From assembly GCF_014652535.1 (NCBI RefSeq), contig NZ_BMYZ01000001.1, positions 1,798,001-1,862,000 on the forward strand: a stretch of 64,000 nt of DNA, written 5' to 3'. Shown here in pieces: positions 1 through 64,000 of the stretch. Every line of letters begins with the position of its first letter. The stretch's first letter is position 1. The position numbers and the translations under genes are program-made. Source of the stretch: Cellvibrio zantedeschiae. Lineage in GTDB: Bacteria > Pseudomonadota > Gammaproteobacteria > Pseudomonadales > Cellvibrionaceae. The notes under the pieces are model-generated. The model was given only the letters and a program-made list of their open reading frames with translations. It had not been told where the DNA came from and did no database searches.

Positions 1-2
1 AC

Positions 3-497
3 AACACAACCCGCAATGCATCTCCACGCACTGAGCGTGTCGGCACAATTGCTGCGCTTGCTATCGTTGTGGCAATAATCTTTACCAGCTATCGCGGACT
101 GGAAACTTACGCAACTGCAAACCTGGCAAACGAATCTTCCAGCGAACAAAAAAATTGGGAAGCTTACACACCTGCGCGTCTTGAAAGTTTATTAGCAGAA
201 GGTAAACCAGTTTTTTTAAATTTCACCGCATCATGGTGCATCAGCTGTTTAGTCAATGAAAGAGTCGCATTGAGTAATAGCACAGTCGTAAATGCATTCT
301 CTGCCAACAAGATTACTTATCTCAAAGGCGATTGGACAAAACGCGATGCAGAAATCACTGCAATCCTGACTAAATTCGGTCGTAGCGGTGTTCCACTTTA
401 TGTATTTTATCCTGCAGGAAAAAACTCAAAGCCGATTAAGTTACCGCAACTACTAACACCCGATATCGTACTTTCCACCATCACAACCCAACAATGA
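3..497 (+). CDS. DsbD/ScsB-like thiol:disulfide interchange protein, C-terminal part (5' end outside window)
   Basis: The frame is open from the first bases, so this is the C-terminal piece of a longer gene that starts outside the window. About 20 hydrophobic residues (the last membrane helix) are followed by a periplasmic thioredoxin-like domain with the redox motif WCISC, then VNERVAL, a KGDWTKRD segment and the cis-proline motif GVPLY. In the DsbD family this domain passes electrons from the membrane part to periplasmic thiol partners. The gene lies 51 bp upstream of another thioredoxin-fold protein, so the two may be co-transcribed. Membership of the DsbD-like group is well supported; the precise subfamily (DsbD or ScsB) is not decided by this fragment. 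Confidence 0.85.
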   Translation, partial: NTTRNASPRTERVGTIAALAIVVAIIFTSYRGLETYATANLANESSSEQKNWEAYTPARLESLLAEGKPVFLNFTASWCISCLVNERVALSNSTVVNAFSANKITYLKGDWTKRDAEITAILTKFGRSGVPLYVFYPAGKNSKPIKLPQLLTPDIVLSTITTQQ

Positions 498-548
498 TTT
501 ATTTTTATTTACCTAAACTTTATCCACCCACAATCAGGAGTTAATACC

Positions 549-1163
549 ATGTTACGCAAACTCACTACCCTTGTTGCATTAACTTGCGCTCTCGTTTCTT
601 CGCAGGTTTTTGCAGAGCCAACTGTAGATCAAGCAGCTCCAACTTTTACCGCTAAAACAGCCGATGGTAAAACCATTGATCTCGCATCGCTCAAAGGCAA
701 AACTGTTGTCCTGGAATGGACCAATCACGAATGCCCTTTCGTGAAAAAACATTACGATAAAAGCGGCAATATTCCTGGATTACAAAAAGAATTTACTGCT
801 AAAGGTATAACCTGGTTGCAAGTGGTTTCATCGGCACCGGGTAAACAAGGTTATGTAGATGGTGCTGCTGCAATTAAAGCCAATAAAGACCGCAATGCTG
901 TCCCAACTAATACTATTCTTGATCCAGAAGGTACTTTGGCAAAACTTTACGGCGCACAAACCAGCCCACACTTTTTTATCATCAACGATAAAGGCGTATT
1001 GGTTTATAAAGGCGGTGTAGATAACGTGGCCTCAAACAAACCAGAAGATATTGCCGGTGCAACCAATTATGTTCGCGAAGCATTGACTGCTATCGCCAGC
1101 GGCAAAAAAGTACCTAATCCAAGTACCAAGCCTTACGGTTGCTCAATTAAATTCGCTAGCTAA
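549..1163 (+). CDS. Exported thioredoxin-fold (AhpC/TSA, redoxin) protein
   Basis: A 204-residue protein with a signal peptide ending near VFA-EP (residue 22) and a redoxin/AhpC-TSA fold. The likely active-site cysteine is Cys62 in NHECPFVKKHY. This single-Cys CPFVKKHY arrangement is common in periplasmic redoxin-family proteins annotated as thioredoxin family. Further motifs are the SPHFFIIND strand and a second cysteine near the C-terminus in PYGCS, which could resolve a disulfide. A good ribosome site (AGGAG) precedes the ATG. It follows the DsbD-like gene, a plausible electron donor, and ends at a strong terminator. The thiol role is inferred from the family; substrate unknown. Confidence 0.85.
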   Translation: MLRKLTTLVALTCALVSSQVFAEPTVDQAAPTFTAKTADGKTIDLASLKGKTVVLEWTNHECPFVKKHYDKSGNIPGLQKEFTAKGITWLQVVSSAPGKQGYVDGAAAIKANKDRNAVPTNTILDPEGTLAKLYGAQTSPHFFIINDKGVLVYKGGVDNVASNKPEDIAGATNYVREALTAIASGKKVPNPSTKPYGCSIKFAS

Positions 1164-1208
1164 ACCTTTTAGAAAAGGATTTCTTCGCGTTAAAAACAAT
1201 CAAGTATT

Positions 1209-1235
1209 GGGGAGCATTATGCTCCCCTTTTTTTT
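1209..1235 (+). terminator. Intrinsic terminator after the redoxin gene
   Basis: GGGGAGC and GCTCCCC arms with a 5-nt loop are followed by eight T. It ends the DsbD-like/redoxin unit. Confidence 0.9.
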
Positions 1236-1542
1236 GCATCCCGAAAATCCCTGTTGCCTCTGAGCTGTACAGAAAGAATAGCCAGCTGCTTTTTTTTCAA
1301 CACCACTACAAAGCCCTGCTGCTCTTGCAGCAGAATTCTTGTCCACAAAAAAGTAACCCTAACTTATAGATTTAAATTTTCGTTAAAAATCAAACAATTA
1401 AAAAACCCGAATAAATTTGCTGACTACCGAGCTAAAACGGAACATTGGCGCGATACCTGCAAATCACCCTCGCCTGTTCCAGATGGCTAAAGCAAAAACT
1501 AACTACTAACACATCTATCTTTTTCCAATCCAGAGGAATCCC
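1236..1542. other. Intergenic region, no convincing gene
   Basis: About 300 bp between the terminator and the lactonase gene. A 78-codon open frame is present, but it is compositionally unlike a protein and lacks a ribosome site. The promoter for the following gene probably lies here, but I could not pick convincing -35 and -10 boxes. Confidence 0.4.
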
Positions 1543-2508
1543 ATGCGTTCTATTTTTTCCCAACATCCGGCCCGCACTTTGATTACCGCAAGCCTGTTGT
1601 TAATAACTGCTGGCACACATGCAGAAAACACTACAACAACAGCGATAGATGGCGTAGTTGCGCAAGGCACGCAAATTGAATTTATTAGAGACAAATTTGA
1701 AGGCACGGAAGGTCCGATCAGCTTGCCCGATGGCAGCTTAATTTTCACCGAGACACGAGCAAATCGCGTAACACGCATTGCCGAAGACAATAGCATTAGC
1801 ACTTACTTTGACAATAGTAACGGCACCAACGGCCTTGCTTTTACCAAAAAAGGTGAACTTGTTTCTGTGCAAAACCTCAAACCGCAAGTGGGCATTGTCT
1901 ACCCGAAAGCGAGCGAAAAAGTATGGGTAGATAACTACCAGGGCAAACCCTTCCAACGTCCGAATGATTTAGTGATTGATAAAAGCGGTGGCGTTTATTT
2001 CACCGATATTGGCGTACAACCCAAAGGCGAGAATACCGAGCCAGCACGCCCGGCCGTTTATTATGCAAAGGCTGACGGAAAGATAACCCAGGTATTAAAT
2101 GATGTAGAACGCCCGAATGGTGTACAGTTGAGCCGCGACGAAAAAACACTTTACGTTGCAAATACGGCAGGCGAATATATTTTGGCTTACCCGATTCTGG
2201 GCAACGGAAAATTAGGCGCGCGCAAAGACTATGCAAAACTGGCCGGTTATGAAAAAGGTGAAAATGGCTTTTCAAGCGGCGCAGACGGCTTGGCTATAGA
2301 CAATGAGGGCCGCTTGTACGTAGCCTCTAACAAAGGCATTGAAATATTTGATGCAACTGGAAATGCCTTGGGCGTAATTGCAATTCCACAAAAGCCACAA
2401 AACCTGGCATTCGCTGGCAAAGACAAGAAAACTCTGTATGTTGTGGGTCGCGGAGCTGCTTACAAAATTGCCGTATTAACACCCGGGTTTAAAGGCAGAG
2501 TTAAGTAA
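1543..2508 (+). CDS. Exported SMP-30/gluconolactonase-like beta-propeller protein
   Basis: A 321-residue protein with a signal peptide ending near THA-EN (residue 28). The body has the repeated strands of the SMP-30/gluconolactonase/LRE six-bladed propeller: FEGTEGPISLPDGSLIFTE near the start, then FQRPNDLVIDKSGGVYFTD, VERPNGVQLS, and SSGADGLAIDNEGRLYVAS. In this family the Glu in the first motif and the Asn and Asp in the PND and DGLA motifs bind a divalent metal and hydrolyse sugar or aromatic lactones. Here the enzyme would act in the periplasm. It sits 80 bp upstream of an exported dienelactone hydrolase, another lactone-opening enzyme, which suggests a joint pathway. Substrate not known. 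Confidence 0.85.
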   Translation: MRSIFSQHPARTLITASLLLITAGTHAENTTTTAIDGVVAQGTQIEFIRDKFEGTEGPISLPDGSLIFTETRANRVTRIAEDNSISTYFDNSNGTNGLAFTKKGELVSVQNLKPQVGIVYPKASEKVWVDNYQGKPFQRPNDLVIDKSGGVYFTDIGVQPKGENTEPARPAVYYAKADGKITQVLNDVERPNGVQLSRDEKTLYVANTAGEYILAYPILGNGKLGARKDYAKLAGYEKGENGFSSGADGLAIDNEGRLYVASNKGIEIFDATGNALGVIAIPQKPQNLAFAGKDKKTLYVVGRGAAYKIAVLTPGFKGRVK

Positions 2509-2588
2509 TTTCTAAAATTTCGAAACAAACATTTGCAAATCCATTGGCGTTTTCGTTAGTGGATTTCACATCCAACAGGAGCATGTAA

Positions 2589-3479
2589 ATGACCCGTAAA
2601 ACCGCAAAAGATTTTCATCCGGAAGTGCTTAAACTTTTCGATCAATACGTGCATGGCCAAACATCACGCCGTGGTTTTTTAACTGGTGCGGCGAAATACA
2701 CCGTAGCCGGTGTTACTGCTGCCGGTTTACTTGATGCACTCAGCCCGCGTTTTGCAGAAGCCCAACAAGTTAGCCCAAGCGATAAAACCATTAAAGTGAG
2801 CTATGAAGAATTCCCATCACCAAACGGTACCGGAAAAATTCGCGGTTATTTAGCGAAGCCTGCAAAAGCCAAAGGAAAACTGCCAACCGTTTTGGTTGTA
2901 CACGAAAATCGTGGATTAAATCCTCACATTGAAGACATCGCTCGTCGTTTGGCAAAGGATAACTTTATTGCCTTCGCACCAGACGCCTTGTTCAGTTTGG
3001 GTGGTTACCCTGGCGATGAGGAAAAAGCGCGCGAATTATTCCCAAAACTCGATCAAAGTAAAATCATTGAAGATTTTGCTACGTCAGTAGATGTTCTTAA
3101 GCATTTACCGGGCAGCAATGGAAAAGTGGGCGTAGTAGGATTCTGTTATGGCGGCGGCGTTGCTAACACACTTGCCACTCGCATTCCTGATTTAGGCGGC
3201 GCAGTTCCATTTTATGGTAGACAACCAGAAGAAACTGAAGCTGCAAAAATCAAAGCTCCACTCTTGATCCATTATGCGGGCGCTGATGAACGTGTAAATG
3301 CAGGTTGGCCAAAATACGAAGCCGCGCTTAAAACAGCTGGCGTTAAATACGAAGCCTTTATTTATCCAGATGTACAACACGGCTTTAATAACGACACCAC
3401 CCCACGCTATGACGAAAAAGCAGCAAAACTGGCTTGGCACCGCACGGTAGAATTTTTTAATAAAAATCTTCGCACATAA
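2589..3479 (+). CDS. Tat-exported dienelactone hydrolase family protein
   Basis: A 296-residue alpha/beta hydrolase. The N-terminus carries a twin-arginine signal (SRRGFL at residues 26-31, then a hydrophobic stretch ending near FAEA), so it is probably exported folded or membrane-anchored. The dienelactone hydrolase triad is visible: Cys186 in GFCYGGG, Asp233 in GADERVN and His264 in VQHGFNN. The family hydrolyses dienelactones and similar esters in aromatic catabolism, but exported members are poorly characterised. The ribosome site AGGAG lies 7 bp before the ATG. It follows the SMP-30-like gene with no terminator between and ends at a clear terminator, so the two form a likely operon. Confidence 0.9.
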   Translation: MTRKTAKDFHPEVLKLFDQYVHGQTSRRGFLTGAAKYTVAGVTAAGLLDALSPRFAEAQQVSPSDKTIKVSYEEFPSPNGTGKIRGYLAKPAKAKGKLPTVLVVHENRGLNPHIEDIARRLAKDNFIAFAPDALFSLGGYPGDEEKARELFPKLDQSKIIEDFATSVDVLKHLPGSNGKVGVVGFCYGGGVANTLATRIPDLGGAVPFYGRQPEETEAAKIKAPLLIHYAGADERVNAGWPKYEAALKTAGVKYEAFIYPDVQHGFNNDTTPRYDEKAAKLAWHRTVEFFNKNLRT

Positions 3480-3528
3480 TTTACACGATTTTCCTGAAAA
3501 TACTTTTACTTACCCTCTCCAAGGTTTT

Positions 3529-3558
3529 CCCCAGGCTTTTATAGCTTGGGGATTTTTT
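3529..3558 (+). terminator. Intrinsic terminator after the dienelactone hydrolase gene
   Basis: An 8-bp stem (CCCCAGGC with GCTTGGGG, one G-T pair) and a 7-nt loop are followed by six T. Confidence 0.85.
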
Positions 3559-3810
3559 CATTTCCTGTTTACATCTGATTTTTCATTTCTAACTCAAATA
3601 CAACAACTGCTTAGAATTCAACACCCTCCAAAAACTGATTCTGTTGAAATAAAAGCAGAAATATATCTGTAATAACTTTTTGTTTTTCAAAAATATTTCC
3701 AGTTATTAAACAGTTAATAGTCACGCCTTTGCGCATCTGGCTTTAAACGATTTTTTATAAATTTAAAAAATAATTGCACGACTGGTACGCTAGTTGCTGA
3801 ATTAGATTAT

Positions 3811-3844
3811 CCCAGATGTTTCTGGGTGACCAGATTTTTCTGGT
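3811..3844 (+). promoter_or_regulatory. Two tandem hairpins in the leader of the rhodanese-like gene
   Basis: CCCAGA-TGTT-TCTGGG (3811-3826) and ACCAGA-TTTT-TCTGGT (3829-3844) sit two bases apart and end 30 bp before the ATG. Both have six-pair arms and four-base loops, and the arms share CAGA/TCTG. The upstream 260 bp are AT-rich with no gene. The pair could be a 5' UTR stability or control element; function unknown. Confidence 0.5.
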
Positions 3845-3874
3845 GGTCCCCATTTATTGAATAAGGTAAAACCA

Positions 3875-4345
3875 ATGAAGACGTTTGTAAAATTAGTGGC
3901 TTTAGTAGCAGCATTTTCTGCTCCTCTCTCTTTCGCGCAAAATGATGCAGCCAAAAAGCCAGCTGAAGAAGCCCATGCTTACACAGCTAAAACACCAAAA
4001 TTAAACCGTGCACAAGTGGATTCCTGGTTGGCAAAACCGGACAAAGTGGTTTTTATTGATCTGCGTCGCCCTGATGAACTAACCGCTATTGGTGGTTTGC
4101 CAGTTTATCTGAGCATCCAATCTAAAGAGTTGGAAAACAATATTGCTTACATTCCTAAAGATCGCAGCGTAATCACTATTTCTAACCACGCAGGTCGCGC
4201 AGGTAAAGGTGCTGATTTGTTGGCCAGCAAAGGGCTTAAAGTTGTGGGCGCTGTGGGTGTTCAAGATTATGAAGCTGAAGGTGGCACCTTGATCAAAATC
4301 ACCAAGCCAGAGAAAAAGCCAACTGACGCTGCTGCACAAAAATAA
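3875..4345 (+). CDS. Exported rhodanese-like protein lacking the catalytic cysteine
   Basis: A 156-residue protein. I chose the ATG at 3875, which has AAGG upstream, over a TTG 18 bp earlier. A signal peptide ends near SFA-QN (residue 21). The rhodanese-like fold is indicated by VVFIDLRRPDELTAIGGLP (residues 58-76), a strand VITIS and a GRAGKGADLLASKG helix. In active rhodaneses the loop is CxxGxR; here it reads NHAGRA with Asn104 where the Cys should be, and the mature protein has no Cys at all. Sulfur transfer is therefore unlikely, and a binding role is more plausible. The C-terminal tail is Lys/Pro/Ala rich. Neighbours are cytochromes and membrane proteins of unknown role. Confidence 0.75.
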   Translation: MKTFVKLVALVAAFSAPLSFAQNDAAKKPAEEAHAYTAKTPKLNRAQVDSWLAKPDKVVFIDLRRPDELTAIGGLPVYLSIQSKELENNIAYIPKDRSVITISNHAGRAGKGADLLASKGLKVVGAVGVQDYEAEGGTLIKITKPEKKPTDAAAQK

Positions 4346-4469
4346 TTGGAAAGCGATTTAGTTATTTGCCACAAATCAACTAATCACCTATTTACGAAAG
4401 TGTTACAGGGAAGTAACTATTTATAATCTGAAGCAATTTTTTAATTTTATTGAACGAACTGAGCAATTC

Positions 4470-4970
4470 ATGACACCCACTGATTTACTTCAAACAATGT
4501 ACGAATCATCGCTAGGCACGGCCTTGAGCGAATCACTTTACGTTTACCCTTTGGTTGAAGGTACTCACCTGCTCAGCCTTGCCTTATCTTTTGGCTTAAT
4601 TTTATTTACGGATTTGCGCCTTATAGGTGTGTTCCTGCGCGATGTACCTGTAAGCCAGGTTTTACAGCAACTGCGCCCCATATTATTAATTGGTTTTGCA
4701 CTGACTTTTGCTAGCGGCATCTTATTAACCTTTGCTGCCGGACCAGGATTATTAGCGACGCCTCTATTCCCCTTAAAGGTTTTATTTATTTTCCTTGCTG
4801 GATTAAATGCACTTTGGTTTGAAATTAAATTTGGCCGCACTGTTACCCAGTGGGGTTCCGAGCTTGTCTTTCCAACCGGTGCAAAAATCGCTGGCTGGAT
4901 ATCTCTCATATCCTGGACAACGGTGGTTATCCTCGGTCGCCTTATTCCCTATTTCGATTCCACTTTTTAA
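4470..4970 (+). CDS. Small integral membrane protein, DUF6644-like
   Basis: A 166-residue protein with four or five hydrophobic segments (roughly residues 35-50, 65-90, 100-118, 137-160). The start motif ESLYVYPLVEGTHLLSLALSFG and DLRLIGVFLRDVP resemble a family of small multi-helix proteins that I recall as DUF6644; I am not certain of the number. The His in the first helix could be a haem or metal ligand, which would fit the cytochrome genes around it, but this is inference. It lies 19 bp upstream of a second membrane protein with a similar LRLLGVGL motif, so the two probably form a heteromeric or duplicated unit. No strong ribosome site precedes the ATG. Confidence 0.6.
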   Translation: MTPTDLLQTMYESSLGTALSESLYVYPLVEGTHLLSLALSFGLILFTDLRLIGVFLRDVPVSQVLQQLRPILLIGFALTFASGILLTFAAGPGLLATPLFPLKVLFIFLAGLNALWFEIKFGRTVTQWGSELVFPTGAKIAGWISLISWTTVVILGRLIPYFDSTF

Positions 4971-4989
4971 TTTTTAAGAGATTTTTTTC

Positions 4990-5469
4990 GTGAGCACACA
5001 AGCACTTTTTTTAGCCTTACAAAATAGCGAAATTGGTATTGGCATGGGTCAAGCCAACCGTTTATTCGGTATAGCTGCACAGTTATTTCATATTACCGGA
5101 CTCATCTTTATCCTATCGTCTATTCTCCTGGTTAATTTACGTTTATTAGGTGTTGGATTAGTAAATCAACCCGTAGGACTACTGGTTAAAAAAACCAATG
5201 GACTCATTTGGTTTGGATTGGCGTTTCTTTTTTTGTCAGGCTTTTTTATGTTTGCACCCAGTGCAGGCCTTTATTACCCGAACCCTGCGTTCTGGCTTAA
5301 GTTTCAACTACTTGCAGCCGCACTTGTTGTTCAATTCACACTTTACAAAAAGGTTACTGCCACTGAAACACCTAATCCCTATTTAGCAAAAAGCGTTGCC
5401 GTTATTTCAATTGCATTGTGGTTTGCCGTTGGATTAGCCGGTAGAGCCATAGGTTTTGTTGCGGCATAA
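4990..5469 (+). CDS. Small integral membrane protein, paralogue-like partner of the preceding gene
   Basis: A 159-residue protein starting at GTG with an AAGAGA ribosome site. Four hydrophobic segments are visible (about residues 25-50, 68-92, 100-120, 130-155). The arrangement LFHITGLIFILSSILLVNLRLLGVGL parallels THLLSLALSFGLILFTDLRLIGVFL in the preceding gene, including the His before the first helix and the LRL(L/I)GV motif after it. The pair therefore looks like diverged duplicates of one family. Adjacent genes encode a rhodanese-like protein and a cytochrome c lipoprotein, so a membrane redox complex is a reasonable but unproven idea. Confidence 0.6.
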   Translation: MSTQALFLALQNSEIGIGMGQANRLFGIAAQLFHITGLIFILSSILLVNLRLLGVGLVNQPVGLLVKKTNGLIWFGLAFLFLSGFFMFAPSAGLYYPNPAFWLKFQLLAAALVVQFTLYKKVTATETPNPYLAKSVAVISIALWFAVGLAGRAIGFVAA

Positions 5470-5497
5470 ATATAACGACTCATTAAATAGGCTTTTC

Positions 5498-6058
5498 ATG
5501 AAAAAAAATATCTCACTCCTAATACTCAGTTCTTTGGTAATAGGCATATTTTCCTGCAGTCCTAAAAATACAACGCAGCAGGAAGCATCTCCCTTCAGAC
5601 CAAGTGCTACTATCCAGGAAATAATGCTGGCAGTTGTTGACCCGAATGTGGATCCAATTTGGAATTCGATTAAGACAACTGTTACCAGTCAAGGAGTTGA
5701 AGAAACCAGACCTACAACGAATGAAGATTGGGCAGCCTTGAGACTTCATGCTCTGGCATTACGTGAAGCAAGTAATTTATTAATCATTGAAGGGCGTCAA
5801 GTTGCTCACCCCACAGCTAGTACATCGATTCATCCGGTTGAACTGGGGCCTGATGAAATTCAGGCGCTAATTGCAGCCAATCGCCCTGCTTTCATTAAAA
5901 ATGCGCAAGACTTGCATGATGCAGTAACACTTGCAATTACCGCTATAGATGCAAAAGACGTAGATGCTTTGGAGTCTGTTGGCGGTGCAATTGAACACGC
6001 ATGTGAACAATGTCATTCACAATTCTGGTATCCGGGCGATAAACGTCCAACACACTAA
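5498..6058 (+). CDS. Monohaem cytochrome c lipoprotein
   Basis: A 186-residue protein. The ATG at 5498 is preferred because it directly starts a lipoprotein signal (MKK, hydrophobic core, lipobox GIFS-C with Cys20); an upstream in-frame start would spoil it. One haem c site, CEQCH, lies at residues 169-173 near the C-terminus, with a downstream FWYPGD segment. The body is mostly alpha-helical (LRLHALALREASNLL), and the C-terminal haem site recalls class II cytochromes c. It would be anchored to a membrane on the periplasmic side and carry electrons. It follows the two small membrane proteins by 28 bp and ends at a terminator, closing a probable four-gene unit from the rhodanese-like gene onward. 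Confidence 0.8.
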   Translation: MKKNISLLILSSLVIGIFSCSPKNTTQQEASPFRPSATIQEIMLAVVDPNVDPIWNSIKTTVTSQGVEETRPTTNEDWAALRLHALALREASNLLIIEGRQVAHPTASTSIHPVELGPDEIQALIAANRPAFIKNAQDLHDAVTLAITAIDAKDVDALESVGGAIEHACEQCHSQFWYPGDKRPTH

Positions 6059-6125
6059 TTATGCTAATGCCCTAATTGATAGTATCAAAGCCCATGCTGG
6101 CATTTTATTTTGCCGCTTTTAAATT

Positions 6126-6146
6126 AGCCCCTTCAGGGGCTTTTTT
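6126..6146 (+). terminator. Intrinsic terminator after the cytochrome c lipoprotein gene
   Basis: AGCCCC-TTCA-GGGGCT stem-loop followed by a T run. Confidence 0.9.
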
Positions 6147-6263
6147 ATTTTTATCTAACACTGATTTAGCCTGATGATTAGGCAATATCCGTGCATCCAA
6201 ATCAACACCTGACAAAACGCGCTGTCTTTAAATTAACACTAAGAATAGAAAATATATTTGTAG

Positions 6264-6336
6264 AAATGTTTAAAACAAAATAGTTAATTTATTAAAGCAA
6301 CAGTTATTATATTAGCCTGAATATTTTTAAACATTT
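6264..6336. repeat. AT-rich inverted repeat upstream of the TonB receptor
   Basis: AAATGTTTAAAA (6264-6275) and its exact complement TTTTAAACATTT (6325-6336) flank about 50 bp of AT-rich sequence. The gap between 6147 and 6413 holds no gene, so the promoter of the receptor gene should lie here. A 12-bp palindrome in such AT-rich DNA could be an operator or chance. Confidence 0.35.
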
Positions 6337-6413
6337 TTTAACAACTTTTATAAATTGAAATTGTGCTGGCATATCACTTGCTATCTCCACCGTATATTAA
6401 CTGGAGATCAAAT

Positions 6414-9179
6414 ATGACCAACGCTCATGAATCGCAAGCCACACAAACACGCACGACAACATTAAAACCACAATTCAAAAGAAAACCTTTAGCAGCATTT
6501 TTTATTGCCGGCTTAACCTTAATGAGCACTTCGGCTTTTGCGGCAGGTGAACGCTCGCAAGCAGAAATCCAAGCAGAAATTAACAATCTTGAAGCAAGCT
6601 TGCAAAAAGCCAAGCAGGAACTTGCTGCAACAAATAACAAACCTGCTGCAACTCCCGCAACTAAACCGGCGGAAAATACCAAATCTAATGCAACTAAATT
6701 AAGTGCGGTGAAAGTACAGGGTCGTCGCAACCAATTGGAAGCTCAAAAAGATGTTCCTGCTTCTGTCTCCATCGTAAGTGGTACAGAGCTAGATCGTTTG
6801 GATGCAACCACAATCACCGAAGTGTTGAATCGTATAGGTAACGTTAATTTCAACTACGGTAACCCGCGTACCGGTAGCCTAACCTTGCGTGGCATTACTA
6901 CCGGCTCTAACGATCAAATTGATCCAACCATTGGTACGCTTTTGGATGGTGTAAGTATTGGTTACTCACCAATTACTAACGGATATTCGTTTATTGATAT
7001 AGACACAGTTGATGTGACGCGTGGCCCACAAGGTACCCAAGGAGGAAAGCCTTCAAACATTGGTCGTATTAGTTTTAAAACCAAAGCACCAAGTTTTACT
7101 CCGAGTGCGGAATTGCAACAAACGTTTGGTGACTGGGACACATTGCGCTCTACAGCAATTTTGGGAGGCCCGGTAATTGATGGCCTGCTCGCATGGCGTG
7201 GTACATTTCAACGTGAACAAGGTAAGGGACCTTTCATCAACCAATTCCCGGATCAGGAAGGTCGCTTCAGTTATAAAAATCAGGACCGCACCTTTGGCCG
7301 TATTCAATTTTTGTTAACTCCTAATGAAGACATTAGTGCAAAACTCAGCGTTGAATTTCAACCAAAAGGTTCTGAAAACGTTAATGGTTTAACTAACAGA
7401 CATCCTGAGCCAACAACATTTAGCGATGGTGTTACACGCCCTGCCAGCTCTGTAGACGCAACCTATAAAAAATATTTGCGCGCCTGGTTTAATCAAGACA
7501 GCACACTTTGGAATACCGAACGTGATTATTACGCGAATCCTGTAAACGTTGATAACAACGGTTCAATCATTACCGGTTCCAGAGGCGAAACGCTTAATAT
7601 CAATTGGGATTTAGGTAGCGTTGAGTTGCAATCTATCACTGGTCACAGAAGCCATTGGTTTAGTGCTGCAAACGATGAAGGCACGCCTTTTGATATCACC
7701 AAGAGCGGTGGCTATATCACCAGCTACTCGCAAATTAGTCAGGAATTAAAGTTAGTTTCTGAAAAAGGTAATTGGGTAGATTATCAAGCCGGTATTTATT
7801 ATTTGAGCACTGATAATAATTCCTTGGGTAGCCGTACTCGTTATGGTGATGATGCCGGTGCTTTTTATGCGAGCGATGCACTTTACAACAGCCTTGCAGC
7901 TTCAGCATCTGGTCAAGCACTTTTGCGTGACTCACTCAACTATGCCTATAAAGGCCCTTACGCACTTGTTAAAAATGAAAGCAAAGCAATTTTTGGTGAA
8001 GCTAATTGGCATTTGAATGAAGCGTTCACCTTAACCACAGGCGCACGTATTACCCAGGAAGAACGTAACACCAGCCTCACCAGTTTAATTTTTGATAATG
8101 GTGTAGGTGCAGATTTAACAAATGCTTTTGGTGGCACAACCACATTCACCGATCGCATTGCTGGCGGTGAAGCAGCGTCAGACCGTTTGGCGAGCCGTTA
8201 TTTCGGCGCAGCAGGATGGAGCGCATTAACAGCGGCACAAAAAACACAATTAATTAATGCTGCAAAAGTTCGTAACGGAACTCTACAACCTAACTCTGTG
8301 TTTGGTTTAGTTAAAGCGCCTGCATGGGACGGCGAACTCTACGCTGGAAATCTCAGCCTCTCCGATAAAATTAGCGAATCACTCACTGTTTACGGAACTG
8401 TGCAATACGGGGAAAAAGGTGGTATCGCACAAGTCTCAACTACTGGCGTTGCTAGTCTGGTAGATAAAGAGCGCACCACAGGTTATGAGCTGGGTTTCAG
8501 ATCATCACTTCTCGACAAAACGCTAACACTTAATGCTGATATTTTTATCAACGACATTAAAGATTTCCAAACCACTGTAGGTGTGCCTGACCCAGTTGCG
8601 ACAGCAGCTTATCGCGCGGCCAACCCAACTGTGTCGCTCGCCGATTCACAACAATACCAAAGCGTTGTAGGCAACCTGTCCGGAGTACGCGTTAAAGGCA
8701 TTGAGATTGATGCATTTTACAGCGGCTTTGAAAACCTGACACTGCGTATTGCTACTGCATACAACGATGCCACCTATTCCGAAAATGCATTCCTTGCGCA
8801 ACCAAACGAAATTAATAGCACAACGCCAGGCTTTAATAAGTTTTCAAATGTTAAAGGCGAAGACTTACCTAATGCGCCCAAGTTCACAACAACACTGGGT
8901 GCGAATTACAGCGTGCCCGTATTTGAAAATGGAAATTTCCATGCAAGCGCAAACTACAAATACAGTAGCAGCTATAAAACCAGCCGCTCAATTTACGACA
9001 AATTCGATGCAGCAGGCTCGCTTGATTTGAGTGTTGGCCTTGGCACCCTCAGCGGCTCCTTTGACGCGAATATAGTTGTGAAAAACGCGCTGGATGGCGA
9101 CAACCACGTTGAAGGCTGGACCGGTTATACACCAAGTACTCCTCGCTGGGTTGGAATTATTTTCACCGGAAAATTGTAA
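6414..9179 (+). CDS. TonB-dependent outer-membrane receptor
   Basis: A 921-residue protein. The ATG at 6414 has a GGAG site 8 bp upstream; the longer GTG frame is unlikely. After a signal peptide ending near AFA-AG (residue 45) there is a short coiled-coil-like segment (QAEIQAEINNLEASLQKAKQEL), an Ala/Pro/Thr/Lys linker, then the plug domain with VTRGPQGTQGGKPSNIGRISFKT and the long beta-barrel ending in WVGIIFTGKL, with the outer-membrane insertion signal at its end. Such receptors import ligands too big for porins using TonB energy. The ligand is unknown. Directly downstream are two copies of a DUF6152/A/B gene unit, so the receptor may take up the compound they handle. Confidence 0.92.
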   Translation: MTNAHESQATQTRTTTLKPQFKRKPLAAFFIAGLTLMSTSAFAAGERSQAEIQAEINNLEASLQKAKQELAATNNKPAATPATKPAENTKSNATKLSAVKVQGRRNQLEAQKDVPASVSIVSGTELDRLDATTITEVLNRIGNVNFNYGNPRTGSLTLRGITTGSNDQIDPTIGTLLDGVSIGYSPITNGYSFIDIDTVDVTRGPQGTQGGKPSNIGRISFKTKAPSFTPSAELQQTFGDWDTLRSTAILGGPVIDGLLAWRGTFQREQGKGPFINQFPDQEGRFSYKNQDRTFGRIQFLLTPNEDISAKLSVEFQPKGSENVNGLTNRHPEPTTFSDGVTRPASSVDATYKKYLRAWFNQDSTLWNTERDYYANPVNVDNNGSIITGSRGETLNINWDLGSVELQSITGHRSHWFSAANDEGTPFDITKSGGYITSYSQISQELKLVSEKGNWVDYQAGIYYLSTDNNSLGSRTRYGDDAGAFYASDALYNSLAASASGQALLRDSLNYAYKGPYALVKNESKAIFGEANWHLNEAFTLTTGARITQEERNTSLTSLIFDNGVGADLTNAFGGTTTFTDRIAGGEAASDRLASRYFGAAGWSALTAAQKTQLINAAKVRNGTLQPNSVFGLVKAPAWDGELYAGNLSLSDKISESLTVYGTVQYGEKGGIAQVSTTGVASLVDKERTTGYELGFRSSLLDKTLTLNADIFINDIKDFQTTVGVPDPVATAAYRAANPTVSLADSQQYQSVVGNLSGVRVKGIEIDAFYSGFENLTLRIATAYNDATYSENAFLAQPNEINSTTPGFNKFSNVKGEDLPNAPKFTTTLGANYSVPVFENGNFHASANYKYSSSYKTSRSIYDKFDAAGSLDLSVGLGTLSGSFDANIVVKNALDGDNHVEGWTGYTPSTPRWVGIIFTGKL

Positions 9180-9221
9180 GACTGGATAATCCAATAAATA
9201 TCATTTGCAACAGGAGTTTTT

Positions 9222-9641
9222 ATGAACACCAAAAATCTATTTACCAAATGTGCGTTAGTAAGCCTTTTTTCTTACGCGGGTTATGCAAGTGCACATCACG
9301 CATTTTCTGCAGAATTCGACGCGCTTAAACCTATTGAACTTAAAGGCGTTGTTAAAAAACTGGAGCTGGTAAACCCACACAGTTGGTTGTATCTGGAGGT
9401 TAAAAAAAGTGATGGCACGCTCGAGCAATGGGGCGTTGAATTTGGCGCGCCGTTTAGCTTGAAGCAAAAAGGCATCACCAAAGGGACCTTAACGCCGGGC
9501 AGTGAAATCGCAATTAAAGGTTACCGCGCTAAAAACGGCCAGAACTTTGGTTACGCAGTGAGCGCAACTTTGGCTGATGGCCGCAGCGTTGCAACTGGCG
9601 GTGCACCAGATGCACCAGCCACCCAAGCTGCGCCCCAATAA
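9222..9641 (+). CDS. DUF6152 family exported protein, copy 1
   Basis: A 139-residue protein with a signal peptide ending at SAHHAF and the family hallmarks HHAFSAEFD, VNPHSWLYLEV and EFGAPFSLKQKGITK. The His-His pair right after the signal peptide and the NPHSW motif suggest a metal site; this is inference. AGGAG lies 6 bp before the ATG. It begins a three-gene unit (this gene, protein A, protein B) that is repeated at 11975-14223, where the homologue keeps the same motifs and near-equal length. The function of DUF6152 is not known to me. It starts 42 bp after the TonB receptor without a terminator between them. Confidence 0.8.
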   Translation: MNTKNLFTKCALVSLFSYAGYASAHHAFSAEFDALKPIELKGVVKKLELVNPHSWLYLEVKKSDGTLEQWGVEFGAPFSLKQKGITKGTLTPGSEIAIKGYRAKNGQNFGYAVSATLADGRSVATGGAPDAPATQAAPQ

Positions 9642-9671
9642 ATATTAAAATTTATTCAGAGGATTTAATTC

Positions 9672-10496
9672 TTGAACACATTACTTGTAACCAAAACACG
9701 GTTTGCAACAACGCAAAGTGTTTCAACCAAGTTTGCCGGTCTATTTACCTTGGCCACCTTGATCCTGGTTTTTTCCAGTGGTGTTGCACTTGCCGCAACC
9801 AAAGAAAATGTTCCGCGCCTGGCAAATGGTAAACCTGATTTTTCTGGCATATGGGAAGCCACAAGTGCAATCGATTTCGATTTGGAGCCTCACTCAAATC
9901 GCAAGGATGCGCCTCCGGGTGCTGGTGTGGTTGAAGGTGGAACAATCCCCTATCTGCCTAGTGCGCTGGAACAAAAAAAGAAAAATTTTGAAAACCGAAA
10001 TACTGATGATCCAACCTTGAAAGGTTATACACCTGGCGTACCACGCAGTGTGTATTACCCGGAACCATTCCAGATTTTTCAACGCGAAAAAGATTTATTT
10101 TTGGTTCACCAGTTCGGTCACTCTGTGCGCACCATTTACACCAATAATACTGATCATCCAAAAGATCCCAATGATTGGTGGCTGGGTGATTCGCGCGGTA
10201 AGTGGGATGGCGACACCTTGGTGGTGGACGTAAAAAACTTTAACGACCGAACCTGGTTTGATAAAGCCGGTAACTATCACAGCGATGCACTGCATGTTGT
10301 CGAAAAATGGAAATTTTTGGACAGCAATACTATTGAATATAAAGCCACCATCGAAGACGTAAATGTATTTAGTCGGCCATGGAATATCAGTGTGATTTTA
10401 CATCGTCATCGCGAGCCGAATTTCCAGCTCATTGAGGACTACAGATTCACATTGGAATACGACGAATTCTATCCGCCGAAACCGCCCAAGCAATAA
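9672..10496 (+). CDS. Exported protein A, copy 1 (family unknown)
   Basis: A 274-residue protein with a TTG start supported by an AGAGGA site and a signal peptide ending near ALA-AT (residue 42). After LANGKPDFSGIWE comes a domain with YYPEPFQIFQR, HQFGHSVRTIYTNN, DWWLGDSRGKWDGDTLVVDV and SRPWNISVILHRHREPNFQLIEDYRF. The motif GDSRG-x-W-x-G-x-TLVVDV also occurs in protein B next door, so A and B are distant paralogues. I do not recognise a named family or enzyme activity. The many conserved His, Asp and Trp suggest a binding or catalytic site. Homologous to the gene at 12439-13245. Confidence 0.75.
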   Translation: MNTLLVTKTRFATTQSVSTKFAGLFTLATLILVFSSGVALAATKENVPRLANGKPDFSGIWEATSAIDFDLEPHSNRKDAPPGAGVVEGGTIPYLPSALEQKKKNFENRNTDDPTLKGYTPGVPRSVYYPEPFQIFQREKDLFLVHQFGHSVRTIYTNNTDHPKDPNDWWLGDSRGKWDGDTLVVDVKNFNDRTWFDKAGNYHSDALHVVEKWKFLDSNTIEYKATIEDVNVFSRPWNISVILHRHREPNFQLIEDYRFTLEYDEFYPPKPPKQ

Positions 10497-10561
10497 AGCT
10501 ACTGCCTTGTGCACGGCTTATTAATTAGCTATCGGCTTGTAAACACATTTATGAGGAAGTT

Positions 10562-11554
10562 ATGAAAACCAAAATCTTTCATCGGAACATCGGCCTGACG
10601 GGGTTGATAACATTAGTTCTTGGCTTTGCAGTTTTACCTGCAGCTGCTCAGACCACCCAGACACCCGCAGCGACCCCTGCCGCAACCCCGGCACCCGCAC
10701 AAGGTGGCGGCATCGCCAATGAAAAAAAATTCAGCCCTATTGCATCAGGCAAATGGACTGGCCCACGTACGGCTGATGGCCAACCAAATATTTCCGGTCA
10801 CTGGTCTAACACTATTGGTAACCACAATAACTTTACTGACCCACAAGGCGGAATTCCCAACGATCCAAATCCCCGCCGCGCAGACCAGGGACCGCGCGAA
10901 TCACGCGCACCAAGTCGTGTGAGTGATCCTGCGGATGGACAACTGCCCTTTCAACCCTGGGCTTTGGCAAAGGTAAAAGAATTTCAGGTGGGTTTCCATA
11001 ATCCGGTAAAGCCTGAATATATTGAACCTCTGGCACGTTGCGCTCCTGGCGGTATTCCAAAATCATTTTATTGGCACGGCTATGAAATTAGCCAGTACCC
11101 CGGTTATGTTTTATTTCAATTCAATTCTGGCACACGCATTATTCATTTGGATAAGAAACCACATTTAGCAGCCAATATTAAATTGTGGAATGGCGACTCA
11201 CGCGGTCACTGGGAAGGTAATACTTTGGTGGTGGATGTGACCAACCATAACGGTAAAGCACTCTTTGGTCGTACTGGCGAGTTCCTTAGTGAAAATGCAA
11301 AGATTCAGGAGCGTTACATTTTTAACAACGAGGGTACACGCTACAACTACGTTGCAGTTTTTGAAGATCCCAGTGTTTACACAAGACCTTTTACCGTGAC
11401 TATTCCTGCACGCAAATATTCAGAAAAAGATCAAACCAACGGTTGGCATTTTGAAGCTGAACCTGCGACTCATTCAGGTAAGGATATCAAGCTTGATCGT
11501 TACGAGCGTATCTGCGCTGAAAACAATGGTGGATTTGGACTAGGTGCCAAATAA
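10562..11554 (+). CDS. Exported protein B, copy 1 (family unknown)
   Basis: A 330-residue protein with a signal peptide ending near AAA-QT (residue 29), followed by a Thr/Pro/Ala-rich linker. The domain has the motifs GQPNISGHWSNTIGNHNN, EPLARCAPGG, YWHGYEISQYPGYVLFQF, RIIHLDKKPHL, LWNGDSRGHWEGNTLVVDVTNHN and DRYERICAENNGGFG. The two Cys (in ARCAP and ERICAEN) are shared with copy 2 and may form a disulfide. AGGAAG precedes the ATG. The architecture matches protein A (GxPxxSGxW near the N-terminus, GDSRGxWxGxTLVVDV in the middle). Function unknown; exported to the periplasm or beyond. Confidence 0.75.
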   Translation: MKTKIFHRNIGLTGLITLVLGFAVLPAAAQTTQTPAATPAATPAPAQGGGIANEKKFSPIASGKWTGPRTADGQPNISGHWSNTIGNHNNFTDPQGGIPNDPNPRRADQGPRESRAPSRVSDPADGQLPFQPWALAKVKEFQVGFHNPVKPEYIEPLARCAPGGIPKSFYWHGYEISQYPGYVLFQFNSGTRIIHLDKKPHLAANIKLWNGDSRGHWEGNTLVVDVTNHNGKALFGRTGEFLSENAKIQERYIFNNEGTRYNYVAVFEDPSVYTRPFTVTIPARKYSEKDQTNGWHFEAEPATHSGKDIKLDRYERICAENNGGFGLGAK

Positions 11555-11974
11555 TTTTTGCCACACGAATGCATGCACCGAGGCATGTCCTGTTAAGGAT
11601 GATTTTTAGCGAATGACAAGGACGTCATTTCAACAAGACACTGTTCAAAATCAAACACCCGCCTTGCTTGAATTAAAGCAAATTCCGGAAGTGATAATTA
11701 TTAACACTCAGCCTGTGTTGAATTTATAACATCTTAGCTGGGCATAAGTGTCTTTGTGATTTAACCATTCTGAATTTTATCGAGAACTTATTAAGGGAAT
11801 TGCCGATTTATTGAGCGTTTAAAGCCTGCGTCTGCTGATTTTTTTAGCAACCAATTAGATTTATAAAAACAGTAACTTAAAGCAAAGACATTGGCCTAAT
11901 GCTTGCTAAACACCTTTGGTAGATCACATCTAAAACTATCATTTATTGTTTAGCGAAAGTTTCCGGAGTTTGTT
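11555..11974. other. Intergenic region between the two DUF6152/A/B units
   Basis: 420 bp with no supported gene. It separates the two copies of the three-gene unit and probably carries the promoter for copy 2. It contains no obvious terminator with a T run and no sequence resembling the region in front of copy 1, so the duplication unit seems limited to the genes. Confidence 0.4.
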
Positions 11975-12409
11975 ATGCGCAGTTTTGTTACCAAAAATTT
12001 TGCTTTAGCAGTTGCTACCACAGCTCTGCTTGGCTCGTCATTATCAGCAAATGCGCACCACGCATTTTCTGCAGAGTTTGATGCACAAAAACCCGTGGAG
12101 CTCACCGGTGTTGTTACCAAGGGACAATGGGTAAACCCACACAGCTGGATATTTGTGGATGTTAAAAACGCCAAAGGCGAAATAGAAAACTGGGGATTTG
12201 AATTTGGTGCACCCTTCAGCCTTAAACAAAAAGGCTTAACGAAAAACACATTGCCCATAGGCACTGAAATCAAGTTAAAAGGTTACCTGGCTAAAAACGG
12301 TGAGAAGTTTGCTTACTCAACCAGCATTACCCTACCAGATGGCCGCGTATTCCAAACGGGCGGCGCGCAAGATGCTCCTGGGACACCTGCTGGTACAGCT
12401 GCCCAGTAA
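11975..12409 (+). CDS. DUF6152 family exported protein, copy 2
   Basis: A 144-residue protein with a signal peptide ending at NAHHAF. It repeats the hallmarks of copy 1: HHAFSAEFDAQKP, VTKGQWVNPHSWIFVDV and FEFGAPFSLKQKGLTK. CCGGAG precedes the ATG by 7 bp. The two copies agree at most positions in the core but differ in the signal peptide and in the C-terminal tail (GGAQDAPGTPAG here). It heads the second DUF6152/A/B unit. The role is unknown; a small periplasmic binding or chaperone-like partner of A and B would fit the fixed gene order. Confidence 0.8.
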   Translation: MRSFVTKNFALAVATTALLGSSLSANAHHAFSAEFDAQKPVELTGVVTKGQWVNPHSWIFVDVKNAKGEIENWGFEFGAPFSLKQKGLTKNTLPIGTEIKLKGYLAKNGEKFAYSTSITLPDGRVFQTGGAQDAPGTPAGTAAQ

Positions 12410-12438
12410 TTATTCATTTAAGTGGAGTATATTTTCCC

Positions 12439-13245
12439 ATGCGTTTTTTAAAAGCTCGACCTTTGTCGAGCAGTTCATTGTTATTAATAACAAGCTTGCT
12501 AATTTCATTAACCGCAAATGCTGCGGACAAAATTCCTAAACTAAATGGTCATCCGGACCTTTCAGGCATCTGGCAAACAACCAGTGCGGCTGATTACGAT
12601 TTGGAACCACATTCATTGCGTGCCGATGCACCACCAAGCGCGGGAATAGTTGAGGGTGGAGTAATCCCCTACTTGCCCAAAGCTCTGGCGCAAAAGAAAA
12701 AGAATTTTGAAAACCGTTTAATGGATGATCCACGCCTCAAAGGCTGGACTTTGGGTGTTCCGCGCGGAATTTATTACCCTGAGCCTTTTCAAATTTTTCA
12801 GCGTGACCGTGACATCACCGTTTTTCATCAATTCGGTCATTCAGTGCGCACCATTCATACTAACAACACACAACATCCGGAAGATCCTAACGATTGGTGG
12901 TTTGGTGATTCGCGTGGCCATTGGGAAAAAGATACGCTCGTAGTAGATGTTAAACATTTTAACGATGGAACCTGGCTGGATCGCGCCGGTAATTTTCACA
13001 GCGACGCACTGCATGTTGTAGAGCGCTGGAAATTATTGGATGCAAATACCATTGAATACAAAGCCACTATTGAAGATGAAAAAGTATTTAGCCGTCCGTG
13101 GAATATCAGTGTGATTTTGCATCGCCATCGCGAGCCCAATTTCCAACTGATTGAAGATTATCGCTACACATTGGAGTACGACAAATACTATCCGTACCCT
13201 GCTGAATCAGCACCAGCAAAATCCTCATCAACAGCCGCTAACTAG
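12439..13245 (+). CDS. Exported protein A, copy 2 (family unknown)
   Basis: A 268-residue protein closely similar to the protein at 9672-10496: it shares LNGHPDLSGIWQT, YYPEPFQIFQRDRD, HQFGHSVRTIHTNN, WWFGDSRGHWEKDTLVVDV, HSDALHVVERWK and SRPWNISVILHRHREPNFQ. The signal peptide ends near NAA-DK (residue 29). The region from about residue 120 to the end is the most conserved between the copies, which points to the functional core. It lies 29 bp after the DUF6152 gene and 9 bp before protein B, so the unit is an operon. Activity unknown. Confidence 0.75.
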   Translation: MRFLKARPLSSSSLLLITSLLISLTANAADKIPKLNGHPDLSGIWQTTSAADYDLEPHSLRADAPPSAGIVEGGVIPYLPKALAQKKKNFENRLMDDPRLKGWTLGVPRGIYYPEPFQIFQRDRDITVFHQFGHSVRTIHTNNTQHPEDPNDWWFGDSRGHWEKDTLVVDVKHFNDGTWLDRAGNFHSDALHVVERWKLLDANTIEYKATIEDEKVFSRPWNISVILHRHREPNFQLIEDYRYTLEYDKYYPYPAESAPAKSSSTAAN

Positions 13246-13254
13246 GATGATGCT

Positions 13255-14223
13255 ATGAAAACTATTTTTACATCCCGTTACCCTTTACATGCATTTATTG
13301 CCGGACTTTTGGCAATCGGTTCTGCAAGTGCTTTTGCGCAAGAAGATCGCGCAAGTTTCCCAAAATTTGAACGTGAAAATTACGTTTACAAAGTTGAGCA
13401 AGGCAAATGGACCGGCCCGAAACTATCTGATGGCCAACCCGATGTTCAGGGGCAATGGTCAAACACCATTGGCAACCATAATAATCTGGTGAATCCACAA
13501 GGTGGTGGCAATCGCAATAACGATAAACCGCGCGCACCAAGTCGCGTGGTTGACCCTGAAGATGGCCAAGTACCTTTCCAAGCCTGGGCGCGTGAATTAC
13601 AAAAGGATTATGCGAAACATTTGCTCGACCCAACCAAACCGGAATACATAGAACCCCTTGCTCGCTGCGCACCTGCGGGGCCATCAAAGTCATTTATGTG
13701 GCACGGTTATGAAATTCGCCAATACCCTGGCTATGTCGTCTTCTTGTTTGATTCGGGCTCGCGCATTATCCATCTGGATAAAAAACCGCACCTGCCAGAG
13801 AACATTAAACTTTGGAATGGCGATTCGCGTGGCCATTGGGAAGGTAATACACTGATTGTGGATGTTACTAACAACAATTCCAAATCGCGCTTTGGCCGTA
13901 ACGGTGAATTTGCCAGTGAGAATGCACAGGTTGCAGAAAAATTTATTTTCGATAACAATCGCGAACGTTTCACTTACCGAGCTACTTACACTGACCCAAG
14001 CGTTTATACTCGCCCATGGACATTGGAAATTCCCAACCGTCGCGTGGAGAAGTTCGCGGAAGATGGGTGGAATAATCAGCTAGGTGTGGCAAAACATAAT
14101 GGTAAAGAGCTATTACTTGAGCCCTACGAGCAGATCTGTACCGAAAACAATGGCGGCTTTGGTGGTGGTGCGGTTAAGAAAACGGCAGATAACACATCGC
14201 CCAAAACAACTTTGACCCCGTAA
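13255..14223 (+). CDS. Exported protein B, copy 2 (family unknown)
   Basis: A 322-residue protein similar to the one at 10562-11554. Shared motifs include GQWSNTIGNHNN, EPLARCAPAG, WHGYEIRQYPGYVVFLF, RIIHLDKKPHLPENIKLWNGDSRGHWEGNTLIVDV and EQICTENNGGFGGG. The signal peptide ends near AFA-QE (residue 28); the Pro/Ala linker of copy 1 is missing and the C-terminus has an extra Thr/Lys tail. Its ribosome site AGGA overlaps the stop codon of protein A, indicating translational coupling. Both cysteines are retained. Function unknown. Confidence 0.75.
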   Translation: MKTIFTSRYPLHAFIAGLLAIGSASAFAQEDRASFPKFERENYVYKVEQGKWTGPKLSDGQPDVQGQWSNTIGNHNNLVNPQGGGNRNNDKPRAPSRVVDPEDGQVPFQAWARELQKDYAKHLLDPTKPEYIEPLARCAPAGPSKSFMWHGYEIRQYPGYVVFLFDSGSRIIHLDKKPHLPENIKLWNGDSRGHWEGNTLIVDVTNNNSKSRFGRNGEFASENAQVAEKFIFDNNRERFTYRATYTDPSVYTRPWTLEIPNRRVEKFAEDGWNNQLGVAKHNGKELLLEPYEQICTENNGGFGGGAVKKTADNTSPKTTLTP

Positions 14224-14350
14224 AAATCACAATCACTAATGAAATATTATTGATTAATTACTAAACAAAAGTTAACGAATTAACACTAGAAGATACAGGC
14301 AAGAAAATACAAACTTATAAATCTGATTCCTTATATACGGAGTATTTACA

Positions 14351-14854
14351 ATGAATTTAACGCTGAAAACCCTGAGCTTCGCCCTGTTGGCAACTGCCAG
14401 CGTCAGTTTATTTGCTGCTGATCCTGCGCCTGCTCCGGCGGCTGACAAACAAGCTGGTCCAAACCCCGCTAAACAAGCTATAGCTGTGCGCAAAGCTGCA
14501 TTCACATTGATTGGCAACAGTTTCAAACCACTTGGTGATGCTGCCCAAGGTAAAGCCGAATACAATCAAGCCGATGCGCAAAAACGCGCAAATCGTATTT
14601 TGGTTTTATCAGAGTTTTTAGACAGCTCTTTCCCGGAAGCCTCTAATCTGGGTGAGCCAGATACCAAAGCCAAAGCAGACGCATGGACTAACAAAGCTGA
14701 GTTTGATAAAAAACTCAAAGAGTTCCAGGAACACGCTGCTACGCTCGCTAAAGTAACCGCTACAGAAAAAACTGCTTCAGACGCGTTTAAAGAAGCTTTT
14801 GGTGCTGTAGCAAAAGATTGCAAAGGCTGCCACGAGTCGTTCAAGGTTAAATAA
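14351..14854 (+). CDS. Cytochrome c' family (class II) protein
   Basis: A 167-residue protein with a signal peptide ending near LFA-AD (residue 22), an Ala/Pro linker, and a four-helix-bundle cytochrome c' domain. Family marks are AVRKAAFTLIGNSFKPLG in helix 1 and the C-terminal haem c motif CKGCH at residues 157-161, followed by ESFKVK. These cytochromes carry a high-spin haem in the periplasm and act in electron transfer or NO binding. CGGAG precedes the ATG. The next gene encodes a b-type cytochrome, a pairing often seen for class II cytochromes c. A terminator separates them, so they may be expressed independently. Confidence 0.88.
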   Translation: MNLTLKTLSFALLATASVSLFAADPAPAPAADKQAGPNPAKQAIAVRKAAFTLIGNSFKPLGDAAQGKAEYNQADAQKRANRILVLSEFLDSSFPEASNLGEPDTKAKADAWTNKAEFDKKLKEFQEHAATLAKVTATEKTASDAFKEAFGAVAKDCKGCHESFKVK

Positions 14855-14886
14855 AATACGCCTGAGTATTTATTAGGCCGAACAAA

Positions 14887-14920
14887 CAAATGCCCCTGCT
14901 TTACACACAGGGGCATTTTT
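14887..14920 (+). terminator. Intrinsic terminator between the cytochrome c' and cytochrome b genes
   Basis: AATGCCCCTG and CAGGGGCATT arms with a 9-nt loop, then T-rich sequence. Confidence 0.88.
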
Positions 14921-14954
14921 CTATTTATCTGCACCCAAAGTATCTGGTGAAACC

Positions 14955-15701
14955 ATGACAGATTTAAATGAAAACTCCACAACTACTACGGAGAATAAAA
15001 CAACGGCTAAGACCATAAAGGTTTGGGATTTACCGGTTCGAATTTTTCACTGGTTGCTCGTTTTATTATTCATTGCTGCTTATATCACCAACTCACTCGG
15101 CACCAATTATTTTCAGTATCACCTTTGGTGTGGCTACGCCCTTATTGTACTGGTGAGTTTCCGAATCATTTGGGGTTTGGTAGGAACCTATCATGCGCGC
15201 TTCTCTAATTTTGTGCGCAACCCTATAACCACTATCAAATATGCCATAAACACCTTAAGGGGGACCGAGAAACATTATTTGGGTCACAATCCCCTTGGGG
15301 CAATAATGGTTATTGTTTTATTGTTGGCCTCGTTAATTCAAGGGGTATCTGGCCTGTTTACAAACGATGAAATTTTAAATGTGGGTCCACTTTACGCTTA
15401 TGTGAGTGATGAGTTAAGCCTGAAACTAACATCACTTCACCGTCAATTATTTTATTGGATTCTCGGCGCAATATTGCTACACATAGTAGCTGTACTTGTG
15501 CACGTATTTATCAAGCGCGACAATATTATTAAAGCCATGTTTACTGGCAAGAAAGCTCAGCAAGACCACGCTGTAGACCAAACGCCAATAAGCTCATCAA
15601 GAATATGGCTTGCGATCATAATCGTGATAATTCTGGCATTAGTTCTGGCCTGGATTATTTCGCATGCACCAACAGCGGCTTTATCAATTGAGGAATACTG
15701 A
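14955..15701 (+). CDS. Cytochrome b561-type (prokaryotic b/b6) membrane protein
   Basis: A 248-residue protein with four main membrane helices. KVWDLPVRIFHWLLV at residues 23-37 is the usual start of bacterial b561-type cytochromes, with a haem-ligand His. Further His are in YFQYHLWCGYAL, SLHRQLFYWILGAILLHIVAVLVHVF. An extra C-terminal hydrophobic segment (about residues 215-240) follows a charged linker. The family takes electrons from the quinone pool or passes them to a periplasmic cytochrome c, here most simply the cytochrome c' gene just upstream. The start is the ATG at 14955 (weak upstream GGTG). Confidence 0.85.
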   Translation: MTDLNENSTTTTENKTTAKTIKVWDLPVRIFHWLLVLLFIAAYITNSLGTNYFQYHLWCGYALIVLVSFRIIWGLVGTYHARFSNFVRNPITTIKYAINTLRGTEKHYLGHNPLGAIMVIVLLLASLIQGVSGLFTNDEILNVGPLYAYVSDELSLKLTSLHRQLFYWILGAILLHIVAVLVHVFIKRDNIIKAMFTGKKAQQDHAVDQTPISSSRIWLAIIIVIILALVLAWIISHAPTAALSIEEY

Positions 15702-15727
15702 AACAAAGACCAGTTACTTTAAAAATA

Positions 15728-15755
15728 AAGGCGGTTACTTGACCGCCTTATTATT
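15728..15755. terminator. Stem-loop terminator between convergent genes
   Basis: AAGGCGGT and ACCGCCTT arms with a 6-nt loop. It lies between the plus-strand cytochrome b gene and the minus-strand small membrane protein gene and may serve both strands. Confidence 0.75.
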
Positions 15756-15779
15756 CACATGGTTTTTAACAGTTCACCT

Positions 15780-15959
15780 TTACAACTTATCGCTCTTTTT
15801 AAGCGGTACTACGCCACTGGGCTTTTCATCAGAATGCAAGCCACTCCCCTGATCAGTTTTTGCCTGTTGATTACGCGCAGAAAATGCAATAAACCAAATC
15901 GCCGTAAATAATATCAACGCAAATAAAATCCAGGCAGAATGTTCGGTTATCCAGTTCAT
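15780..15959 (-). CDS. Small single-helix membrane protein
   Basis: A 59-residue protein beginning MNWITEH with one hydrophobic helix (about residues 7-26) and a charged, polar tail. The ATG at 15959 is chosen because GGAGGGG lies just upstream; a longer frame would start inside that ribosome site. No family recognised. The tail is rich in Lys, Ser and Asp, so it is probably cytoplasmic or periplasmic and soluble. It follows the stress-type short-chain dehydrogenase gene on the same strand by 49 bp downstream. Confidence 0.6.
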   Translation of the reverse strand: MNWITEHSAWILFALILFTAIWFIAFSARNQQAKTDQGSGLHSDEKPSGVVPLKKSDKL

Positions 15960-16008
15960 GATCCCCTCCAAGACAAATTAAACTTGAAAAAATTTTCAAT
16001 AAAATTAA

Positions 16009-16911
16009 TTACGGAAGGTGTTGCCCGCCAGTTACACCAATAACCTCGGCAGTTATATAACTTGATTCCTGCGACGCCAAAAACACAAAGGCTGGTGCAA
16101 CTTCTGCTGGCTGCCCAGGGCGGCCCAAGGGAACCTTTTCACCAAAGTGCTCTAGTTTTTCTGGCGGTTGTCCACCACTTTGCTGAAGCGGTGTCCAAAT
16201 GGGGCCGGGTGCAACTGCATTTACACGGATGCCCTGCTTGACTAACATTTTTGCCAAACTTTTTGTGAAGGCGGTAATAGCACCCTTGGTAGAAGCGTAA
16301 TCCAATAGACCAGCAGATGGTTGATAGGATTGAATTGAGGTTGTATTAATAATGCTGGAACCAGCAGGCATATGGGGCACTGCAGCCTGGCTAATCCAAA
16401 ACATAGCAAACACATTAGTTGCAAATGTTTTCTGGAATTGTTCGGTGGTGATATCTTGAAATTCTTCTACATATTGTTGCTTACCGGCATTGTTAACCAA
16501 TATATCCAGCGAACCTAATTCTGCTATAGCCTTAGCAACTAATTTTTTACAAAAATTTTCGTCAGTAATGTCCCCGGAAATAGCCAAAGCTTTATGGCCG
16601 TCATCTTTTATCTGTTTAATTGTTTCCTGGCCATCCTCTTCTTCACTGGGCATATAAGTGATAACTACATCTGCTCCCTCACGTGCAAATGCAATAGCAA
16701 CTGCACGGCCAATGCCTGAATCACCACCTGTAATCAAAGCTTTGCGACCAGCTAGCCTGTTCGAGCCGCGGTAGGATGCTTCGCCATGATCGGCTTTGGG
16801 TTTTAAAAGTTTATCCAACCCTGGCTCAGGTTGAGAAGCATCAGGCTTGGCTTTTGGTAGCGGATACTGCGTTCGCGGATCTTGCATAGTGTATTGATCA
16901 AAAGTTTTCAT
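16009..16911 (-). CDS. Short-chain dehydrogenase/reductase, stress-type (GSP39/YhdF-like)
   Basis: A 300-residue SDR oxidoreductase. The Rossmann motif is ALITGGDSGIGRAVAIAFAREGADV (starting near residue 56), the NNAG motif follows at NNAGKQ, and the catalytic Tyr and Lys are in YASTKGA. The approximately 45-residue N-terminal extension with DPRTQYP is typical of the general-stress-protein-39 subgroup, which is found with desiccation or osmotic stress genes. It reduces or oxidises an alcohol or carbonyl with NAD(P); substrate unknown. A strong ribosome site, GGAGGTGA, precedes the ATG. The sequence 60 bp upstream (GTACG then CTGT) holds a half-site of the GTRYG-N4-CRYAC motif described below. 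Confidence 0.9.
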   Translation of the reverse strand: MKTFDQYTMQDPRTQYPLPKAKPDASQPEPGLDKLLKPKADHGEASYRGSNRLAGRKALITGGDSGIGRAVAIAFAREGADVVITYMPSEEEDGQETIKQIKDDGHKALAISGDITDENFCKKLVAKAIAELGSLDILVNNAGKQQYVEEFQDITTEQFQKTFATNVFAMFWISQAAVPHMPAGSSIINTTSIQSYQPSAGLLDYASTKGAITAFTKSLAKMLVKQGIRVNAVAPGPIWTPLQQSGGQPPEKLEHFGEKVPLGRPGQPAEVAPAFVFLASQESSYITAEVIGVTGGQHLP

Positions 16912-17070
16912 GGAATCACCTCCAGCCGTAAAATCAAACTGTAATATGAGACCGGGCGCACACTATCTCTGTACGCTGTCTAACCGTGGATTTATATTGG
17001 CGGTGTAATTGCCCAACATTATATTTGATTATTTTTTTCAATCCCTGCTGTCGTTTAACTTTGAAAATCA

Positions 17071-17813
17071 CTAGGAGTCCAATGAATATTTTTTCTGGCA
17101 TTTCTCGCAGTAAAAACTTCGTCTGTAAGTTTTTCCCAGGTGCGCTCGTTTAAACGGAATATCACAGCGCGGGCAAATACGTTTATTATGAGCAAGCCAA
17201 TGTTGCCTTAATACAAACGCCTTCTTCCATTCAAAAATTCAAAGCTGTAGTTGCGTGCTTCTTCTACAATCGTCCGCAGTTTAGCGGCTGGTAATGCTCC
17301 CACAGCTGAAAGCGGATGAACCCGCACCCGGAACAAAACCTCGTTTTTAATAATATTACCAACTCCCGCAAAAATATCCTGATCAAGTAGCGCATCGCAA
17401 ACAAATGTTTGAGGGAGAGAACGCAATTTTTTACGGGCCGCAGCCGGGTTCCATTGATCCGACATAACGTCACCCGTCCAATCATAAGACTCGTCCAATT
17501 CACCCTCTATGAATTTGACTGAACAGGCATAAAAATTTAGCTCGGTATTATCGGTGCACTGCAAACTTAATCTGGCCGGGCTGTCTCTACGCTCGTTAAT
17601 TCTGTAACTGCCAAACATAAGCATATGAATGCGAATTGAAAAGCCGGATAACTCAATTAAAAAATGTTTTCCCCAACTGCGCAACGATTTAATATGTTGC
17701 CCCTGCACCCGGGTTTTATCGATTTTACTGTTGCCTTCAACATGCAAAATTTTTCGACCGGTAAATTCTTGTGCTAAGTCTTTCAATATAACAATGGATG
17801 GGCCTTCAGGCAT
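17071..17813 (-). pseudogene. Fpg/Nei-family DNA glycosylase, frameshifted before the zinc finger
   Basis: The first frame (17208-17813) gives 201 residues starting MPEGPS, with the catalytic Pro2 and Glu3 of Fpg/Nei base-excision glycosylases, then QDIFAGVGNIIKNEVLF, the conserved H2TH region. It stops after FLNGRRRLY. Reading one base over from there restores EWKKAFVLRQHWLAHNKR, then the zinc finger CPRC...YCEKC (spacing C-x2-C-x16-C-x2-C), with a stop at 17071. The total, with one base added, would be 247 residues, close to the family norm. The break is at or just after the A5 run at 17233-17237 (T5 on the coding strand). Either the gene is broken, or a base was lost in sequencing. It lies 20 bp after treS on the same strand. 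Confidence 0.85.
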
Positions 17814-17833
17814 AAGCGGCTCCTCAATTCAAG

Positions 17834-20800
17834 TTAAGAGTAGAGTTTCAAACCCTCCTCACTTTCACGAATTAATCCTTGTAGAGGCACATCTAACCAT
17901 TCAGGTCTGTAACTCGCTTTGAGTACTTCCCGTATTCTGTTGTCGATACAAGCCAATCGCAGCACAGCATCTTCACTCGCATCTGCCTGCCATGCATGGG
18001 GCAATTTCGTTGCAGCAGTTTTATAGGCACTGTAAAAAGCATCGCGCGTTTTACGACGATATTTAAGTGATATTTGCTGCAGGCGATTTGTTTCTGCTGA
18101 AGTGTCCACACCTTGTGCCGCCTTCAATGTTATGGTGCCCGCATCTTCAAATGAGCACAAAATATCTGCAACATCGATTAAGGGGCTCAATCGCAATTGG
18201 GTTTCATCTGCTATTATTCCATCTTCAAAGTTAACAAAATAAGCATCACTGCGGGCAACCAAAATTTGTGCAAGATGCAGGTTTCCGTGGATTCGAATGA
18301 GAACTCCTTCCACGGCATAGGCAGACAGTTTTTTAATTAACGCAAGAATCTTATTTTTACGGGAAATTAAACCTGCTGCGTCTTTAATATCTCTCTCTTG
18401 CAAAATGCCAAGCGCTTGCTGCAAGCGATCACTGATGTGGCGCGCCCATTGATTTGCTTCTTTTGTTTTGGTTTCAACATAACCAAAACGTGTGTTTTTT
18501 GATTCTTGCGCGAGTAGCAAATGCATTTCTCCCAAACGAGTGCCCAGGATTTGCGCAAAGCTTTCAAGTTCATCCATCGCCGGGTATTGAATATCCATGG
18601 AGGATGTGCCTGCCGTTAACCGATCACGCAACGCGCGCTCAAGGGTATTTTGCGTCCATTGCCAGGCATCACCCTGATTGCTGATGTAGGCTTGCAAAAT
18701 CATCAATGTATATTGCTTACCTTGTTCATCAACACGTTTTACCTCGCCGAGAATAGGAACAATATTGGCGAACTGCGCTTCACTCAAATAATTACTTATC
18801 TCTATTTCAGGGTGCACACCTTCAGCCAATTTCCTAACCGGTTTTAGCACCATGGTGCCGCCAATAACGACTGAACCATTGGCCTCGTTAGTGGCGACCA
18901 AATCAATTTCGGTATCAGTTTTTTCTTCGATATTCTCCAATTGTGGCGTGGCAATAAATTGCAATTCACCATTGTCTCCCAAAGAAAGAACTCGTTGATC
19001 TTGTAAATATTGCAATACTTTGCGATTGAAATTGGGCAAGGTAAAAGCATCTGTCAATAAACCCACTGCGCGCTTTTGACGCAAACGTGTCAATGCCAGC
19101 TGTTGCGATGCAGTACCCGCAAGATGATCAGCAATCACACCTAAAGGTAAAAAATATCCTTCCCTTAAATCTTCGCGATTAATTTCTACCTCAGCCAATG
19201 CAAAAAAATCTTCCGGTTCGCCGAAGGGAACAACATAGGATAGGTGGACTTCATTTAAGGGCTCGCCTATATGCGTAAACCAAGGGCATTTAGGTAAATA
19301 ACCAGGCAGTGCTTCTTGCTCAAGAATAGTTCGTGCGGGTGCTTGTAATAAATCCAATAAATCCTGTTTGATAATAATTGTACGTAACTCCGGCAAGCGC
19401 TCCACCGGAGCGACATACCAGTTAGGCATTTGAGTATCGTCTGCCAATAAAAACCAGTAAAAACCATAAGGCGGTAAAGTTAAAAGATAATTGAGTTTGG
19501 TGATTACAGGAAAAGAAGTACCACCAATCATTTCTACGGGTATTTTTCCTGCATATGCCGACAAATCAAGCTCACCTGCTTGCGCTGCGCGCGACATATT
19601 TGCGACACAGAGAATAATTTCTGTCACGCCTTCGGGACTGGTGTATTCACGCAAATAAGCCAGAATTCTACGATTGGCCGGTGCGAGCATCTTTAAATTG
19701 CCGCGTCCAAATGCTTTTTGCTGTTTGCGCACCGCGAGCATACGACGCGTCCAATTTAATAAGGAGTGCGTATCGCGCGCTTGAGCTTCGACGTTGATTG
19801 CCTGGAATCCATAAAGCGGATCCATAATTGTCGGTGCAATTAAACTTGCTGGGTCGGCACGAGAAAATCCACCATTGCGGTCATCAGACCATTGCATGGG
19901 CGTGCGCACGCCATGACGGTCGCCAAGAAAAATATTATCGCCCATACCAATTTCATCACCGTAATAAAGTGTGGGTGTTCCCGGCATGGACAAGAGCAAA
20001 CTATTTAATAATTCAATACGGCGACGGTCTCGCTCAACTAAGGGAGCCAGGCGCCTGCGTATACCCAGGTTAATACGTGCACGTTTATCGGCAGCGTAAT
20101 AATTCCAAAGATAATCACGCTCCTGATCCGTAACCATTTCAAGGGTGAGTTCATCGTGGTTACGCAAAAATATGGCCCACTGGCAATTTTGTGGAATCTC
20201 TGGCATTTGTCGCAGAATATCGATAATTGGAAAACGGTCTTCTTGCGCAATCGCCATATACATGCGTGGCATTAATGGAAAATGGAATGCCATATGGCAT
20301 TCATCGCCATTACCGAAATATTGTTGAATATCTTCAGGCCAAAGATTAGCCTCCGCCAATAACATGCGATCTGGATAGTGAGCGTTAAGCTCAGCGCGAA
20401 TTGTTTTTAAAACCTCGTGAGTCTCAGGTAAGTTTTCATTGGCAGTTCCCTCTCGCTCAACCAAATAGGGAATGGCATCCAGGCGCAAACCATCAACGCC
20501 AATATCAAACCAAAACCGCATCAGACTTAAAACTTCTTTTAAAACTTCAGGATTGTCAAAATTTAAATCGGGTTGATTGGAATAAAACCTGTGCCAAAAA
20601 TATTGGCCCGCCACTGGGTCCCAAGTCCAATTTGAACTTTCAGTATCAGAAAAAATAATTCGTGTGCCTTCGTACTTTTGATTGGTATCGGACCACACAT
20701 AAAAATTACGGGCCTTTGATCCCTTTTTCGCGCGTCGTGCTTTCTGAAACCAGGGGTGTTGATCCGACGTATGGTTGATTACCATTTCAGTAATAACACG

Positions 20801-21124
20801 GAGATTGCGTTTATGGGCCTCACGAATAAAACGGCGAGCTTCGGCCATGGTGCCATATGCGGGATGTATATCTCGGTACTCTGCAATATCGTAACCATCG
20901 TCGCGCATGGGCGAAGGATAAAAAGGTAGGAGCCAAATGGCATTAACGCCTAATTTGGCAATGTAATCCAGTTTATCTATAAGTCCGGCGAAGTCACCAA
21001 CACCGTCGTCGTTGGCGTCAAAATAGGATTTAACATGGACTTGATAAATAACTGCGTCCTTGTACCACAAGGGGTCATGGAGAAAAGATTGTGCGGAAAC
21101 CTTGACCTTGCTTTTACCGACCAT
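17834..21124 (-). CDS. treS: Maltose alpha-D-glucosyltransferase (trehalose synthase) fused to a degenerate maltokinase-like domain
   Basis: A 1096-residue protein. The N-terminal GH13 part (about 1-560) matches TreS, which interconverts maltose and trehalose: DPLWYKDAVIYQVHVKSYFD, nucleophile Asp216 in DGLRLDA, acid/base Glu258 in LLAEANLWPED and Asp324 in RNHDELT. The C-terminal half resembles the maltokinase that is often fused to TreS and makes maltose 1-phosphate for GlgE. Its key motifs are altered: the usual HGD becomes HGN (Asn948) and the usual DFE becomes NFE (Asn965), both AAC codons. Kinase activity is therefore doubtful. No glgE or glgB lies in the window. Just upstream on the same strand are ligD and ku; just downstream is the glycosylase gene. 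Confidence 0.93.
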   Translation of the reverse strand: MVGKSKVKVSAQSFLHDPLWYKDAVIYQVHVKSYFDANDDGVGDFAGLIDKLDYIAKLGVNAIWLLPFYPSPMRDDGYDIAEYRDIHPAYGTMAEARRFIREAHKRNLRVITEMVINHTSDQHPWFQKARRAKKGSKARNFYVWSDTNQKYEGTRIIFSDTESSNWTWDPVAGQYFWHRFYSNQPDLNFDNPEVLKEVLSLMRFWFDIGVDGLRLDAIPYLVEREGTANENLPETHEVLKTIRAELNAHYPDRMLLAEANLWPEDIQQYFGNGDECHMAFHFPLMPRMYMAIAQEDRFPIIDILRQMPEIPQNCQWAIFLRNHDELTLEMVTDQERDYLWNYYAADKRARINLGIRRRLAPLVERDRRRIELLNSLLLSMPGTPTLYYGDEIGMGDNIFLGDRHGVRTPMQWSDDRNGGFSRADPASLIAPTIMDPLYGFQAINVEAQARDTHSLLNWTRRMLAVRKQQKAFGRGNLKMLAPANRRILAYLREYTSPEGVTEIILCVANMSRAAQAGELDLSAYAGKIPVEMIGGTSFPVITKLNYLLTLPPYGFYWFLLADDTQMPNWYVAPVERLPELRTIIIKQDLLDLLQAPARTILEQEALPGYLPKCPWFTHIGEPLNEVHLSYVVPFGEPEDFFALAEVEINREDLREGYFLPLGVIADHLAGTASQQLALTRLRQKRAVGLLTDAFTLPNFNRKVLQYLQDQRVLSLGDNGELQFIATPQLENIEEKTDTEIDLVATNEANGSVVIGGTMVLKPVRKLAEGVHPEIEISNYLSEAQFANIVPILGEVKRVDEQGKQYTLMILQAYISNQGDAWQWTQNTLERALRDRLTAGTSSMDIQYPAMDELESFAQILGTRLGEMHLLLAQESKNTRFGYVETKTKEANQWARHISDRLQQALGILQERDIKDAAGLISRKNKILALIKKLSAYAVEGVLIRIHGNLHLAQILVARSDAYFVNFEDGIIADETQLRLSPLIDVADILCSFEDAGTITLKAAQGVDTSAETNRLQQISLKYRRKTRDAFYSAYKTAATKLPHAWQADASEDAVLRLACIDNRIREVLKASYRPEWLDVPLQGLIRESEEGLKLYS

Positions 21125-21257
21125 AGAAGCGCCCTTTCAGTTAATCTAAAACCGGCCAGCAAAATTCCTTTACTGAACAGAAATGTTTTTATAATTAACT
21201 AAAGTGACTCTATAAACTGTACGCCAAACAACATTAGAAAAATAAATAGCCGTGCAC

Positions 21258-23951
21258 TTAGGGGCGATTTGCGTCCAATTTTTTCCACATAGCTTGCGTA
21301 ATAGTTTGGCTATTTTTATAGTCCTCCCATGGATCAGTTTTTAATCGTTCGAGACGCTGGTGCAAATTTCCTATGTTCCACTGTGCGGATGAAGTTAATT
21401 TCATTAACTCATCTTTTGTTATTGGCACTGACACAGGTAAACCGCTGCGGGCACGCACTGAGTATGCTGATACTGCACTCGCACCGCGCTGGTTCCGCAA
21501 ATAATCGATAAATATTTTTCCAATGCGATTTTTAGGGCCCATTTTTGCAACAAAACGCTCCGGGATCTGGCGACTCATAAATTGCGCAATTGCCTTGGAA
21601 AACTCTTTTACATATTCCCATTCCGCATCAGGCTTTAGCGGAATAACAATATGAATACCTTTGCCCCCGGTAGTTTTTAAAAACGCATCCAACTTTAATT
21701 CGTCAAGCACCGCCAAGGTAAGACGAGTTGCTTCAATCATGCTGCGCCAGGGCAATGCGGGGTCAGGATCGAGATCAAGCGTTATGCGATCAGGCGTTTC
21801 AATATGATCGACTTTCGCCCCCCAGGTATGAAGTTCAATAGTACCCATTTGTACGGCGCCAACCAGAGCTTCGGTGCTATCAATCTCCATGAGCGCAGCG
21901 TGCCCGGGGTCAAGTGCCCTATCCAACTGCTTGATATTGGGAATGCTTAGATGCTGCACATGCTTTTGAAAAAATTGCTCGCCGTCTATCCCTTCGGGAA
22001 CACGTAAAAGGGAAACGGGGCGATCATTTAGATGCGGCAGAATCCAATTGGAAATTTCGTTATAAAACACCGCCACATCTTTTTTGGTCGATTTGGAATC
22101 AGGATCAACTATTCTGTCAGGGTGAGTAATTTTAATGTTGAAAACCTGATTATCTCCCACTGATTTCTTTTGCTTGGTTTGACTAGCATTAGAGGTGTGT
22201 TTACCAATAATTTTTTCGATGGGCGCACTATTATTTCCAGTCATAGATTTTTTTATTTTTTCGGGCGGAGGTAGATCACTTGGCAAACGGGCTTGCTCAC
22301 GAATAATATCGCGCACGGGTTTGTCGGTTCGCAATGCAACAAATGCCGCTTGCCTTAAAATTCCCTCGCTCGTCCATTGCGCAAACTCAGCTTCGCAAAT
22401 TAACTTTGGCTCTACCCACTGCACGCCACGCATTTGGGAGCTTTGCAATTTATGCGATAAGGGCGTTGAGTCACGCTCCAACTTTTTCATGGTGTCGTAT
22501 AGCTGCTCTAATCCTTTTCTATCGAAACCAGTCCCTATACGCCCCGCATAACGCAATTCAGGTTTACCCATAGTTTCGTGTACCGCTACCAGCAATGCTC
22601 CAAAACCTGAGCGCGAGCCTTGGGGCTTTGTATATCCAACGATGACAAATTCTTGCCGTAATCTGCATTTAAGTTTAATCCAATCACCGCTACGCTTGCT
22701 GACATAAGGACTACCGGCACGTTTGCCAATAATTCCCTCCAACGACATAGCACAGGCACTGGCCAGTATATTTTGGTGATCTAGCATAAATGCAGATGAA
22801 AAGCGCAATGGGCTTTTACGTGGGGCAGGAATAATAGCTTCAAGTTCAGCTCGGCGGGTTTCAAGCGGTTCTTCGCGTAAATCTCTACCGTTTAAAAAAG
22901 GCGCGTCGAAAAAGTAGTACAAAATATCTTTACTTTTGCCTAATTCAAATGCATTTTGCAGTGCTTGAAAACTTGGCAGGCCAGAATCATCCAGTACCAC
23001 CACCTCACCATCAAGCCAGGAATCTTCAAGCCCAAGCGCTGCTATGGCTTCTGCTTGCAGCGGAAGCTTATGGGTCCAATCGTGACCATTGCGAGTAAAC
23101 AAATTAACTTTGCCTTTTTGTATTCGGGCAAGAATGCGGTAACCATCAAACTTTATTTCGTAATGCCAATCACCGGAAGGTGGCTCGCTGACTAAAGTGG
23201 CTAACTCGGGAGATAGAAATTCAGGCAAGACTATTTTTTTACTTTTTTTATTAGCCTCTGTATTTTTTGCGGATTTGCTAAATGAGTTTATAGATTCACT
23301 GGCAAGGCCTATAGGCGTTTTTTTGATAGATTTTTTTTCAATTGGTGCAGATTTGGATAGGCTTTCGCTTTTTGATTTTTTAATCAATGCACCGCTAACC
23401 ACGCTTTGCGGAAGCGCAGTTACAACATCATATTCCTCAGCAGGACGTGCACTTTCATCGCGCTCTTTAATCAGCAACCACTGTTCCTTATCACCGTTAC
23501 CGCGCAAATTAGTGCGCACCAACGTCCAATCTCCGGCAAGTTTTTCACCTATAAGCGTAAATTTTAGTTTGCCGTTTTTATGTGCCTCGACTGGATCATC
23601 GTACGGTTGCCAAATGCCTTGATCCCATACTATGACATCCCCACCACCATATTGGCCGTGTGGAATAGAGCCTTCAAATGAAGCGTAACTTAGGGGATGA
23701 TCTTCTACATGGACGGCCAAACGCTTTTCTTTGGGATCAAGACTTGGGCCTTTCGGAATTGCCCAACTTTTCAATGTGCCGTCAATTTCCAAGCGAAAAT
23801 CATAATGCAAACGGCGAGCATCATGTTTTTGAATCACAAATTTCAGGGCGTGTGCGGTTTTTTTTCCTTTACTTTTAGTTAGATCGCCAGCGGGTTCCGA
23901 GGTTAATTTAAAATTGCGTTTGCGATTATATTCGCTCAATGCGCTAGCCAT
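21258..23951 (-). CDS. ligD: Multifunctional DNA ligase D
   Basis: An 897-residue NHEJ ligase with three modules. The 3'-phosphoesterase module is first (about 1-170; FVIQKHDARRLHYDFRLE, GGGDVIVWD). Then comes an ATP-dependent ligase (about 235-530) with the nucleotidyl-transfer lysine Lys267 in EIKFDGYR and EGIIGKR. Last is the archaeo-eukaryotic primase-type polymerase (about 600-890; LDLDPDP with two metal-binding Asp, KTTGGKGIHI). A Lys/Ser-rich linker separates the ligase and polymerase modules. The order PE-ligase-polymerase matches Pseudomonas LigD. It acts with Ku to process and join double-strand breaks. It starts 5 bp after the ku stop codon, so the two form an operon. Confidence 0.97.
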   Translation of the reverse strand: MASALSEYNRKRNFKLTSEPAGDLTKSKGKKTAHALKFVIQKHDARRLHYDFRLEIDGTLKSWAIPKGPSLDPKEKRLAVHVEDHPLSYASFEGSIPHGQYGGGDVIVWDQGIWQPYDDPVEAHKNGKLKFTLIGEKLAGDWTLVRTNLRGNGDKEQWLLIKERDESARPAEEYDVVTALPQSVVSGALIKKSKSESLSKSAPIEKKSIKKTPIGLASESINSFSKSAKNTEANKKSKKIVLPEFLSPELATLVSEPPSGDWHYEIKFDGYRILARIQKGKVNLFTRNGHDWTHKLPLQAEAIAALGLEDSWLDGEVVVLDDSGLPSFQALQNAFELGKSKDILYYFFDAPFLNGRDLREEPLETRRAELEAIIPAPRKSPLRFSSAFMLDHQNILASACAMSLEGIIGKRAGSPYVSKRSGDWIKLKCRLRQEFVIVGYTKPQGSRSGFGALLVAVHETMGKPELRYAGRIGTGFDRKGLEQLYDTMKKLERDSTPLSHKLQSSQMRGVQWVEPKLICEAEFAQWTSEGILRQAAFVALRTDKPVRDIIREQARLPSDLPPPEKIKKSMTGNNSAPIEKIIGKHTSNASQTKQKKSVGDNQVFNIKITHPDRIVDPDSKSTKKDVAVFYNEISNWILPHLNDRPVSLLRVPEGIDGEQFFQKHVQHLSIPNIKQLDRALDPGHAALMEIDSTEALVGAVQMGTIELHTWGAKVDHIETPDRITLDLDPDPALPWRSMIEATRLTLAVLDELKLDAFLKTTGGKGIHIVIPLKPDAEWEYVKEFSKAIAQFMSRQIPERFVAKMGPKNRIGKIFIDYLRNQRGASAVSAYSVRARSGLPVSVPITKDELMKLTSSAQWNIGNLHQRLERLKTDPWEDYKNSQTITQAMWKKLDANRP

Positions 23952-23956
23952 TAAAG

Positions 23957-24913
23957 TTACCTCGCTGATTTTGCCCGAACTGTTTTTGCTGAGGGAGACT
24001 TACCCTGCGTTGATTTTCCAGAAGAAGCGCCAGTTTTTTTCTTTGCCTTAGCTTCAGGCTTGGCTTTTGGTTTGCTTGCCGACACTGACTTGGACTCCTC
24101 ACTTTTTGAGGACTTGGTTTCTGCTTTGCCACGCAAACTGCGTTTTAAGAGTTCGGTTAAATCAATAATATCTGCACTCTTACGTTCTGTTTCGCCAATA
24201 TCAGTTTCCACATTTTCGATCTCGCCATTACGCGCTTTGGTTTCAACCAACTCCATAATTTTTTCGTGAAAGCTATCGCGATACTCTTCAGGCTCCCATT
24301 TTCCTGCCATGTCACTGACCAGCCGCTTCGCCATTTCTTTTTCACTTTTCGTCAAGCTCGCTTCAGTAGTGGTTTTGGTTAGGGCTATGCTATCTAAACT
24401 CCGCACCTCAGTAGGCCATCGCAATAAAATCAAGACCAGCGCAGAATCTATTGGCATAAGAGCAGCCAAGTGTTGCCGAGTGTGCAAGATAACGTACGCA
24501 AGAGCGACCTTATTCGTATCGGTTAAAGTTTCACGCAGTAACGCATAGACTTTTTCGCCACGTTTATCAGGCGCAAGGTAATAAGGAGTATCGATATTGG
24601 TGAGAGGAATTTGGTCGCTGTCGATGAAGGAAAAAATATCAATAGTTTGGGTTGACGCAGGATGAGCAGTTTTAATTTCTTCTTCGCTTAAAATAACATA
24701 GCGCCCTTTTTCGTACTCAATGCCTTTAACGACATGTTCTGGAGCAATCTCCTTGCCGGTGACCTTGTTAATACGTTTGTAGCCAACTGGCTCCATAGAA
24801 CGTTCATCAAGCCAATCAAAATCTATCGATTGTGATTCTGTAGCAGATTGCAGCGCCACAGGAATATGCACCAATCCAAAACTGATCGCCCCTTTCCAGA
24901 TAACACGCGCCAT
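23957..24913 (-). CDS. ku: Ku protein, NHEJ end-binding
   Basis: A 318-residue bacterial Ku. The start MARVIWKGAISFGLVHIPVAL is diagnostic, with KGIEYEKGRYVILSEEEI and the core beta-barrel to about residue 260. The last 60 residues are a Lys/Ala/Ser-rich tail (KPKAKPEAKAKKKTG), typical of extended bacterial Ku C-termini that bind DNA and help recruit LigD. Ku forms a ring on DNA ends and brings in LigD. It is the first gene of a ku-ligD pair with 5 bp between them, and the treS gene follows at 133 bp. Confidence 0.97.
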   Translation of the reverse strand: MARVIWKGAISFGLVHIPVALQSATESQSIDFDWLDERSMEPVGYKRINKVTGKEIAPEHVVKGIEYEKGRYVILSEEEIKTAHPASTQTIDIFSFIDSDQIPLTNIDTPYYLAPDKRGEKVYALLRETLTDTNKVALAYVILHTRQHLAALMPIDSALVLILLRWPTEVRSLDSIALTKTTTEASLTKSEKEMAKRLVSDMAGKWEPEEYRDSFHEKIMELVETKARNGEIENVETDIGETERKSADIIDLTELLKRSLRGKAETKSSKSEESKSVSASKPKAKPEAKAKKKTGASSGKSTQGKSPSAKTVRAKSAR

Positions 24914-24978
24914 ATCAATCGCCTTTGTTGAACTAAATCTTAAATTATGCGAATTCTTAAATTAACTTAAGTATTGAA

Positions 24979-25221
24979 TTAAAGAGCCACACCATCACAA
25001 TAAATGACTTTGTCGGCGTCAGTAATTTCATCAATTTTTTCCAGCATAGCTATAGCTGCAGTTTCAGCTTCAAACTCATCCATAGAATGAGGATTTATAA
25101 CCCAGAGCGCATGTACGATTGAACAAGGCAGCTTGCGTTGAAATTCAATTAAGCCAACGTAGCTATAACCTTCTCTCATTGCATCAGTCCAGGCTATGTG
25201 GTTCGCGAACTCCTTAACCAT
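24979..25221 (-). CDS. Small conserved-looking protein of unknown function
   Basis: An 80-residue protein starting MVKEFANHIAWTDAMREGY. The ATG at 25221 has the ribosome site GGAGGA 6 bp upstream; a GTG one codon earlier is also possible. It is acidic near the C-terminus (DEFEAETAAIAMLEKIDEITDADK), probably soluble and cytoplasmic. No family recognised. It lies upstream of ku on the same strand, 65 bp away, and may be part of the same unit. Confidence 0.6.
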   Translation of the reverse strand: MVKEFANHIAWTDAMREGYSYVGLIEFQRKLPCSIVHALWVINPHSMDEFEAETAAIAMLEKIDEITDADKVIYCDGVAL

Positions 25222-25475
25222 CACTAATCCTCCCCAAAATTGCGATGAACTATTTAACTACTTCATCCCAGCCATTGATATCGGTGTTTTGACAGTGGAG
25301 GTTGCTTGCCCTGATCTACAACTCATATCCGCAAGCGGAATTAATGCATATACAATTTGACGTAAAATTAAATACTCGAGATTTTTCACGGGATTTACCT
25401 GCTTATGCTTAAGGATTTAAAAGACACACTGAGGCACGAGCCAAGGCCCGCACCCCAGATATTCGGAAAATAAAA

Positions 25476-25613
25476 TTAGGACTTTTGTCCGCCTTTTGAG
25501 CTTCCGCCTTGCTTGGAGGTGGTTTTAGAACTTGCTTTACCGCCCTTTTTTCCAGCCTCTGAAGCCAACTTTGAATTGCTAGCAAAACCCTTACCTTCGT
25601 TTTGTGGACTCAT
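25476..25613 (-). CDS. KGG-repeat stress-induced small protein
   Basis: A 45-residue protein, below the size usually reported by gene finders. It has Gly-Phe-Ala-Ser at residues 9-12, Ala-Gly-Lys-Lys-Gly-Gly-Lys at 20-26, and two further GG motifs (KQGGSSKGGQKS). This matches the short KGG-type stress-induced proteins related to YciG/GsiB, which are highly hydrophilic and appear in general stress regulons. A GAGAGGT ribosome site lies upstream of the ATG. It is transcribed away from the DUF4142 gene and shares with it a 395-bp intergenic region. Confidence 0.75.
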   Translation of the reverse strand: MSPQNEGKGFASNSKLASEAGKKGGKASSKTTSKQGGSSKGGQKS

Positions 25614-26008
25614 GATAAATACCTCTCGATGAATTTTGAAAACAGATTAGAGTGCTAAGCACTCATTTAAATCTAAGCATCCTTATTTATTTCTTTCAAT
25701 AGATTTTTAGAGCAATTTGCAATTACTTTATATTTTTCTAATGCTTAATTTAGTTGAAAAAACTATTACAACATTATTATGCAAATTAATATTAATTATT
25801 AAATTTTAATCGCTCATTTCTGTATTTTTGAATTATTAATATCAATTTTTAATGGCAGGAAAAATTATAAGTAATGTGGGGCATGGTGCGCTAACACACT
25901 GATAATTGTATTTTACTTATTCATTATTAGAGCCATGGTGCGCTATTAGCGTTCCAGTTACTCATCACAATTACTATTTTTTAGCTAATCATCAAAGAGG
26001 TAACAACA
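25614..26008. other. AT-rich divergent intergenic region with two operator-like sites
   Basis: 395 bp between the KGG protein gene (minus) and the DUF4142 gene (plus). It is strongly AT-rich and has no ORF of note. It contains two related sites at 25885-25899 and 25937-25951, both preceded by CATG, close to the DUF4142 start. Confidence 0.5.
25886..25899. promoter_or_regulatory. Operator-like inverted repeat GTGCG-CTAA-CACAC
   Basis: An exact match to the consensus GTRYG-N4-CRYAC found before several stress-type genes in the window. It lies 109 bp upstream of the DUF4142 start. A second, half-conserved copy (GTGCG then CTAT) lies at 25938-25951. Confidence 0.55.
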
Positions 26009-26524
26009 ATGAAAATGACGAAACTTTTTTTAACCAGCGCATTTCTATTTAGCCTTGGCGCCCTATGCAACACCGCAATGGCAAAAGACACTATTGAGCC
26101 AGCAAAATTTGTAGACGAAGCTTCTGCCGGAGGCGTTGCCGAAATTGAAACAAGTAAACTTGCTTTGCAAAAATCGACCTCACCAGCGGTGAAAACTTTT
26201 GCACAAGAGATGATTAACGACCACACCGCAGCAAATAAAGAGCTGTCAGCCATTGCTGCCAAGAAAAACTTGAAGGTTTCAACCGAAGCCGAATTGGCTA
26301 ACAAAGCTAAAGCGCTGATTCTTAAACAACGTGATGGTGAATCTTTTGACGAAGCCTATGCAAAAAACCAGGTAAAAGCGCACAAAGATACAATCGAGCT
26401 TTTCAACAAAGCTGCGGTGTCACCTGATGTTGAGCTTGCCAGTTTTGCAGTAGCAACTTTGCCTAAATTAGAACACCACCTCCACTCTGCCGAAGCTCTG
26501 GCAAAAACCTACGAAAAGAAATAA
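26009..26524 (+). CDS. DUF4142 family exported protein
   Basis: A 171-residue protein with a signal peptide ending near AMA-KD (residue 25). The DUF4142 pattern is clear: FVDEASAGGVAEIETSKLALQKS, VKTFAQEMINDHTAANKEL and HKDTIELFNKA. The fold is a ferritin-like helical bundle in related structures, by family knowledge. Members are common near osmotic or oxidative stress genes; the biochemical role is not known. It is preceded by two operator-like repeats and shares its intergenic region with the KGG protein. Twenty bases after its stop the next gene's first possible frame begins. Confidence 0.9.
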   Translation: MKMTKLFLTSAFLFSLGALCNTAMAKDTIEPAKFVDEASAGGVAEIETSKLALQKSTSPAVKTFAQEMINDHTAANKELSAIAAKKNLKVSTEAELANKAKALILKQRDGESFDEAYAKNQVKAHKDTIELFNKAAVSPDVELASFAVATLPKLEHHLHSAEALAKTYEKK

Positions 26525-26591
26525 GCCATATGCTGTAACAATGCAGGCCCCGTCTGCATTGTTACAACAACTCAAATTAGAGATCACTTCC

Positions 26592-26963
26592 ATGCCACAA
26601 GGTAGTAAAGCCAAATACACCGAAGCCCAGAAGAAAAAAGCTGAGCATATTGAACAGAGTTATGAGCAAAAAGGTGTATCGGAAAAGCGCGCCGAGTCCA
26701 TTGCTTGGGCAACAGTTAACAAACAATCTGGTGGCGGGGAAAAATCCGGATCTGGAAAAACAAAGCCTGAAAGCCAAAAGGCCGCGGCGAGAAAAGACTC
26801 TGCACAAAAAGCTGCCTCAACAAAACATAAAAAATTAGAATCCGGGTCGCTTGAGTCGAATACAAAGCAAGAATTGCTCGCTAAAGCTCGCTCAAAAAAC
26901 ATTCCAAATCGCTCATCCATGAATAAAACAGAATTAATTCTCGCATTGCGTAAACCATCCTAA
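26592..26963 (+). CDS. Basic protein with a Rho_N/SAP-like C-terminal domain
   Basis: A 123-residue protein. I chose the ATG at 26592 (MPQGSKAKYTEAQ), because homologues I recall begin that way; the longer frame adds 17 residues with no support. The N-terminal part (SYEQKGVSEKRAESIAWATVNKQSGGG) is a motif seen in small proteins often labelled plasmid-stabilisation-like. A Lys/Ala/Ser-rich linker follows, then TKQELLAKARSKNIPNRSSMNKTELILALRK, which resembles the Rho N-terminal/SAP-type nucleic-acid binding helices. It is probably a cytoplasmic nucleic-acid binding stress protein. It follows the DUF4142 gene on the same strand. Confidence 0.65.
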   Translation: MPQGSKAKYTEAQKKKAEHIEQSYEQKGVSEKRAESIAWATVNKQSGGGEKSGSGKTKPESQKAAARKDSAQKAASTKHKKLESGSLESNTKQELLAKARSKNIPNRSSMNKTELILALRKPS

Positions 26964-27024
26964 AACTAAACTTCAAGTACACGCTACATTGCTCCCTCTC
27001 CCCGGTTCCCCCAGAACAACTTAT

Positions 27025-27038
27025 GTGCGTTTCCATAC
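27025..27038. promoter_or_regulatory. Operator-like inverted repeat GTGCG-TTTC-CATAC
   Basis: An exact match to GTRYG-N4-CRYAC, 73 bp upstream of the MscS-type channel gene. The central four bases differ from most other copies. Confidence 0.4.
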
Positions 27039-27111
27039 AGAGCCTATCTTGCCTGAATGTTATTAATACATTCGTATCTATGTCGATTCGCTGTAGCTGG
27101 GGAAGCCTAAA

Positions 27112-28218
27112 ATGCCCGATTGGAATGATTATCTGCCGGAATTAAAATTACTATTAACCGCACTCATCGTGGTAGTAATTCTAAAAATACTGGCGCCCTG
27201 GTTGACACGTTTGATCACACGCATAGCGGCACCTTTTTCTTTTGCGCGCGACATATTGGAACGTATTAAACCGCCCATCCATTTGTTAATTCCATTGTTA
27301 GGTTTGCGCGCGGTATTAGGCTCTGCACCGAACGATTTATCTTTTATTGATCAAGCGAGACATTTCACCACTCTAGCAATAATCGCCACTTTCACTTGGC
27401 TTGGAATAAGGATAATAGGAGCGGCACAGGACATTATTATTCAACGCCACCCTGTGGATGTGATTGATAACCTTGCAGCTCGGCGCGTGCAAACGCAGAC
27501 CAAAGTGTTAGTGCAAACCCTGGGATTTTTTGTGTTGCTATTTGGTATTTCGGCAATGTTAATGACCTTCCCTGGCGCCCGACAATTTGGTACCAGCTTG
27601 TTAGCATCTGCGGGTTTAGCTGGTTTAGCAGTCGGCTTCGCAGCAAAACCCGTGCTCGGAAATTTGATTGCAGGCCTGCAGCTGGCATTTACCCAGCCAA
27701 TTCGTTTAGATGATGTGGTTATTGTTGAAAATGAATGGGGACGGGTTGAAGAAATTACGGGCACTTATGTGGTTATCCGTATTTGGGATGACCGCCGTTT
27801 GATTGTGCCTTTGCAATATTTTATTGAAAACCCTTTCCAAAACTGGACGCGCAAAACATCAAACCTCATCGGTTCGCTTTTCTTATGGGTCGACTACGCG
27901 ATGCCGCTAGCACCCTTGCGCAAAGAGCTCGAAAGCCTTTGCGCACAATCACCCGATTTATGGGATGGCAAAGTTTGCGTGTTGCAAGTTACCGAAGCTA
28001 CTGACAAAGCGATTCAGCTGAGAATTTTAGTTAGCACAAAAGATTCTTCCAGCAATTGGGATTTGCGTTGTTTTGTGCGTGAAAAATTAATTAATTTTAT
28101 AGCCTTGAACCATCCGGAATGCCTGCCCCAAGTGCGTGCCAATTTACATGAAGAAACACCCAAAGCGGCTCCTGTTGAACAACAGATTCGCGAGGCGGAA
28201 CACCAGCCGGCGGTTTAA
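27112..28218 (+). CDS. MscS-family mechanosensitive ion channel
   Basis: A 368-residue membrane protein. Several hydrophobic helices in residues 10-190 are followed by the MscS pore helix and cytoplasmic beta domain: SAGLAGLAVGFAAKPVLGNLIAGLQLAFTQPIRLDDVVIVENEWGRVEEITGTYVVIRIWDDRRLIVPLQYFIENPFQNWTR. In this family the channel opens when membrane tension rises and releases solutes on osmotic downshock. The size is that of the shorter MscS relatives. Placed between stress proteins and the glycogen/trehalose genes, it would protect cells that have accumulated trehalose on rewetting. The ATG has no strong ribosome site (GGGGAAG upstream). Confidence 0.9.
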   Translation: MPDWNDYLPELKLLLTALIVVVILKILAPWLTRLITRIAAPFSFARDILERIKPPIHLLIPLLGLRAVLGSAPNDLSFIDQARHFTTLAIIATFTWLGIRIIGAAQDIIIQRHPVDVIDNLAARRVQTQTKVLVQTLGFFVLLFGISAMLMTFPGARQFGTSLLASAGLAGLAVGFAAKPVLGNLIAGLQLAFTQPIRLDDVVIVENEWGRVEEITGTYVVIRIWDDRRLIVPLQYFIENPFQNWTRKTSNLIGSLFLWVDYAMPLAPLRKELESLCAQSPDLWDGKVCVLQVTEATDKAIQLRILVSTKDSSSNWDLRCFVREKLINFIALNHPECLPQVRANLHEETPKAAPVEQQIREAEHQPAV

Positions 28219-28417
28219 CGACCTGCATTTAACTAGCGGATTATTTATAAAATACATTCTTGCAAAAAATGAGTGAAAGAAAAGGCGATAGAAATAGGAA
28301 ACTTATGCACTAGCAGTTAGTCACCAGTTAAACGCTTCATTTTCGAACACTGCAAGTTGCTTGATTTTTTATCATCATTGCCAAACTTATTGGCGCTATC
28401 AGCATTATGGAGTTGTT

Positions 28418-29992
28418 ATGCATAGCCCTCTTAATCGAGCACATTCTAGCCCTGTGAACCCCACAGTTCATTCGCAGAGGCGCATGCTGGAATCTCATGC
28501 TGCTCATACAGATACCAATCGTCGCAGTCGCCGCAATATTTTATTTGTTACCTCGGAGCACGCCGATTTAATTAAAGTCGGTGGATTGGGTGATGTATCC
28601 AGCGCTTTGCCGAAGGCCCTGTTAGCTTTCCACGATATACGCGTTTTAATCCCGGGCTATTTTAGTGTTCTCAACAGCGATCATCGAATAGATATCATTG
28701 CTCACCTACCCGCTTACGCAAATTTGCCTGAGTGCGATTTAGGATGCATGCAGATAAAAAATGGCCCGATTATTTATGTGTTGATATGCCCCGAACTTTA
28801 TGAGCGGGAGGGAAACCCCTACAGCAATACCGATGGCCAGGACTGGAGCGATAATCATATTCGATTTGCGCGACTTGGATTAGCGGCTGCACAAATTGCG
28901 CAGATGGGAAATAAACTTGATTGGTCACCGCACATTATCCACGCCAACGATTGGCCTGCAGCGCTTGCCCCTGCTTATATAAAATGGCAAGGCATAAATA
29001 TCCCCAGTGTTTTTACCGTTCATAATCTTGCGCACCAGGGTTTATTTTCGCCCGACTGTTTACCAGCTTTGGGTTTGCCTTTAGATGTTTTCACCATTGA
29101 GGGAATGGAGTTTCACGGCAAAATATCTTTTCTAAAAGCAGGCCTCGTTTACGCGAGCCATATAACTACCGTTAGCCAAACATACGCACGCGAAATTACC
29201 ACGCCTGAACACGGATGCGGTCTTGATGGATTATTAAAAACAAAATTCAACCAGGGTTTATTAAGCGGCATTATCAACGGCATTGATGAAAGCTGGGAGC
29301 CACTTTCAGATCCGCATTTGGTAGAAGGTTTTGGCGCGCGCCAATGGAGCCGCAAGCTCGCCAACACTCGCCACGTTGAAAAACTGTTTGGTTTGCACCA
29401 TAGCAACGGACCTTTATTTGCAGTGGTGTCGCGCTTGGCACATCAAAAAGGTTTGGATCTCACATTGGGCGTTGTAAAAACAATTGTGCGTGCCGGTGGC
29501 CGATTGGTCGTTATGGGTACCGGAGAGTCTCGCCTGGAAGCTGAGCTGGAACGTCTCGCTCGCCAGCATCCCCAGCAAATTGGAGTGCACATTGGTTTTA
29601 ATGAAGCCGAAGCGCGAAGAATTTTTGCTGGCAGTGATTTTCTTTTAATGCCTTCGCGTTTTGAACCTTGCGGATTAAGCCAAATGTATGCGCAAAGTTT
29701 TGGCTCACTGCCTATTGCTCACCGCACCGGCGGTTTAGTAGATACGATTGAAGACGGTGTGACGGGATTTTTATTTCGTGGTGCCAATATAGAAAGTTAT
29801 CGCAACGCAGTGCAACGTGCACTTTATGTTTTTAAACATCCTAATCTTTTATCTGCAATGCGTTGTCGCGCCATGGCGTCCCCACCTTTTTGGCAAGACT
29901 CTGTGCAACCTTACGATAATCTTTATCGAAGCTTGTTGAAAAAGAGTGAGAACGGAAAGGTTATTTTTGGAAACTGGAGGGCGCCCGCATGA
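28418..29992 (+). CDS. glgA: Glycogen synthase (GT5)
   Basis: A 524-residue enzyme that transfers glucose from ADP-glucose to the growing alpha-1,4-glucan. The ATG at 28418, with GGAG 5 bp upstream, is preferred over an upstream TTG. The N-terminal 40 residues are variable; the core starts at ILFVTSEHADLIKVGGLGDV, where KVGGLGDV is the ADP-glucose lysine-loop motif. Later marks are HANDWPAALAP, VFTVHNLAHQG and SRFEPCGLSQMYAQ with TGGLVDT near the end. The gene overlaps treZ by 4 bp (ATGA), showing translational coupling. It feeds glucan to TreY/TreZ and GlgX downstream. Confidence 0.95.
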   Translation: MHSPLNRAHSSPVNPTVHSQRRMLESHAAHTDTNRRSRRNILFVTSEHADLIKVGGLGDVSSALPKALLAFHDIRVLIPGYFSVLNSDHRIDIIAHLPAYANLPECDLGCMQIKNGPIIYVLICPELYEREGNPYSNTDGQDWSDNHIRFARLGLAAAQIAQMGNKLDWSPHIIHANDWPAALAPAYIKWQGINIPSVFTVHNLAHQGLFSPDCLPALGLPLDVFTIEGMEFHGKISFLKAGLVYASHITTVSQTYAREITTPEHGCGLDGLLKTKFNQGLLSGIINGIDESWEPLSDPHLVEGFGARQWSRKLANTRHVEKLFGLHHSNGPLFAVVSRLAHQKGLDLTLGVVKTIVRAGGRLVVMGTGESRLEAELERLARQHPQQIGVHIGFNEAEARRIFAGSDFLLMPSRFEPCGLSQMYAQSFGSLPIAHRTGGLVDTIEDGVTGFLFRGANIESYRNAVQRALYVFKHPNLLSAMRCRAMASPPFWQDSVQPYDNLYRSLLKKSENGKVIFGNWRAPA

Positions 29993-31830
29993 CCCAACAT
30001 CAGGGTGCATTTTTAAACCAACATCATGGTGCATTTTTAAACAAGGATGGCACTACACATTTTGCGCTGTGGGCACCAGACGCACGCACGGTAGCGCTTG
30101 AGTTGGGCAAGGGGGATTTGGTTCATAACTTATATAAAGACCATGATGGTTGGTATAAAGCCACAATTGAATGCGCAGCAGGAACTGCATACCGCTATTT
30201 GATCAATAATGAATTACATGTTCCCGATCCAGCTGCACGCCGCCAATTGGATGATGTGCACGGTTGGAGCTGTGTTGTTGATCAAGCCTATCCCTGGAAA
30301 ACGGTGACTTGGCACGGCCGCCCGTGGCACGAGGCAATTATTTATGAATTGCACGTTGGCGCTTTGGGCGGTTTTAGTAAAGTTGAAGAAATGTTACCTA
30401 CGCTGGCCGAGCTAGGTATTACCGCCATTGAACTTATGCCGCTTAACGAATTTCCTGGCGAACGCAATTGGGGCTATGACGGCGTGCTCTTATTTGCGCC
30501 CGAATCTTCTTACGGAACGCCAGAACAACTTAAAAGTTTGATTGATAGCGCGCATGCCTTAGACATGATGGTCATTGTGGATGTTGTGTATAACCACTTC
30601 GGCCCCGATGGAAATTATCTCGGTCAATATGCCAAACATTTTTTTCGCACCGATATAAAAACCGGCTGGGGCGATGCGATTGATTTTCGCCAACAGCCAG
30701 TGCGTGATTTTTTTATTGAAAATGCGCTCATGTGGATTCTTGATTACCGTGTTGATGGATTACGCATTGACGCAGCACATGCCATTAAAGACAAAAATTT
30801 TCTGTTGGAACTTTCAGAACGTGTGCGCGGTGCAGTGTTACCGAGCCGCCACGTACACTTAGTTTTGGAAAATGAAGACAATGCCGCAAGTTTGCTGACA
30901 AACGGTTTTGATGCCCAATGGAATGATGACGGCCATAATGTTTTGCATCACCTGCTCACTAACGAGCATGAAGGCTATTACGCTGATTTTGCAGATTCGC
31001 CCACAACAAAACTGGCGCGCTGTTTGAGCGAAGGATTTATTTACCAGGGCGAGTACACGCCCCGTGGTCGCTTGCGTGGCGAAATAAGTAAAGACCTACC
31101 ACCGACAGCATTTGTATTGTTTTTGCAAAATCACGACCAGGTTGGCAATCGCGCTTTTGGTGAGCGTTTAATTCAATTGGCAGATCCGGATGCGCTGAAA
31201 GCAGCCGTTGGTCTATTACTACTCTGCCCTATGATTCCGCTGCTATTTATGGGTGAAGAATGGGGCTGCAAAAAACCATTTTTATTTTTTACCGATCATC
31301 ACGACGACTTAGCGAAAGCGGTGTGTGAAGGTAGGCGCAAAGAGTTTGAAAGCTTCGCAAAATTTAATGATCCCGAAATGCGCGAAAAAATTCCCAACCC
31401 CAACGAGCTGGCTACTTTTACCCAATCGATTCCTGAGCAACACGATGAAGAAGAACACAGCGAATGGCGCGAGTTTTATAAAGGTTTGATTGCATTGCGC
31501 CACACCGAAATTATTCCGCGCTTGAAAGGAGCAAAGAGTGCGGGCGTTAACATTCTTGAAGACCGTGCGTTGGTTGCATCCTGGATGATGGGTGATGGCC
31601 AGCTACTCAGAATTTATATCAACCTATCCATTTTTCCGGTTCACGTTACACCTTCGTGGAACAAAGCGCGTTTAATTTTTAGTCACCAGGTATTAAGCGC
31701 GGAATATGCACAGGGAATTCTTACACCCGGCAGTATTTTGGTTTGTATCGAAGAAGATGCAAGAGCCACTGAAGAGGACATTACAATAGAGAGTTTGGAG
31801 GAACCCGCATTTGCGTTGGCAACCAGTTGA
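29989..31830 (+). CDS. treZ: Malto-oligosyltrehalose trehalohydrolase
   Basis: A 613-residue GH13 enzyme that releases trehalose from the malto-oligosyltrehalose made by TreY. The CBM48-like N-terminal domain is followed by the (beta/alpha)8 barrel with IYELHVGALGGFS, LMPLNEFPGERNWGYDGV, nucleophile Asp261 in DGLRIDAAHAI, acid/base Glu294 in LVLENED and the third acid in QNHDQVGNRAFGERL. The very start carries two tandem copies of an 8-residue repeat, HQGAFLNQ/HHGAFLNK, with matching 24-bp DNA repeats, so the true start could lie at either copy. Start overlaps glgA by 4 bp. Unusually, the order glgA-treZ-treY lacks the malQ that sits there in Pseudomonas. Confidence 0.95.
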   Translation: MTQHQGAFLNQHHGAFLNKDGTTHFALWAPDARTVALELGKGDLVHNLYKDHDGWYKATIECAAGTAYRYLINNELHVPDPAARRQLDDVHGWSCVVDQAYPWKTVTWHGRPWHEAIIYELHVGALGGFSKVEEMLPTLAELGITAIELMPLNEFPGERNWGYDGVLLFAPESSYGTPEQLKSLIDSAHALDMMVIVDVVYNHFGPDGNYLGQYAKHFFRTDIKTGWGDAIDFRQQPVRDFFIENALMWILDYRVDGLRIDAAHAIKDKNFLLELSERVRGAVLPSRHVHLVLENEDNAASLLTNGFDAQWNDDGHNVLHHLLTNEHEGYYADFADSPTTKLARCLSEGFIYQGEYTPRGRLRGEISKDLPPTAFVLFLQNHDQVGNRAFGERLIQLADPDALKAAVGLLLLCPMIPLLFMGEEWGCKKPFLFFTDHHDDLAKAVCEGRRKEFESFAKFNDPEMREKIPNPNELATFTQSIPEQHDEEEHSEWREFYKGLIALRHTEIIPRLKGAKSAGVNILEDRALVASWMMGDGQLLRIYINLSIFPVHVTPSWNKARLIFSHQVLSAEYAQGILTPGSILVCIEEDARATEEDITIESLEEPAFALATS

Positions 31831-31840
31831 ACGTGATTCA

Positions 31841-31873
31841 TGGCGCGTGAGCAACATGTTTGCTCACGCGCCA
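31841..31873 (+). terminator. Stem-loop between treZ and treY, possible attenuator
   Basis: A 14-bp perfect stem (TGGCGCGTGAGCAA and its complement) with a 5-nt loop CATGT lies 10 bp after the treZ stop. No T run follows, so it may be a partial terminator, RNA-stability element or processing site. Confidence 0.5.
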
Positions 31874-31967
31874 ATCACTGAATGAGTGTTCGTTAACCCA
31901 CAGACCTTAGGCGCCTAATTTGAGACAAAGAACTCATGTATAACGGTTTGTTCGAGAGCAAAACACT

Positions 31968-34871
31968 ATGCCTGAAGTTCGCGCCACAGTGCGTTTGCAA
32001 TTCCATCGCGGTTTCACCCTAAACGATGCTATTCCACTAGTTCCTTACTTCAATAAGTTGGGCATTAGCCATATCTATTCGTCACCCGTACTTAAAGCTC
32101 GCAGCGGTTCTGTGCATGGTTATGATGTTGTCGACCCCACCTGTATAAATCCTGAAATTGGCGGTGAAAGCGCGCTTGTCAGTTTGGTTGCAGAGCTTCG
32201 CAAATACGACATGGGATTGATTGTAGATATTGTCTCCAATCATATGGCCGTGAGTAACGACAACCCCTGGTGGCAAGATGTTTTGTGCTGGGGCTTGCAC
32301 AGCCCTTACGCAAATTTTTTTGATATCCAATGGAACTCCCCCGACCCTTTACTCAAAGGTCAATTACTTCTTCCGGTATTAGGTAGCGGTTACGGCGAAA
32401 CACTTGCAGCCAATGAAATAAGTCTGCAATTTAATCAAGCCGAAGGAAAATTTTACGCGCAATACTTTGACAATTTGTTCCCACTCACGCCAACAAGTTA
32501 TGGCCATATTCTTGGCAAAACCAATATCGATAGCCTGCGTCTTTTGGGGCAAGCTTTTGATGATTTGGAAAACCGCGAAAATGCGTGGGAAGTCGCCAAA
32601 GAGTTGCAAGCAGATTTGCGCGATCTTGCCGAAAAAGCCGAAGTCATTCCAGCAATTACGCAAGCCATAAGTTTTTACAACGTGGCTTTAGGAAAAGAAT
32701 CTGCACTGCGGGATATGCAACGTCAAACTGCTAATGATGATCTCGACGTTATAGAAGAACCAGATCCGCAAGACAACGACAACTTTCAGCGTTTACACCA
32801 GTTGCTTGAGCTCCAGCATTATCGCTTGGCAAGCTGGCGCACCGCTGCCGATGATATTAACTGGCGGCGCTTTTTTGATGTGAACGAACTCGCCGGTTTA
32901 AGAGTAGAACGCCCCGACGTTTTTGAAGCGAGTCATCGCAAAATTTTTGAATTAATCGAACAGGGGCTGATTGATGGCATACGCATAGATCACATTGATG
33001 GCTTGGCCAACCCGCGTGCTTATTGCCGCAAATTGCGTCGCCGTGTTGATCGTTTGGCGGCCTTGCGCCCGCGCGAATTAGCGCAAAAACATTTTCCCAT
33101 TTATGTTGAAAAAATCCTTGGTGAAGGTGAACACCTGGCTACCCAATGGATGGTAGACGGAACTACCGGTTATGAATTTATGAACCAGGTTTCGCTGTTA
33201 CAACATGATCCGCTTGGTGAATTACAACTCTTTGATTTATGGAGCACCACTACCGGCCGCATGGGTACTTTTAAAGATGAAGCGCGTGAAGCGCGGCGTC
33301 TTGTACTCGCTAGCAGTTTGGCTGGTGATCTTGAAACCGTTGCACAGGGCTTATTGCTGATTGCACGCACCGACATTACGACCCGCGATTTAACCCTGGG
33401 GGCAATCAGGCGCGCACTGACAGAGCTCATCGTCAACTTCACGGTGTACAGAACCTATGCAGGAGCTTGCGGCAGAACGGGAGATGATGAGCACTTTTTT
33501 AAAGAAGCTCTCGCTGGCGCACGCCTTACTTTGGCAGAAGCTGATTGGCCACTGCTGGATCAACTTGATCGTTGGCTGGGAGGTGAAGCACTTGCAAAAC
33601 TTCCCCCCGGCGAAACGCGCAACCTGCGTCAAACAGTACTGACGCGTTTCCAGCAGCTCACCTCGCCCGCTGCTGCAAAAGCAATAGAAGACACTGCCTG
33701 CTATCGATCTGCGGTTTTGCTGTCGCGCAACGATGTTGGCTTTAATCCCCATTGCTTTAGTGCATCCATAACTCAGTTCCATGAACAAATTGCCGAGCGC
33801 AACACACGCTTTCCACGCAACTTGCTGGCAACGGCTACCCATGACCACAAACGCGGTGAAGATACCCGCGCCCGTCTTGCGGTTATCAGTGAACGCTCAG
33901 CCTGGTTTGCAGAACGAGCCCAGCGTTGGCGCTCCATGTCCGCACCACTGCGTAAAGAATTGGAAGATGGCACCGCGCCCTCGGCGGGCGATGAACTGAT
34001 TCTTTATCAAACCCTATTAGGCTGCTGGCCGCTGGAATTTACAGCGGACGCCAAGCCCGATGTTCAGGTCTATCTCGACCGATTGATGTGTTGGCAAGAA
34101 AAATCCGTCCGCGAAGCAAAATTGCGTAGCACCTGGAGTGCACCAAACGCGGCCTATGAACGCGCGACCCAGGAATTTCTTATGCGCTTATTAAACTCTG
34201 AAGAAGGCGCGCCTATACGCGCCGAAATTGCACATGCAGCTCAGCTCATCGCACCAGCCGGTGCATTGAACAGCCTTAGCCAAACCCTATTACGTATGAC
34301 TGTTCCCGGCATTCCCGACCTCTACCAGGGCGCAGACTTCTGGGATTTCAGCCTGGTGGACCCTGATAACCGTCGTCCCGTGGACTTTGGCGCGCGTATT
34401 GCAGCTTTGGAAACCAAGGCCACCGCCCACGAATTGATTGAGCACTGGCAGGATGGCCACATTAAGCAATGGTTGATTGCACGAACATTAGCGGCGCGCG
34501 CCCGTCATTCCGAGCTGTTTCGCGACGGGGATTACCAACCGCTCACCATTGAAGGTGAGCAAGCGGACAAGGTGGTTGCCTTTATGCGTCGATACCTTAA
34601 CGACTATGCGGTCGTCATAGTGCCCCGCCTTACCGCAAGCCTGCTAGCAGATAGCACAGTTCCACATATTCCTGTAACAGCCTGGGGCGATACTCAAATC
34701 CTGTTACCCGCTGCACTCAAAGACGCCGATTTCGAAGGCCAACTGGATGCAAGCCGAATTAAAGCCAAGGCAAACGCGCTCACCCTGCGCGATGCTTTGG
34801 CAACAACTCCCGTTAACTTTTTATTTTTCTCCGTTACGCACTCACAGGAGCTCCACCATGAACATAAATGA
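31968..34871 (+). CDS. treY: Malto-oligosyltrehalose synthase
   Basis: A 967-residue GH13 enzyme that turns the reducing end of maltodextrin into a trehalose unit by an intramolecular transglycosylation. Family marks: RLQFHRGFTLNDA, HIYSSPVLKARSGSVHGYDV near the N-terminus, VSNHMA, then GIRIDHIDGLANP (catalytic Asp), YVEKILGEGE (catalytic Glu) and ATHDHKRGEDTRAR near residue 625. The length is typical of TreY, which has a large inserted helical part. It lies 137 bp after treZ, past a stem-loop, and its last 14 bases overlap the DUF2934 gene. Together with TreZ it forms the TreY/TreZ route from glycogen to trehalose. Confidence 0.95.
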   Translation: MPEVRATVRLQFHRGFTLNDAIPLVPYFNKLGISHIYSSPVLKARSGSVHGYDVVDPTCINPEIGGESALVSLVAELRKYDMGLIVDIVSNHMAVSNDNPWWQDVLCWGLHSPYANFFDIQWNSPDPLLKGQLLLPVLGSGYGETLAANEISLQFNQAEGKFYAQYFDNLFPLTPTSYGHILGKTNIDSLRLLGQAFDDLENRENAWEVAKELQADLRDLAEKAEVIPAITQAISFYNVALGKESALRDMQRQTANDDLDVIEEPDPQDNDNFQRLHQLLELQHYRLASWRTAADDINWRRFFDVNELAGLRVERPDVFEASHRKIFELIEQGLIDGIRIDHIDGLANPRAYCRKLRRRVDRLAALRPRELAQKHFPIYVEKILGEGEHLATQWMVDGTTGYEFMNQVSLLQHDPLGELQLFDLWSTTTGRMGTFKDEAREARRLVLASSLAGDLETVAQGLLLIARTDITTRDLTLGAIRRALTELIVNFTVYRTYAGACGRTGDDEHFFKEALAGARLTLAEADWPLLDQLDRWLGGEALAKLPPGETRNLRQTVLTRFQQLTSPAAAKAIEDTACYRSAVLLSRNDVGFNPHCFSASITQFHEQIAERNTRFPRNLLATATHDHKRGEDTRARLAVISERSAWFAERAQRWRSMSAPLRKELEDGTAPSAGDELILYQTLLGCWPLEFTADAKPDVQVYLDRLMCWQEKSVREAKLRSTWSAPNAAYERATQEFLMRLLNSEEGAPIRAEIAHAAQLIAPAGALNSLSQTLLRMTVPGIPDLYQGADFWDFSLVDPDNRRPVDFGARIAALETKATAHELIEHWQDGHIKQWLIARTLAARARHSELFRDGDYQPLTIEGEQADKVVAFMRRYLNDYAVVIVPRLTASLLADSTVPHIPVTAWGDTQILLPAALKDADFEGQLDASRIKAKANALTLRDALATTPVNFLFFSVTHSQELHHEHK

Positions 34872-35304
34872 ACAACAAGTCCGTGAATTCGCCTACCAGA
34901 TCTGGGAATCTGAGGGTCGTCCTGTTGGACATTCCGAGCGTCACTGGGAAATGGCCAGCAAGTTGGTCGAGGCGCACAATGAAGAACATTTTCACGTGCA
35001 ATCCCAAGGCGATACTGACACCCCAGCTAACGAGCCTGTGGAGCCTATATCACCCGGCCAGCCACAACAGCAACCTGTGTCAGACCCTATCCAACCAGGT
35101 GAACCACCGCAACAACCTGCTCAACCTATAGCGGTAGCACCCCCCAGAAAATCCCGTGCGAAAGCGGCAGCGGATGTGCCAGCCAAATCCTTAATTGACA
35201 CTAAACCTATAGCGCTTGGCACACCTGCAGACGAAACCACAACCAAGCCGTCGGCTAAGAAGCCGGCTAAACCACGAAAATCAAAAACTGTAGAAAATGC
35301 TTAA
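34858..35304 (+). CDS. DUF2934 domain protein with Pro/Gln- and Lys-rich tail
   Basis: A 148-residue protein starting at the ATG at 34858, with CAGGAG 6 bp upstream. It overlaps treY by 14 bp. The first 40 residues (QQVREFAYQIWESEGRPVGHSERHWEMASKL) are the DUF2934 domain, a short helical motif seen in many glycogen/trehalose clusters. The rest is low complexity: repeated Gln-Pro-Pro segments, then Lys/Ala/Pro with RKSRAKAAADVPAKS. The role of DUF2934 is not known; its place inside the treY-glgX unit suggests a helper or regulator of the enzymes. Confidence 0.85.
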   Translation: MNINEQQVREFAYQIWESEGRPVGHSERHWEMASKLVEAHNEEHFHVQSQGDTDTPANEPVEPISPGQPQQQPVSDPIQPGEPPQQPAQPIAVAPPRKSRAKAAADVPAKSLIDTKPIALGTPADETTTKPSAKKPAKPRKSKTVENA

Positions 35305-35346
35305 GGGCTCTCGCCCAAGATTTTTGCAGTAGTTGGGAGATCGAGT

Positions 35347-37521
35347 ATGACCAAAAATCAGGAACATCCCGATATTAAAAATTGTACAAGGATTACCGAA
35401 GGACACCCATTTCCCTTGGGTGCAACATGGGATGGCCAAGGCGTAAACTTTGCCATTTTCTCCGCCCATGCCACCAAAGTCGAACTCTGCCTTTTTGATA
35501 GCGAAGGAAAGCAAGAGCTTGAACGTATCGAGCTTCCGGAATTTTCGGATGAAATATGGCACGGCTACTTGCCCGATATGCAAGCTGGCCAGGTATACGG
35601 ATATCGAGTTTATGGCCCCTACGACCCCGCTGCGGGGCATCGCTTTAATCACAACAAACTATTGATTGACCCCTACGCAAAACAATTGGTGGGTGAACTT
35701 ATTTGGGACGAAGCCTTATTCGGCTACACCATTGGGCATCCTGATGGCGACCTGAGTTTTGATGAGCGCGATAGCGCACCCTTCGTCCCAAAAGCAAAAG
35801 TCATTGATCCAGCGTTTGACTGGCAGGGCAAAAACAGCCATCGCGCGCCTTGGGATAAAACCATCATTTACGAAACCCACGTGCGCGGCATCAGCATGCG
35901 CCATCCGTCGGTTCCAGAAAAGTTGCGCGGGTCTTTCGCTGGCCTCGCCACCAGGGAGCTGCTGGATCACATTAAAGAACTAGGCATCTCCAGTGTTGAG
36001 CTGCTGCCGGTCCACGCGTTCGTACACGATAACCATTTACTGGAAAAAGGCCTTAAGAATTATTGGGGCTACAACAGCATTGCATTTTTGGCACCCCATG
36101 CCGAATACCTCAGTAGTGGCAACCTCAATGAATTTAAAGAGATGGCTGCCAGCCTGCATGATGCCGGGCTGGAGCTGATTCTCGACGTGGTTTACAACCA
36201 CACTGCCGAGGGCAACGAGCTGGGGCCAACCTTGTCTTTGCGCGGCATAGACAACGCAACTTATTATCGCCTCGTTCCAGACAACAACCGCTATTACATC
36301 AACGATTCTGGTACGGGCAACACACTTGACCTTACGCATCCTTGCGTCCTGCGTTTAGTCACAGATTCGCTGCGCTATTGGACTACCGAAATGGGAGTGG
36401 ATGGGTTCCGTTTTGATTTGGGCACCATACTCGCGCGCGATGAGCGCAACGGCTTTAACGAGCGTCACGGATTCCACGTTACCTGCAGGCAAGACCCAAC
36501 GCTCAGTCAACTTAAATTAATTGCAGAGCCTTGGGATTGCGGACCTGGCGGCTATCAAGTCGGTGCTTTCCCACCGGGCTGGTTCGAATGGAACGATCGC
36601 TTCCGCGATACAGTGCGGGCCTTTTGGCGTGGCGATCAAGGCAAACTGCCTGAATTAGCAAGTCGCATTACCGCATCCGGCGATTTGTTTAATTGGGGCG
36701 GTCGTCGGCCTTTTGCCTCGGTAAATTTTATTACCGCACATGATGGTTTTACCCTGCGTGATTTGGTCAGCTACAACAACAAACACAACGAAGCCAATGG
36801 CGACGAAAATCGCGATGGAACAGACAATAACCTTTCCTACAACTACGGCATTGAAGGCCCTACGGATGATCCGGAAATTAAAGCCCTTCGCTCTCGCCAA
36901 ATTCGCAACTTGTTGAGCACCCTACTCTTGTCACAAGGCACACCCATGTTGGTGGCTGGCGATGAATTTGGACACAGCCAACAAGGCAACAACAACGTCT
37001 ATTGCCAGGACAGCGAATTAAGTTGGCTGGATTGGAATTTAGACGAAGAAGCTAAAAGCCTGCTGGAATTTACTCGCAAACTTATTCAACTGCGCCACAC
37101 CTACCCCATATTGCGTCGCGGTCGTTTCCTGGTGGGCAATTACAACGAGGAAATAGGAGTAAAAGATGTAACTTGGCTCCACCCCACAGGCGTAGAAATG
37201 ACCGATGAAAGTTGGGGGCAAAATGATTTAGCCTGCCTTGGTTTAATCATGGATGGCCGCGCTCAACCAACCGGCATTCATCGCCAGGGCAGCGACGCAA
37301 CTTTGTTGTTAATTTTGAATGCACAGGCGGAGGCTGTTAATTTCACATTGCCCGAAGTTGCGCAAGGTACTGGCTGGATAAATTTGTTGGACACCAATCT
37401 CGCCGCTGAGACACCTAATAAGTCATTTATATTTTGTGAAGACTTTATTGTTACACCGCGTTCAGTACTGTTATTTGAATTGAAAAAGAAAGATGCATCC
37501 GAAATAAGCAGTGCTGAATAA
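35347..37521 (+). CDS. glgX: Glycogen debranching enzyme, isoamylase type
   Basis: A 724-residue GH13 enzyme that hydrolyses alpha-1,6 branches of glycogen. Marks: TEGHPFPLGATWDGQGVNFAIFSAHATKVELCLFD (CBM48 domain), the barrel from about residue 170, nucleophile Asp in GVDGFRFDLGT, acid/base Glu in LIAEPWDCGPGGYQVG, and the third Asp in FITAHDGFTLRDLVSYN. GGGAG lies 8 bp before the ATG. It releases linear maltodextrin that TreY and TreZ turn into trehalose. It is the last gene of the glgA-treZ-treY-DUF2934-glgX unit and ends at a strong bidirectional terminator. Confidence 0.95.
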   Translation: MTKNQEHPDIKNCTRITEGHPFPLGATWDGQGVNFAIFSAHATKVELCLFDSEGKQELERIELPEFSDEIWHGYLPDMQAGQVYGYRVYGPYDPAAGHRFNHNKLLIDPYAKQLVGELIWDEALFGYTIGHPDGDLSFDERDSAPFVPKAKVIDPAFDWQGKNSHRAPWDKTIIYETHVRGISMRHPSVPEKLRGSFAGLATRELLDHIKELGISSVELLPVHAFVHDNHLLEKGLKNYWGYNSIAFLAPHAEYLSSGNLNEFKEMAASLHDAGLELILDVVYNHTAEGNELGPTLSLRGIDNATYYRLVPDNNRYYINDSGTGNTLDLTHPCVLRLVTDSLRYWTTEMGVDGFRFDLGTILARDERNGFNERHGFHVTCRQDPTLSQLKLIAEPWDCGPGGYQVGAFPPGWFEWNDRFRDTVRAFWRGDQGKLPELASRITASGDLFNWGGRRPFASVNFITAHDGFTLRDLVSYNNKHNEANGDENRDGTDNNLSYNYGIEGPTDDPEIKALRSRQIRNLLSTLLLSQGTPMLVAGDEFGHSQQGNNNVYCQDSELSWLDWNLDEEAKSLLEFTRKLIQLRHTYPILRRGRFLVGNYNEEIGVKDVTWLHPTGVEMTDESWGQNDLACLGLIMDGRAQPTGIHRQGSDATLLLILNAQAEAVNFTLPEVAQGTGWINLLDTNLAAETPNKSFIFCEDFIVTPRSVLLFELKKKDASEISSAE

Positions 37522-37531
37522 TATCATCAGC

Positions 37532-37570
37532 AAAAGAAAAACCCCGGTTCAACACCGGGGTTTTTCTTTT
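37532..37570. terminator. Bidirectional intrinsic terminator between glgX and DUF3185 genes
   Basis: A symmetric stem ACCCCGGT / ACCGGGGT with AAAAGAAAA on one side and TTTTTCTTTT on the other. It can end both converging transcripts. Confidence 0.92.
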
Positions 37571-37587
37571 GCGTTAAGCCAAACTAA

Positions 37588-37809
37588 TTAAGCAGACTTT
37601 TTACCGGTAGCCAGCAGTAAACCACCAACTACCAAACCTGCAACGCCAGCCCATACAGGAACGTTTACACGTTCCTTGTCTTTCACTTCCATATGCAAAG
37701 GACCAAGGTCAGCCTCATGTGTTTCTTTAGTGTAGGTAAAGCCACCATAAGCAAGACCTAAACCACCTAATACGATTAATAAAATTCCGATAATTTTTTG
37801 GATACCCAT
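37588..37809 (-). CDS. DUF3185 family small membrane protein
   Basis: A 73-residue protein with two membrane helices (about residues 5-23 and 52-68) separated by a polar loop. The N-terminus MGIQKIIGILLIVLGGLGLAYGG and the VPVWAGVAGLVVGGLLL second helix fit DUF3185, a family near stress genes. AGAGGG precedes the ATG. Inner-membrane location expected. It is the last of a run of small minus-strand genes, 18 bp inside the terminator. Confidence 0.8.
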   Translation of the reverse strand: MGIQKIIGILLIVLGGLGLAYGGFTYTKETHEADLGPLHMEVKDKERVNVPVWAGVAGLVVGGLLLATGKKSA

Positions 37810-37855
37810 TTTATTTTACCCTCTATTTACCTTAATGAAATTTACCAACCTGATC

Positions 37856-38005
37856 CTAGCGTTGGTTACCTTTTCGTAAAGCACTACTTAATAACATTAA
37901 TAAAGCAACCACAAGAATTGAAGACAATAAGGAAGCCACAGAAAATGTGGTTAACATGCTGATTACACTAAACACCACTAAAAAAATTGCCGCAGCTTCC
38001 AACAT
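37856..38005 (-). CDS. Very small hydrophobic membrane protein
   Basis: A 49-residue open frame starting MLEAAAIFLVVFSV with one or two hydrophobic helices and a short basic tail (SALRKGNQR). The topology recalls the very small lmo0937-type membrane proteins but I see no convincing sequence match. The ribosome site is weak (TTGAG). It sits between the DUF3185 gene and the next small gene on the same strand. Accepted because of its composition and position. Confidence 0.45.
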   Translation of the reverse strand: MLEAAAIFLVVFSVISMLTTFSVASLLSSILVVALLMLLSSALRKGNQR

Positions 38006-38038
38006 AATCAAACTCAACTGTTGAATCCCAGCCAGACT

Positions 38039-38212
38039 TTATTCGCCAACTTTTTGTTGGCCCCAGTGATGCAACGACCAACCATCGGAATCTCCGCAAT
38101 ACACATAACCAGCAGTATTTGGGCAGTCAGTCTTAATACCGTAAACAACCAACATGATAAAAAGCACGCAAAAGATTGATACAAGAAGGTGCCATAATTT
38201 AAATGTTTTCAT
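38039..38212 (-). CDS. Small membrane-anchored protein with two cysteines
   Basis: A 57-residue protein starting MKTFKLWHLLVS, from the ATG at 38212 with the ribosome site AGGAGA 6 bp upstream. One N-terminal hydrophobic helix (residues 6-25) is followed by a polar segment with CPNTAGYVYCGDSDGW, in which the two Cys could pair. The tail would lie in the periplasm. No family recognised. It is preceded at 38300-38313 by a partial copy of the operator-like repeat, about 88 bp upstream. Confidence 0.55.
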   Translation of the reverse strand: MKTFKLWHLLVSIFCVLFIMLVVYGIKTDCPNTAGYVYCGDSDGWSLHHWGQQKVGE

Positions 38213-38336
38213 CGCATTCTCCTGACTCAATAAAATCTTCGGACAAGTTATTTTAACTTTGCACTTGAGTTAATCTTAATCAACCCAAGGTGAATTTCTG
38301 TGCGTTAGCCAACTTAAATGCCACAAGCAAATAAGA

Positions 38337-38543
38337 TCAGAATGCAAATTGGTTATCGCGCAATTGGTTTCGCATAAAATTTTTATTTGCGGCACGTTTA
38401 TACATGTGGCGATGCTTGTCCAAGTCATCAAAAAAATCATCTCTTTCAAACGCATGGGATTTTTTATCCCTACGCGCAGGCGACTTGTGTGGCTGACTAC
38501 CAGCTGTGTATTTATGGTCATCGAACTCTTGATAATATTTCAT
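38337..38543 (-). CDS. Small highly charged protein of unknown function
   Basis: A 68-residue protein starting MKYYQEFDDHKY, with AAGGA about 8 bp upstream of the ATG. It is very hydrophilic, rich in Lys, Arg, Asp, His and Phe (RRDKKSHAFERDDFFDDLDKHRHMYKRA), so it is probably a soluble, perhaps disordered, stress-type protein. A reverse-frame ORF overlaps it but has no ribosome site. No family recognised. Confidence 0.5.
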   Translation of the reverse strand: MKYYQEFDDHKYTAGSQPHKSPARRDKKSHAFERDDFFDDLDKHRHMYKRAANKNFMRNQLRDNQFAF

Positions 38544-38678
38544 AGCTCTATTCCTTAAAAATTAAATGTTTCAAGCACAAGCTTGATGAGCGAACAATAA
38601 AATCAAAATAAGCTCATATCCGTACGCTACCTCTCTTATTCGGGAGCGAAGAAAGCCGATAAATATCATTCAAAATAA

Positions 38679-38692
38679 GTACGCTGGCGCAC
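38679..38692. promoter_or_regulatory. Operator-like inverted repeat GTACG-CTGG-CGCAC
   Basis: An exact match to GTRYG-N4-CRYAC, 122 bp upstream of the DUF883 gene. It is identical in all 14 bases to the copy at 39828-39841. Confidence 0.6.
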
Positions 38693-38814
38693 GGAATTTC
38701 TTCTATTCACGCGATATTTTTAATGTTCAGATGGCGCCAAACCGACACACACCATGGCTTGTCGCTGTCAGCAAACCCATCAGGGATTCATTAACCACTT
38801 AAAGGTATTTAGCC

Positions 38815-39171
38815 ATGTCATTCCTATCTGCAGTGACCAAATCGGAACTAAAAAATAGCAAACACCAAGCACAACAATCCTCTGAAGATGTGCTTAAGGA
38901 ATTCAAAAGCTTTTTAAGCGATGTAGAAGATCTTTTTCACTCAACTACATCAGCAACTGGTGACGATTTGGTAAAAGCCAAATCGCAATTGAAGCAGCGC
39001 ATTAGCACGGCAAAAGAAACCATTGGCGATGCTGGAGATAATATCTTTAAGCAAGCCCGCAAAACCGCTGCGATCACCAATACCTATGTTCACGATCAAC
39101 CCTGGAAAGTAATTGGTACTGGTATAGCACTCAGCTTCTTGCTTGGCTTTGTGTTGGCGCGTCGCGATTAA
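38815..39171 (+). CDS. DUF883 (ElaB/YqjD-like) membrane-anchored protein
   Basis: A 118-residue protein: a long charged helical region (residues 10-90) with LKEFKSFLSDVEDLFHSTTS and KSQLKQRISTAKETIGDAG, then a C-terminal membrane helix ending GFVLARRD. This matches the ElaB/YqjD family, inner-membrane proteins that in E. coli can bind stationary-phase ribosomes. It is expected to be induced by stationary phase or osmotic stress. The operator-like repeat lies upstream and a terminator follows directly. Confidence 0.9.
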   Translation: MSFLSAVTKSELKNSKHQAQQSSEDVLKEFKSFLSDVEDLFHSTTSATGDDLVKAKSQLKQRISTAKETIGDAGDNIFKQARKTAAITNTYVHDQPWKVIGTGIALSFLLGFVLARRD

Positions 39172-39189
39172 AATTTCCTGGCAATTAAA

Positions 39190-39222
39190 AAAAATAAAGC
39201 GGCCTTGCGCCGCTTTATTTTT
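39190..39222 (+). terminator. Intrinsic terminator after the DUF883 gene
   Basis: A 12-bp perfect stem (AAATAAAGCGGC with GCCGCTTTATTT), loop CTTGC, then TT. Confidence 0.88.
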
Positions 39223-39419
39223 AACTGAACACTTCAATTACCAATGCTTATAAACGCTTCGCATTAATAAAAAAGTCCAGATGGAACATTGTGAAAACAA
39301 CCCTGGACACACACACGATACCAGTTTTGCTTTCTGCTCAATCTGGACAAGAAGTAATCACTGACTATTTACAACATGCTTAACACTAACAAGCACTTCC
39401 AATATCATCAGCTAATTCG

Positions 39420-39734
39420 TCACTTGAGGCGCATATCGTTTTTAACTGATTTTACACCGCCGACACCCGCTGCTACACGCACGGCAGTATTAATGTCAGC
39501 CTGGGAAGCAACGAAGCCACTTAACTGAACAACACCTTTAAAAGTTTCCACATTAATCTCTGCCACTTTCAAAGTAGGTTCCTGCAAAATTGCAGCCTTC
39601 ACTTTAGTAGTGATAACTGTATCGTCTACATATTCGCCTGTGCCTTCTTGCTTGTGAGTAGAAGAACATGCGACTACTGAAAACAATGCAAAAACCATAA
39701 AAAATATTGAAAAATATTTACTGACTTGTTTCAT
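39420..39734 (-). CDS. BON domain lipoprotein (OsmY-like)
   Basis: A 104-residue protein with a lipoprotein signal (lipobox VVAC, Cys23) and one BON domain: YVDDTVITTKVKAAILQEPTLKVAEINVETFKGVVQLSGFV and VGGVKSVKNDMRLK. BON domains bind phospholipids and support membrane integrity under osmotic stress, as in OsmY. It would be anchored in the outer membrane or inner membrane face. The operator-like repeat GTACG-CTGG-CGCAC is 93 bp upstream of the start. Confidence 0.9.
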   Translation of the reverse strand: MKQVSKYFSIFFMVFALFSVVACSSTHKQEGTGEYVDDTVITTKVKAAILQEPTLKVAEINVETFKGVVQLSGFVASQADINTAVRVAAGVGGVKSVKNDMRLK

Positions 39735-40059
39735 ATTAAATCTCCTTACTTAAGATAATCGAGCATCGTAGTCGGTTGCGTTATGCAATCCTGAGATCAG
39801 ATTATTCTTTAGCTAAACACAACTTCAGTACGCTGGCGCACAATTTATGATATCTGCTTAATAGGCTTACACATGAGACAAATTAATTTCGTTTTAAATT
39901 CATAAAAAATTTAAATTTTAAATAATGATAAAACTATGTGAGTTCACGTACAGACCCTAAAACATCTGGTTAATATAGTGAATTCGTAGACATCGGCATT
40001 TCGCCGCCATTGTTCCGCATTACATTTGAGCGCAGGCAATTTGTGCACAGGAGATTAAT
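39735..40059. other. Divergent intergenic region between BON and PRC-barrel genes
   Basis: 325 bp, AT-rich in the middle, containing the operator-like repeat at 39828-39841 and probably the promoters of both genes. No ORF. Confidence 0.5.
39828..39841. promoter_or_regulatory. Operator-like inverted repeat GTACG-CTGG-CGCAC
   Basis: Identical to the site at 38679-38692. It lies 93 bp upstream of the BON lipoprotein start and 218 bp upstream of the PRC-barrel gene start. Confidence 0.6.
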
Positions 40060-40479
40060 ATGAATTACGAAACTCGCGATACTTACGGTATTTATAAAAA
40101 TACTCATCATCAAGGTCCTGGCCCACAATTAATGGGCGCAGACACGCTCATTGGCAATGACGTGTATAACTACGAAGAAGAAGATATTGGTGACATTAAG
40201 GAAATAATGTTAGATGTCGCAAGCGGAAATATTGCTTATGCTGTGCTTTCGTTCGGATCAATTCTTGGCTTAGGCGAAAAATTATTTGCCGTGCCTTGGA
40301 CCGCATTAAAGCTGGATACGGAGAATAAAAGATTTTTGCTTAACATCAACAAAGAGCGTTTACAAAATGCTCCTGGTTTTGACAAAGATAACTGGCCAAA
40401 CCTGGCTGATCAAACCTGGTCAAACGACATTCACTCCTATTACGGAATTCGCCCCTACAATGGCCGCTTTCGCAATTAG
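40060..40479 (+). CDS. PRC-barrel domain protein
   Basis: A 139-residue cytoplasmic protein. The PRC-barrel is seen in GADTLIGNDVYNYEEEDIGDIKEIMLDVASGNIAYAVLSFGSILGLGEKLFAVPWTALKLDTENKRFLLN, followed by a PGFDKDNWPNLADQTW segment typical of stress-related PRC-barrel proteins. These domains serve in photosynthetic reaction centre assembly and RNA maturation elsewhere; the stress-related ones have no known activity. AGGAG precedes the ATG by 7 bp. A terminator follows. Confidence 0.88.
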   Translation: MNYETRDTYGIYKNTHHQGPGPQLMGADTLIGNDVYNYEEEDIGDIKEIMLDVASGNIAYAVLSFGSILGLGEKLFAVPWTALKLDTENKRFLLNINKERLQNAPGFDKDNWPNLADQTWSNDIHSYYGIRPYNGRFRN

Positions 40480-40500
40480 AAGAATGTTTTTTGAAACACG

Positions 40501-40530
40501 AAAAAGCCCTCGATAATGAGGGCTTTTTTA
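40501..40530 (+). terminator. Intrinsic terminator after the PRC-barrel gene
   Basis: AAAAAGCCCTC and GAGGGCTTTTTT arms with a 6-nt loop. Confidence 0.92.
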
Positions 40531-40564
40531 TTTGAAAAAATAAAAAAATATTACGTAAATTTTT

Positions 40565-40580
40565 TGCGTTAGCTAACGCA
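40565..40580. promoter_or_regulatory. 16-bp perfect palindrome upstream of a membrane protein gene
   Basis: TGCGTTAG followed at once by its complement CTAACGCA, 87 bp upstream of the start at 40668. Its half-site GCGTTAG recurs in the other operator-like sites (for example GTGCG-CTAA), but with different spacing, so a related or second regulator is possible. Confidence 0.5.
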
Positions 40581-40667
40581 CTGAAACTAAAAACCTTAAT
40601 TCATATTCTAAAACTTGTAGGGTCACACACCTTGCATTATGCAGCGATAAATTTTCTGGAGGTTGAT

Positions 40668-41645
40668 ATGGAAACACAATTCACAAGAAATACTGCGAAT
40701 GACTATCGCGAGAATGTAGCAACCACTTCATTAGCAAACAATTCACTTGCAAATGCCAGTGCTGTTTCATGGGGTGCAATATTTGCGGGTGCGGCAGCAG
40801 CAGCGGCTCTATCACTCATCCTGCTTGTATTAGGCACCGGCTTGGGCTTTTCTTCCGTTTCCGCTTGGTCTGACAAAGGCGTTAGCGGAACAACATTTAG
40901 CGTATCCACTATTCTTTGGGTGACATTAACGTCTTTAGTTGCATCAGCAATCGGTGGTTATATTGCCGGGCGCCTTAGAAATCGCTGGCTAGCAACTCCG
41001 TCTGATGAAGTTTATTTTCGCGATACCGCCCACGGCTTTTTAGCTTGGGCAGTTGCAACGCTTGCCACAGCTGCTTTATTGACATCGGTTGTTTCCACAA
41101 TTGTTGGAGCGGGCGCTCAAGCTGGAGCAAAAATTGTCGGTGGCGCAGCGGCCGCATCAACAGCAGTTGCTGCAACAACCAATAAAGACCCAGCGGAACC
41201 AACCAGCCTTGATGCAACTGCTACGCCCTACTTTTTGGATTTGCTGTTCCGTAAAGACCTTAATTTAGCGACTGCGAATGGCAATGCTGTTCCAGCATCT
41301 CCCGAACCTGAACCAGGCACTGATGCATCGAAAGCAGAAGTCGCACGCATTTATATTAATGCACTTTCAACAGGCGCATTACCTACTGAGGATGCAAGAT
41401 ACGCAGCACAAGTCGTAGCGCAGACAACAGGACTTACTCAACAAGACGCAGAGAAACGCGTAACTGACGTTTTCAAATCCTTGCAAACAAAATTGCGTAA
41501 TGCAGAAACCGCTGCCCGCGAAGCCGCAGAGCAAGCACGTAAGGCGACAGCTTATGGCTCACTGTGGTTATTTGTTTCCCTGTTAATCGGCGCGTTTATC
41601 GCAAGCTTTACGGCAATCTTCGGCGGTCGCCAACGCGATCTGTAA
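40668..41645 (+). CDS. Multi-helix membrane protein of unknown function
   Basis: A 325-residue protein. The ATG at 40668 has CTGGAGGT 6 bp upstream; an upstream in-frame start lacks one. Four or five hydrophobic segments: residues about 35-60 (SWGAIFAGAAAAAALSLILLVLGTGLG), 85-108, 130-155 and 300-322. Between helices 3 and 4 is a long polar region with repeated Ala/Glu and a helical part (GLTQQDAEKRVTDVFKSLQTKLRNAETAAREAAEQA). The SWGAIFAGA...LGTGLG motif is common in stress-associated membrane proteins, often labelled PhnA-like without evidence. Location: inner membrane. Upstream lies the 16-bp palindrome. Confidence 0.7.
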   Translation: METQFTRNTANDYRENVATTSLANNSLANASAVSWGAIFAGAAAAAALSLILLVLGTGLGFSSVSAWSDKGVSGTTFSVSTILWVTLTSLVASAIGGYIAGRLRNRWLATPSDEVYFRDTAHGFLAWAVATLATAALLTSVVSTIVGAGAQAGAKIVGGAAAASTAVAATTNKDPAEPTSLDATATPYFLDLLFRKDLNLATANGNAVPASPEPEPGTDASKAEVARIYINALSTGALPTEDARYAAQVVAQTTGLTQQDAEKRVTDVFKSLQTKLRNAETAAREAAEQARKATAYGSLWLFVSLLIGAFIASFTAIFGGRQRDL

Positions 41646-41684
41646 TTCACTGAATTTTGAACACAACCCAAGAGGAGAACTCTT

Positions 41685-41756
41685 ATGCGCTCAATACTTT
41701 TATATCTACTGGGAATCCCTATCCCGCTCATTATCTTAATTGCGATATTGACCTAA
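41685..41756 (+). CDS. Tiny conserved-looking hydrophobic peptide (23 residues)
   Basis: A 23-residue open frame, MRSILLYLLGIPIPLIILI and a short end, with an excellent ribosome site (AGAGGAGAACTC) directly upstream of the ATG. The pattern Leu-Leu-Gly-Ile-Pro-Ile-Pro-(L/I)-Ile-Ile recalls short membrane peptides I have seen next to stress genes. It lies between the membrane protein gene and the hemerythrin gene on the same strand. Too short for confident annotation, but the ribosome site and composition support it. Confidence 0.6.
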   Translation: MRSILLYLLGIPIPLIILIAILT

Positions 41757-41797
41757 TTCTTAGTTTGTTTGATTTTTAACTTTAAGAGGAATTCATC

Positions 41798-42286
41798 ATG
41801 GCAACTGCAGCAAAATATGTAGAGTCTACAAGCGCGCAGAAAACGAAAGAGGCAATCGCCTTGCTGCGTGCAGATCATAAACTGGTAAATGATTTGTTTG
41901 AGGAATATGAAAAGTCTCGTTCAGCAGCCAAGAAAAAAGCGCTGGTAAAACAGATCTGTACTGAATTAACCATTCATGCACAAATCGAGGAAGAAATTTT
42001 TTATCCTGCGGCCAAAAAAGCCTTGCAGGATAAAGAATTGATTCCAGAGGCAACCGTTGAGCACGCCACCTTGAAGGATCTTATTGCGCAGGTGGAAGGA
42101 TTGGAGCCAGATGGCGAAATGTTTGATGCAAAAATCAAGGTATTATCTGAATACGTCAAACATCACGTTAAGGAAGAACAAAATGAGATCTTCCCAAAAG
42201 TAAAAGCATCTAAATTGGATTTAGTTGAATTGGGAGCCCAGCTAACAGAGCGTAAAGAAGAATTGTTGGCGGCAGCGCTTCACTAA
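41798..42286 (+). CDS. Hemerythrin/HHE-domain protein
   Basis: A 162-residue protein with the helical hemerythrin (HHE) domain. Probable di-iron ligands are in LRADHKLVNDLF, LTIHAQIEEEIFYPAAKKA, VEHATLKDLIAQVEG and YVKHHVKEEQNEIFPKVKA, that is, His-Glu pairs on four helices. The family binds O2, NO or iron and protects against oxidative or nitrosative stress. AAGAGGA precedes the ATG. It ends at a terminator. Confidence 0.9.
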   Translation: MATAAKYVESTSAQKTKEAIALLRADHKLVNDLFEEYEKSRSAAKKKALVKQICTELTIHAQIEEEIFYPAAKKALQDKELIPEATVEHATLKDLIAQVEGLEPDGEMFDAKIKVLSEYVKHHVKEEQNEIFPKVKASKLDLVELGAQLTERKEELLAAALH

Positions 42287-42325
42287 AATTCCCGTGCCGT
42301 GACAAGACGGTGCTTCACTCTTGCG

Positions 42326-42366
42326 AACACTTTGTTATTTTCGGATAACAAAGTGTTTTGCTTTTG
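42326..42366 (+). terminator. Intrinsic terminator after the hemerythrin gene
   Basis: AACACTTTGTTAT and ATAACAAAGTGTT arms (13 bp) with a 6-nt loop, then a T-rich tail. Confidence 0.85.
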
Positions 42367-42382
42367 ATAGTTGAGAAACTAA

Positions 42383-42886
42383 TTAAATCACATCACTCAA
42401 ATTACCCAGGGTTGCGTGAATCAGATCACTAACCCTATAGGTTTCTTCATAAGACGATGTTTCAACCACCAATACAATTTGTCGACTTAAGATTGCGTCG
42501 TGCACAAGGTCCGATAACATTCGCTGTTCTCCCCGCGTGTAAAAGCTCTTATTAATAACACCCAAGCTCTCTCCCCATCCCAGGGAAACCAATTGCGGCA
42601 CTAATGACTCTTCTGCAATAAGCGTCACGTCGGTTGCATCCAGGTGCACGCCCACCAAACTACTTAAGCCAGTACCCGATAAAGAATCTGCAGCACCACC
42701 AGCAAACAAATTTCCTTCGCCCTCCAGTCCGTTCTCCTTTATAAGGCTGGTCGGCAGGATTGAATACTTGTCAAAAATGCGGATGAATTTATGGGAAACA
42801 GCTTGCGAGATTAACTGTGAAAAAAGTTTTTCCGCGCTCGACCGGGCAGAGAAAAATCCAATGACGTAATGTCTGTATATTTTCAT
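42383..42886 (-). CDS. Uncharacterised protein with a Gly-rich centre
   Basis: A 167-residue protein from the ATG at 42886 (AGGGA upstream); an in-frame start 16 codons earlier lacks a ribosome site. The start MKIYRHYVIGFFSARSSAEKLFSQLISQ followed by a Gly/Ser-rich loop (GEGNLFAGGAADSLSGTGLSS) resembles general-stress proteins of the GSP17M/YflT type, but the match is by eye only. The second half has alternating beta and alpha segments (QIVLVVETSSYEETYRVSDLIHATLG). Cytoplasmic. An operator-like repeat lies 60 bp upstream. Confidence 0.6.
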   Translation of the reverse strand: MKIYRHYVIGFFSARSSAEKLFSQLISQAVSHKFIRIFDKYSILPTSLIKENGLEGEGNLFAGGAADSLSGTGLSSLVGVHLDATDVTLIAEESLVPQLVSLGWGESLGVINKSFYTRGEQRMLSDLVHDAILSRQIVLVVETSSYEETYRVSDLIHATLGNLSDVI

Positions 42887-43337
42887 TTTAATGTCCCTAA
42901 AAGTATTACTTTTCCTTATGCTAACCATCGTCAACTTGACTCGTCAGTGTGCGACCACACAGAAGCGCCCTCTCCAACCGTACTTATGTCTGATAACGAA
43001 CGGAACCCATATCCTACCGCGAGCATGCTCTTGCACGCCAATAAATCGAACCCAAATAGATTACATCCAAGCTGGATATTTTCCATCCAACATAGGCAAA
43101 ACTAACAATTGCCTATTTATGTGACACTTATGTGGGCTAACCAACAGACACATATCCTATCTAGCTCGATGATTTAAATGACGCTAGCCCTTATCAGGTC
43201 CTATTCCTATATGAGTTTTTTTGCCAAGACAGCTTTATGATTGCCACCGCAGGAATGAACACGTAAAAATCGTTTGGTACAGCTGATAATGAAAGGTAAT
43301 ATCGAGAAAAGCCGACTAAATAATAGGGATCTACAGC
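42887..43337. other. Divergent intergenic region before the sensor kinase
   Basis: About 450 bp with the operator-like site GTGTG-CGAC-CACAC at 42947-42960 and a weaker one (GTGGG-CTAA-CCAAC) at 43132-43145. No supported gene. Confidence 0.45.
42947..42960. promoter_or_regulatory. Operator-like inverted repeat GTGTG-CGAC-CACAC
   Basis: An exact match to GTRYG-N4-CRYAC, 60 bp upstream of the minus-strand start at 42886. The arms are perfectly complementary. Confidence 0.45.
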
Positions 43338-43445
43338 ATGCCAGTTTTAATCAAGCATCCACACACAAAAGCGCCTGCAGATTTGTTTGTGCCTATAGTT
43401 GATTTGAGCCATATGACAATCAATCATAGGACAATCAATCTATGA
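43338..43445 (+). CDS. Candidate leader peptide coupled to the sensor kinase (35 residues)
   Basis: A short open frame, MPVLIKHPHTKAP and on, whose stop TGA overlaps the kinase ATG as ATGA. AGGGA lies 9 bp before its ATG. The tail of the frame holds a direct repeat, ACAATCAATC (twice, 5 bp apart), so its end may be a duplication. It could couple translation to the kinase. Support is modest; no homologue known to me. Confidence 0.35.
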   Translation: MPVLIKHPHTKAPADLFVPIVDLSHMTINHRTINL

Positions 43446-46400
43446 GAGTAAGAACTACTCGCGCCAACATTTTTTGGCTTTCCTTACCCACCATTCTCGT
43501 GCTGGCAATGGTGGCAACGCTATTTTGGTTTTTTGACCGCATGCAGGCCGCCGTTGACGCGCGCACACAAATCACCACCTCCCTCAGTCAGGCGCAAACT
43601 GTATTAACCATGATGATTGATGCTGAAACAGGCACCCGTGGTTATTTATTAACCGATGACGAAAGTTTTTTGAAACCCTACCAAAATGTGCGCGACGGAA
43701 TTCCCGTAAAACTTAAACAATTACGCGCAATTACCACCACACCAGAAGCCCTGACACAAATTGACAACGTGGAACCATTGGTAAAAGCCAAATTGTCTCG
43801 CCTTGCTACTGCCATTGCACTCAAACGAACCAATGATTTAAAAACGGTATTGAATAGCTTTCCCAACAATGAAGGGAAAGTCATCATGGATAGCATTCGC
43901 GAACACATGGACCGTTACAATCGCATTCAAAATACGCAACTAGCGCACTACAACCGGGAATACCAAACGAACATGAACTTTCTGTTCGCGTTCATTGTAT
44001 CCGCCAGTGTTTTTATGTTGCTGTTTGCACAAGTGTTTGCCTACAGCATTTATCGCAACATCCATCAGCGCTTAATGGATCTTGTTCACGCCGAAACAAA
44101 AAATTCGCTTGAAAAACAAGAGGCAATGAACCAGCAATTAAACTCTGCCTATCTCACTGTGCAGGATAGTGAACGAAAACTGGAAGTTACCCTCAACTCC
44201 ATTGCCGATGCAGTAATCGCCACGGACCGCGAAGCGCGCATCACATTAATGAACCACGTTGCAGAACTTTTAACGGGCTGGTCGCAAGAGGAAGCCGCGG
44301 GCCGCCCCATTCCAGAAGTATTTAAAATTATTAACAAGGAAAGCCGACAACCCGTTGCCGTACCTGTTATAGAAACTTTGTTATACGGCACCGCGCAAGG
44401 ATCAAGTGACAGCGTATTAATTTTCCGCGACGGCAACCAATGCAACATTGCCAACAGCTGCGCACCTATTCGCGACCACGACGGGCAAGTAATAGGCGCA
44501 GTATTGGTATTCCGCGATATCACCGCAGAAAATGCCGCACAGCAAGCGCTGTTGGACAGTAATGAATTAGTTAAAACCATTTTGGGTACAGTGGCTGACG
44601 GTATAGTTACATTCCACGTGCGCAGCAACATGATTGAAACCGTAAACCCCGCGGCCGAGAAAATGTTTGGTTACGAGCCTAACGAATTAATTGGCAAAAG
44701 ATTTAGTTCAATCGTACCTGAGCTTAATGAAGATAAGGGCTCCCTGGACTATTACAACGCAAGCCCGGAAGAACGAGCCAACGGTATAGTTCGCGAAGTG
44801 ACAGGTCGCCTGAAAAACGGCCAAACATTCCCAATGGAAATTGCCGTAAGTGAAATGCGCTTGGGCGGCCAGCGCTTCTTTACCGGCGTGTTGCGTAACA
44901 TTACCGCACGTAAACATGCCGAAGCGGTAATGCGTGAATCTGAATACCGTTACCGCAATTTATTCGATTCCATCGACGAAGGTTTCTGCGTTGCCGAAAT
45001 GATTTACGAAGGTGGCGAAATCGTTAATCAACTCTTCCTGGAGATTAACCCTTCGTTTGAAAAACAAAGTGGTTTACACAATGCGCAAGGCCGTTTTGTG
45101 CGCGAGTTGGTACCCAATTTGGAGGTGGATTGGTTTACGGTTTACCACGAAGTTTTGCAAACCGGCGAACCCGCTCGCTTTGAATACGAAGCCAAAGCCT
45201 TGCACCGCTGGTTAGATATTTATACTTGCCGCCTGGGCGAACCGGGTAGTAAAAAAGTAGCGATTTTGTTTACCGATGTGACCGAACGTAAACGCTCAGA
45301 GCAAGCCCTACGCGAAAGTGATGAGCGCGTACGCCTCGCAACCGAAGCGACCGGTGTGGGCATTTGGGAATGGAATATTGCCGAGAATTACATGCGTTGG
45401 GACGCACAAATGTTCCGCATTTACGGTATAGAACCTACACCCGATGGCTTGGTAAAACGCGAAGATTGGCTTAAACATTTATTGCCAGAAGATCGCCGCA
45501 CTCAGTTGGCATTAGATAAAGCAATGACACTGCGCGACCGTTCCAGCCGCGAATTCCGCATTCATCGCGCCGGTGAAAAAAATGAAGTTCGCCATATCCA
45601 ATCCGTAGAAACCATGCGTACAGATTCCCGTGGTCGCGTTGAATCGATTGTAGGAACAAACCTGGATATCACAGAACTCAAACGCACCGAAGCCATATTG
45701 CGCGAGAACGAACGCCATTTGCGCGCGGTTATTGATGCATTGCCCGTAGCCATTTACACCACCGATGCTGAGGGTGTACTCACACACTACAACCAGGCTG
45801 CTGTTGAATTTTCCGGTCGCACACCGGAGCTTGGTGTAGACAAATGGAGCATTAACGAAAAACTTTATAGCCCCAACGGCACACCCGTACCCAATGATCA
45901 ATGCCACATGGCGATTGCACTTAAGGAAGATCGCCAACTTTTAGGTGCAGAAGCAATTGCAGCGCGTCCAGATGGATCACGTATTTGGTTCACCGCGCAC
46001 CCTACTCCGCTACATGATGCTTACGGAAAATTAATTGGCGGTATCAACATGATGATTGATATCACCGAGCGCAAACGTTTGGATCAGGTGTTGCTGGAAA
46101 ATAATATTGAATTGAAAAAAGCCAAAAACCTGGCTGAAAAAGCAAACCGCGCAAAATCAGATTTCCTATCCAACATGAGCCACGAATTGCGTACACCTTT
46201 AAGCGCAATTTTAGGTTTTGCACAATTAATTGATGCAAGCAATCCGCCACCGACTCCCAGCCAAAAACGCAGTGTTGATCAAATTTTGCAGGCGGGTTGG
46301 TATTTGCTGGATTTAATTAATGAAATTCTGGACCTTACATTAATCGAATCTGGCCGCATGCCCGTATCAATGGAAACTGTGTCTCTTCCAGATTTAGTTC

Positions 46401-47299
46401 GTGAATGCGAAACCATGATTGAACCCCAGGCGCTTAATCGCAATATTACATTGAGCTTCCCCAAATTCGAGCAGCCAGTGAAAGTTAAAGCCGACAGCAC
46501 GCGTTTAAAACAAGCGCTCATTAATTTGTTGTCAAACGCTATTAAATACAATCGCCAATACGGTGCAGTTACGGTGACTTGTGTTGAATGCGAAACAGAT
46601 CGCGTGCGCATTTCTGTAGAAGATACTGGCGATGGTTTACCGCCAGAAAAACTTGCTCAGCTGTTCCAGCCGTTTAATCGCCTTGGTAAAGAAAACAGCT
46701 CTGAGGAAGGTACAGGTATCGGCTTGGTCATGACCAAACGCCTGGTTAAATTAATGGGCGGTAATATTCATGTAAAAAGTACCGTGGGCAAAGGTACTAC
46801 TTTTTCAATAGATTTAGATGTAGCAAACGAATCTGAAATCATTGAAGCTGAACCGCAAGATTTCCTGGAAATTTTGCCAATGCCCGTGAAAACCGATGCA
46901 CCCAAACGCACCCTGCTTTACGTAGAAGATAACGCAGCAAATTTAACGCTGATTGAAGATGTATTAGCAACTCGCTCCGATATTTTATTGCTTACCGCGC
47001 GCGATGGTCACAGCGGTATTGAACTTGCGCGCGTTGCACAACCCGATTTAATTTTAATGGATATCAATTTGCCGGGAATTAGCGGAATGGAAGCCTTGAG
47101 AATTCTTTCCAAGGATCCAATCACACACCATATTCCCGTAGTGGCAATTAGCGCGAATGCAATTCCGCGCGATATAGAAAAAGGTTTGGAGGCTGGATTT
47201 TTCCGCTACCTCACCAAGCCCATTAAAATTAATGAGTTCATGCACACAGTAGATAGTGCGCTTGAACTTTCTATTCCGAAACCTATGAGAATAAATTAA
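43442..47299 (+). CDS. Hybrid sensor histidine kinase (CHASE3, multiple PAS, HisKA, HATPase, REC)
   Basis: A 1285-residue membrane sensor. Order: transmembrane helix 1 (about residues 12-32), CHASE3 periplasmic domain (LTMMIDAETGTRGYLLTDDESFLKPYQ), helix 2 (about 183-205), five PAS/PAC-type domains between about 245 and 880 (for example VLVFRDITAENAA, TGVLRNITARKHAE, GGINMMIDITERK), the phospho-acceptor His914 in NMSHELRTPLSAILGFAQL, an ATPase domain (NLLSNAIKYNRQ, GTGIGLVMTK), and a receiver domain with Asp1207 in LILMDINLPGISG. There is no Hpt domain. It would sense a periplasmic or redox signal and pass the phosphate to the next gene or to a separate partner. Confidence 0.92.
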   Translation: MRVRTTRANIFWLSLPTILVLAMVATLFWFFDRMQAAVDARTQITTSLSQAQTVLTMMIDAETGTRGYLLTDDESFLKPYQNVRDGIPVKLKQLRAITTTPEALTQIDNVEPLVKAKLSRLATAIALKRTNDLKTVLNSFPNNEGKVIMDSIREHMDRYNRIQNTQLAHYNREYQTNMNFLFAFIVSASVFMLLFAQVFAYSIYRNIHQRLMDLVHAETKNSLEKQEAMNQQLNSAYLTVQDSERKLEVTLNSIADAVIATDREARITLMNHVAELLTGWSQEEAAGRPIPEVFKIINKESRQPVAVPVIETLLYGTAQGSSDSVLIFRDGNQCNIANSCAPIRDHDGQVIGAVLVFRDITAENAAQQALLDSNELVKTILGTVADGIVTFHVRSNMIETVNPAAEKMFGYEPNELIGKRFSSIVPELNEDKGSLDYYNASPEERANGIVREVTGRLKNGQTFPMEIAVSEMRLGGQRFFTGVLRNITARKHAEAVMRESEYRYRNLFDSIDEGFCVAEMIYEGGEIVNQLFLEINPSFEKQSGLHNAQGRFVRELVPNLEVDWFTVYHEVLQTGEPARFEYEAKALHRWLDIYTCRLGEPGSKKVAILFTDVTERKRSEQALRESDERVRLATEATGVGIWEWNIAENYMRWDAQMFRIYGIEPTPDGLVKREDWLKHLLPEDRRTQLALDKAMTLRDRSSREFRIHRAGEKNEVRHIQSVETMRTDSRGRVESIVGTNLDITELKRTEAILRENERHLRAVIDALPVAIYTTDAEGVLTHYNQAAVEFSGRTPELGVDKWSINEKLYSPNGTPVPNDQCHMAIALKEDRQLLGAEAIAARPDGSRIWFTAHPTPLHDAYGKLIGGINMMIDITERKRLDQVLLENNIELKKAKNLAEKANRAKSDFLSNMSHELRTPLSAILGFAQLIDASNPPPTPSQKRSVDQILQAGWYLLDLINEILDLTLIESGRMPVSMETVSLPDLVRECETMIEPQALNRNITLSFPKFEQPVKVKADSTRLKQALINLLSNAIKYNRQYGAVTVTCVECETDRVRISVEDTGDGLPPEKLAQLFQPFNRLGKENSSEEGTGIGLVMTKRLVKLMGGNIHVKSTVGKGTTFSIDLDVANESEIIEAEPQDFLEILPMPVKTDAPKRTLLYVEDNAANLTLIEDVLATRSDILLLTARDGHSGIELARVAQPDLILMDINLPGISGMEALRILSKDPITHHIPVVAISANAIPRDIEKGLEAGFFRYLTKPIKINEFMHTVDSALELSIPKPMRIN

Positions 47300-47310
47300 G
47301 AGAAATTAAC

Positions 47311-48156
47311 ATGAAGCTAACTGAGCAAGATATTCTCAACGCCAGCATTTTAATCGTTGATGATCAGCAAGCGAACGTAGCGCTGCTGGAACAATTGCTA
47401 AGCGAGGCGGGTTACACCAATGTCTCGTCAACCATGAATCCAGTGGAAGTGGGTGCTTTGCATCGCAAGAATTACTACGATCTTATTCTGCTGGATTTGC
47501 AAATGCCGGAGATGGACGGCTTCCAGGTTATGGAATGCCTTAAAACCAATGACCAGGAAGGCTATCTGCCGGTTATTGTTTTAACGGCGCAACCTGGCCA
47601 TAAATTGCGTGCATTGCAAGCGGGCGCTAAAGATTTTATTAGCAAGCCATTTGATTTAATAGAAGTCAAAACGCGCATTCACAACATGTTGGAAGTTCGC
47701 CTGCTGTACAAAAAGCTGGAGAACTACAACAAAATTCTTGAGCAAACCGTTGCCGAGCGCACCGCTGAATTACGCGAAAGCGAAGCGCGTTTCCGCAGCC
47801 TTACTGAGCTCGCTTCCGATTGGTATTGGGAACAAGATCAGGACGGAAAATTTATTAAAGTCTCCGGCCCCGTATTAGAAATGCTTGGCATTCAAGTTGA
47901 TCCGCTATTGGGAGACGCAGCGACAGCCAACACCTTAGACAACGCCGGATGGAACGAAGACGAGCGCAAAGAATTGCAAGGCATTATTGAAGCGCGTCAA
48001 CCCTTTATTGATTTTGCATTCAGCCGCGTTGACTCTACCGGCATCAAACATCATTACCGCGTAAGCGGTGAACCTATGTTCGATTTGTCCAGTCGTTTCA
48101 TTGGATACCGCGGTATTGGTATTCAATGCAAAGAAATGCCTGGCAGCAACCAATAG
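47311..48156 (+). CDS. Response regulator with receiver and PAS domains
   Basis: A 281-residue protein: a receiver domain (ILIVDDQQANVALLEQLLSEAGY, Asp62 in LILLDLQMPEMDGF, Lys in KDFISKPFD), a coiled linker (TVAERTAELRESEARFRSL) and a PAS-type domain (LASDWYWEQDQDGKFIKVSG). It lacks a DNA-binding or enzymatic output domain, so it likely acts by binding other proteins. It starts 11 bp after the kinase gene and ends 8 bp before the Crp-like gene, so the three form an operon. Confidence 0.88.
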   Translation: MKLTEQDILNASILIVDDQQANVALLEQLLSEAGYTNVSSTMNPVEVGALHRKNYYDLILLDLQMPEMDGFQVMECLKTNDQEGYLPVIVLTAQPGHKLRALQAGAKDFISKPFDLIEVKTRIHNMLEVRLLYKKLENYNKILEQTVAERTAELRESEARFRSLTELASDWYWEQDQDGKFIKVSGPVLEMLGIQVDPLLGDAATANTLDNAGWNEDERKELQGIIEARQPFIDFAFSRVDSTGIKHHYRVSGEPMFDLSSRFIGYRGIGIQCKEMPGSNQ

Positions 48157-48164
48157 GGATAACG

Positions 48165-48878
48165 ATGCAAACAATTCATAGTCCATTGCAAAATCATCTT
48201 CTCGCCGCACTCAGTAAACCGGAAATTGATCGTTTAACTGCGCGCCTTGAACTGGTGCAGTTGAAGTTGGGCGAAAGTATTTATGAACCGGGCCAACCCT
48301 TAAGCTATGCGTATTTTCCAACCACCAGCATTATTTCGCTGCAATACGTTATGGAATCCGGCGCATCTGCAGAAGCGGCAGGCGTAGGTAACGAAGGGAT
48401 GGTAGGCGTTGCGCTATTCCTGGGTGGCAATACCACGCCAAGTGCAGCTGTAGTGCAAACGGCGGGTTATGCGTATCGCCTGGAGCGCAGCATTTTAAAA
48501 GCTGAGTTTAATTGTGCAGATGTAATGCACCGCTTACTGTTGCGCTATACGCAGGCGCTAATGACGCAAATGTTCCAAACTGCTGTGTGCAATCGTCATC
48601 ACTCCGTTGAACAACAATTGTGTCGCTGGCTATTAAACACAGTTGATCGCATTCCCACGGGTGAGTTGGTTATGACACAAGAATTAGTCGCCAACATGCT
48701 CGGTGTGCGCCGCGAAAGTGTTACAGAAGCCGCAGGTAGTTTGCAAAGCGCAGATTGCATTCGCTACAGACGTGGTCATATCGCCGTGTTAGACAGACGC
48801 AAGTTAGAAGCGCGTACTTGTGAGTGCTATCAGGTCGTTAAAAAAGAATTGGATCGACTAATGACGAATGTAAAATAA
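48165..48878 (+). CDS. Crp/Fnr-type transcriptional regulator
   Basis: A 237-residue protein. The ATG at 48165 has ATAGGGAT about 8 bp upstream; a frame extending further up lies inside the previous gene. The N-terminal cNMP-binding fold is seen at ELVQLKLGESIYEPGQPLSYAYFPTTSIISL, and the C-terminal winged helix at LVMTQELVANMLGVRRESVTEAAGSLQ. It has no Fnr-type N-terminal Cys cluster. As it follows a sensor kinase and response regulator, it could be the transcription output of that module; this is inference. Confidence 0.85.
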   Translation: MQTIHSPLQNHLLAALSKPEIDRLTARLELVQLKLGESIYEPGQPLSYAYFPTTSIISLQYVMESGASAEAAGVGNEGMVGVALFLGGNTTPSAAVVQTAGYAYRLERSILKAEFNCADVMHRLLLRYTQALMTQMFQTAVCNRHHSVEQQLCRWLLNTVDRIPTGELVMTQELVANMLGVRRESVTEAAGSLQSADCIRYRRGHIAVLDRRKLEARTCECYQVVKKELDRLMTNVK

Positions 48879-49248
48879 TTTGTCAGCGGTATAAAAGGAT
48901 TTTAGGGAGTGTTTTTTAAAGTTGGATTTTAAGGGATCTTCGCAACCGAGCCTAATCCTGACACCAATAAAAATCAAAGCTAGATACTGGAAAGCCAGTT
49001 AGAAATAAGGGAAATAGGCTTAAAGGGATATTAAGGAATAGAAATCACAGAAGGGAAAATTCAGACTACCGTTTTACTCCTACCAAATTCGTTTTGAATC
49101 ACCTACCCATCGCAACCTTATTTAGGCTTCTAATAAAAAACTGGAATGCACTTAGGCCAAATAAGCAAGCGAGCATTTGACCTAAGTACATTCCAGAAAA
49201 AGGAAGGCATTTCAAAAACGAGTGTAAAGCAAACAAACCTTGGCAAGC
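48879..49248. other. Intergenic region, no gene seen
   Basis: 370 bp between the Crp-like gene and the minus-strand small gene. No ORF, strong hairpin or clear promoter was found in it. Confidence 0.4.
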
Positions 49249-49395
49249 TTATAGTCTTCGCCCCTGTATGATTCTCACCAGAATCACGACTACTGCAGCA
49301 ACCAATAACACATGGATTAAACCGCCGATAGTGTATGAGGACACTAGACCCAATACCCATAAAATAAGCAGAATGACTGCAATAGTTTCTAACAT
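49249..49395 (-). CDS. Lmo0937-type small membrane protein
   Basis: A 48-residue protein, MLETIAVILLILWVLGLVSS... to ...ILVRIIQGRRL, matching the two-helix lmo0937 family of small membrane proteins. AGGAGA precedes the ATG. It is below the usual gene-finder size. An exact operator-like repeat lies 72 bp upstream. Inner-membrane stress protein; role unknown. Confidence 0.8.
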   Translation of the reverse strand: MLETIAVILLILWVLGLVSSYTIGGLIHVLLVAAVVVILVRIIQGRRL

Positions 49396-49467
49396 GATAA
49401 TTCTCCTATTAAGTTAACCAGCAATAAAGCCACATGAATAGATTAAAAAATCACCCTGTTAAACTCG

Positions 49468-49481
49468 GTGCGCTAACGTAC
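49468..49481. promoter_or_regulatory. Operator-like inverted repeat GTGCG-CTAA-CGTAC
   Basis: The most symmetric match to GTRYG-N4-CRYAC, inside GGTGCG-CTAA-CGTACC. It lies 72 bp upstream of the lmo0937-type gene. Confidence 0.6.
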
Positions 49482-49537
49482 CTTGATTTTAAAAGACTTT
49501 ATAAATTTGCTAATCACATCTCATTTTTTAACCCCCA

Positions 49538-49575
49538 ATAAAAAAGCCCCGCATTGGCAGGGCTTGGTTTTTTCT
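49538..49575 (-). terminator. Intrinsic terminator after the triple-BON gene
   Basis: On the minus strand AAGCCCTGC and GCGGGGCTT pair around CAAT and are followed by TTTTTT. It ends the gene whose stop is at 49592. Confidence 0.85.
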
Positions 49576-49591
49576 AAAGCAATTTCAGGTA

Positions 49592-50410
49592 TTAAAATAC
49601 CAGCTCTTTTGCGTTCACACTTTTTACACCGCGAACATTTTCTGCCAGTTCAATTGCCAAGGCACGTTCAGCTCCGCTAGTAACCTTACCTTTTAAAGTC
49701 ACTATGCCCGCACTGGTGGAAACATCTATATCAGAACCGCTAACGTTGCTGGAGTAAAAAAAGTTTGATTTAACCTTGGTAGAAATCCAGGCATCCGCAA
49801 CTGATTTACTCGTGTCATTAGCCGCAGCTTTTGCTTTATCGGTTGCGCCGGGTTTTGAGTCAACATTCAATTGGTTGCTCACCGCAATTACACCGCGTGT
49901 GCTGGCAGCCAAACGAGTTGCAGCAGTTTTTGCATCGGTGGAATCTACATTACCTGTTAAAACTACGCGTCCGCCTTTGCTTTCTACCTTGGTGGAAATG
50001 TAAGAAAATTTACTCCAGATCAAACGTGATTTAACCGCAGCAACAATAGTGACATCATCAACTACTTCACCATAACCCCGATTACCAGCTTTAGGAACGT
50101 AATCTGATTTAACAACAATTTGGTTATCTACATCCTTAATACCGTCAACACCCAAGGCAATTTCCTTCGCCAAATCTTTGTTGATATCCTCGTCAACCGT
50201 ACCTGTTAAAACCGCTTTGCCATTGTTAACCTTCACTTTTAAATCGTGGGCTCGCAAATAGGGACTCAACGCATAAGTTGTCCAAATTTGCGTTTCCTGG
50301 CGAGCGTCAACAATATCTTGTTTTGCATCGGCGCTCGCCATCATACTCGCAACAGAAAATACCAACACCATGCCAGTTTTTGCGAAAGATTTTAAAAACA
50401 CTTTGTTCAT
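49592..50410 (-). CDS. Exported protein with three BON domains
   Basis: A 272-residue protein with a signal peptide (residues 1-27) and three BON domains at about 45-108, 118-185 and 205-270: for instance LKVKVNNGKAVLTGTVDEDINKDLAKEIALGVDGIKDVDNQIVV and VSTSAGIVTLKGKVTSGAERALAIELAENVRGVKSVN. BON domains bind membranes; repeated BON proteins such as OsmY protect the periplasm under stress. AGAAT-like weak ribosome site precedes the ATG. A terminator lies 20 bp downstream. Confidence 0.9.
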   Translation of the reverse strand: MNKVFLKSFAKTGMVLVFSVASMMASADAKQDIVDARQETQIWTTYALSPYLRAHDLKVKVNNGKAVLTGTVDEDINKDLAKEIALGVDGIKDVDNQIVVKSDYVPKAGNRGYGEVVDDVTIVAAVKSRLIWSKFSYISTKVESKGGRVVLTGNVDSTDAKTAATRLAASTRGVIAVSNQLNVDSKPGATDKAKAAANDTSKSVADAWISTKVKSNFFYSSNVSGSDIDVSTSAGIVTLKGKVTSGAERALAIELAENVRGVKSVNAKELVF

Positions 50411-50527
50411 AAATATTCTCCGTTAAAAAATATTCATCCGTGTTTAATGCCAAATCACGCAAATATCTTGCGCGACAAAAACACATGAACTTTATCCTTA
50501 AGCCCTGTGAAAACTAATCTGCCCTGT

Positions 50528-50938
50528 TCAGGAATGGCGCTTTCTTAAAAAGGCTGCCACTTGTTTGTCAGCCTCCGCGCGCGAAATCGCATAGCGTTCT
50601 TGAACCAAGCCTGACAAGCGCTCAATTTGCCCCTGGCTTTTTAAGAGGTCGTCTTCAGTTAAGCGCCCTCTTACCATCTTGGCTTTTTCAATTTGCTCCT
50701 GCCAAATTGCCTTCACTTGGCTGTCACTTGGTAAGGAATGCTCACGTAAAGGTGCATCCAAATCCCCCTCCCGGCGCGCTTGTTCAAGTTCTTCCGGAGT
50801 TTGTTCGCTCAACTGAACTGAACGCTTATCGTGCAAAATACTTTGCATACGTCGCGTCACCTGGCTTCTTTTAGGCGAGGAATGTCGATCCATGGGTTGA
50901 TGGGTATTCGTTAAACCAAACTCATGACTTCTGTTCAT
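50528..50938 (-). CDS. CsbD-like stress protein with N-terminal extension
   Basis: A 136-residue protein. The C-terminal 60 residues (IWQEQIEKAKMVRGRLTEDDLLKSQGQIERLSGLVQERYAISRAEADKQVAAFL) resemble the CsbD domain, with the WGKLTDDDL-like stretch here reading RGRLTEDDL. The N-terminal 70 residues are basic and polar and look disordered. CsbD proteins are general-stress proteins of unknown mechanism. GGAGG precedes the ATG. A site 105 bp upstream (GTACG-GTGC-CGAAC, 51044-51057) matches the operator-like repeat with one change. Confidence 0.75.
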   Translation of the reverse strand: MNRSHEFGLTNTHQPMDRHSSPKRSQVTRRMQSILHDKRSVQLSEQTPEELEQARREGDLDAPLREHSLPSDSQVKAIWQEQIEKAKMVRGRLTEDDLLKSQGQIERLSGLVQERYAISRAEADKQVAAFLRKRHS

Positions 50939-51157
50939 ATTGACCTCCGAGTTAATAAAGACCCTTCAACCACTCTGAACGGAATGCGGTGGACGTAATA
51001 CAAGGGATGACCCTTACACTAATAGTGAACGCCTACCCAATCTGTACGGTGCCGAACGCGATTGCTGCGGACCAACAATGAACAAAGCGCCCACTTCCCG
51101 CGGCAAACGAGCTACAAATGCCAAAAATAGCCTTGCCACCCCTGAATAATGCGCGCG

Positions 51158-51166
51158 CCTGTGGAT
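51158..51166 (-). promoter_or_regulatory. DnaA box upstream of nrdB
   Basis: TTATCCACA, the perfect 9-bp DnaA consensus, read on the minus strand. It lies 18 bp before the first NrdR box. In E. coli the nrdAB promoter also has DnaA boxes and is DnaA-regulated. Confidence 0.7.
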
Positions 51167-51183
51167 AACCTGTGAAATACTGG

Positions 51184-51230
51184 TGCATATATCTAGTGCA
51201 TCACAAAATATAAAACACTAGATATTGTGT
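51184..51230 (+). promoter_or_regulatory. Tandem NrdR boxes
   Basis: Box 1 TGCATATATCTAGTGC (51184-51199) and box 2 ACACTAGATATTGTGT (51215-51230) both fit the NrdR consensus (ACAC-WATAT-YTTGTGT type). They start 31 bp apart, the three-helical-turn spacing known for this ATP/dATP-sensing repressor of ribonucleotide reductase genes. Box 2 overlaps the promoter -35 region. Confidence 0.85.
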
Positions 51231-51253
51231 CGAGAACGCGTCTCCCTTATAGT
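51225..51253 (+). promoter_or_regulatory. Probable sigma-70 promoter of nrdB
   Basis: TTGTGT (51225-51230) and TATAGT (51248-51253), 17 bp apart. The -35 hexamer lies inside NrdR box 2, so NrdR binding would block the promoter. The transcript would have a leader of about 270 nt before the ATG. Confidence 0.65.
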
Positions 51254-51533
51254 ATGGACACCTCTGGATTTCGCCAAAATAATGCGCGAAAAACCAGGCT
51301 AGAGATGAGTTGCCAGCCTAACTGATTGATTTCACTTGATCTTTAGGCGACACCCAAACCTTTGATCTATCACAAAAACATCAATAACCGAGCGATAGAA
51401 AATAGGTAGAACTTTCCCTAGCAACGAATCACTAAGATTAAAGCGCTATTGAAACTACCGCGATGCCGCTGGGGCCTTAAACGCCTCGATCACAGATATA
51501 AACAGCCAGATAAGCTATATAGAGAGGAAAGCC

Positions 51534-52805
51534 ATGTTAAGTTGGGATGAATTCGACTCAGAAGAAGTTGTAAAAGAAGCCGCGAAAGAATCAGCACGCC
51601 AGGAAGCACTCAGTGCCGCTCCCGTAGCGCCTGCACCTGTGCAACAAATCGCGCAGACTGAAGCACCAGCAGCGACTTTTACCGCCAGCGCCAACGAAGA
51701 AGGCATCAGCCCGGAGCTGGCCAAAGCCCGCGCCGCCCTCGCCCAACTTGACCCAACCCCAGGTATCGCCGAATTGGAAATGGGCGCAGCCCGTATCCAG
51801 GTTGATGAAAAGCGCATGATCAACTGCCGCGCTGACCTTAACCAACTCGTACCTTTCAAATACGACTGGGCATGGCAAAAATATTTGGACGGCTGCTCCA
51901 ACCACTGGATGCCACAAGAAGTAAACATGACCGCTGACATCGCTTTGTGGAAAAGCAAAGACGGCCTCACTGAAGACGAACGCCGCGTTGTTATGCGCAG
52001 CCTCGGCTACTTCTCAACCGCCGACTCATTGGTAGCCAACAACTTGGTATTGGCAATTTACCGCTTAATCACCAACCCGGAATGTCGCCAATACATTTTG
52101 CGTCAATCATTCGAAGAAGCGATTCACACCCACGCCTATCAATACTGCATTGAATCTTTGGGCATGGACGAAGGCGAAATCTTCAACATGTACCGCGAAT
52201 TGCCATCCGTTGCTAACAAAGCCGCATGGAGTTTGAAACACACGCAATCACTGAGCGACCCAACCTTCACCACCGGCACACCAGAAACCGATCAAGAATT
52301 GTTGCGCAACCTCGTAGCATTCTACGTAGTGACCGAAGGTATTTTCTTCTACTGCGGATTCAGCCAAATCCTTTCAATGGGCCGCCGCAACAAAATGACC
52401 GGCGTTGCAGAACAATTCCAATATATTTTGCGTGACGAGTCCATGCACTTGAATTTCGGTATCGACGTAATCAACCAAATCAAATTAGAAAACCCACACT
52501 TGTGGACCGCAGAATTCCAACAAGAAGTTATCCAAATGATTTTGGAAGGCACCGAATTGGAAATCCAATATGCCCGCGACTCAATGCCACGCGGCGTACT
52601 CGGCATGAACGCTGCGATGATGGAAGAGTACTTACACTTCATCGCCAACCGCCGCTGCTCACAAGTTGGTTTGAAAGAACAATACCCAGGCGCACAAAAC
52701 CCATTCCCATGGATGAGCGAAATTATGGATTTGCGTAAAGAGAAGAATTTCTTTGAAACGCGCGTGATTGAGTATCAAACAGGTGGTGCGCTTTCTTGGG
52801 ATTAA
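51534..52805 (+). CDS. nrdB: Class Ia ribonucleotide reductase beta subunit
   Basis: A 423-residue NrdB that holds the di-iron tyrosyl radical needed to reduce ribonucleotides to deoxyribonucleotides. The first 90 residues are an Ala/Pro/Gln-rich extension of the kind found in Pseudomonas NrdB; the core starts near [23 protein letters not shown]. Iron ligands include Glu195 and His198 in EEAIHTHAY, with the radical Tyr202 in the same motif, and Asp/Glu/His further on. GAGAGGA lies upstream of the ATG. The partner nrdA is not in the window, so the alpha subunit must be elsewhere or just outside. Regulated by NrdR and probably DnaA as judged from the upstream sites. Confidence 0.95.
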
Positions 52806-53017
52806 TTTTTTAAAAAAATTATTGGCCACAACCTAATTGATTTGGGAGTCGTCATCTTCGCGCAGCGGAGATCCACGAATAGACAAGCCCTGCGACAGCA
52901 GGCAACCAAATGGACAAATATGTTCCGGAGTGAATAACCAAAACCGTTATTGAGTTGTATCAGAGATTTTCTGGTGGGGCTTGGTAGCGGTTTTTTTATC
53001 ATCAAAAAAGGATAAAA

Positions 53018-54286
53018 ATGAACATTATGAACTTATTAAAACAAAAAAAGGATCCTTCTGACGTATTCACACCTCGACAATCAGAGGTGAACGACAATAT
53101 GTACATTCATAGAAATAAAAATGAAAAAAGCATAGTGCGCTGGTTAAAAGAAAATATGCATGGCTTTATTTACGGCGAAAGTGGAAATGGAAAAACTTGG
53201 CTATATAAAAAGGTATTCAATGAAAACAATGTCAATTATGTAATTGCAAACTGTACTCTTGCTTCAAGCAAAGGCTCTTTAAGAAATGAAATTTTCTCAT
53301 CATGCATGCCATCAGCAACATCAATCAAAACAGGCTATAGTGAAACCAAAGAAGCCGGCTTAGATGCAGTTGTTGCAAGTGCGACAATAAATCACGAAGC
53401 GAATTATGAAATTCTTACAGAAGACAAGCTTTTAATCTCATTCAAAGAGCTCTCAAAAAAGGCCGATAAAAATACATTTTCAGTTATTGTTCTAGATAAT
53501 GTAGAAACAATATTTAATAACGCAACTTTAATGGATGAACTAGCCGACATCATTATCTTATTAGATGACTCTAGATATGCTAAATACAAAGTAAAGTTTT
53601 TAATTGTTGGGGTGCCATGCGGAGTTATCGAGTATTTTTCAAAATCGAAAAATAGATCATCAGTTGGAAATAGAATAACAGAGCTTCCATCGGTAACTGG
53701 ATTTTCAATCTTAGAGACCAAGGAAATTGTTAATAAAGGATTTAATGAACACCTAGACTGTGATTTAAGTCAAACGCTAATTGATGGCATAACAGGAAAA
53801 ATTTATGACATTACGTTAGGTGTGCCTCAGCGAGTACATGAGTATTGTTTATCGCTCTATTACGCCCGAGAAGATAATAATGGAAATATTGACGCAAAAA
53901 CTTTAACCGATGCTGATGCTGGATGGCTTCAAAAAGGCCTGCGAGAATCATATGCGGCAATTGAACAGCATTTTTCTGGCAGTGGAGGACAGATAAGGCG
54001 CGGACAGGTTTTATACTCAATAGGAAAGCTGAAAGGGCATCAGTTTAATACGGCTGAAATCGGAGCTCAAATTAGAAAGAATTTTACCTCTGTAGAAATT
54101 AGTGCAGACTCAGGAATTGGATCAATATTATCTAGTTTAACAAAAGGAGATTCTCCCTTACTATCCAAAAACACAACAACAGGTTCCTACAGTGTCATAG
54201 ACCCTCGTACGATAATGTGTTTAAGGCTCATTCTCGAAAAGACTGATGACAATCAGGTAATCAAAAGGGGATTCATCAGAAATTAA
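53018..54286 (+). CDS. Orphan P-loop ATPase (AAA/STAND-like)
   Basis: A 422-residue protein, AT-rich compared with nrdB next door. Walker A is GESGNGKT (residues 53-60), Walker B VIVLD (156-160). An Arg in a GNRITELP segment could be the sensor. The C-terminal 150 residues (QIRRGQVLYSIGKLKGHQFNTAEIGAQIRKN, SSLTKGDSPLLSKN) look like a winged helix for nucleic-acid binding. The overall shape recalls Orc/Cdc6- or STAND-type ATPases. No partner effector gene (nuclease, protease, protein kinase) is adjacent, so a role in defence is only a guess. AAAGGAT lies 5 bp before the ATG. It starts the repeat-rich accessory region. Confidence 0.65.
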   Translation: MNIMNLLKQKKDPSDVFTPRQSEVNDNMYIHRNKNEKSIVRWLKENMHGFIYGESGNGKTWLYKKVFNENNVNYVIANCTLASSKGSLRNEIFSSCMPSATSIKTGYSETKEAGLDAVVASATINHEANYEILTEDKLLISFKELSKKADKNTFSVIVLDNVETIFNNATLMDELADIIILLDDSRYAKYKVKFLIVGVPCGVIEYFSKSKNRSSVGNRITELPSVTGFSILETKEIVNKGFNEHLDCDLSQTLIDGITGKIYDITLGVPQRVHEYCLSLYYAREDNNGNIDAKTLTDADAGWLQKGLRESYAAIEQHFSGSGGQIRRGQVLYSIGKLKGHQFNTAEIGAQIRKNFTSVEISADSGIGSILSSLTKGDSPLLSKNTTTGSYSVIDPRTIMCLRLILEKTDDNQVIKRGFIRN

Positions 54287-54334
54287 AAATCAGTAGGCTG
54301 TAAAGTTAACAAACAGGATCAGAATAAATAATCA

Positions 54335-54533
54335 TGCCTGCCACAGGCCTCACTTTTCTTTGCTTCGCCACAGAAAAGTAAGCAAAAGAAAGGCGACCCG
54401 GCGAATTTCTGACCCTGTGCTTCTCAGGGGCCAACGGGTCGTCTTGGTGTGACATCCCTGTCCCATCAAGACTAAAACGGACGTCCTGTCCGTTTTACCC
54501 TATCACCTTACGATGCTCAGAAAATTCACATGG
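54335..54533 (-). repeat. Mosaic hairpin repeat, copy 1 (reverse orientation)
   Basis: On the minus strand it begins with the AAAACGGAC-AGGAC-GTCCGTTTT hairpin (54474-54496) and ends with the GGGTCGCCTTTC... tail containing GCGAAGCAAAGAAAAG near 54350-54395. The 54431-54533 part is repeated at 55220-55323. It fills the gap between the ATPase and the next gene. Confidence 0.85.
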
Positions 54534-54608
54534 GATTCAACGGAAAAGAGCAAGAGCAAGAAGTCTGGAAAAATAACCTATAAATAATCAGGAAAAGGAA
54601 GTGAAAAG

Positions 54609-55211
54609 ATGAACGAAAACGTAGCCAACATTGAAAACGATACTCTACACGCTGAAGAGCCGATAGAAATTACAAAAGGAGGGATTAGCAATGAATTTTA
54701 TATTGTCTCCAAAAAGAAGTTTATATGGCTTTACTTCAGCACTTTTGGATTTTATTCAATATATTGGTTTTTCAAAAACTGGATACTTCAAAAAAAATTC
54801 CATAATGAAACTTATTGGCCAGCAATGCGTGGTTTGTTTTATATATTTTTTACGCATTCGCTATTTAGACAAGTAGATAGAAAACTAAAAAATTCTGATA
54901 AAAAATATATCTGGGACCACGGCGGTATTGCTACACAAATAGTAATGCTAACTCTTGCCTCTAACCTATTGGGCAGGCTGGCAAGTAAATACATGGGCTC
55001 ACCTTACACCGATATAGGCTCCATCGCGCTTGCAGCCGTTATGGGAGTACTGCTGCTTAGAGTTCAAATGGCTACTAACCTGGCGTGCAACGATTCTGAA
55101 GGCGAATCTAATAACAAGCTTTCTGCACTCAATATATTTTGGATTGTTATAGGGGGGATTTTTACGCTTCTTGCGATCTTAGGCATTTTCTTTACAGATG
55201 CTGACACCTAG
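54609..55211 (+). CDS. Membrane protein with four helices, DUF4234-like N-terminus
   Basis: A 200-residue protein. FYIVSKKKFIWLYFSTFGFYSIYWFFKNW (residues 30-58) resembles DUF4234-type small membrane proteins. Helices near 37-55, 110-125, 135-155 and 172-195. A central KYIWDHGG segment is polar. Function unknown. AAGGAAG lies 8 bp before the ATG. Same strand and spacing as the RDD gene after it, with a repeat between. Confidence 0.6.
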   Translation: MNENVANIENDTLHAEEPIEITKGGISNEFYIVSKKKFIWLYFSTFGFYSIYWFFKNWILQKKFHNETYWPAMRGLFYIFFTHSLFRQVDRKLKNSDKKYIWDHGGIATQIVMLTLASNLLGRLASKYMGSPYTDIGSIALAAVMGVLLLRVQMATNLACNDSEGESNNKLSALNIFWIVIGGIFTLLAILGIFFTDADT

Positions 55212-55219
55212 AGTTAGTA

Positions 55220-55323
55220 CCAACGAGTCGCCTTGATGTGAGATCCCTATACCATCAAGACTAAAACGGACGTCCTGTCCGTTTTACCTTACCACCTTGC
55301 GATGCTCAGGGAATTCACATGGG
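55220..55323 (-). repeat. Mosaic hairpin repeat, copy 2 (reverse orientation)
   Basis: It matches 54431-54533 in most positions, including the hairpin with arms TAAAACGGAC and GTCCGTTTTA (55262-55286) and the end TTCACATGGG. It lies between the membrane protein gene and the RDD gene. Confidence 0.85.
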
Positions 55324-55368
55324 TAAAAAAATCAACATAGAAATCACAATGGAAAAAAAGGATTAAAC

Positions 55369-55866
55369 ATGAATGACAATAATCAATTACCACAAAGCTC
55401 CGAATCTAACGAAGAAATAAAAGAATCTGGCGCTCTTGCTTCGCGCTGGGATCGTTTGGGAGCAGCAATCATTGATGCAATTATAGGCATGTGCGTTATG
55501 TTACCGCTTATGTATTTTTCTGGTGGGCTAGAAGGTATCAGCAAAGGAATAGAACAACCGATAGAATACAAATTAATTATGAACATAGTCGGGATAATAG
55601 TTTTCGTTATGCTCCATGGAGCGTTATTGGCAACAAAAGGACAAACCATTGGCAAAAAAATAATTGGGATCAAAATAGTTGATCTAAATGGAGACCTACC
55701 AAAAATACAAACACATTTGCTAAAGCGATACGCGGTGTACTTTATTCTAGGCTTAATCCCTACAGTCGGTGCATTTTTATCTTTTTTAAATATTTTATTT
55801 ATCTTTGGAAAAGAAAAGCGTTGCGTTCATGACTATATTGCTGGAACAAAAGTAGTAAATAGCTAA
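55369..55866 (+). CDS. RDD family membrane protein
   Basis: A 165-residue protein with an RDD domain: ASRWDRLGAAIIDAII (the Arg-Asp motif), a second helix LIMNIVGIIVFVMLHGALLA, TIGKKIIGIKIVDLNGDLP, and a third helix pair near residues 120-150 ending RCVHDYIAGTKVV. RDD proteins are small inner-membrane proteins, some linked to cation/proton exchange; the exact role here is unknown. AAAGGAT precedes the ATG. Confidence 0.8.
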   Translation: MNDNNQLPQSSESNEEIKESGALASRWDRLGAAIIDAIIGMCVMLPLMYFSGGLEGISKGIEQPIEYKLIMNIVGIIVFVMLHGALLATKGQTIGKKIIGIKIVDLNGDLPKIQTHLLKRYAVYFILGLIPTVGAFLSFLNILFIFGKEKRCVHDYIAGTKVVNS

Positions 55867-55878
55867 TCGGTCAATCAT

Positions 55879-55951
55879 ACGTCATTGAAGTGATAACGGA
55901 CGTCCTGTCCGTTTTACCCTATCACCTTGCGATGTTTAGAAAATTTACATG
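55879..55951 (-). repeat. Mosaic hairpin repeat, copy 3, decayed (reverse orientation)
   Basis: It keeps AACGGAC-GTCCT-GTCCGTT (55895-55913) but the outer arm is mutated, as in an older copy. It is followed directly by the forward repeat at 55987. Confidence 0.7.
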
Positions 55952-55986
55952 GAATTGAACAGCGGGTGCCAATAAAGAATATTTTT

Positions 55987-56207
55987 TGCTTTTGCCTTTA
56001 ACCACCCCTTATGAGTTCGCCGAGCACTGGAAGAAAATTGCCGGAAAACGGACACGACGTCCGTTTTAGTGACTACGCGGCAGGACGCCGCGTCGGAACG
56101 ACGGCTATTTTCTGAAGCGCGCAGGAAACACGAACGAGTGGGTCGCCTTTCTTTTGGTTACTTTACTTTGGCGAAGCAAAGAAAAGTAACTCGCCAGCAG
56201 GCGAAAC
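55987..56207 (+). repeat. Mosaic hairpin repeat, copy 4 (forward orientation)
   Basis: Order of hairpins: AAAACGGAC-ACGAC-GTCCGTTTT (56045-56067), ACGCGGC-AGGAC-GCCGCGT (56075-56093), a long arm pair GTTACTTT...AAAGTAAC (56157-56190) and TCGCC-AGCA-GGCGA (56191-56204). It ends 40 bp before the next gene's ATG. Confidence 0.88.
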
Positions 56208-56246
56208 TGAACATAGAAAATGATTAACCAATTTAAGGAAAATGCA

Positions 56247-56954
56247 ATGAAAAAGCTATTAACCTCAATATTCTTGCTATTTATTAGTTCACAACTGGCT
56301 GTCGCTGAACTAGATAAGAATTATCTAGTTCAAATAGATAAAATGGTTGCCGAAAATCAGTATGAAAAAGCTTTAGATGCCTTTAGATACTATTTTAAAG
56401 AATCAAGAAAAGAGAGCAGCTTAGGAGCAGTTCGATTATCGTTTTGTTTATCTGCTTGGGTTTCACTGGGAAAGATTTATCCTCCGGCAATGAGCGAACT
56501 CATTTTAATGTCAAATGAGCGCAGGAACCTTTTGTTAGCTGGCAAAGGGAATTCCGAGACCTTTCAGGAATACAATGCTATCAATCGCTATATAGAAAAG
56601 GATAACGAAACATTAGCAACTTTCATCGCCATAGAGAAGGATTTCCCACAGCAAGCAGCCTCATACCATTTTTTTGCTAAAGACCTCATCATCAATGCCA
56701 AACAGTACGACTTAGCGAAAAAGTATATTGATCCTATATATGAATTTGAAAACTTAAGATTTCTCAGAGAATCAGAATTAAGCTCTTCAAGAAAAAGTAA
56801 ATATGCGTTTGCAAATAGTCAAAGCGACGTAGTCTTCGAAAAAAATGTTAGCGAACTTATTGAGCTGGCAAATAAAATTGGAATGAAAGACGCCGCCGAC
56901 GATATTAAGCGCCGTTACGCTAACTACATTAGTTTAAGCCCACTAAAAAAATAG
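56247..56954 (+). CDS. Exported helical protein of unknown function
   Basis: A 235-residue protein from the ATG at 56247 (AAGGAAAATG upstream); an upstream in-frame start lacks a ribosome site. Signal peptide ends near AVA-EL (residue 21). The rest is helical and charged (DKMVAENQYEKALDAFRYYFKESRKES resembles one TPR-like hairpin). No family recognised. It sits in the repeat-rich region between copies 4 and 5. Confidence 0.6.
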   Translation: MKKLLTSIFLLFISSQLAVAELDKNYLVQIDKMVAENQYEKALDAFRYYFKESRKESSLGAVRLSFCLSAWVSLGKIYPPAMSELILMSNERRNLLLAGKGNSETFQEYNAINRYIEKDNETLATFIAIEKDFPQQAASYHFFAKDLIINAKQYDLAKKYIDPIYEFENLRFLRESELSSSRKSKYAFANSQSDVVFEKNVSELIELANKIGMKDAADDIKRRYANYISLSPLKK

Positions 56955-56980
56955 GACGCATCACGTCAAGAAAATATTTT

Positions 56981-57200
56981 TGCTTTTGCTTTTAACAATC
57001 CCTATGAGTTCGCCGAGCACTGGAAGAAAAGTCATTCAGACCGTCCATGGCCTTTACTCTTCGAGCAGCTTCGCTGTGCAAAAATGCTCCTGCAGTTTGT
57101 GGCGAAGCACGACTGCATGGATGAAGTGGTACGGCACCCCGAAGGTAGAGCAATGCAGGAGCAATTGCCGAAAGGAAAGTAACTCGCCAACAGGCGAAAC
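56981..57200 (+). repeat. Mosaic hairpin repeat, copy 5 (forward orientation, different middle)
   Basis: It shares the 5' end (TGCTTTTGCTTTTAAC then GAGTTCGCCGAGCACTGG) and 3' end (AAGTAACTCGCC-AACA-GGCGAAAC) with copies 4 and 7, but has a different centre. It includes the hairpin GCAAT-GCAGGAGCA-ATTGC (57150-57168). Confidence 0.85.
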
Positions 57201-57236
57201 CAATCACGAAATAAAAACCTCAAAAAGGAAGTCAAA

Positions 57237-58052
57237 ATGTTCAAGCTAATAACAATCCTGGCATTCGCGATCACCCTGTCCTCATGCGCAACCAACACAA
57301 CTAAAACCAAAGAAAAGGATGAAGATCTCTCCTCCGCACTTACCGGCCTTTTTGGCGAACCGAAAAAAGTAGACGAAAAGAAACTGGAAAAATTTCCCTT
57401 AGGTTCCGAGAAAAATCCTGTTCGAGTGGCTGGCCCCGGAGGACAACGCGATTACCTTTCCCGCTTGGTGTGCGACAACAACGAGCCCGTATCAGCGTTT
57501 GAACGTATGGGAAGCGCAGGAATGAGCCCCTTTGGATCTATAATGGATATCTACGAAGTTATCTGCGATACAAATAAGGGGGTTGTTAAACATTCCGTTT
57601 ATCTTGATATGTACCACGGAGATTACGACGAAACGCGACCAGCAGTAGGCTTTATTGCATTGAAACCCAACTGTTGGATCCCCATAAAAAAAGCAATTGA
57701 ATTTAGAGAACAGAAAAATTTCAATGCTGCATTGGAGCAAATTGAATTACACAATCAATGCGATACATCCAAAGAGCGCATGTCTTACTATTATCACCTT
57801 GGATGGACTTATGCGGAAATGGGCGAATTTATAAAAGCAATTGATGCTTATTCGGAAGGTTTAAAAACACAACCCAACTACCCCTTCGCTTACTGGCGCA
57901 GAGGTTTGGCTTATGAAAAATTTGGCAAAGCAGTTGAAGCACAAGCAGATTACAAAAAGGCGTACGAAGTGGGAATGGAAGGGAATCCTGAAAAATTTAA
58001 AGAATTTCTAAATCAAAACCCAGATATAGCCAAAAAACTTATGCCACAATAA
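57237..58052 (+). CDS. TPR-containing lipoprotein
   Basis: A 271-residue lipoprotein (lipobox LSSC, Cys17). The middle part has a few conserved-looking segments (CWIPIKKAIEFREQKN) and the C-terminal 120 residues hold about three TPR hairpins (YYYHLGWTYAEMGEFIKAIDAYSEGLKTQPNYPFAYWRRGLAYEKFGKAVEAQADYKKAYEVG). TPR lipoproteins act in envelope assembly or protein binding. Role unknown. Start at 57237 follows GGAAGTC with a 5-bp gap. Confidence 0.8.
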   Translation: MFKLITILAFAITLSSCATNTTKTKEKDEDLSSALTGLFGEPKKVDEKKLEKFPLGSEKNPVRVAGPGGQRDYLSRLVCDNNEPVSAFERMGSAGMSPFGSIMDIYEVICDTNKGVVKHSVYLDMYHGDYDETRPAVGFIALKPNCWIPIKKAIEFREQKNFNAALEQIELHNQCDTSKERMSYYYHLGWTYAEMGEFIKAIDAYSEGLKTQPNYPFAYWRRGLAYEKFGKAVEAQADYKKAYEVGMEGNPEKFKEFLNQNPDIAKKLMPQ

Positions 58053-58077
58053 ATAAATGTGATCAGCCTGTGACTGA

Positions 58078-58150
58078 CTCATCAAGACTAAAACGGACGT
58101 CCCGTCCGTTTTACCCTATTTCCTTGCGATGCTCGGGAAATTCACATGGG
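58078..58150 (-). repeat. Mosaic hairpin repeat, copy 6 (reverse orientation)
   Basis: Hairpin arms TAAAACGGAC and GTCCGTTTTA at 58089-58113 with loop GTCCC; the end TTCACATGGG is shared with copies 1 and 2. Confidence 0.85.
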
Positions 58151-58248
58151 AAATAGCAACATTGTGAGCACCACCTTGACATGGTGAGGGTCAAAACTAA
58201 TAAGGCATGAAGATTGAGCTGCGGGTACTCATAGCCGATAAATATTTG

Positions 58249-58515
58249 TGCTTGTGCTTTTAACATCCCTTACGAGTTCGCCGAGCACTGGAAGAAAATC
58301 GCCGGAAAACGGACACGACGTCCGTTTTAGTGACTACGCGGCAGGACGCCGCGTCGGAACGACGGCCATTTTCTGAAGCGCGCACGACTGCATGGATGCA
58401 GGAGGTAGAGCAACGCAGGAGCAGTTGCCGAGGAAACACGAACGAGTGGGTCGCCTTTCTTTTGGTTACTTTACTTTGGCGAAGCAAAGAAAAGTAACTC
58501 GCCAGCAGGCGAAAC
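58249..58515 (+). repeat. Mosaic hairpin repeat, copy 7 (forward orientation, longest)
   Basis: It matches copy 4 but has an extra module of about 47 bp at 58384-58430 with GCAAC-GCAGGAGCA-GTTGC (58410-58428). The module is also in copy 5 with a compensatory C-G to T-A change in the stem. It ends 26 bp before the HAD gene ATG. Confidence 0.88.
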
Positions 58516-58540
58516 CTACAAACAAACAAAACTAAATATC

Positions 58541-59167
58541 ATGAAATACAAACTCGCCATATTCGACTTCGATGGAACTCTTGCAGATTCCTTTCCATTT
58601 TTTGTAAGCGTATTTAACCAGCTTGCTGATGAATACGATTTTAAAAAGATTGATGCTGCTTCCGTAGATCAATATAGGCATTACAACGCCAAACAAATGA
58701 TGGAAATTGTTGGCTTGCCGAAGTGGAAGCTGCCAATGGTGGGGAAACGCTTTATGTCCTTGATGAAAGACAACGCAAACTCCATTCAATTATTTGACGG
58801 CATTAGTGAAACCCTGGAATACCTTGTTGAACACCATGTTCTGGTAGCTGTTGTTTCGTCTAACTCTTATGAAAACCTTAGCCATATTCTCGGCGATAAG
58901 CTTTCACAGCTCGTTACGAGTTTTGATTGTGGTATGTCTATATTCGGCAAAGCCGCGCGCTTGGAAAAAGTACTCAAGCAAAATAAGCTTACAGCTTCTG
59001 ATGCTATTTATATTGGCGATCAAGTTACCGACCTTGAAGCCGCGCACAAAAAATCAATCGCTTTTGGTGCTGTGGCATGGGGTTATGCGTCAATCGAAAG
59101 TTTAGCGGCCCATAGCCCCGCAGAGATATTTCAAACACCCTACGACATAAAACGAATCGTAAATTAA
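58541..59167 (+). CDS. HAD-family phosphatase (phosphoglycolate phosphatase-like)
   Basis: A 208-residue HAD hydrolase. Motif I DFDGTLADS (Asp9, Asp11), motif II VVSSNS, motif III Lys in KAARLEKV region and motif IV YIGDQVTDLEAA. The cap domain (residues 15-85) is of the C1 type, as in Gph. It hydrolyses a phosphate ester or acts on a phosphonate; substrate not known. The start follows the repeat with only a weak ribosome site. Confidence 0.85.
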   Translation: MKYKLAIFDFDGTLADSFPFFVSVFNQLADEYDFKKIDAASVDQYRHYNAKQMMEIVGLPKWKLPMVGKRFMSLMKDNANSIQLFDGISETLEYLVEHHVLVAVVSSNSYENLSHILGDKLSQLVTSFDCGMSIFGKAARLEKVLKQNKLTASDAIYIGDQVTDLEAAHKKSIAFGAVAWGYASIESLAAHSPAEIFQTPYDIKRIVN

Positions 59168-59225
59168 CGCGCCCATCTCAACAAAAGTGATCCACATGAA
59201 TTATTTACGGTTGATCAAGGCCTGC

Positions 59226-59239
59226 GTGTGTTAGCGCAC
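59226..59239. promoter_or_regulatory. Operator-like inverted repeat GTGTG-TTAG-CGCAC
   Basis: An exact match to GTRYG-N4-CRYAC, 63 bp upstream of the metallopeptidase start. Confidence 0.55.
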
Positions 59240-59302
59240 TCCCTATAGACGCGCCACACGTATAATGATGACATTTTCATTCTGACAGCGGGGGCAAGAA
59301 TC

Positions 59303-60187
59303 ATGGATTGGAAAGGCGGAAGACGCAGCAGCAATATTGACGACCAACGTAACTCACCGCTTGCGGCTGGCGCGGGAGGCATAGGTATTTTGCTTCGTTT
59401 CTTACCCTATTTGATTGGAACTAAAGTAGGCCGAATTATCCTTGTCGTTGGCGGTTTAACCTATTTTGGCGCGCGCATGCTTGGTATAGATATGCTGCAA
59501 ATAATGAGCGGAGCACCTGCTGCTGCCCCCACGCAAGCCTTAAGCGCTAAAGATCAGGAATTGGCAGATTTTGTGTCCGTTACTTTGGCAAGCACCGAAG
59601 ATGCCTGGAAATCTGAATTCCAGAAAGCCGGAAAAACTTATCAGGAACCGGTATTGGTACTTTTCAGGCACAGAGTTAATTCCGCTTGCGGTTTGGCGCA
59701 ATCTGCTACGGGGCCATTTTATTGCCCAGCCGACAATAAGCTTTACATCGATTTAAGTTTCTATGAAGACATGAAAACAAGATTGGGAGCACCAGGAGAT
59801 TTTGCACAAGCCTATGTTATTGCGCATGAGGTAGGTCATCACGTTCAAAATTTACTAGGGATTGCGGCAAAAGTCAGTAACGCGCAACGCACATCATCAC
59901 CCAATGTGGCGAATGCATTATCCGTGAAAATGGAACTACAAGCTGATTGCTTAGCCGGTATATGGGGTCACTATGCGGACCGCGAGCGAGGCATTATTGA
60001 AGCAGGCGATATAGACGAAGCCTTAAATGCTGCCGCTGCAATTGGCGATGATCGCCTGCAAGAACAGGCGACAGGTACGGTTAGGCCAGAAAAATTTACG
60101 CACGGAACATCCAAGCAAAGAGCTGAGTGGTTTAATCGCGGATTCCAAAGTGGTTCATTTGAAAACTGCAATACATTTACTAACTAA
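59303..60187 (+). CDS. Neutral zinc metallopeptidase, YpfJ family
   Basis: A 294-residue protein with a membrane helix near residues 30-60. The peptidase part has the zinc motif HEVGHH (175-180) and the downstream ELQADCLAG, giving the second set of ligands. This is the YpfJ (KPN_02809-like) family; the substrate is not known. It is usually anchored in the inner membrane with the active site outside. The N-terminal RSSNIDDQR start is the family norm. An operator-like repeat lies upstream. Confidence 0.9.
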   Translation: MDWKGGRRSSNIDDQRNSPLAAGAGGIGILLRFLPYLIGTKVGRIILVVGGLTYFGARMLGIDMLQIMSGAPAAAPTQALSAKDQELADFVSVTLASTEDAWKSEFQKAGKTYQEPVLVLFRHRVNSACGLAQSATGPFYCPADNKLYIDLSFYEDMKTRLGAPGDFAQAYVIAHEVGHHVQNLLGIAAKVSNAQRTSSPNVANALSVKMELQADCLAGIWGHYADRERGIIEAGDIDEALNAAAAIGDDRLQEQATGTVRPEKFTHGTSKQRAEWFNRGFQSGSFENCNTFTN

Positions 60188-60200
60188 ATCACCTCAATAT

Positions 60201-60241
60201 TTTACCAGCGCATGAATCACTGCAATTCATGCGCTGGTAAA
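60201..60241 (+). terminator. Long stem-loop after the metallopeptidase gene
   Basis: A 17-bp perfect stem (TTTACCAGCGCATGAAT and its complement) with a 7-nt loop, 14 bp after the stop. No T run follows, so it may act as a terminator or RNA end-protection element. Confidence 0.6.
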
Positions 60242-60623
60242 GAATCTGCTCCGCTGATCACTTCAAAAAGTTAGCAATATCAAAATAATTTGATTAAAAT
60301 TTAGTTTCGCTTGATAAACGTTCAAGTGAAAAATAAATATTTATAATTTCTAAAAATTTTCATCAATTGGCTCAAGTATTTTATATTGCTACGCACCGTC
60401 AAATCAGTTAGACGCTTAACATTAGTAAACCTATATTTTTTGTTAACATTTTTTTATTACATACAGCGTCAGCGCAGCATAAACACATGAAATTTTTCCT
60501 GAAAAAGTAATAAAAACTATTGATAGTTTTTGTTTCATCAACCTAGAATCAAATCGCCTTTTTTGCAATCCCAAGTGATTTCAAAAATGCATTTCGTAAG
60601 TTAATTTTTTTCAGGAGATTTTT
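60242..60623. other. AT-rich intergenic region, no gene seen
   Basis: About 380 bp, strongly AT-rich, before the Gly/Thr-rich protein gene. The start of the protein is preceded by AGGAG, but I could not pick a clear promoter. Confidence 0.4.
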
Positions 60624-60947
60624 ATGAAAAAGCTATCATTAATTCTTGCAGGTGTTTTAACGGCTTCTATGGCTATCGCACAAACCGGAACAGGTAGTGG
60701 CAACACCAACAAAGGTACTACAGGCGCGAGTGGAACCAACAAAAGCTGGTCTTCATCCTCATCGTCGCGCGGCAACATGAACGACGGTACTAACGGCACT
60801 CGAAACGGAACTAACGGCAGCGGTAACACAGGAAGTGGCAGCGGAACTGGTACAGGAACTGGAACCGGATCTGGCACTAATGGCTCAGGCTCTGGCAGTG
60901 GTGGTAACGGCACTACCGGAACTGGCACAGGAACCCAAGGTAGATAA
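60624..60947 (+). CDS. Exported Gly/Thr/Ser/Asn-rich repeat protein
   Basis: A 107-residue protein with a signal peptide ending near AIA-QT (residue 20). The rest is almost only Gly, Thr, Ser, Asn and Lys, with short repeats such as GTGTGTGTGSG, and a WSSSSSS stretch. It is probably an unstructured exported protein, or a surface or adhesive peptide. The reverse strand has a Pro/Val-rich ORF, the mirror of the Gly/Thr codons, which is a shadow. AGGAG precedes the ATG. Not a recognised family. Confidence 0.6.
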   Translation: MKKLSLILAGVLTASMAIAQTGTGSGNTNKGTTGASGTNKSWSSSSSSRGNMNDGTNGTRNGTNGSGNTGSGSGTGTGTGTGSGTNGSGSGSGGNGTTGTGTGTQGR

Positions 60948-60973
60948 TGTGAACTTTCATTTACAATTAAAAT

Positions 60974-61004
60974 AAAAGGCCCTTTCTTGGGGCCTTGTTG
61001 TTTT
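60974..61004 (+). terminator. Intrinsic terminator after the Gly/Thr-rich gene
   Basis: AAGGCCC and GGGCCTT arms with a 7-nt loop and a T-rich tail. Confidence 0.82.
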
Positions 61005-61120
61005 GAAAATTTATTACAACCACAACATATATTCTCGCATTATGATAGGCTCTCCTCGTAAGTTGCACGCCCCACAATAATTAATTAGCTTGCACACCAA
61101 ATCAATTCACGGAACTGACA

Positions 61121-62029
61121 ATGATTTCTCTAACCCATATAAAAAGCCTGCTATTGGCGCCCTCCTCTTTACCCAATCGCCATGCACATTTAAGTGCGGC
61201 AAGTGGTTTGGTGCAGGTTGGGCCCTGGTTATATGTTGTGGCCGATGACGAATTGCATTTGGGTAAGTTTTCATTAGCAAACAATGATGTCGGCGAATTA
61301 TTCCGCTGTTTCGATGGCGAACTACCGATGGATAAGGAAGAGCGCAAGGCAGCTAAACCCGATATTGAGGTACTGACATTAATTCCGGCTTTTAACACAT
61401 CACCGCACGCTTTATTAGCCTTGGGGTCTGGTTCAAAAAAAAATCGCCACCGTGGCGCAATAATTCCGCTTGATCACAGCGGCAATATTTTAGGCCCAGC
61501 GAATATCATTGAGCTTTCCAATTTTTATGAATTTCTTAAAAAAGAAATAGGAAAGCTAAATATTGAAGGTGCCGCTATTGTTCAGGACGACATTTTACTT
61601 TTTCAGCGCGGTAACAAAAAAAATGAACTCAACGCCAGTATTCGCCTCAAGCTTGAAGATTTTTATCGTGCAATTCAGGAACCTAACTACGAACCATGCA
61701 TTCGCATAACTCCTTATGATTTAGGTGAGATCGATCAAGTGCCACTGTGTTTCACCGATGCTACTTCACTACCCAGCGGCGACATTATTTTTACCGCAAG
61801 CGCAGAAAACACGTCCGACTCATACCTTGATGGTGCCTGCATGGGTTCCGCTGTCGGAGTTATCGACCCCAAGGGAAAGCTCAGCCTACTGGAGCCTGTA
61901 AATAAAAAAGTCAAACTGGAAGGTATAGAAGCCACTACAAATGGCTCGGCTATAGAACTCTTGCTCGTAAGCGATGCCGATGACGCGACACTCCCGGCAC
62001 AGCTTTATTCCGCACGTATTAATTCTTAA
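61121..62029 (+). CDS. Propeller-like protein of unknown function (perhaps DUF6929)
   Basis: A 302-residue cytoplasmic-looking protein (no signal peptide). Repeated segments VGPWLYVVADDELHLGKFSL, ALLALGSGSKKNRHRGAIIPLD, ALIPHL-like loops and TDATSLPSGDIIFTASAENT, KVKLEGIEATTNGSAIELLLVSDADD suggest a beta-propeller or esterase-like fold. I think of DUF6929, but am not sure of the name. It starts 172 bp downstream of the Gly/Thr-rich gene. Confidence 0.6.
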   Translation: MISLTHIKSLLLAPSSLPNRHAHLSAASGLVQVGPWLYVVADDELHLGKFSLANNDVGELFRCFDGELPMDKEERKAAKPDIEVLTLIPAFNTSPHALLALGSGSKKNRHRGAIIPLDHSGNILGPANIIELSNFYEFLKKEIGKLNIEGAAIVQDDILLFQRGNKKNELNASIRLKLEDFYRAIQEPNYEPCIRITPYDLGEIDQVPLCFTDATSLPSGDIIFTASAENTSDSYLDGACMGSAVGVIDPKGKLSLLEPVNKKVKLEGIEATTNGSAIELLLVSDADDATLPAQLYSARINS

Positions 62030-62050
62030 TGGAACCTATGAGGACATAAA

Positions 62051-62506
62051 ATGAAATCTGTAATTGTTAAAGCAACGGTGATTTGTGGAACCCTGGATAT
62101 TCTTTACGCCATAGTTATGGCAATTCTGGGCGGCGGCACAGCCTTGGGGGTTTTGCATTCTGTTGCGTCCGGTCCTTTTGGTGCAAGTATAAAATCCTGG
62201 GGCTGGGCGGGCGGATTAGTTGGGCTTGGAGTGCACTTTACAATCATGCTGGTAATGGTTGCAGCTTTTGTATTTATTGTTAAATCCGTTCGAATCCTTT
62301 CATCCATAAACACGTTTGTATTAGGCACCATTTATGGATGCTTACTTTACTTTGTTATGTATTGGGTTGTATTAAGCTTGCGTTGGCCGAGTGCATTTCC
62401 ACAAACAGATCCAATGCAAATTATTAAAGCACTTATACCCCATATTTTTCTCGTAGGGATTCCGTTGGCATTCATTGCCAAGCAGCAAAAAAATAGACAA
62501 ATTTAG
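62051..62506 (+). CDS. Four-helix membrane protein of unknown function
   Basis: A 151-residue protein with about four hydrophobic helices (residues 8-30, 60-82, 88-112, 130-148). Polar loops between. No family recognised; it resembles small bacterial membrane proteins with a conserved first helix GTLDILYAIVMAILGGG. The ATG at 62051 follows ATGAGGAC with a 6-bp gap. Adjacent on the same strand to a small soluble gene. Confidence 0.6.
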   Translation: MKSVIVKATVICGTLDILYAIVMAILGGGTALGVLHSVASGPFGASIKSWGWAGGLVGLGVHFTIMLVMVAAFVFIVKSVRILSSINTFVLGTIYGCLLYFVMYWVVLSLRWPSAFPQTDPMQIIKALIPHIFLVGIPLAFIAKQQKNRQI

Positions 62507-62516
62507 GAAAACAATC

Positions 62517-62738
62517 ATGACCGAAAAGTTAAATGACGAAGCATTACAAGCCTTAAAAATCGCATTCACTTATATGCCTAAAGCAATTGAAGTAAATAAA
62601 TATGAGTACGGTGACCGCTACCAAACTGTACTTGAGCATATTGAAACCGTAAGAGAAGTATTACTTCTCAATGACGTAGACCCCGAAGAAGTTTATGGTG
62701 AAATTAATCCTGATAGCACACCTAATTCATCTTATTAG
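62517..62738 (+). CDS. Small acidic protein of unknown function
   Basis: A 73-residue protein starting MTEKLNDEALQALKIAFTYMPKA. The ATG at 62517 has TTTAGGAA upstream, and an in-frame earlier start lies inside the previous gene. It is helical and acidic (ETVREVLLLNDVDPEEVYGEINPD). No family recognised. It sits 10 bp after the four-helix protein gene. Confidence 0.5.
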   Translation: MTEKLNDEALQALKIAFTYMPKAIEVNKYEYGDRYQTVLEHIETVREVLLLNDVDPEEVYGEINPDSTPNSSY

Positions 62739-62756
62739 TGATGAGTATATTAAACG

Positions 62757-63113
62757 ATGAATATCAAAGAGCTTTCAGAAAAAACGCATCTATCTGCGCA
62801 CACGCTAAGATATTATGAAAAGATTGGTATTCTGCCGAATATTCAAAAGAATAGCAGCGGACATAGATTTTATTCAGCAAGCGATCTGGAATGGATAAGT
62901 TTTGTTATTAAACTGAAAGAGACTGGAATGCCGCTGGAGGAAATTATTACTTATGCCCGCCTTCGTGAACAAGGCGATGCCACTTCTGCTGAACGTATGC
63001 AATTATTAATTAAGCACAGGGAAGTATTGGAGGCAGCCATTGCTCGGCAAACAAATTATCTAGCGGCGCTAGACGCAAAAATTAATTTTTATCGCAACAA
63101 AATTAACGCTTGA
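62757..63113 (+). CDS. MerR family transcriptional regulator
   Basis: A 118-residue protein with the MerR winged helix: MNIKELSEKTHLSAHTLRYYEKIGIL and GHRFYSASDLEWISFVIKLKETGMPLEEI, then a dimerisation coiled coil. No metal-binding Cys near the C-terminus, so it is of the non-metal class. The CMD-like gene downstream is a common partner of such regulators and is probably its target. Confidence 0.9.
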   Translation: MNIKELSEKTHLSAHTLRYYEKIGILPNIQKNSSGHRFYSASDLEWISFVIKLKETGMPLEEIITYARLREQGDATSAERMQLLIKHREVLEAAIARQTNYLAALDAKINFYRNKINA

Positions 63114-63171
63114 CTTAGACCTAACTCTAACACTTAAGCTCGCCCCACATTCACAGTAATGAGGGAAGACC

Positions 63172-63543
63172 ATGACTCAATCACGCTACGAAACTGGCTT
63201 ACAAAAGCTCAACCAAATTGACGGTTTAGCAGGCACAAAGGTTATTGAAAGCCTGCAAGATATTTGCCCCGACTTAGCCAAGTTCACCATCGAATTTCCC
63301 TTTGGCGATATTTATTCGCGGCCCGGCCTGGATCTTAAATCCCGCGAAATAGCAACTGTGGCCGCTCTCACAGCCTTAGGCAATTGTGCACCGCAACTTA
63401 AGGTCCACCTTCAGGCAGCGCTAAACGTAGGATGCACAGAAGATGAACTTAAAGAGGTTATTCTACAAATGGCTGTCTATGCAGGTTTTCCCGCCGCCCT
63501 GAATGGCATGCTCGCCTTTAAGGAAGTATTAAAAAGAAACTAA
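63172..63543 (+). CDS. Carboxymuconolactone decarboxylase-family (AhpD-like) protein
   Basis: A 123-residue protein with the CMD fold: EIATVAALTALGNCAPQLKVHLQAALNVGCTEDELKEVILQMAVYAGFPAALN. One Cys in GNCAP and another in VGCTEDE; the usual AhpD CxxC pair is absent. The protein would be cytoplasmic, perhaps a decarboxylase or a hydroperoxide-detoxifying helper. It starts 58 bp after the MerR gene and is probably regulated by it. Confidence 0.85.
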   Translation: MTQSRYETGLQKLNQIDGLAGTKVIESLQDICPDLAKFTIEFPFGDIYSRPGLDLKSREIATVAALTALGNCAPQLKVHLQAALNVGCTEDELKEVILQMAVYAGFPAALNGMLAFKEVLKRN

Positions 63544-63640
63544 TAAACGAAGGTTCAGTGTTCGCCTAAGACCACATTCGCAAAAGCAATCTAAATATCT
63601 TGTTTAACGACAGGATGAAGCTATGGCATCATAGTAAATA

Positions 63641-64000
63641 TTGCGTTACTTACGCATTAAGCTTCTGTTTGCGCAGTTGGAGCATCCGAATATTCGCACC
63701 CTATCGAAAGAAAACATAAGAGGCTACTTTGGGTTCTTTACATCCAATGTAGCCCTTTGTGCCCTACTCTTTTGCATCTGCCTCTTATCACCCGGCGTGC
63801 ACGCCGAGCAAACGGATCCTATAGTTGTTCGTTACCCTGCATCTGATTCAAACCCCTATTACTACAAACGCGTAAAATATTTCGTAGAAATACTTGAATT
63901 AGCTCTATCCAAATCAAACCACAAATATCAGTTAGAAAAAGTTTCGTTGCCGTTTATGAACGAAAGCCGTTCCAAGACCAACCTTATGACTAATGTTTAT
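63641..64000 (+). CDS. Periplasmic substrate-binding-like protein, 5' part (3' end outside window)
   Basis: The frame is open to the window end. A hydrophobic signal (NVALCALLFCICLLSPGVHA) is followed by EQTDPIVVRYPASDSNPYYYKRVKYFVEILELALSKSNHKYQLEK, which resembles a transporter-type or solute-binding domain (the Pro-Asp-Ser segment and YFVEILELAL are typical). No ATG fits; the start could be TTG at 63641 or at 63677, or the annotation could be wrong. Ribosome site not clear. Confidence 0.5.
   Translation, partial: MRYLRIKLLFAQLEHPNIRTLSKENIRGYFGFFTSNVALCALLFCICLLSPGVHAEQTDPIVVRYPASDSNPYYYKRVKYFVEILELALSKSNHKYQLEKVSLPFMNESRSKTNLMTNVY

Follow-up and report, generated by a model that had tools for sequence, protein, structure and literature searches.

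The 64 kb window analysed here (the whole stretch of Cellvibrio zantedeschiae DNA under study) carries a series of small genes of envelope and stress type, among them DUF4142, MscS-type, DUF883, BON lipoprotein, PRC-barrel, GSP17M-like, lmo0937-type, CsbD-like (its CsbD match lies below the Pfam cut-off) and YpfJ-type genes, together with a set of three co-oriented genes encoding a hybrid sensor kinase, a response regulator and a Crp-like protein. The coordinates of this gene set and of the predicted operators are collected in Table 1.

Table 1. Kinase–response regulator–crp gene set and predicted operators in the window. Numbers in brackets are the core positions listed in the first-pass annotation; scores are those of the 20 bp weight matrix described below; domains of the kinase and the response regulator are from Pfam.
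Feature	Position	Strand	Context	Score	−10 hexamer	Remarks
Hybrid sensor histidine kinase	43442–47299	+	First gene of the kinase–response regulator–crp set			CHASE3 and several PAS domains
Response regulator	47311–48156	+	Same set			Receiver domain and weak PAS match
Crp/Fnr-family regulator, proposed operator binder	48126–48878	+	Same set			250 aa (start at 48165 equally possible); recognition helix MLGVRRESVTEAAGSLQ
Predicted weak site	16968–16987	−	Before SDR gene 16009–16911 (−)	7.0	CATATT (candidate)	
Predicted operator (25886)	25883–25902	+	Before DUF4142 gene 26009–26524	10.8	CATTAT (candidate)	Exact core
Predicted operator (27025)	27022–27041	+	Before MscS-type gene 27112–28218	16.4	TATTAA (candidate, incomplete)	Exact core
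Predicted weak site	31885–31904	+	63 bp before TreY-type gene 31968–34871 (TreY by NCBIfam)	8.9	No class II −10	
Predicted weaker operator	38297–38316	−	Before small ORF 38039–38230 (−)	11.4	AAGATT (candidate)	
Predicted weak site	38619–38638	−	Before 68 aa gene 38337–38543 (−)	8.1	TATTGT	
Predicted operator (38679)	38676–38695	+	Before DUF883 gene 38815–39171	23.1	TATTTT (candidate)	Exact core
Predicted operator (39828)	39825–39844	−	Between BON lipoprotein gene (39420–39698 or 39734, −) and PRC-barrel gene	19.0	No class II −10 on either side	Exact core
Predicted second operator	39935–39954	+	Before PRC-barrel gene 40060–40479	15.0	TATAGT	One mismatch to loose motif
Predicted weaker site	40565–40584	+	Before 337 aa membrane-type gene 40632–41645	8.5	TATTCT	
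Predicted operator (42947), weak	42944–42963	−	Between GSP17M-like gene (42383–42886) and kinase gene (43442)	7.6	No class II −10	Exact core
Predicted weak site	43129–43148	+	About 300 bp before the kinase–response regulator–crp genes	6.8	GATGAT (candidate)	
Predicted operator (49468)	49465–49484	−	Before lmo0937-type gene 49249–49395 (−)	20.9	TAATCT	Exact core
Predicted operator	51041–51060	−	Before CsbD-like gene 50528–50938 (−)	11.2	TAGTGT	
Predicted operator (59226)	59223–59242	+	Before YpfJ-type zinc peptidase gene 59303–60187	9.2	TATAAT, one base nearer than usual	Exact core

The first-pass annotation had pointed to a 14 bp inverted repeat, GTRYG-N4-CRYAC, at seven places in front of such genes, and all seven exact matches are present where it placed them, including the pair 38679 and 39828, which is identical over all 14 bases as it had stated; a second identical pair is formed by 25886 and the reverse complement of 59226. 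An eighth exact match (20662) lies inside the gene for a 1096 aa protein, the other seven being intergenic. Since 100 dinucleotide shuffles of the window gave a mean of only 0.46 matches and a maximum of 3, the eight found are far above chance. With one mismatch allowed the same pattern comes near to noise in the window (20 matches versus 13.7 expected, with 8 of the 100 shuffles reaching 20). Across the whole genome the loose pattern occurs 42 times versus 39 for the pattern read backwards, and 17 of these matches are intergenic and 25 coding (by our own codon-based gene calls), so that it is insufficient on its own to identify a regulon and we reject it as a genome-wide predictor. In the genome scan that the first-pass annotation had suggested, the loose pattern alone does not rise above the background of coding matches; in the window 7 of 8 matches are intergenic, versus 10 of 34 outside it. 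These ten include sites at two further PRC-barrel paralogues, two sites at a DUF883-type gene with a DUF4398-like lipoprotein gene opposite, and sites at genes which, from the start of their sequences, we take to encode a KGG-type small protein, a YihY-like protein and a GlsB-like protein; three of them (L009, L021 and L028) have no stress-type neighbour of the same kinds. Among genomes of the family, the loose pattern set against its control gave no clear split by presence of the Crp-like protein, and a genus member that lacks the protein (G064) has 51 matches versus 42 in the control.

The operator itself was recovered blind around relatives of the Crp-like gene. We used 80 public loci, with Methylotenera and Methylovorus among their sources, plus 20 loci from members of the family; one duplicate (L065) was dropped, leaving 99 partly interrelated loci in which genes called by us were masked; 1024 five-base half-sites were scanned as inverted repeats with 13 gaps (0–12) over 334,527 bases. 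The top-ranked repeat was GTGCG-N4-CGCAC, with 55 occurrences versus 1.06 expected, in 40 of the 99 loci, and the next-ranked ones, TATGT-N10 (20 versus 0.22), TGTGC-N6, GTACG-N4 (13 versus 0.2) and TCTGT-N10, are the same element. The combined form GTRCG-N4-CGYAC was counted 113 times, in 61 of the 99 loci, with a single site in the reversed control; the strict site is absent between genes from the remaining 38. The 14 bp motif is the core of a 20 bp operator, TATGTRCG-CTAG-CGYACAGA. The logo of 189 oriented sites reads TATGTRCG-N4-CGYACAGA, an inverted repeat of about 20 bp whose symmetry axis and spacing are those of a CRP/FNR site (centre of N4 to N6).

A weight matrix for the 20 bp form was built from 100 distinct sites of loci L085–L164. 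At a score of at least 10 it gives 331 intergenic and 37 coding sites in the 99 loci, a ratio that is partly circular as the training sites are intergenic. The 19 family loci outside the training set have 50 such sites in 74 kb of intergenic DNA and 4 in 299 kb of coding DNA, versus 0 and 2 on reversal, and 15 of the 19 have at least one. Around crp the density of sites falls slightly, from 1.27 to 0.73 per kb over 10 kb. In the window, 16 intergenic (11.3 kb) and 6 coding (52.7 kb) sites score at least 3, versus 7 in total in the reversed window, and eight sites score at least 10, versus none on reversal. Of the partial sites proposed earlier, those at 38300, 51044 and 16971 are borne out by the matrix, and the one at 25938 (score below 3) is not. 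The site at 39935 was missing from the earlier list. The single weak sites 31885, 42944 and 25938 may be chance matches, and the one at 43129 possibly serves autoregulation of the kinase–response regulator–crp genes. The 20 bp form, unlike the loose 14 bp one, parts signal from noise in the own genome: with at most two mismatches it occurs 16 times versus 3 in the control, and the 15 of these sites that were examined comprise 11 intergenic and 4 coding ones. Genes at the intergenic sites include those for MscS, three PRC-barrel proteins, BON, DUF883, a DUF4398-like protein and a GSP26-like oxidase, besides others.

What might bind this operator? The earlier suggestion that a common dimeric regulator controls a stress regulon gains support from the conservation of the operator beside Crp-like relatives, its CRP/FNR spacing, the promoter layout described below and the similarity of targets, and the Crp-like protein, which had been named as a candidate, is strengthened in that role by the operator being kept beside its relatives in many species. 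Both of its domains score above the Pfam cut-offs (HTH_Crp_2, PF13545, 51.8 bits; cNMP_binding, PF00027, 29.8 bits), placing it in the CRP/FNR superfamily, and the top solved folds matched by its AlphaFold2 model (pLDDT 89.2) in Foldseek are MtbCRP, GlxR and FNR, at about 19% identity. It is, by Pfam, the sole product of the kinase–response regulator–crp set with a DNA-binding domain. The response regulator, a homologue of which immediately precedes crp in the same orientation in 46 of the 99 loci, was rejected as the DNA binder, no such domain having been found in it by Pfam. The recognition helix is conserved among relatives as GVRRE, with R195, R196, E197 and T200 invariant in 42 aligned relatives and likewise kept in more than 97% of 100 sequences. 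We take the counterpart positions in E. coli CRP to be R180, E181 and R185; the first two residues recur in the Crp-like protein, and E stands in place of the third. In the logo the outer G is fixed (99%), the next position is G in 60%, A in 19% and T in 19% of sites, and C-G follows; the conserved residues would fit a site with a fixed outer G, a loose next purine and then C-G. A single pattern-limited scan confirmed 357 relatives of the protein.

Presence of the protein was compared with presence of the operator in 370 genomes of the class, 48 with the Crp-like protein at E<1e-40 and 322 without. TGTRCG-N4-CGYACA has 107 sites versus 56 in the reversed control in the former and 116 versus 219 in the latter; since control counts are also higher with the protein, the two groups differ in size or G+C content, and their counts are fairly compared only as ratios to the control. 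At least two sites occur in 29 of the 48 genomes with the protein and in 19 of the 322 without it, and in 14.9 kb of intergenic DNA at the YpfJ loci of 20 genomes lacking it no site scores at least 10. Since the Crp-like protein is the only DNA-binding product of its set, has a CRP fold and a conserved helix, and is accompanied by a motif excess in the genomes that carry it, we consider it the likely regulator, and we suggest, judging from these sequence comparisons, that the sites are very probably operators of a CRP/FNR-family activator, most likely this protein. It has to be weighed whether the operator is bound by a different member of the CRP/FNR family in the same cell, with the Crp-like gene a mere neighbour or target. 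Such a reading would account for the frequent occurrence of sites before crp-type genes (38 of 62 operon heads) and could draw on the several copies or distant paralogues in many relatives' genomes, and on 13 loci of mostly more distant relatives (37–48% identity), of which six still have sites scoring at least 10 and seven have none. We nevertheless regard it as unlikely, considering that the motif excess tracks the Crp-like protein across the class and that the own genome holds only one relative at E≤0.001 (a search that did not cover unrelated CRP/FNR proteins). At the loci of 'GVRRV'-type paralogues (L245–L247) the operator is absent and another inverted repeat is common to all three, a sample too small to yield a recognition code.

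The promoter layout bears on the mode of action. In 70 of the 186 unambiguous oriented sites a TAnnnT hexamer begins at +29 from the site axis, versus 1.96 on average and 10 at most for other offsets, and in the gene-oriented logo this hexamer is the sole other information within 40 bases after the site, with no −35 element visible between the two. Its centre lies 32 bp from the axis, which is the distance in class II CRP promoters, where the activator axis is near −41.5; here the layout is read from the DNA sequence. When this offset is read in the opposite direction, away from the gene, TAnnnT stands there 14 times versus a mean of 2.1 for that side, perhaps from unnoticed divergent promoters. 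Among 20 site orientations in the window, A at +30 and T at +34 occur together in 10 and the full TAnnnT in 6; of the sites first listed, 25886, 38679 and 49468 have this pair, and 39828 and 42947 have no −10 element at the class II offset. A dimeric repressor covering the −35 region could likewise block polymerase from such a position, and the lack of a −35 element between site and −10 in the logo can be put down to it; repressor sites are, however, usually variable in position, whereas the −10 element here stands at a base-pair-precise offset, and lacking a −35 element is a requirement of class II promoters that depend on an activator, making repression very unlikely. That the sites arose by chance, from a loose pattern meeting an A+T-rich intergenic bias, has in its favour the genome-wide parity of that pattern with its reversed control and the near-chance number of one-mismatch matches, but is refuted for the site set as a whole, and left with a negligible probability, by the control counts for the strict core (113 versus 1), the held-out intergenic DNA (50 versus 0) and the own genome (16 versus 3).

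In other bacteria, too, the predicted targets are again small envelope and stress-type genes, as supported by the genes next to the sites (named by Pfam). Against a base rate of 293 of 1125 operon heads with a site within 350 bp in the 99 loci, the enriched heads are BON lipoproteins (16/17), OmpA-like proteins (10/13), DUF4398 (9/14), hybrid kinases (27/47), collagen-repeat proteins (6/7), ice-binding-like proteins (5/5), a small membrane family like that encoded at 37588–37809 of the window (5/6) and the crp-type genes mentioned above; DUF883 (2/12), CsbD (4/8, p 0.13) and response regulators (4/13) are not enriched. The best crp ORF per locus has a site within about 350 bp upstream in 27 of the 99. 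Conservation before orthologous genes, which the first-pass annotation had made a test of its proposal, was examined for two families. Of 13 copies of PRC-barrel orthologues in genomes that have the protein, 9 carry a site scoring at least 3 (6 of 13 at least 10), versus 0 of 4 in genomes without it; this comparison uses 17 of 34 matches, weak ones and one without a locus having been dropped, and of its four negatives only that from G001 is in the same genus, the other three being partial matches with uncertain starts. For YpfJ orthologues (30 of 38 matches, those with loci) a score of at least 3 is reached in 3 of the 10 genomes that have the protein and in 1 of the 20 that lack it.

We suggest that the Crp-like protein would occupy TATGTRCG-N4-CGYACAGA as a dimer centred near −41.5, where it would stand in for a −35 element and recruit RNA polymerase in a class II manner. 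The result would be activation of small genes of envelope and stress type and probably, in many of the species, of its own gene and that of the neighbouring sensor kinase. We infer that the protein could itself be controlled by the kinase–response regulator pair or by a ligand of a sensor domain, and that the regulon would answer to stress. More tentatively, and at somewhat less than even probability, the beta- and gammaproteobacterial relatives may form an undescribed CRP/FNR subfamily that runs its own stress and envelope regulon in answer to a signal other than cAMP, perhaps redox or a metal sensed through the conserved C155, R157, H159 and C232-E-C234-Y, together with the partner hybrid kinase and the response regulator that lacks a DNA-binding domain. 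Many of the predicted targets belong to families without known function (DUF4142, DUF883, DUF4398, BON lipoproteins, lmo0937-type and GSP17M-like), and they would be joined in one regulon by a single operator for which a regulator is proposed and a promoter layout predicted. This would also show which DNA sequence a widespread CRP/FNR subfamily recognizes; openly available papers, searched by title and abstract opening, yielded no such specificity, nor anything on the operator or the protein group, and the passages of PMC3164672 consulted contain no Crp or Fnr.

Finally, considering known systems, one close likeness is to the E. coli CRP regulon as generally described, with a dyad in the same register (outer TGT...ACA), a dimeric winged-helix fold, an axis at about −41.5 and a −10 element 32 bp off; the inner bases are RCG here and GAT there. 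In CRP proteins the Glu and Arg that contact cAMP sit in the phosphate-binding cassette, and since the GEL and R positions of GlxR are replaced in the Crp-like protein (by profile alignment at 19–20% identity, in which one-residue shifts are possible), control by cAMP is doubtful. With regulators of the FNR, DNR and FixK type the protein has in common the fold and the N4 between half-sites, and DNR and Aliivibrio fischeri FNR are among its solved relatives, but the familiar FNR half-site TTGAT is unlike the operator here. FNR senses oxygen by a 4Fe-4S centre held by an N-terminal cysteine cluster; the translation of the Crp-like gene has no cysteine before residue 130, so that it lacks the Fe-S ligands that FNR has at its N-terminus. 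Cyanobacterial NtcA is a weak sequence relative whose usual site, GTA-N8-TAC, has the outer GTR in common with the operator; its gene content differs, and the NtcA equivalog TIGR03697 (NCBIfam) scores 22.3 bits versus a cut-off of 244.95. The gene kinds at the sites (CsbD, BON, GSP17M, GSP26-like and trehalose genes) resemble those commonly associated with the RpoS, SigB and PhyR-EcfG regulons. Those systems act through alternative sigma factors, whereas here a dyad operator stands in the layout of a CRP-type activator; if the more tentative subfamily reading is true, the regulon would be the CRP-type equivalent of these sigma-factor systems.

Residues C155, R157, H159 and C232-E-C234-Y of the Crp-like protein, the proposed operator binder, are kept in 42/42 aligned relatives, and a sensor role for them is possible. 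Near its GVRRV-type paralogs (GVRRV in place of GVRRE in the recognition helix), three genomes have in common a GTGTATTAGTGTAGTAATACAC-like inverted repeat, which may be the operator of the paralog or of another regulator.

The Ku-type gene, which adjoins an 897-aa gene, suggests that bacterial end joining is encoded within the same stress region. This region also includes a ribonucleotide reductase small-chain-type product with a long N-terminal extension. A small low-complexity protein has a signal-like start, and a weak putative operator precedes TreY in a run of glycogen-to-trehalose genes.

Positions of the features discussed (window coordinates unless a locus is named)
Feature	Position
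Ku-type DNA end-binding gene	23957-24913
Glycogen-to-trehalose run (starch-synthase-type, TreZ, TreY, isoamylase-type)	28361-37521
Weak putative operator before TreY	31885
Crp-like protein	48126-48878 (+)
Ribonucleotide reductase small-chain-type gene, 423 aa	51534-52805
Gly/Thr/Ser/Asn-rich small protein	60624-60947
GTGTATTAGTGTAGTAATACAC-like repeat, paralog loci in other genomes	L245:15313, L246:5243, L247:15387
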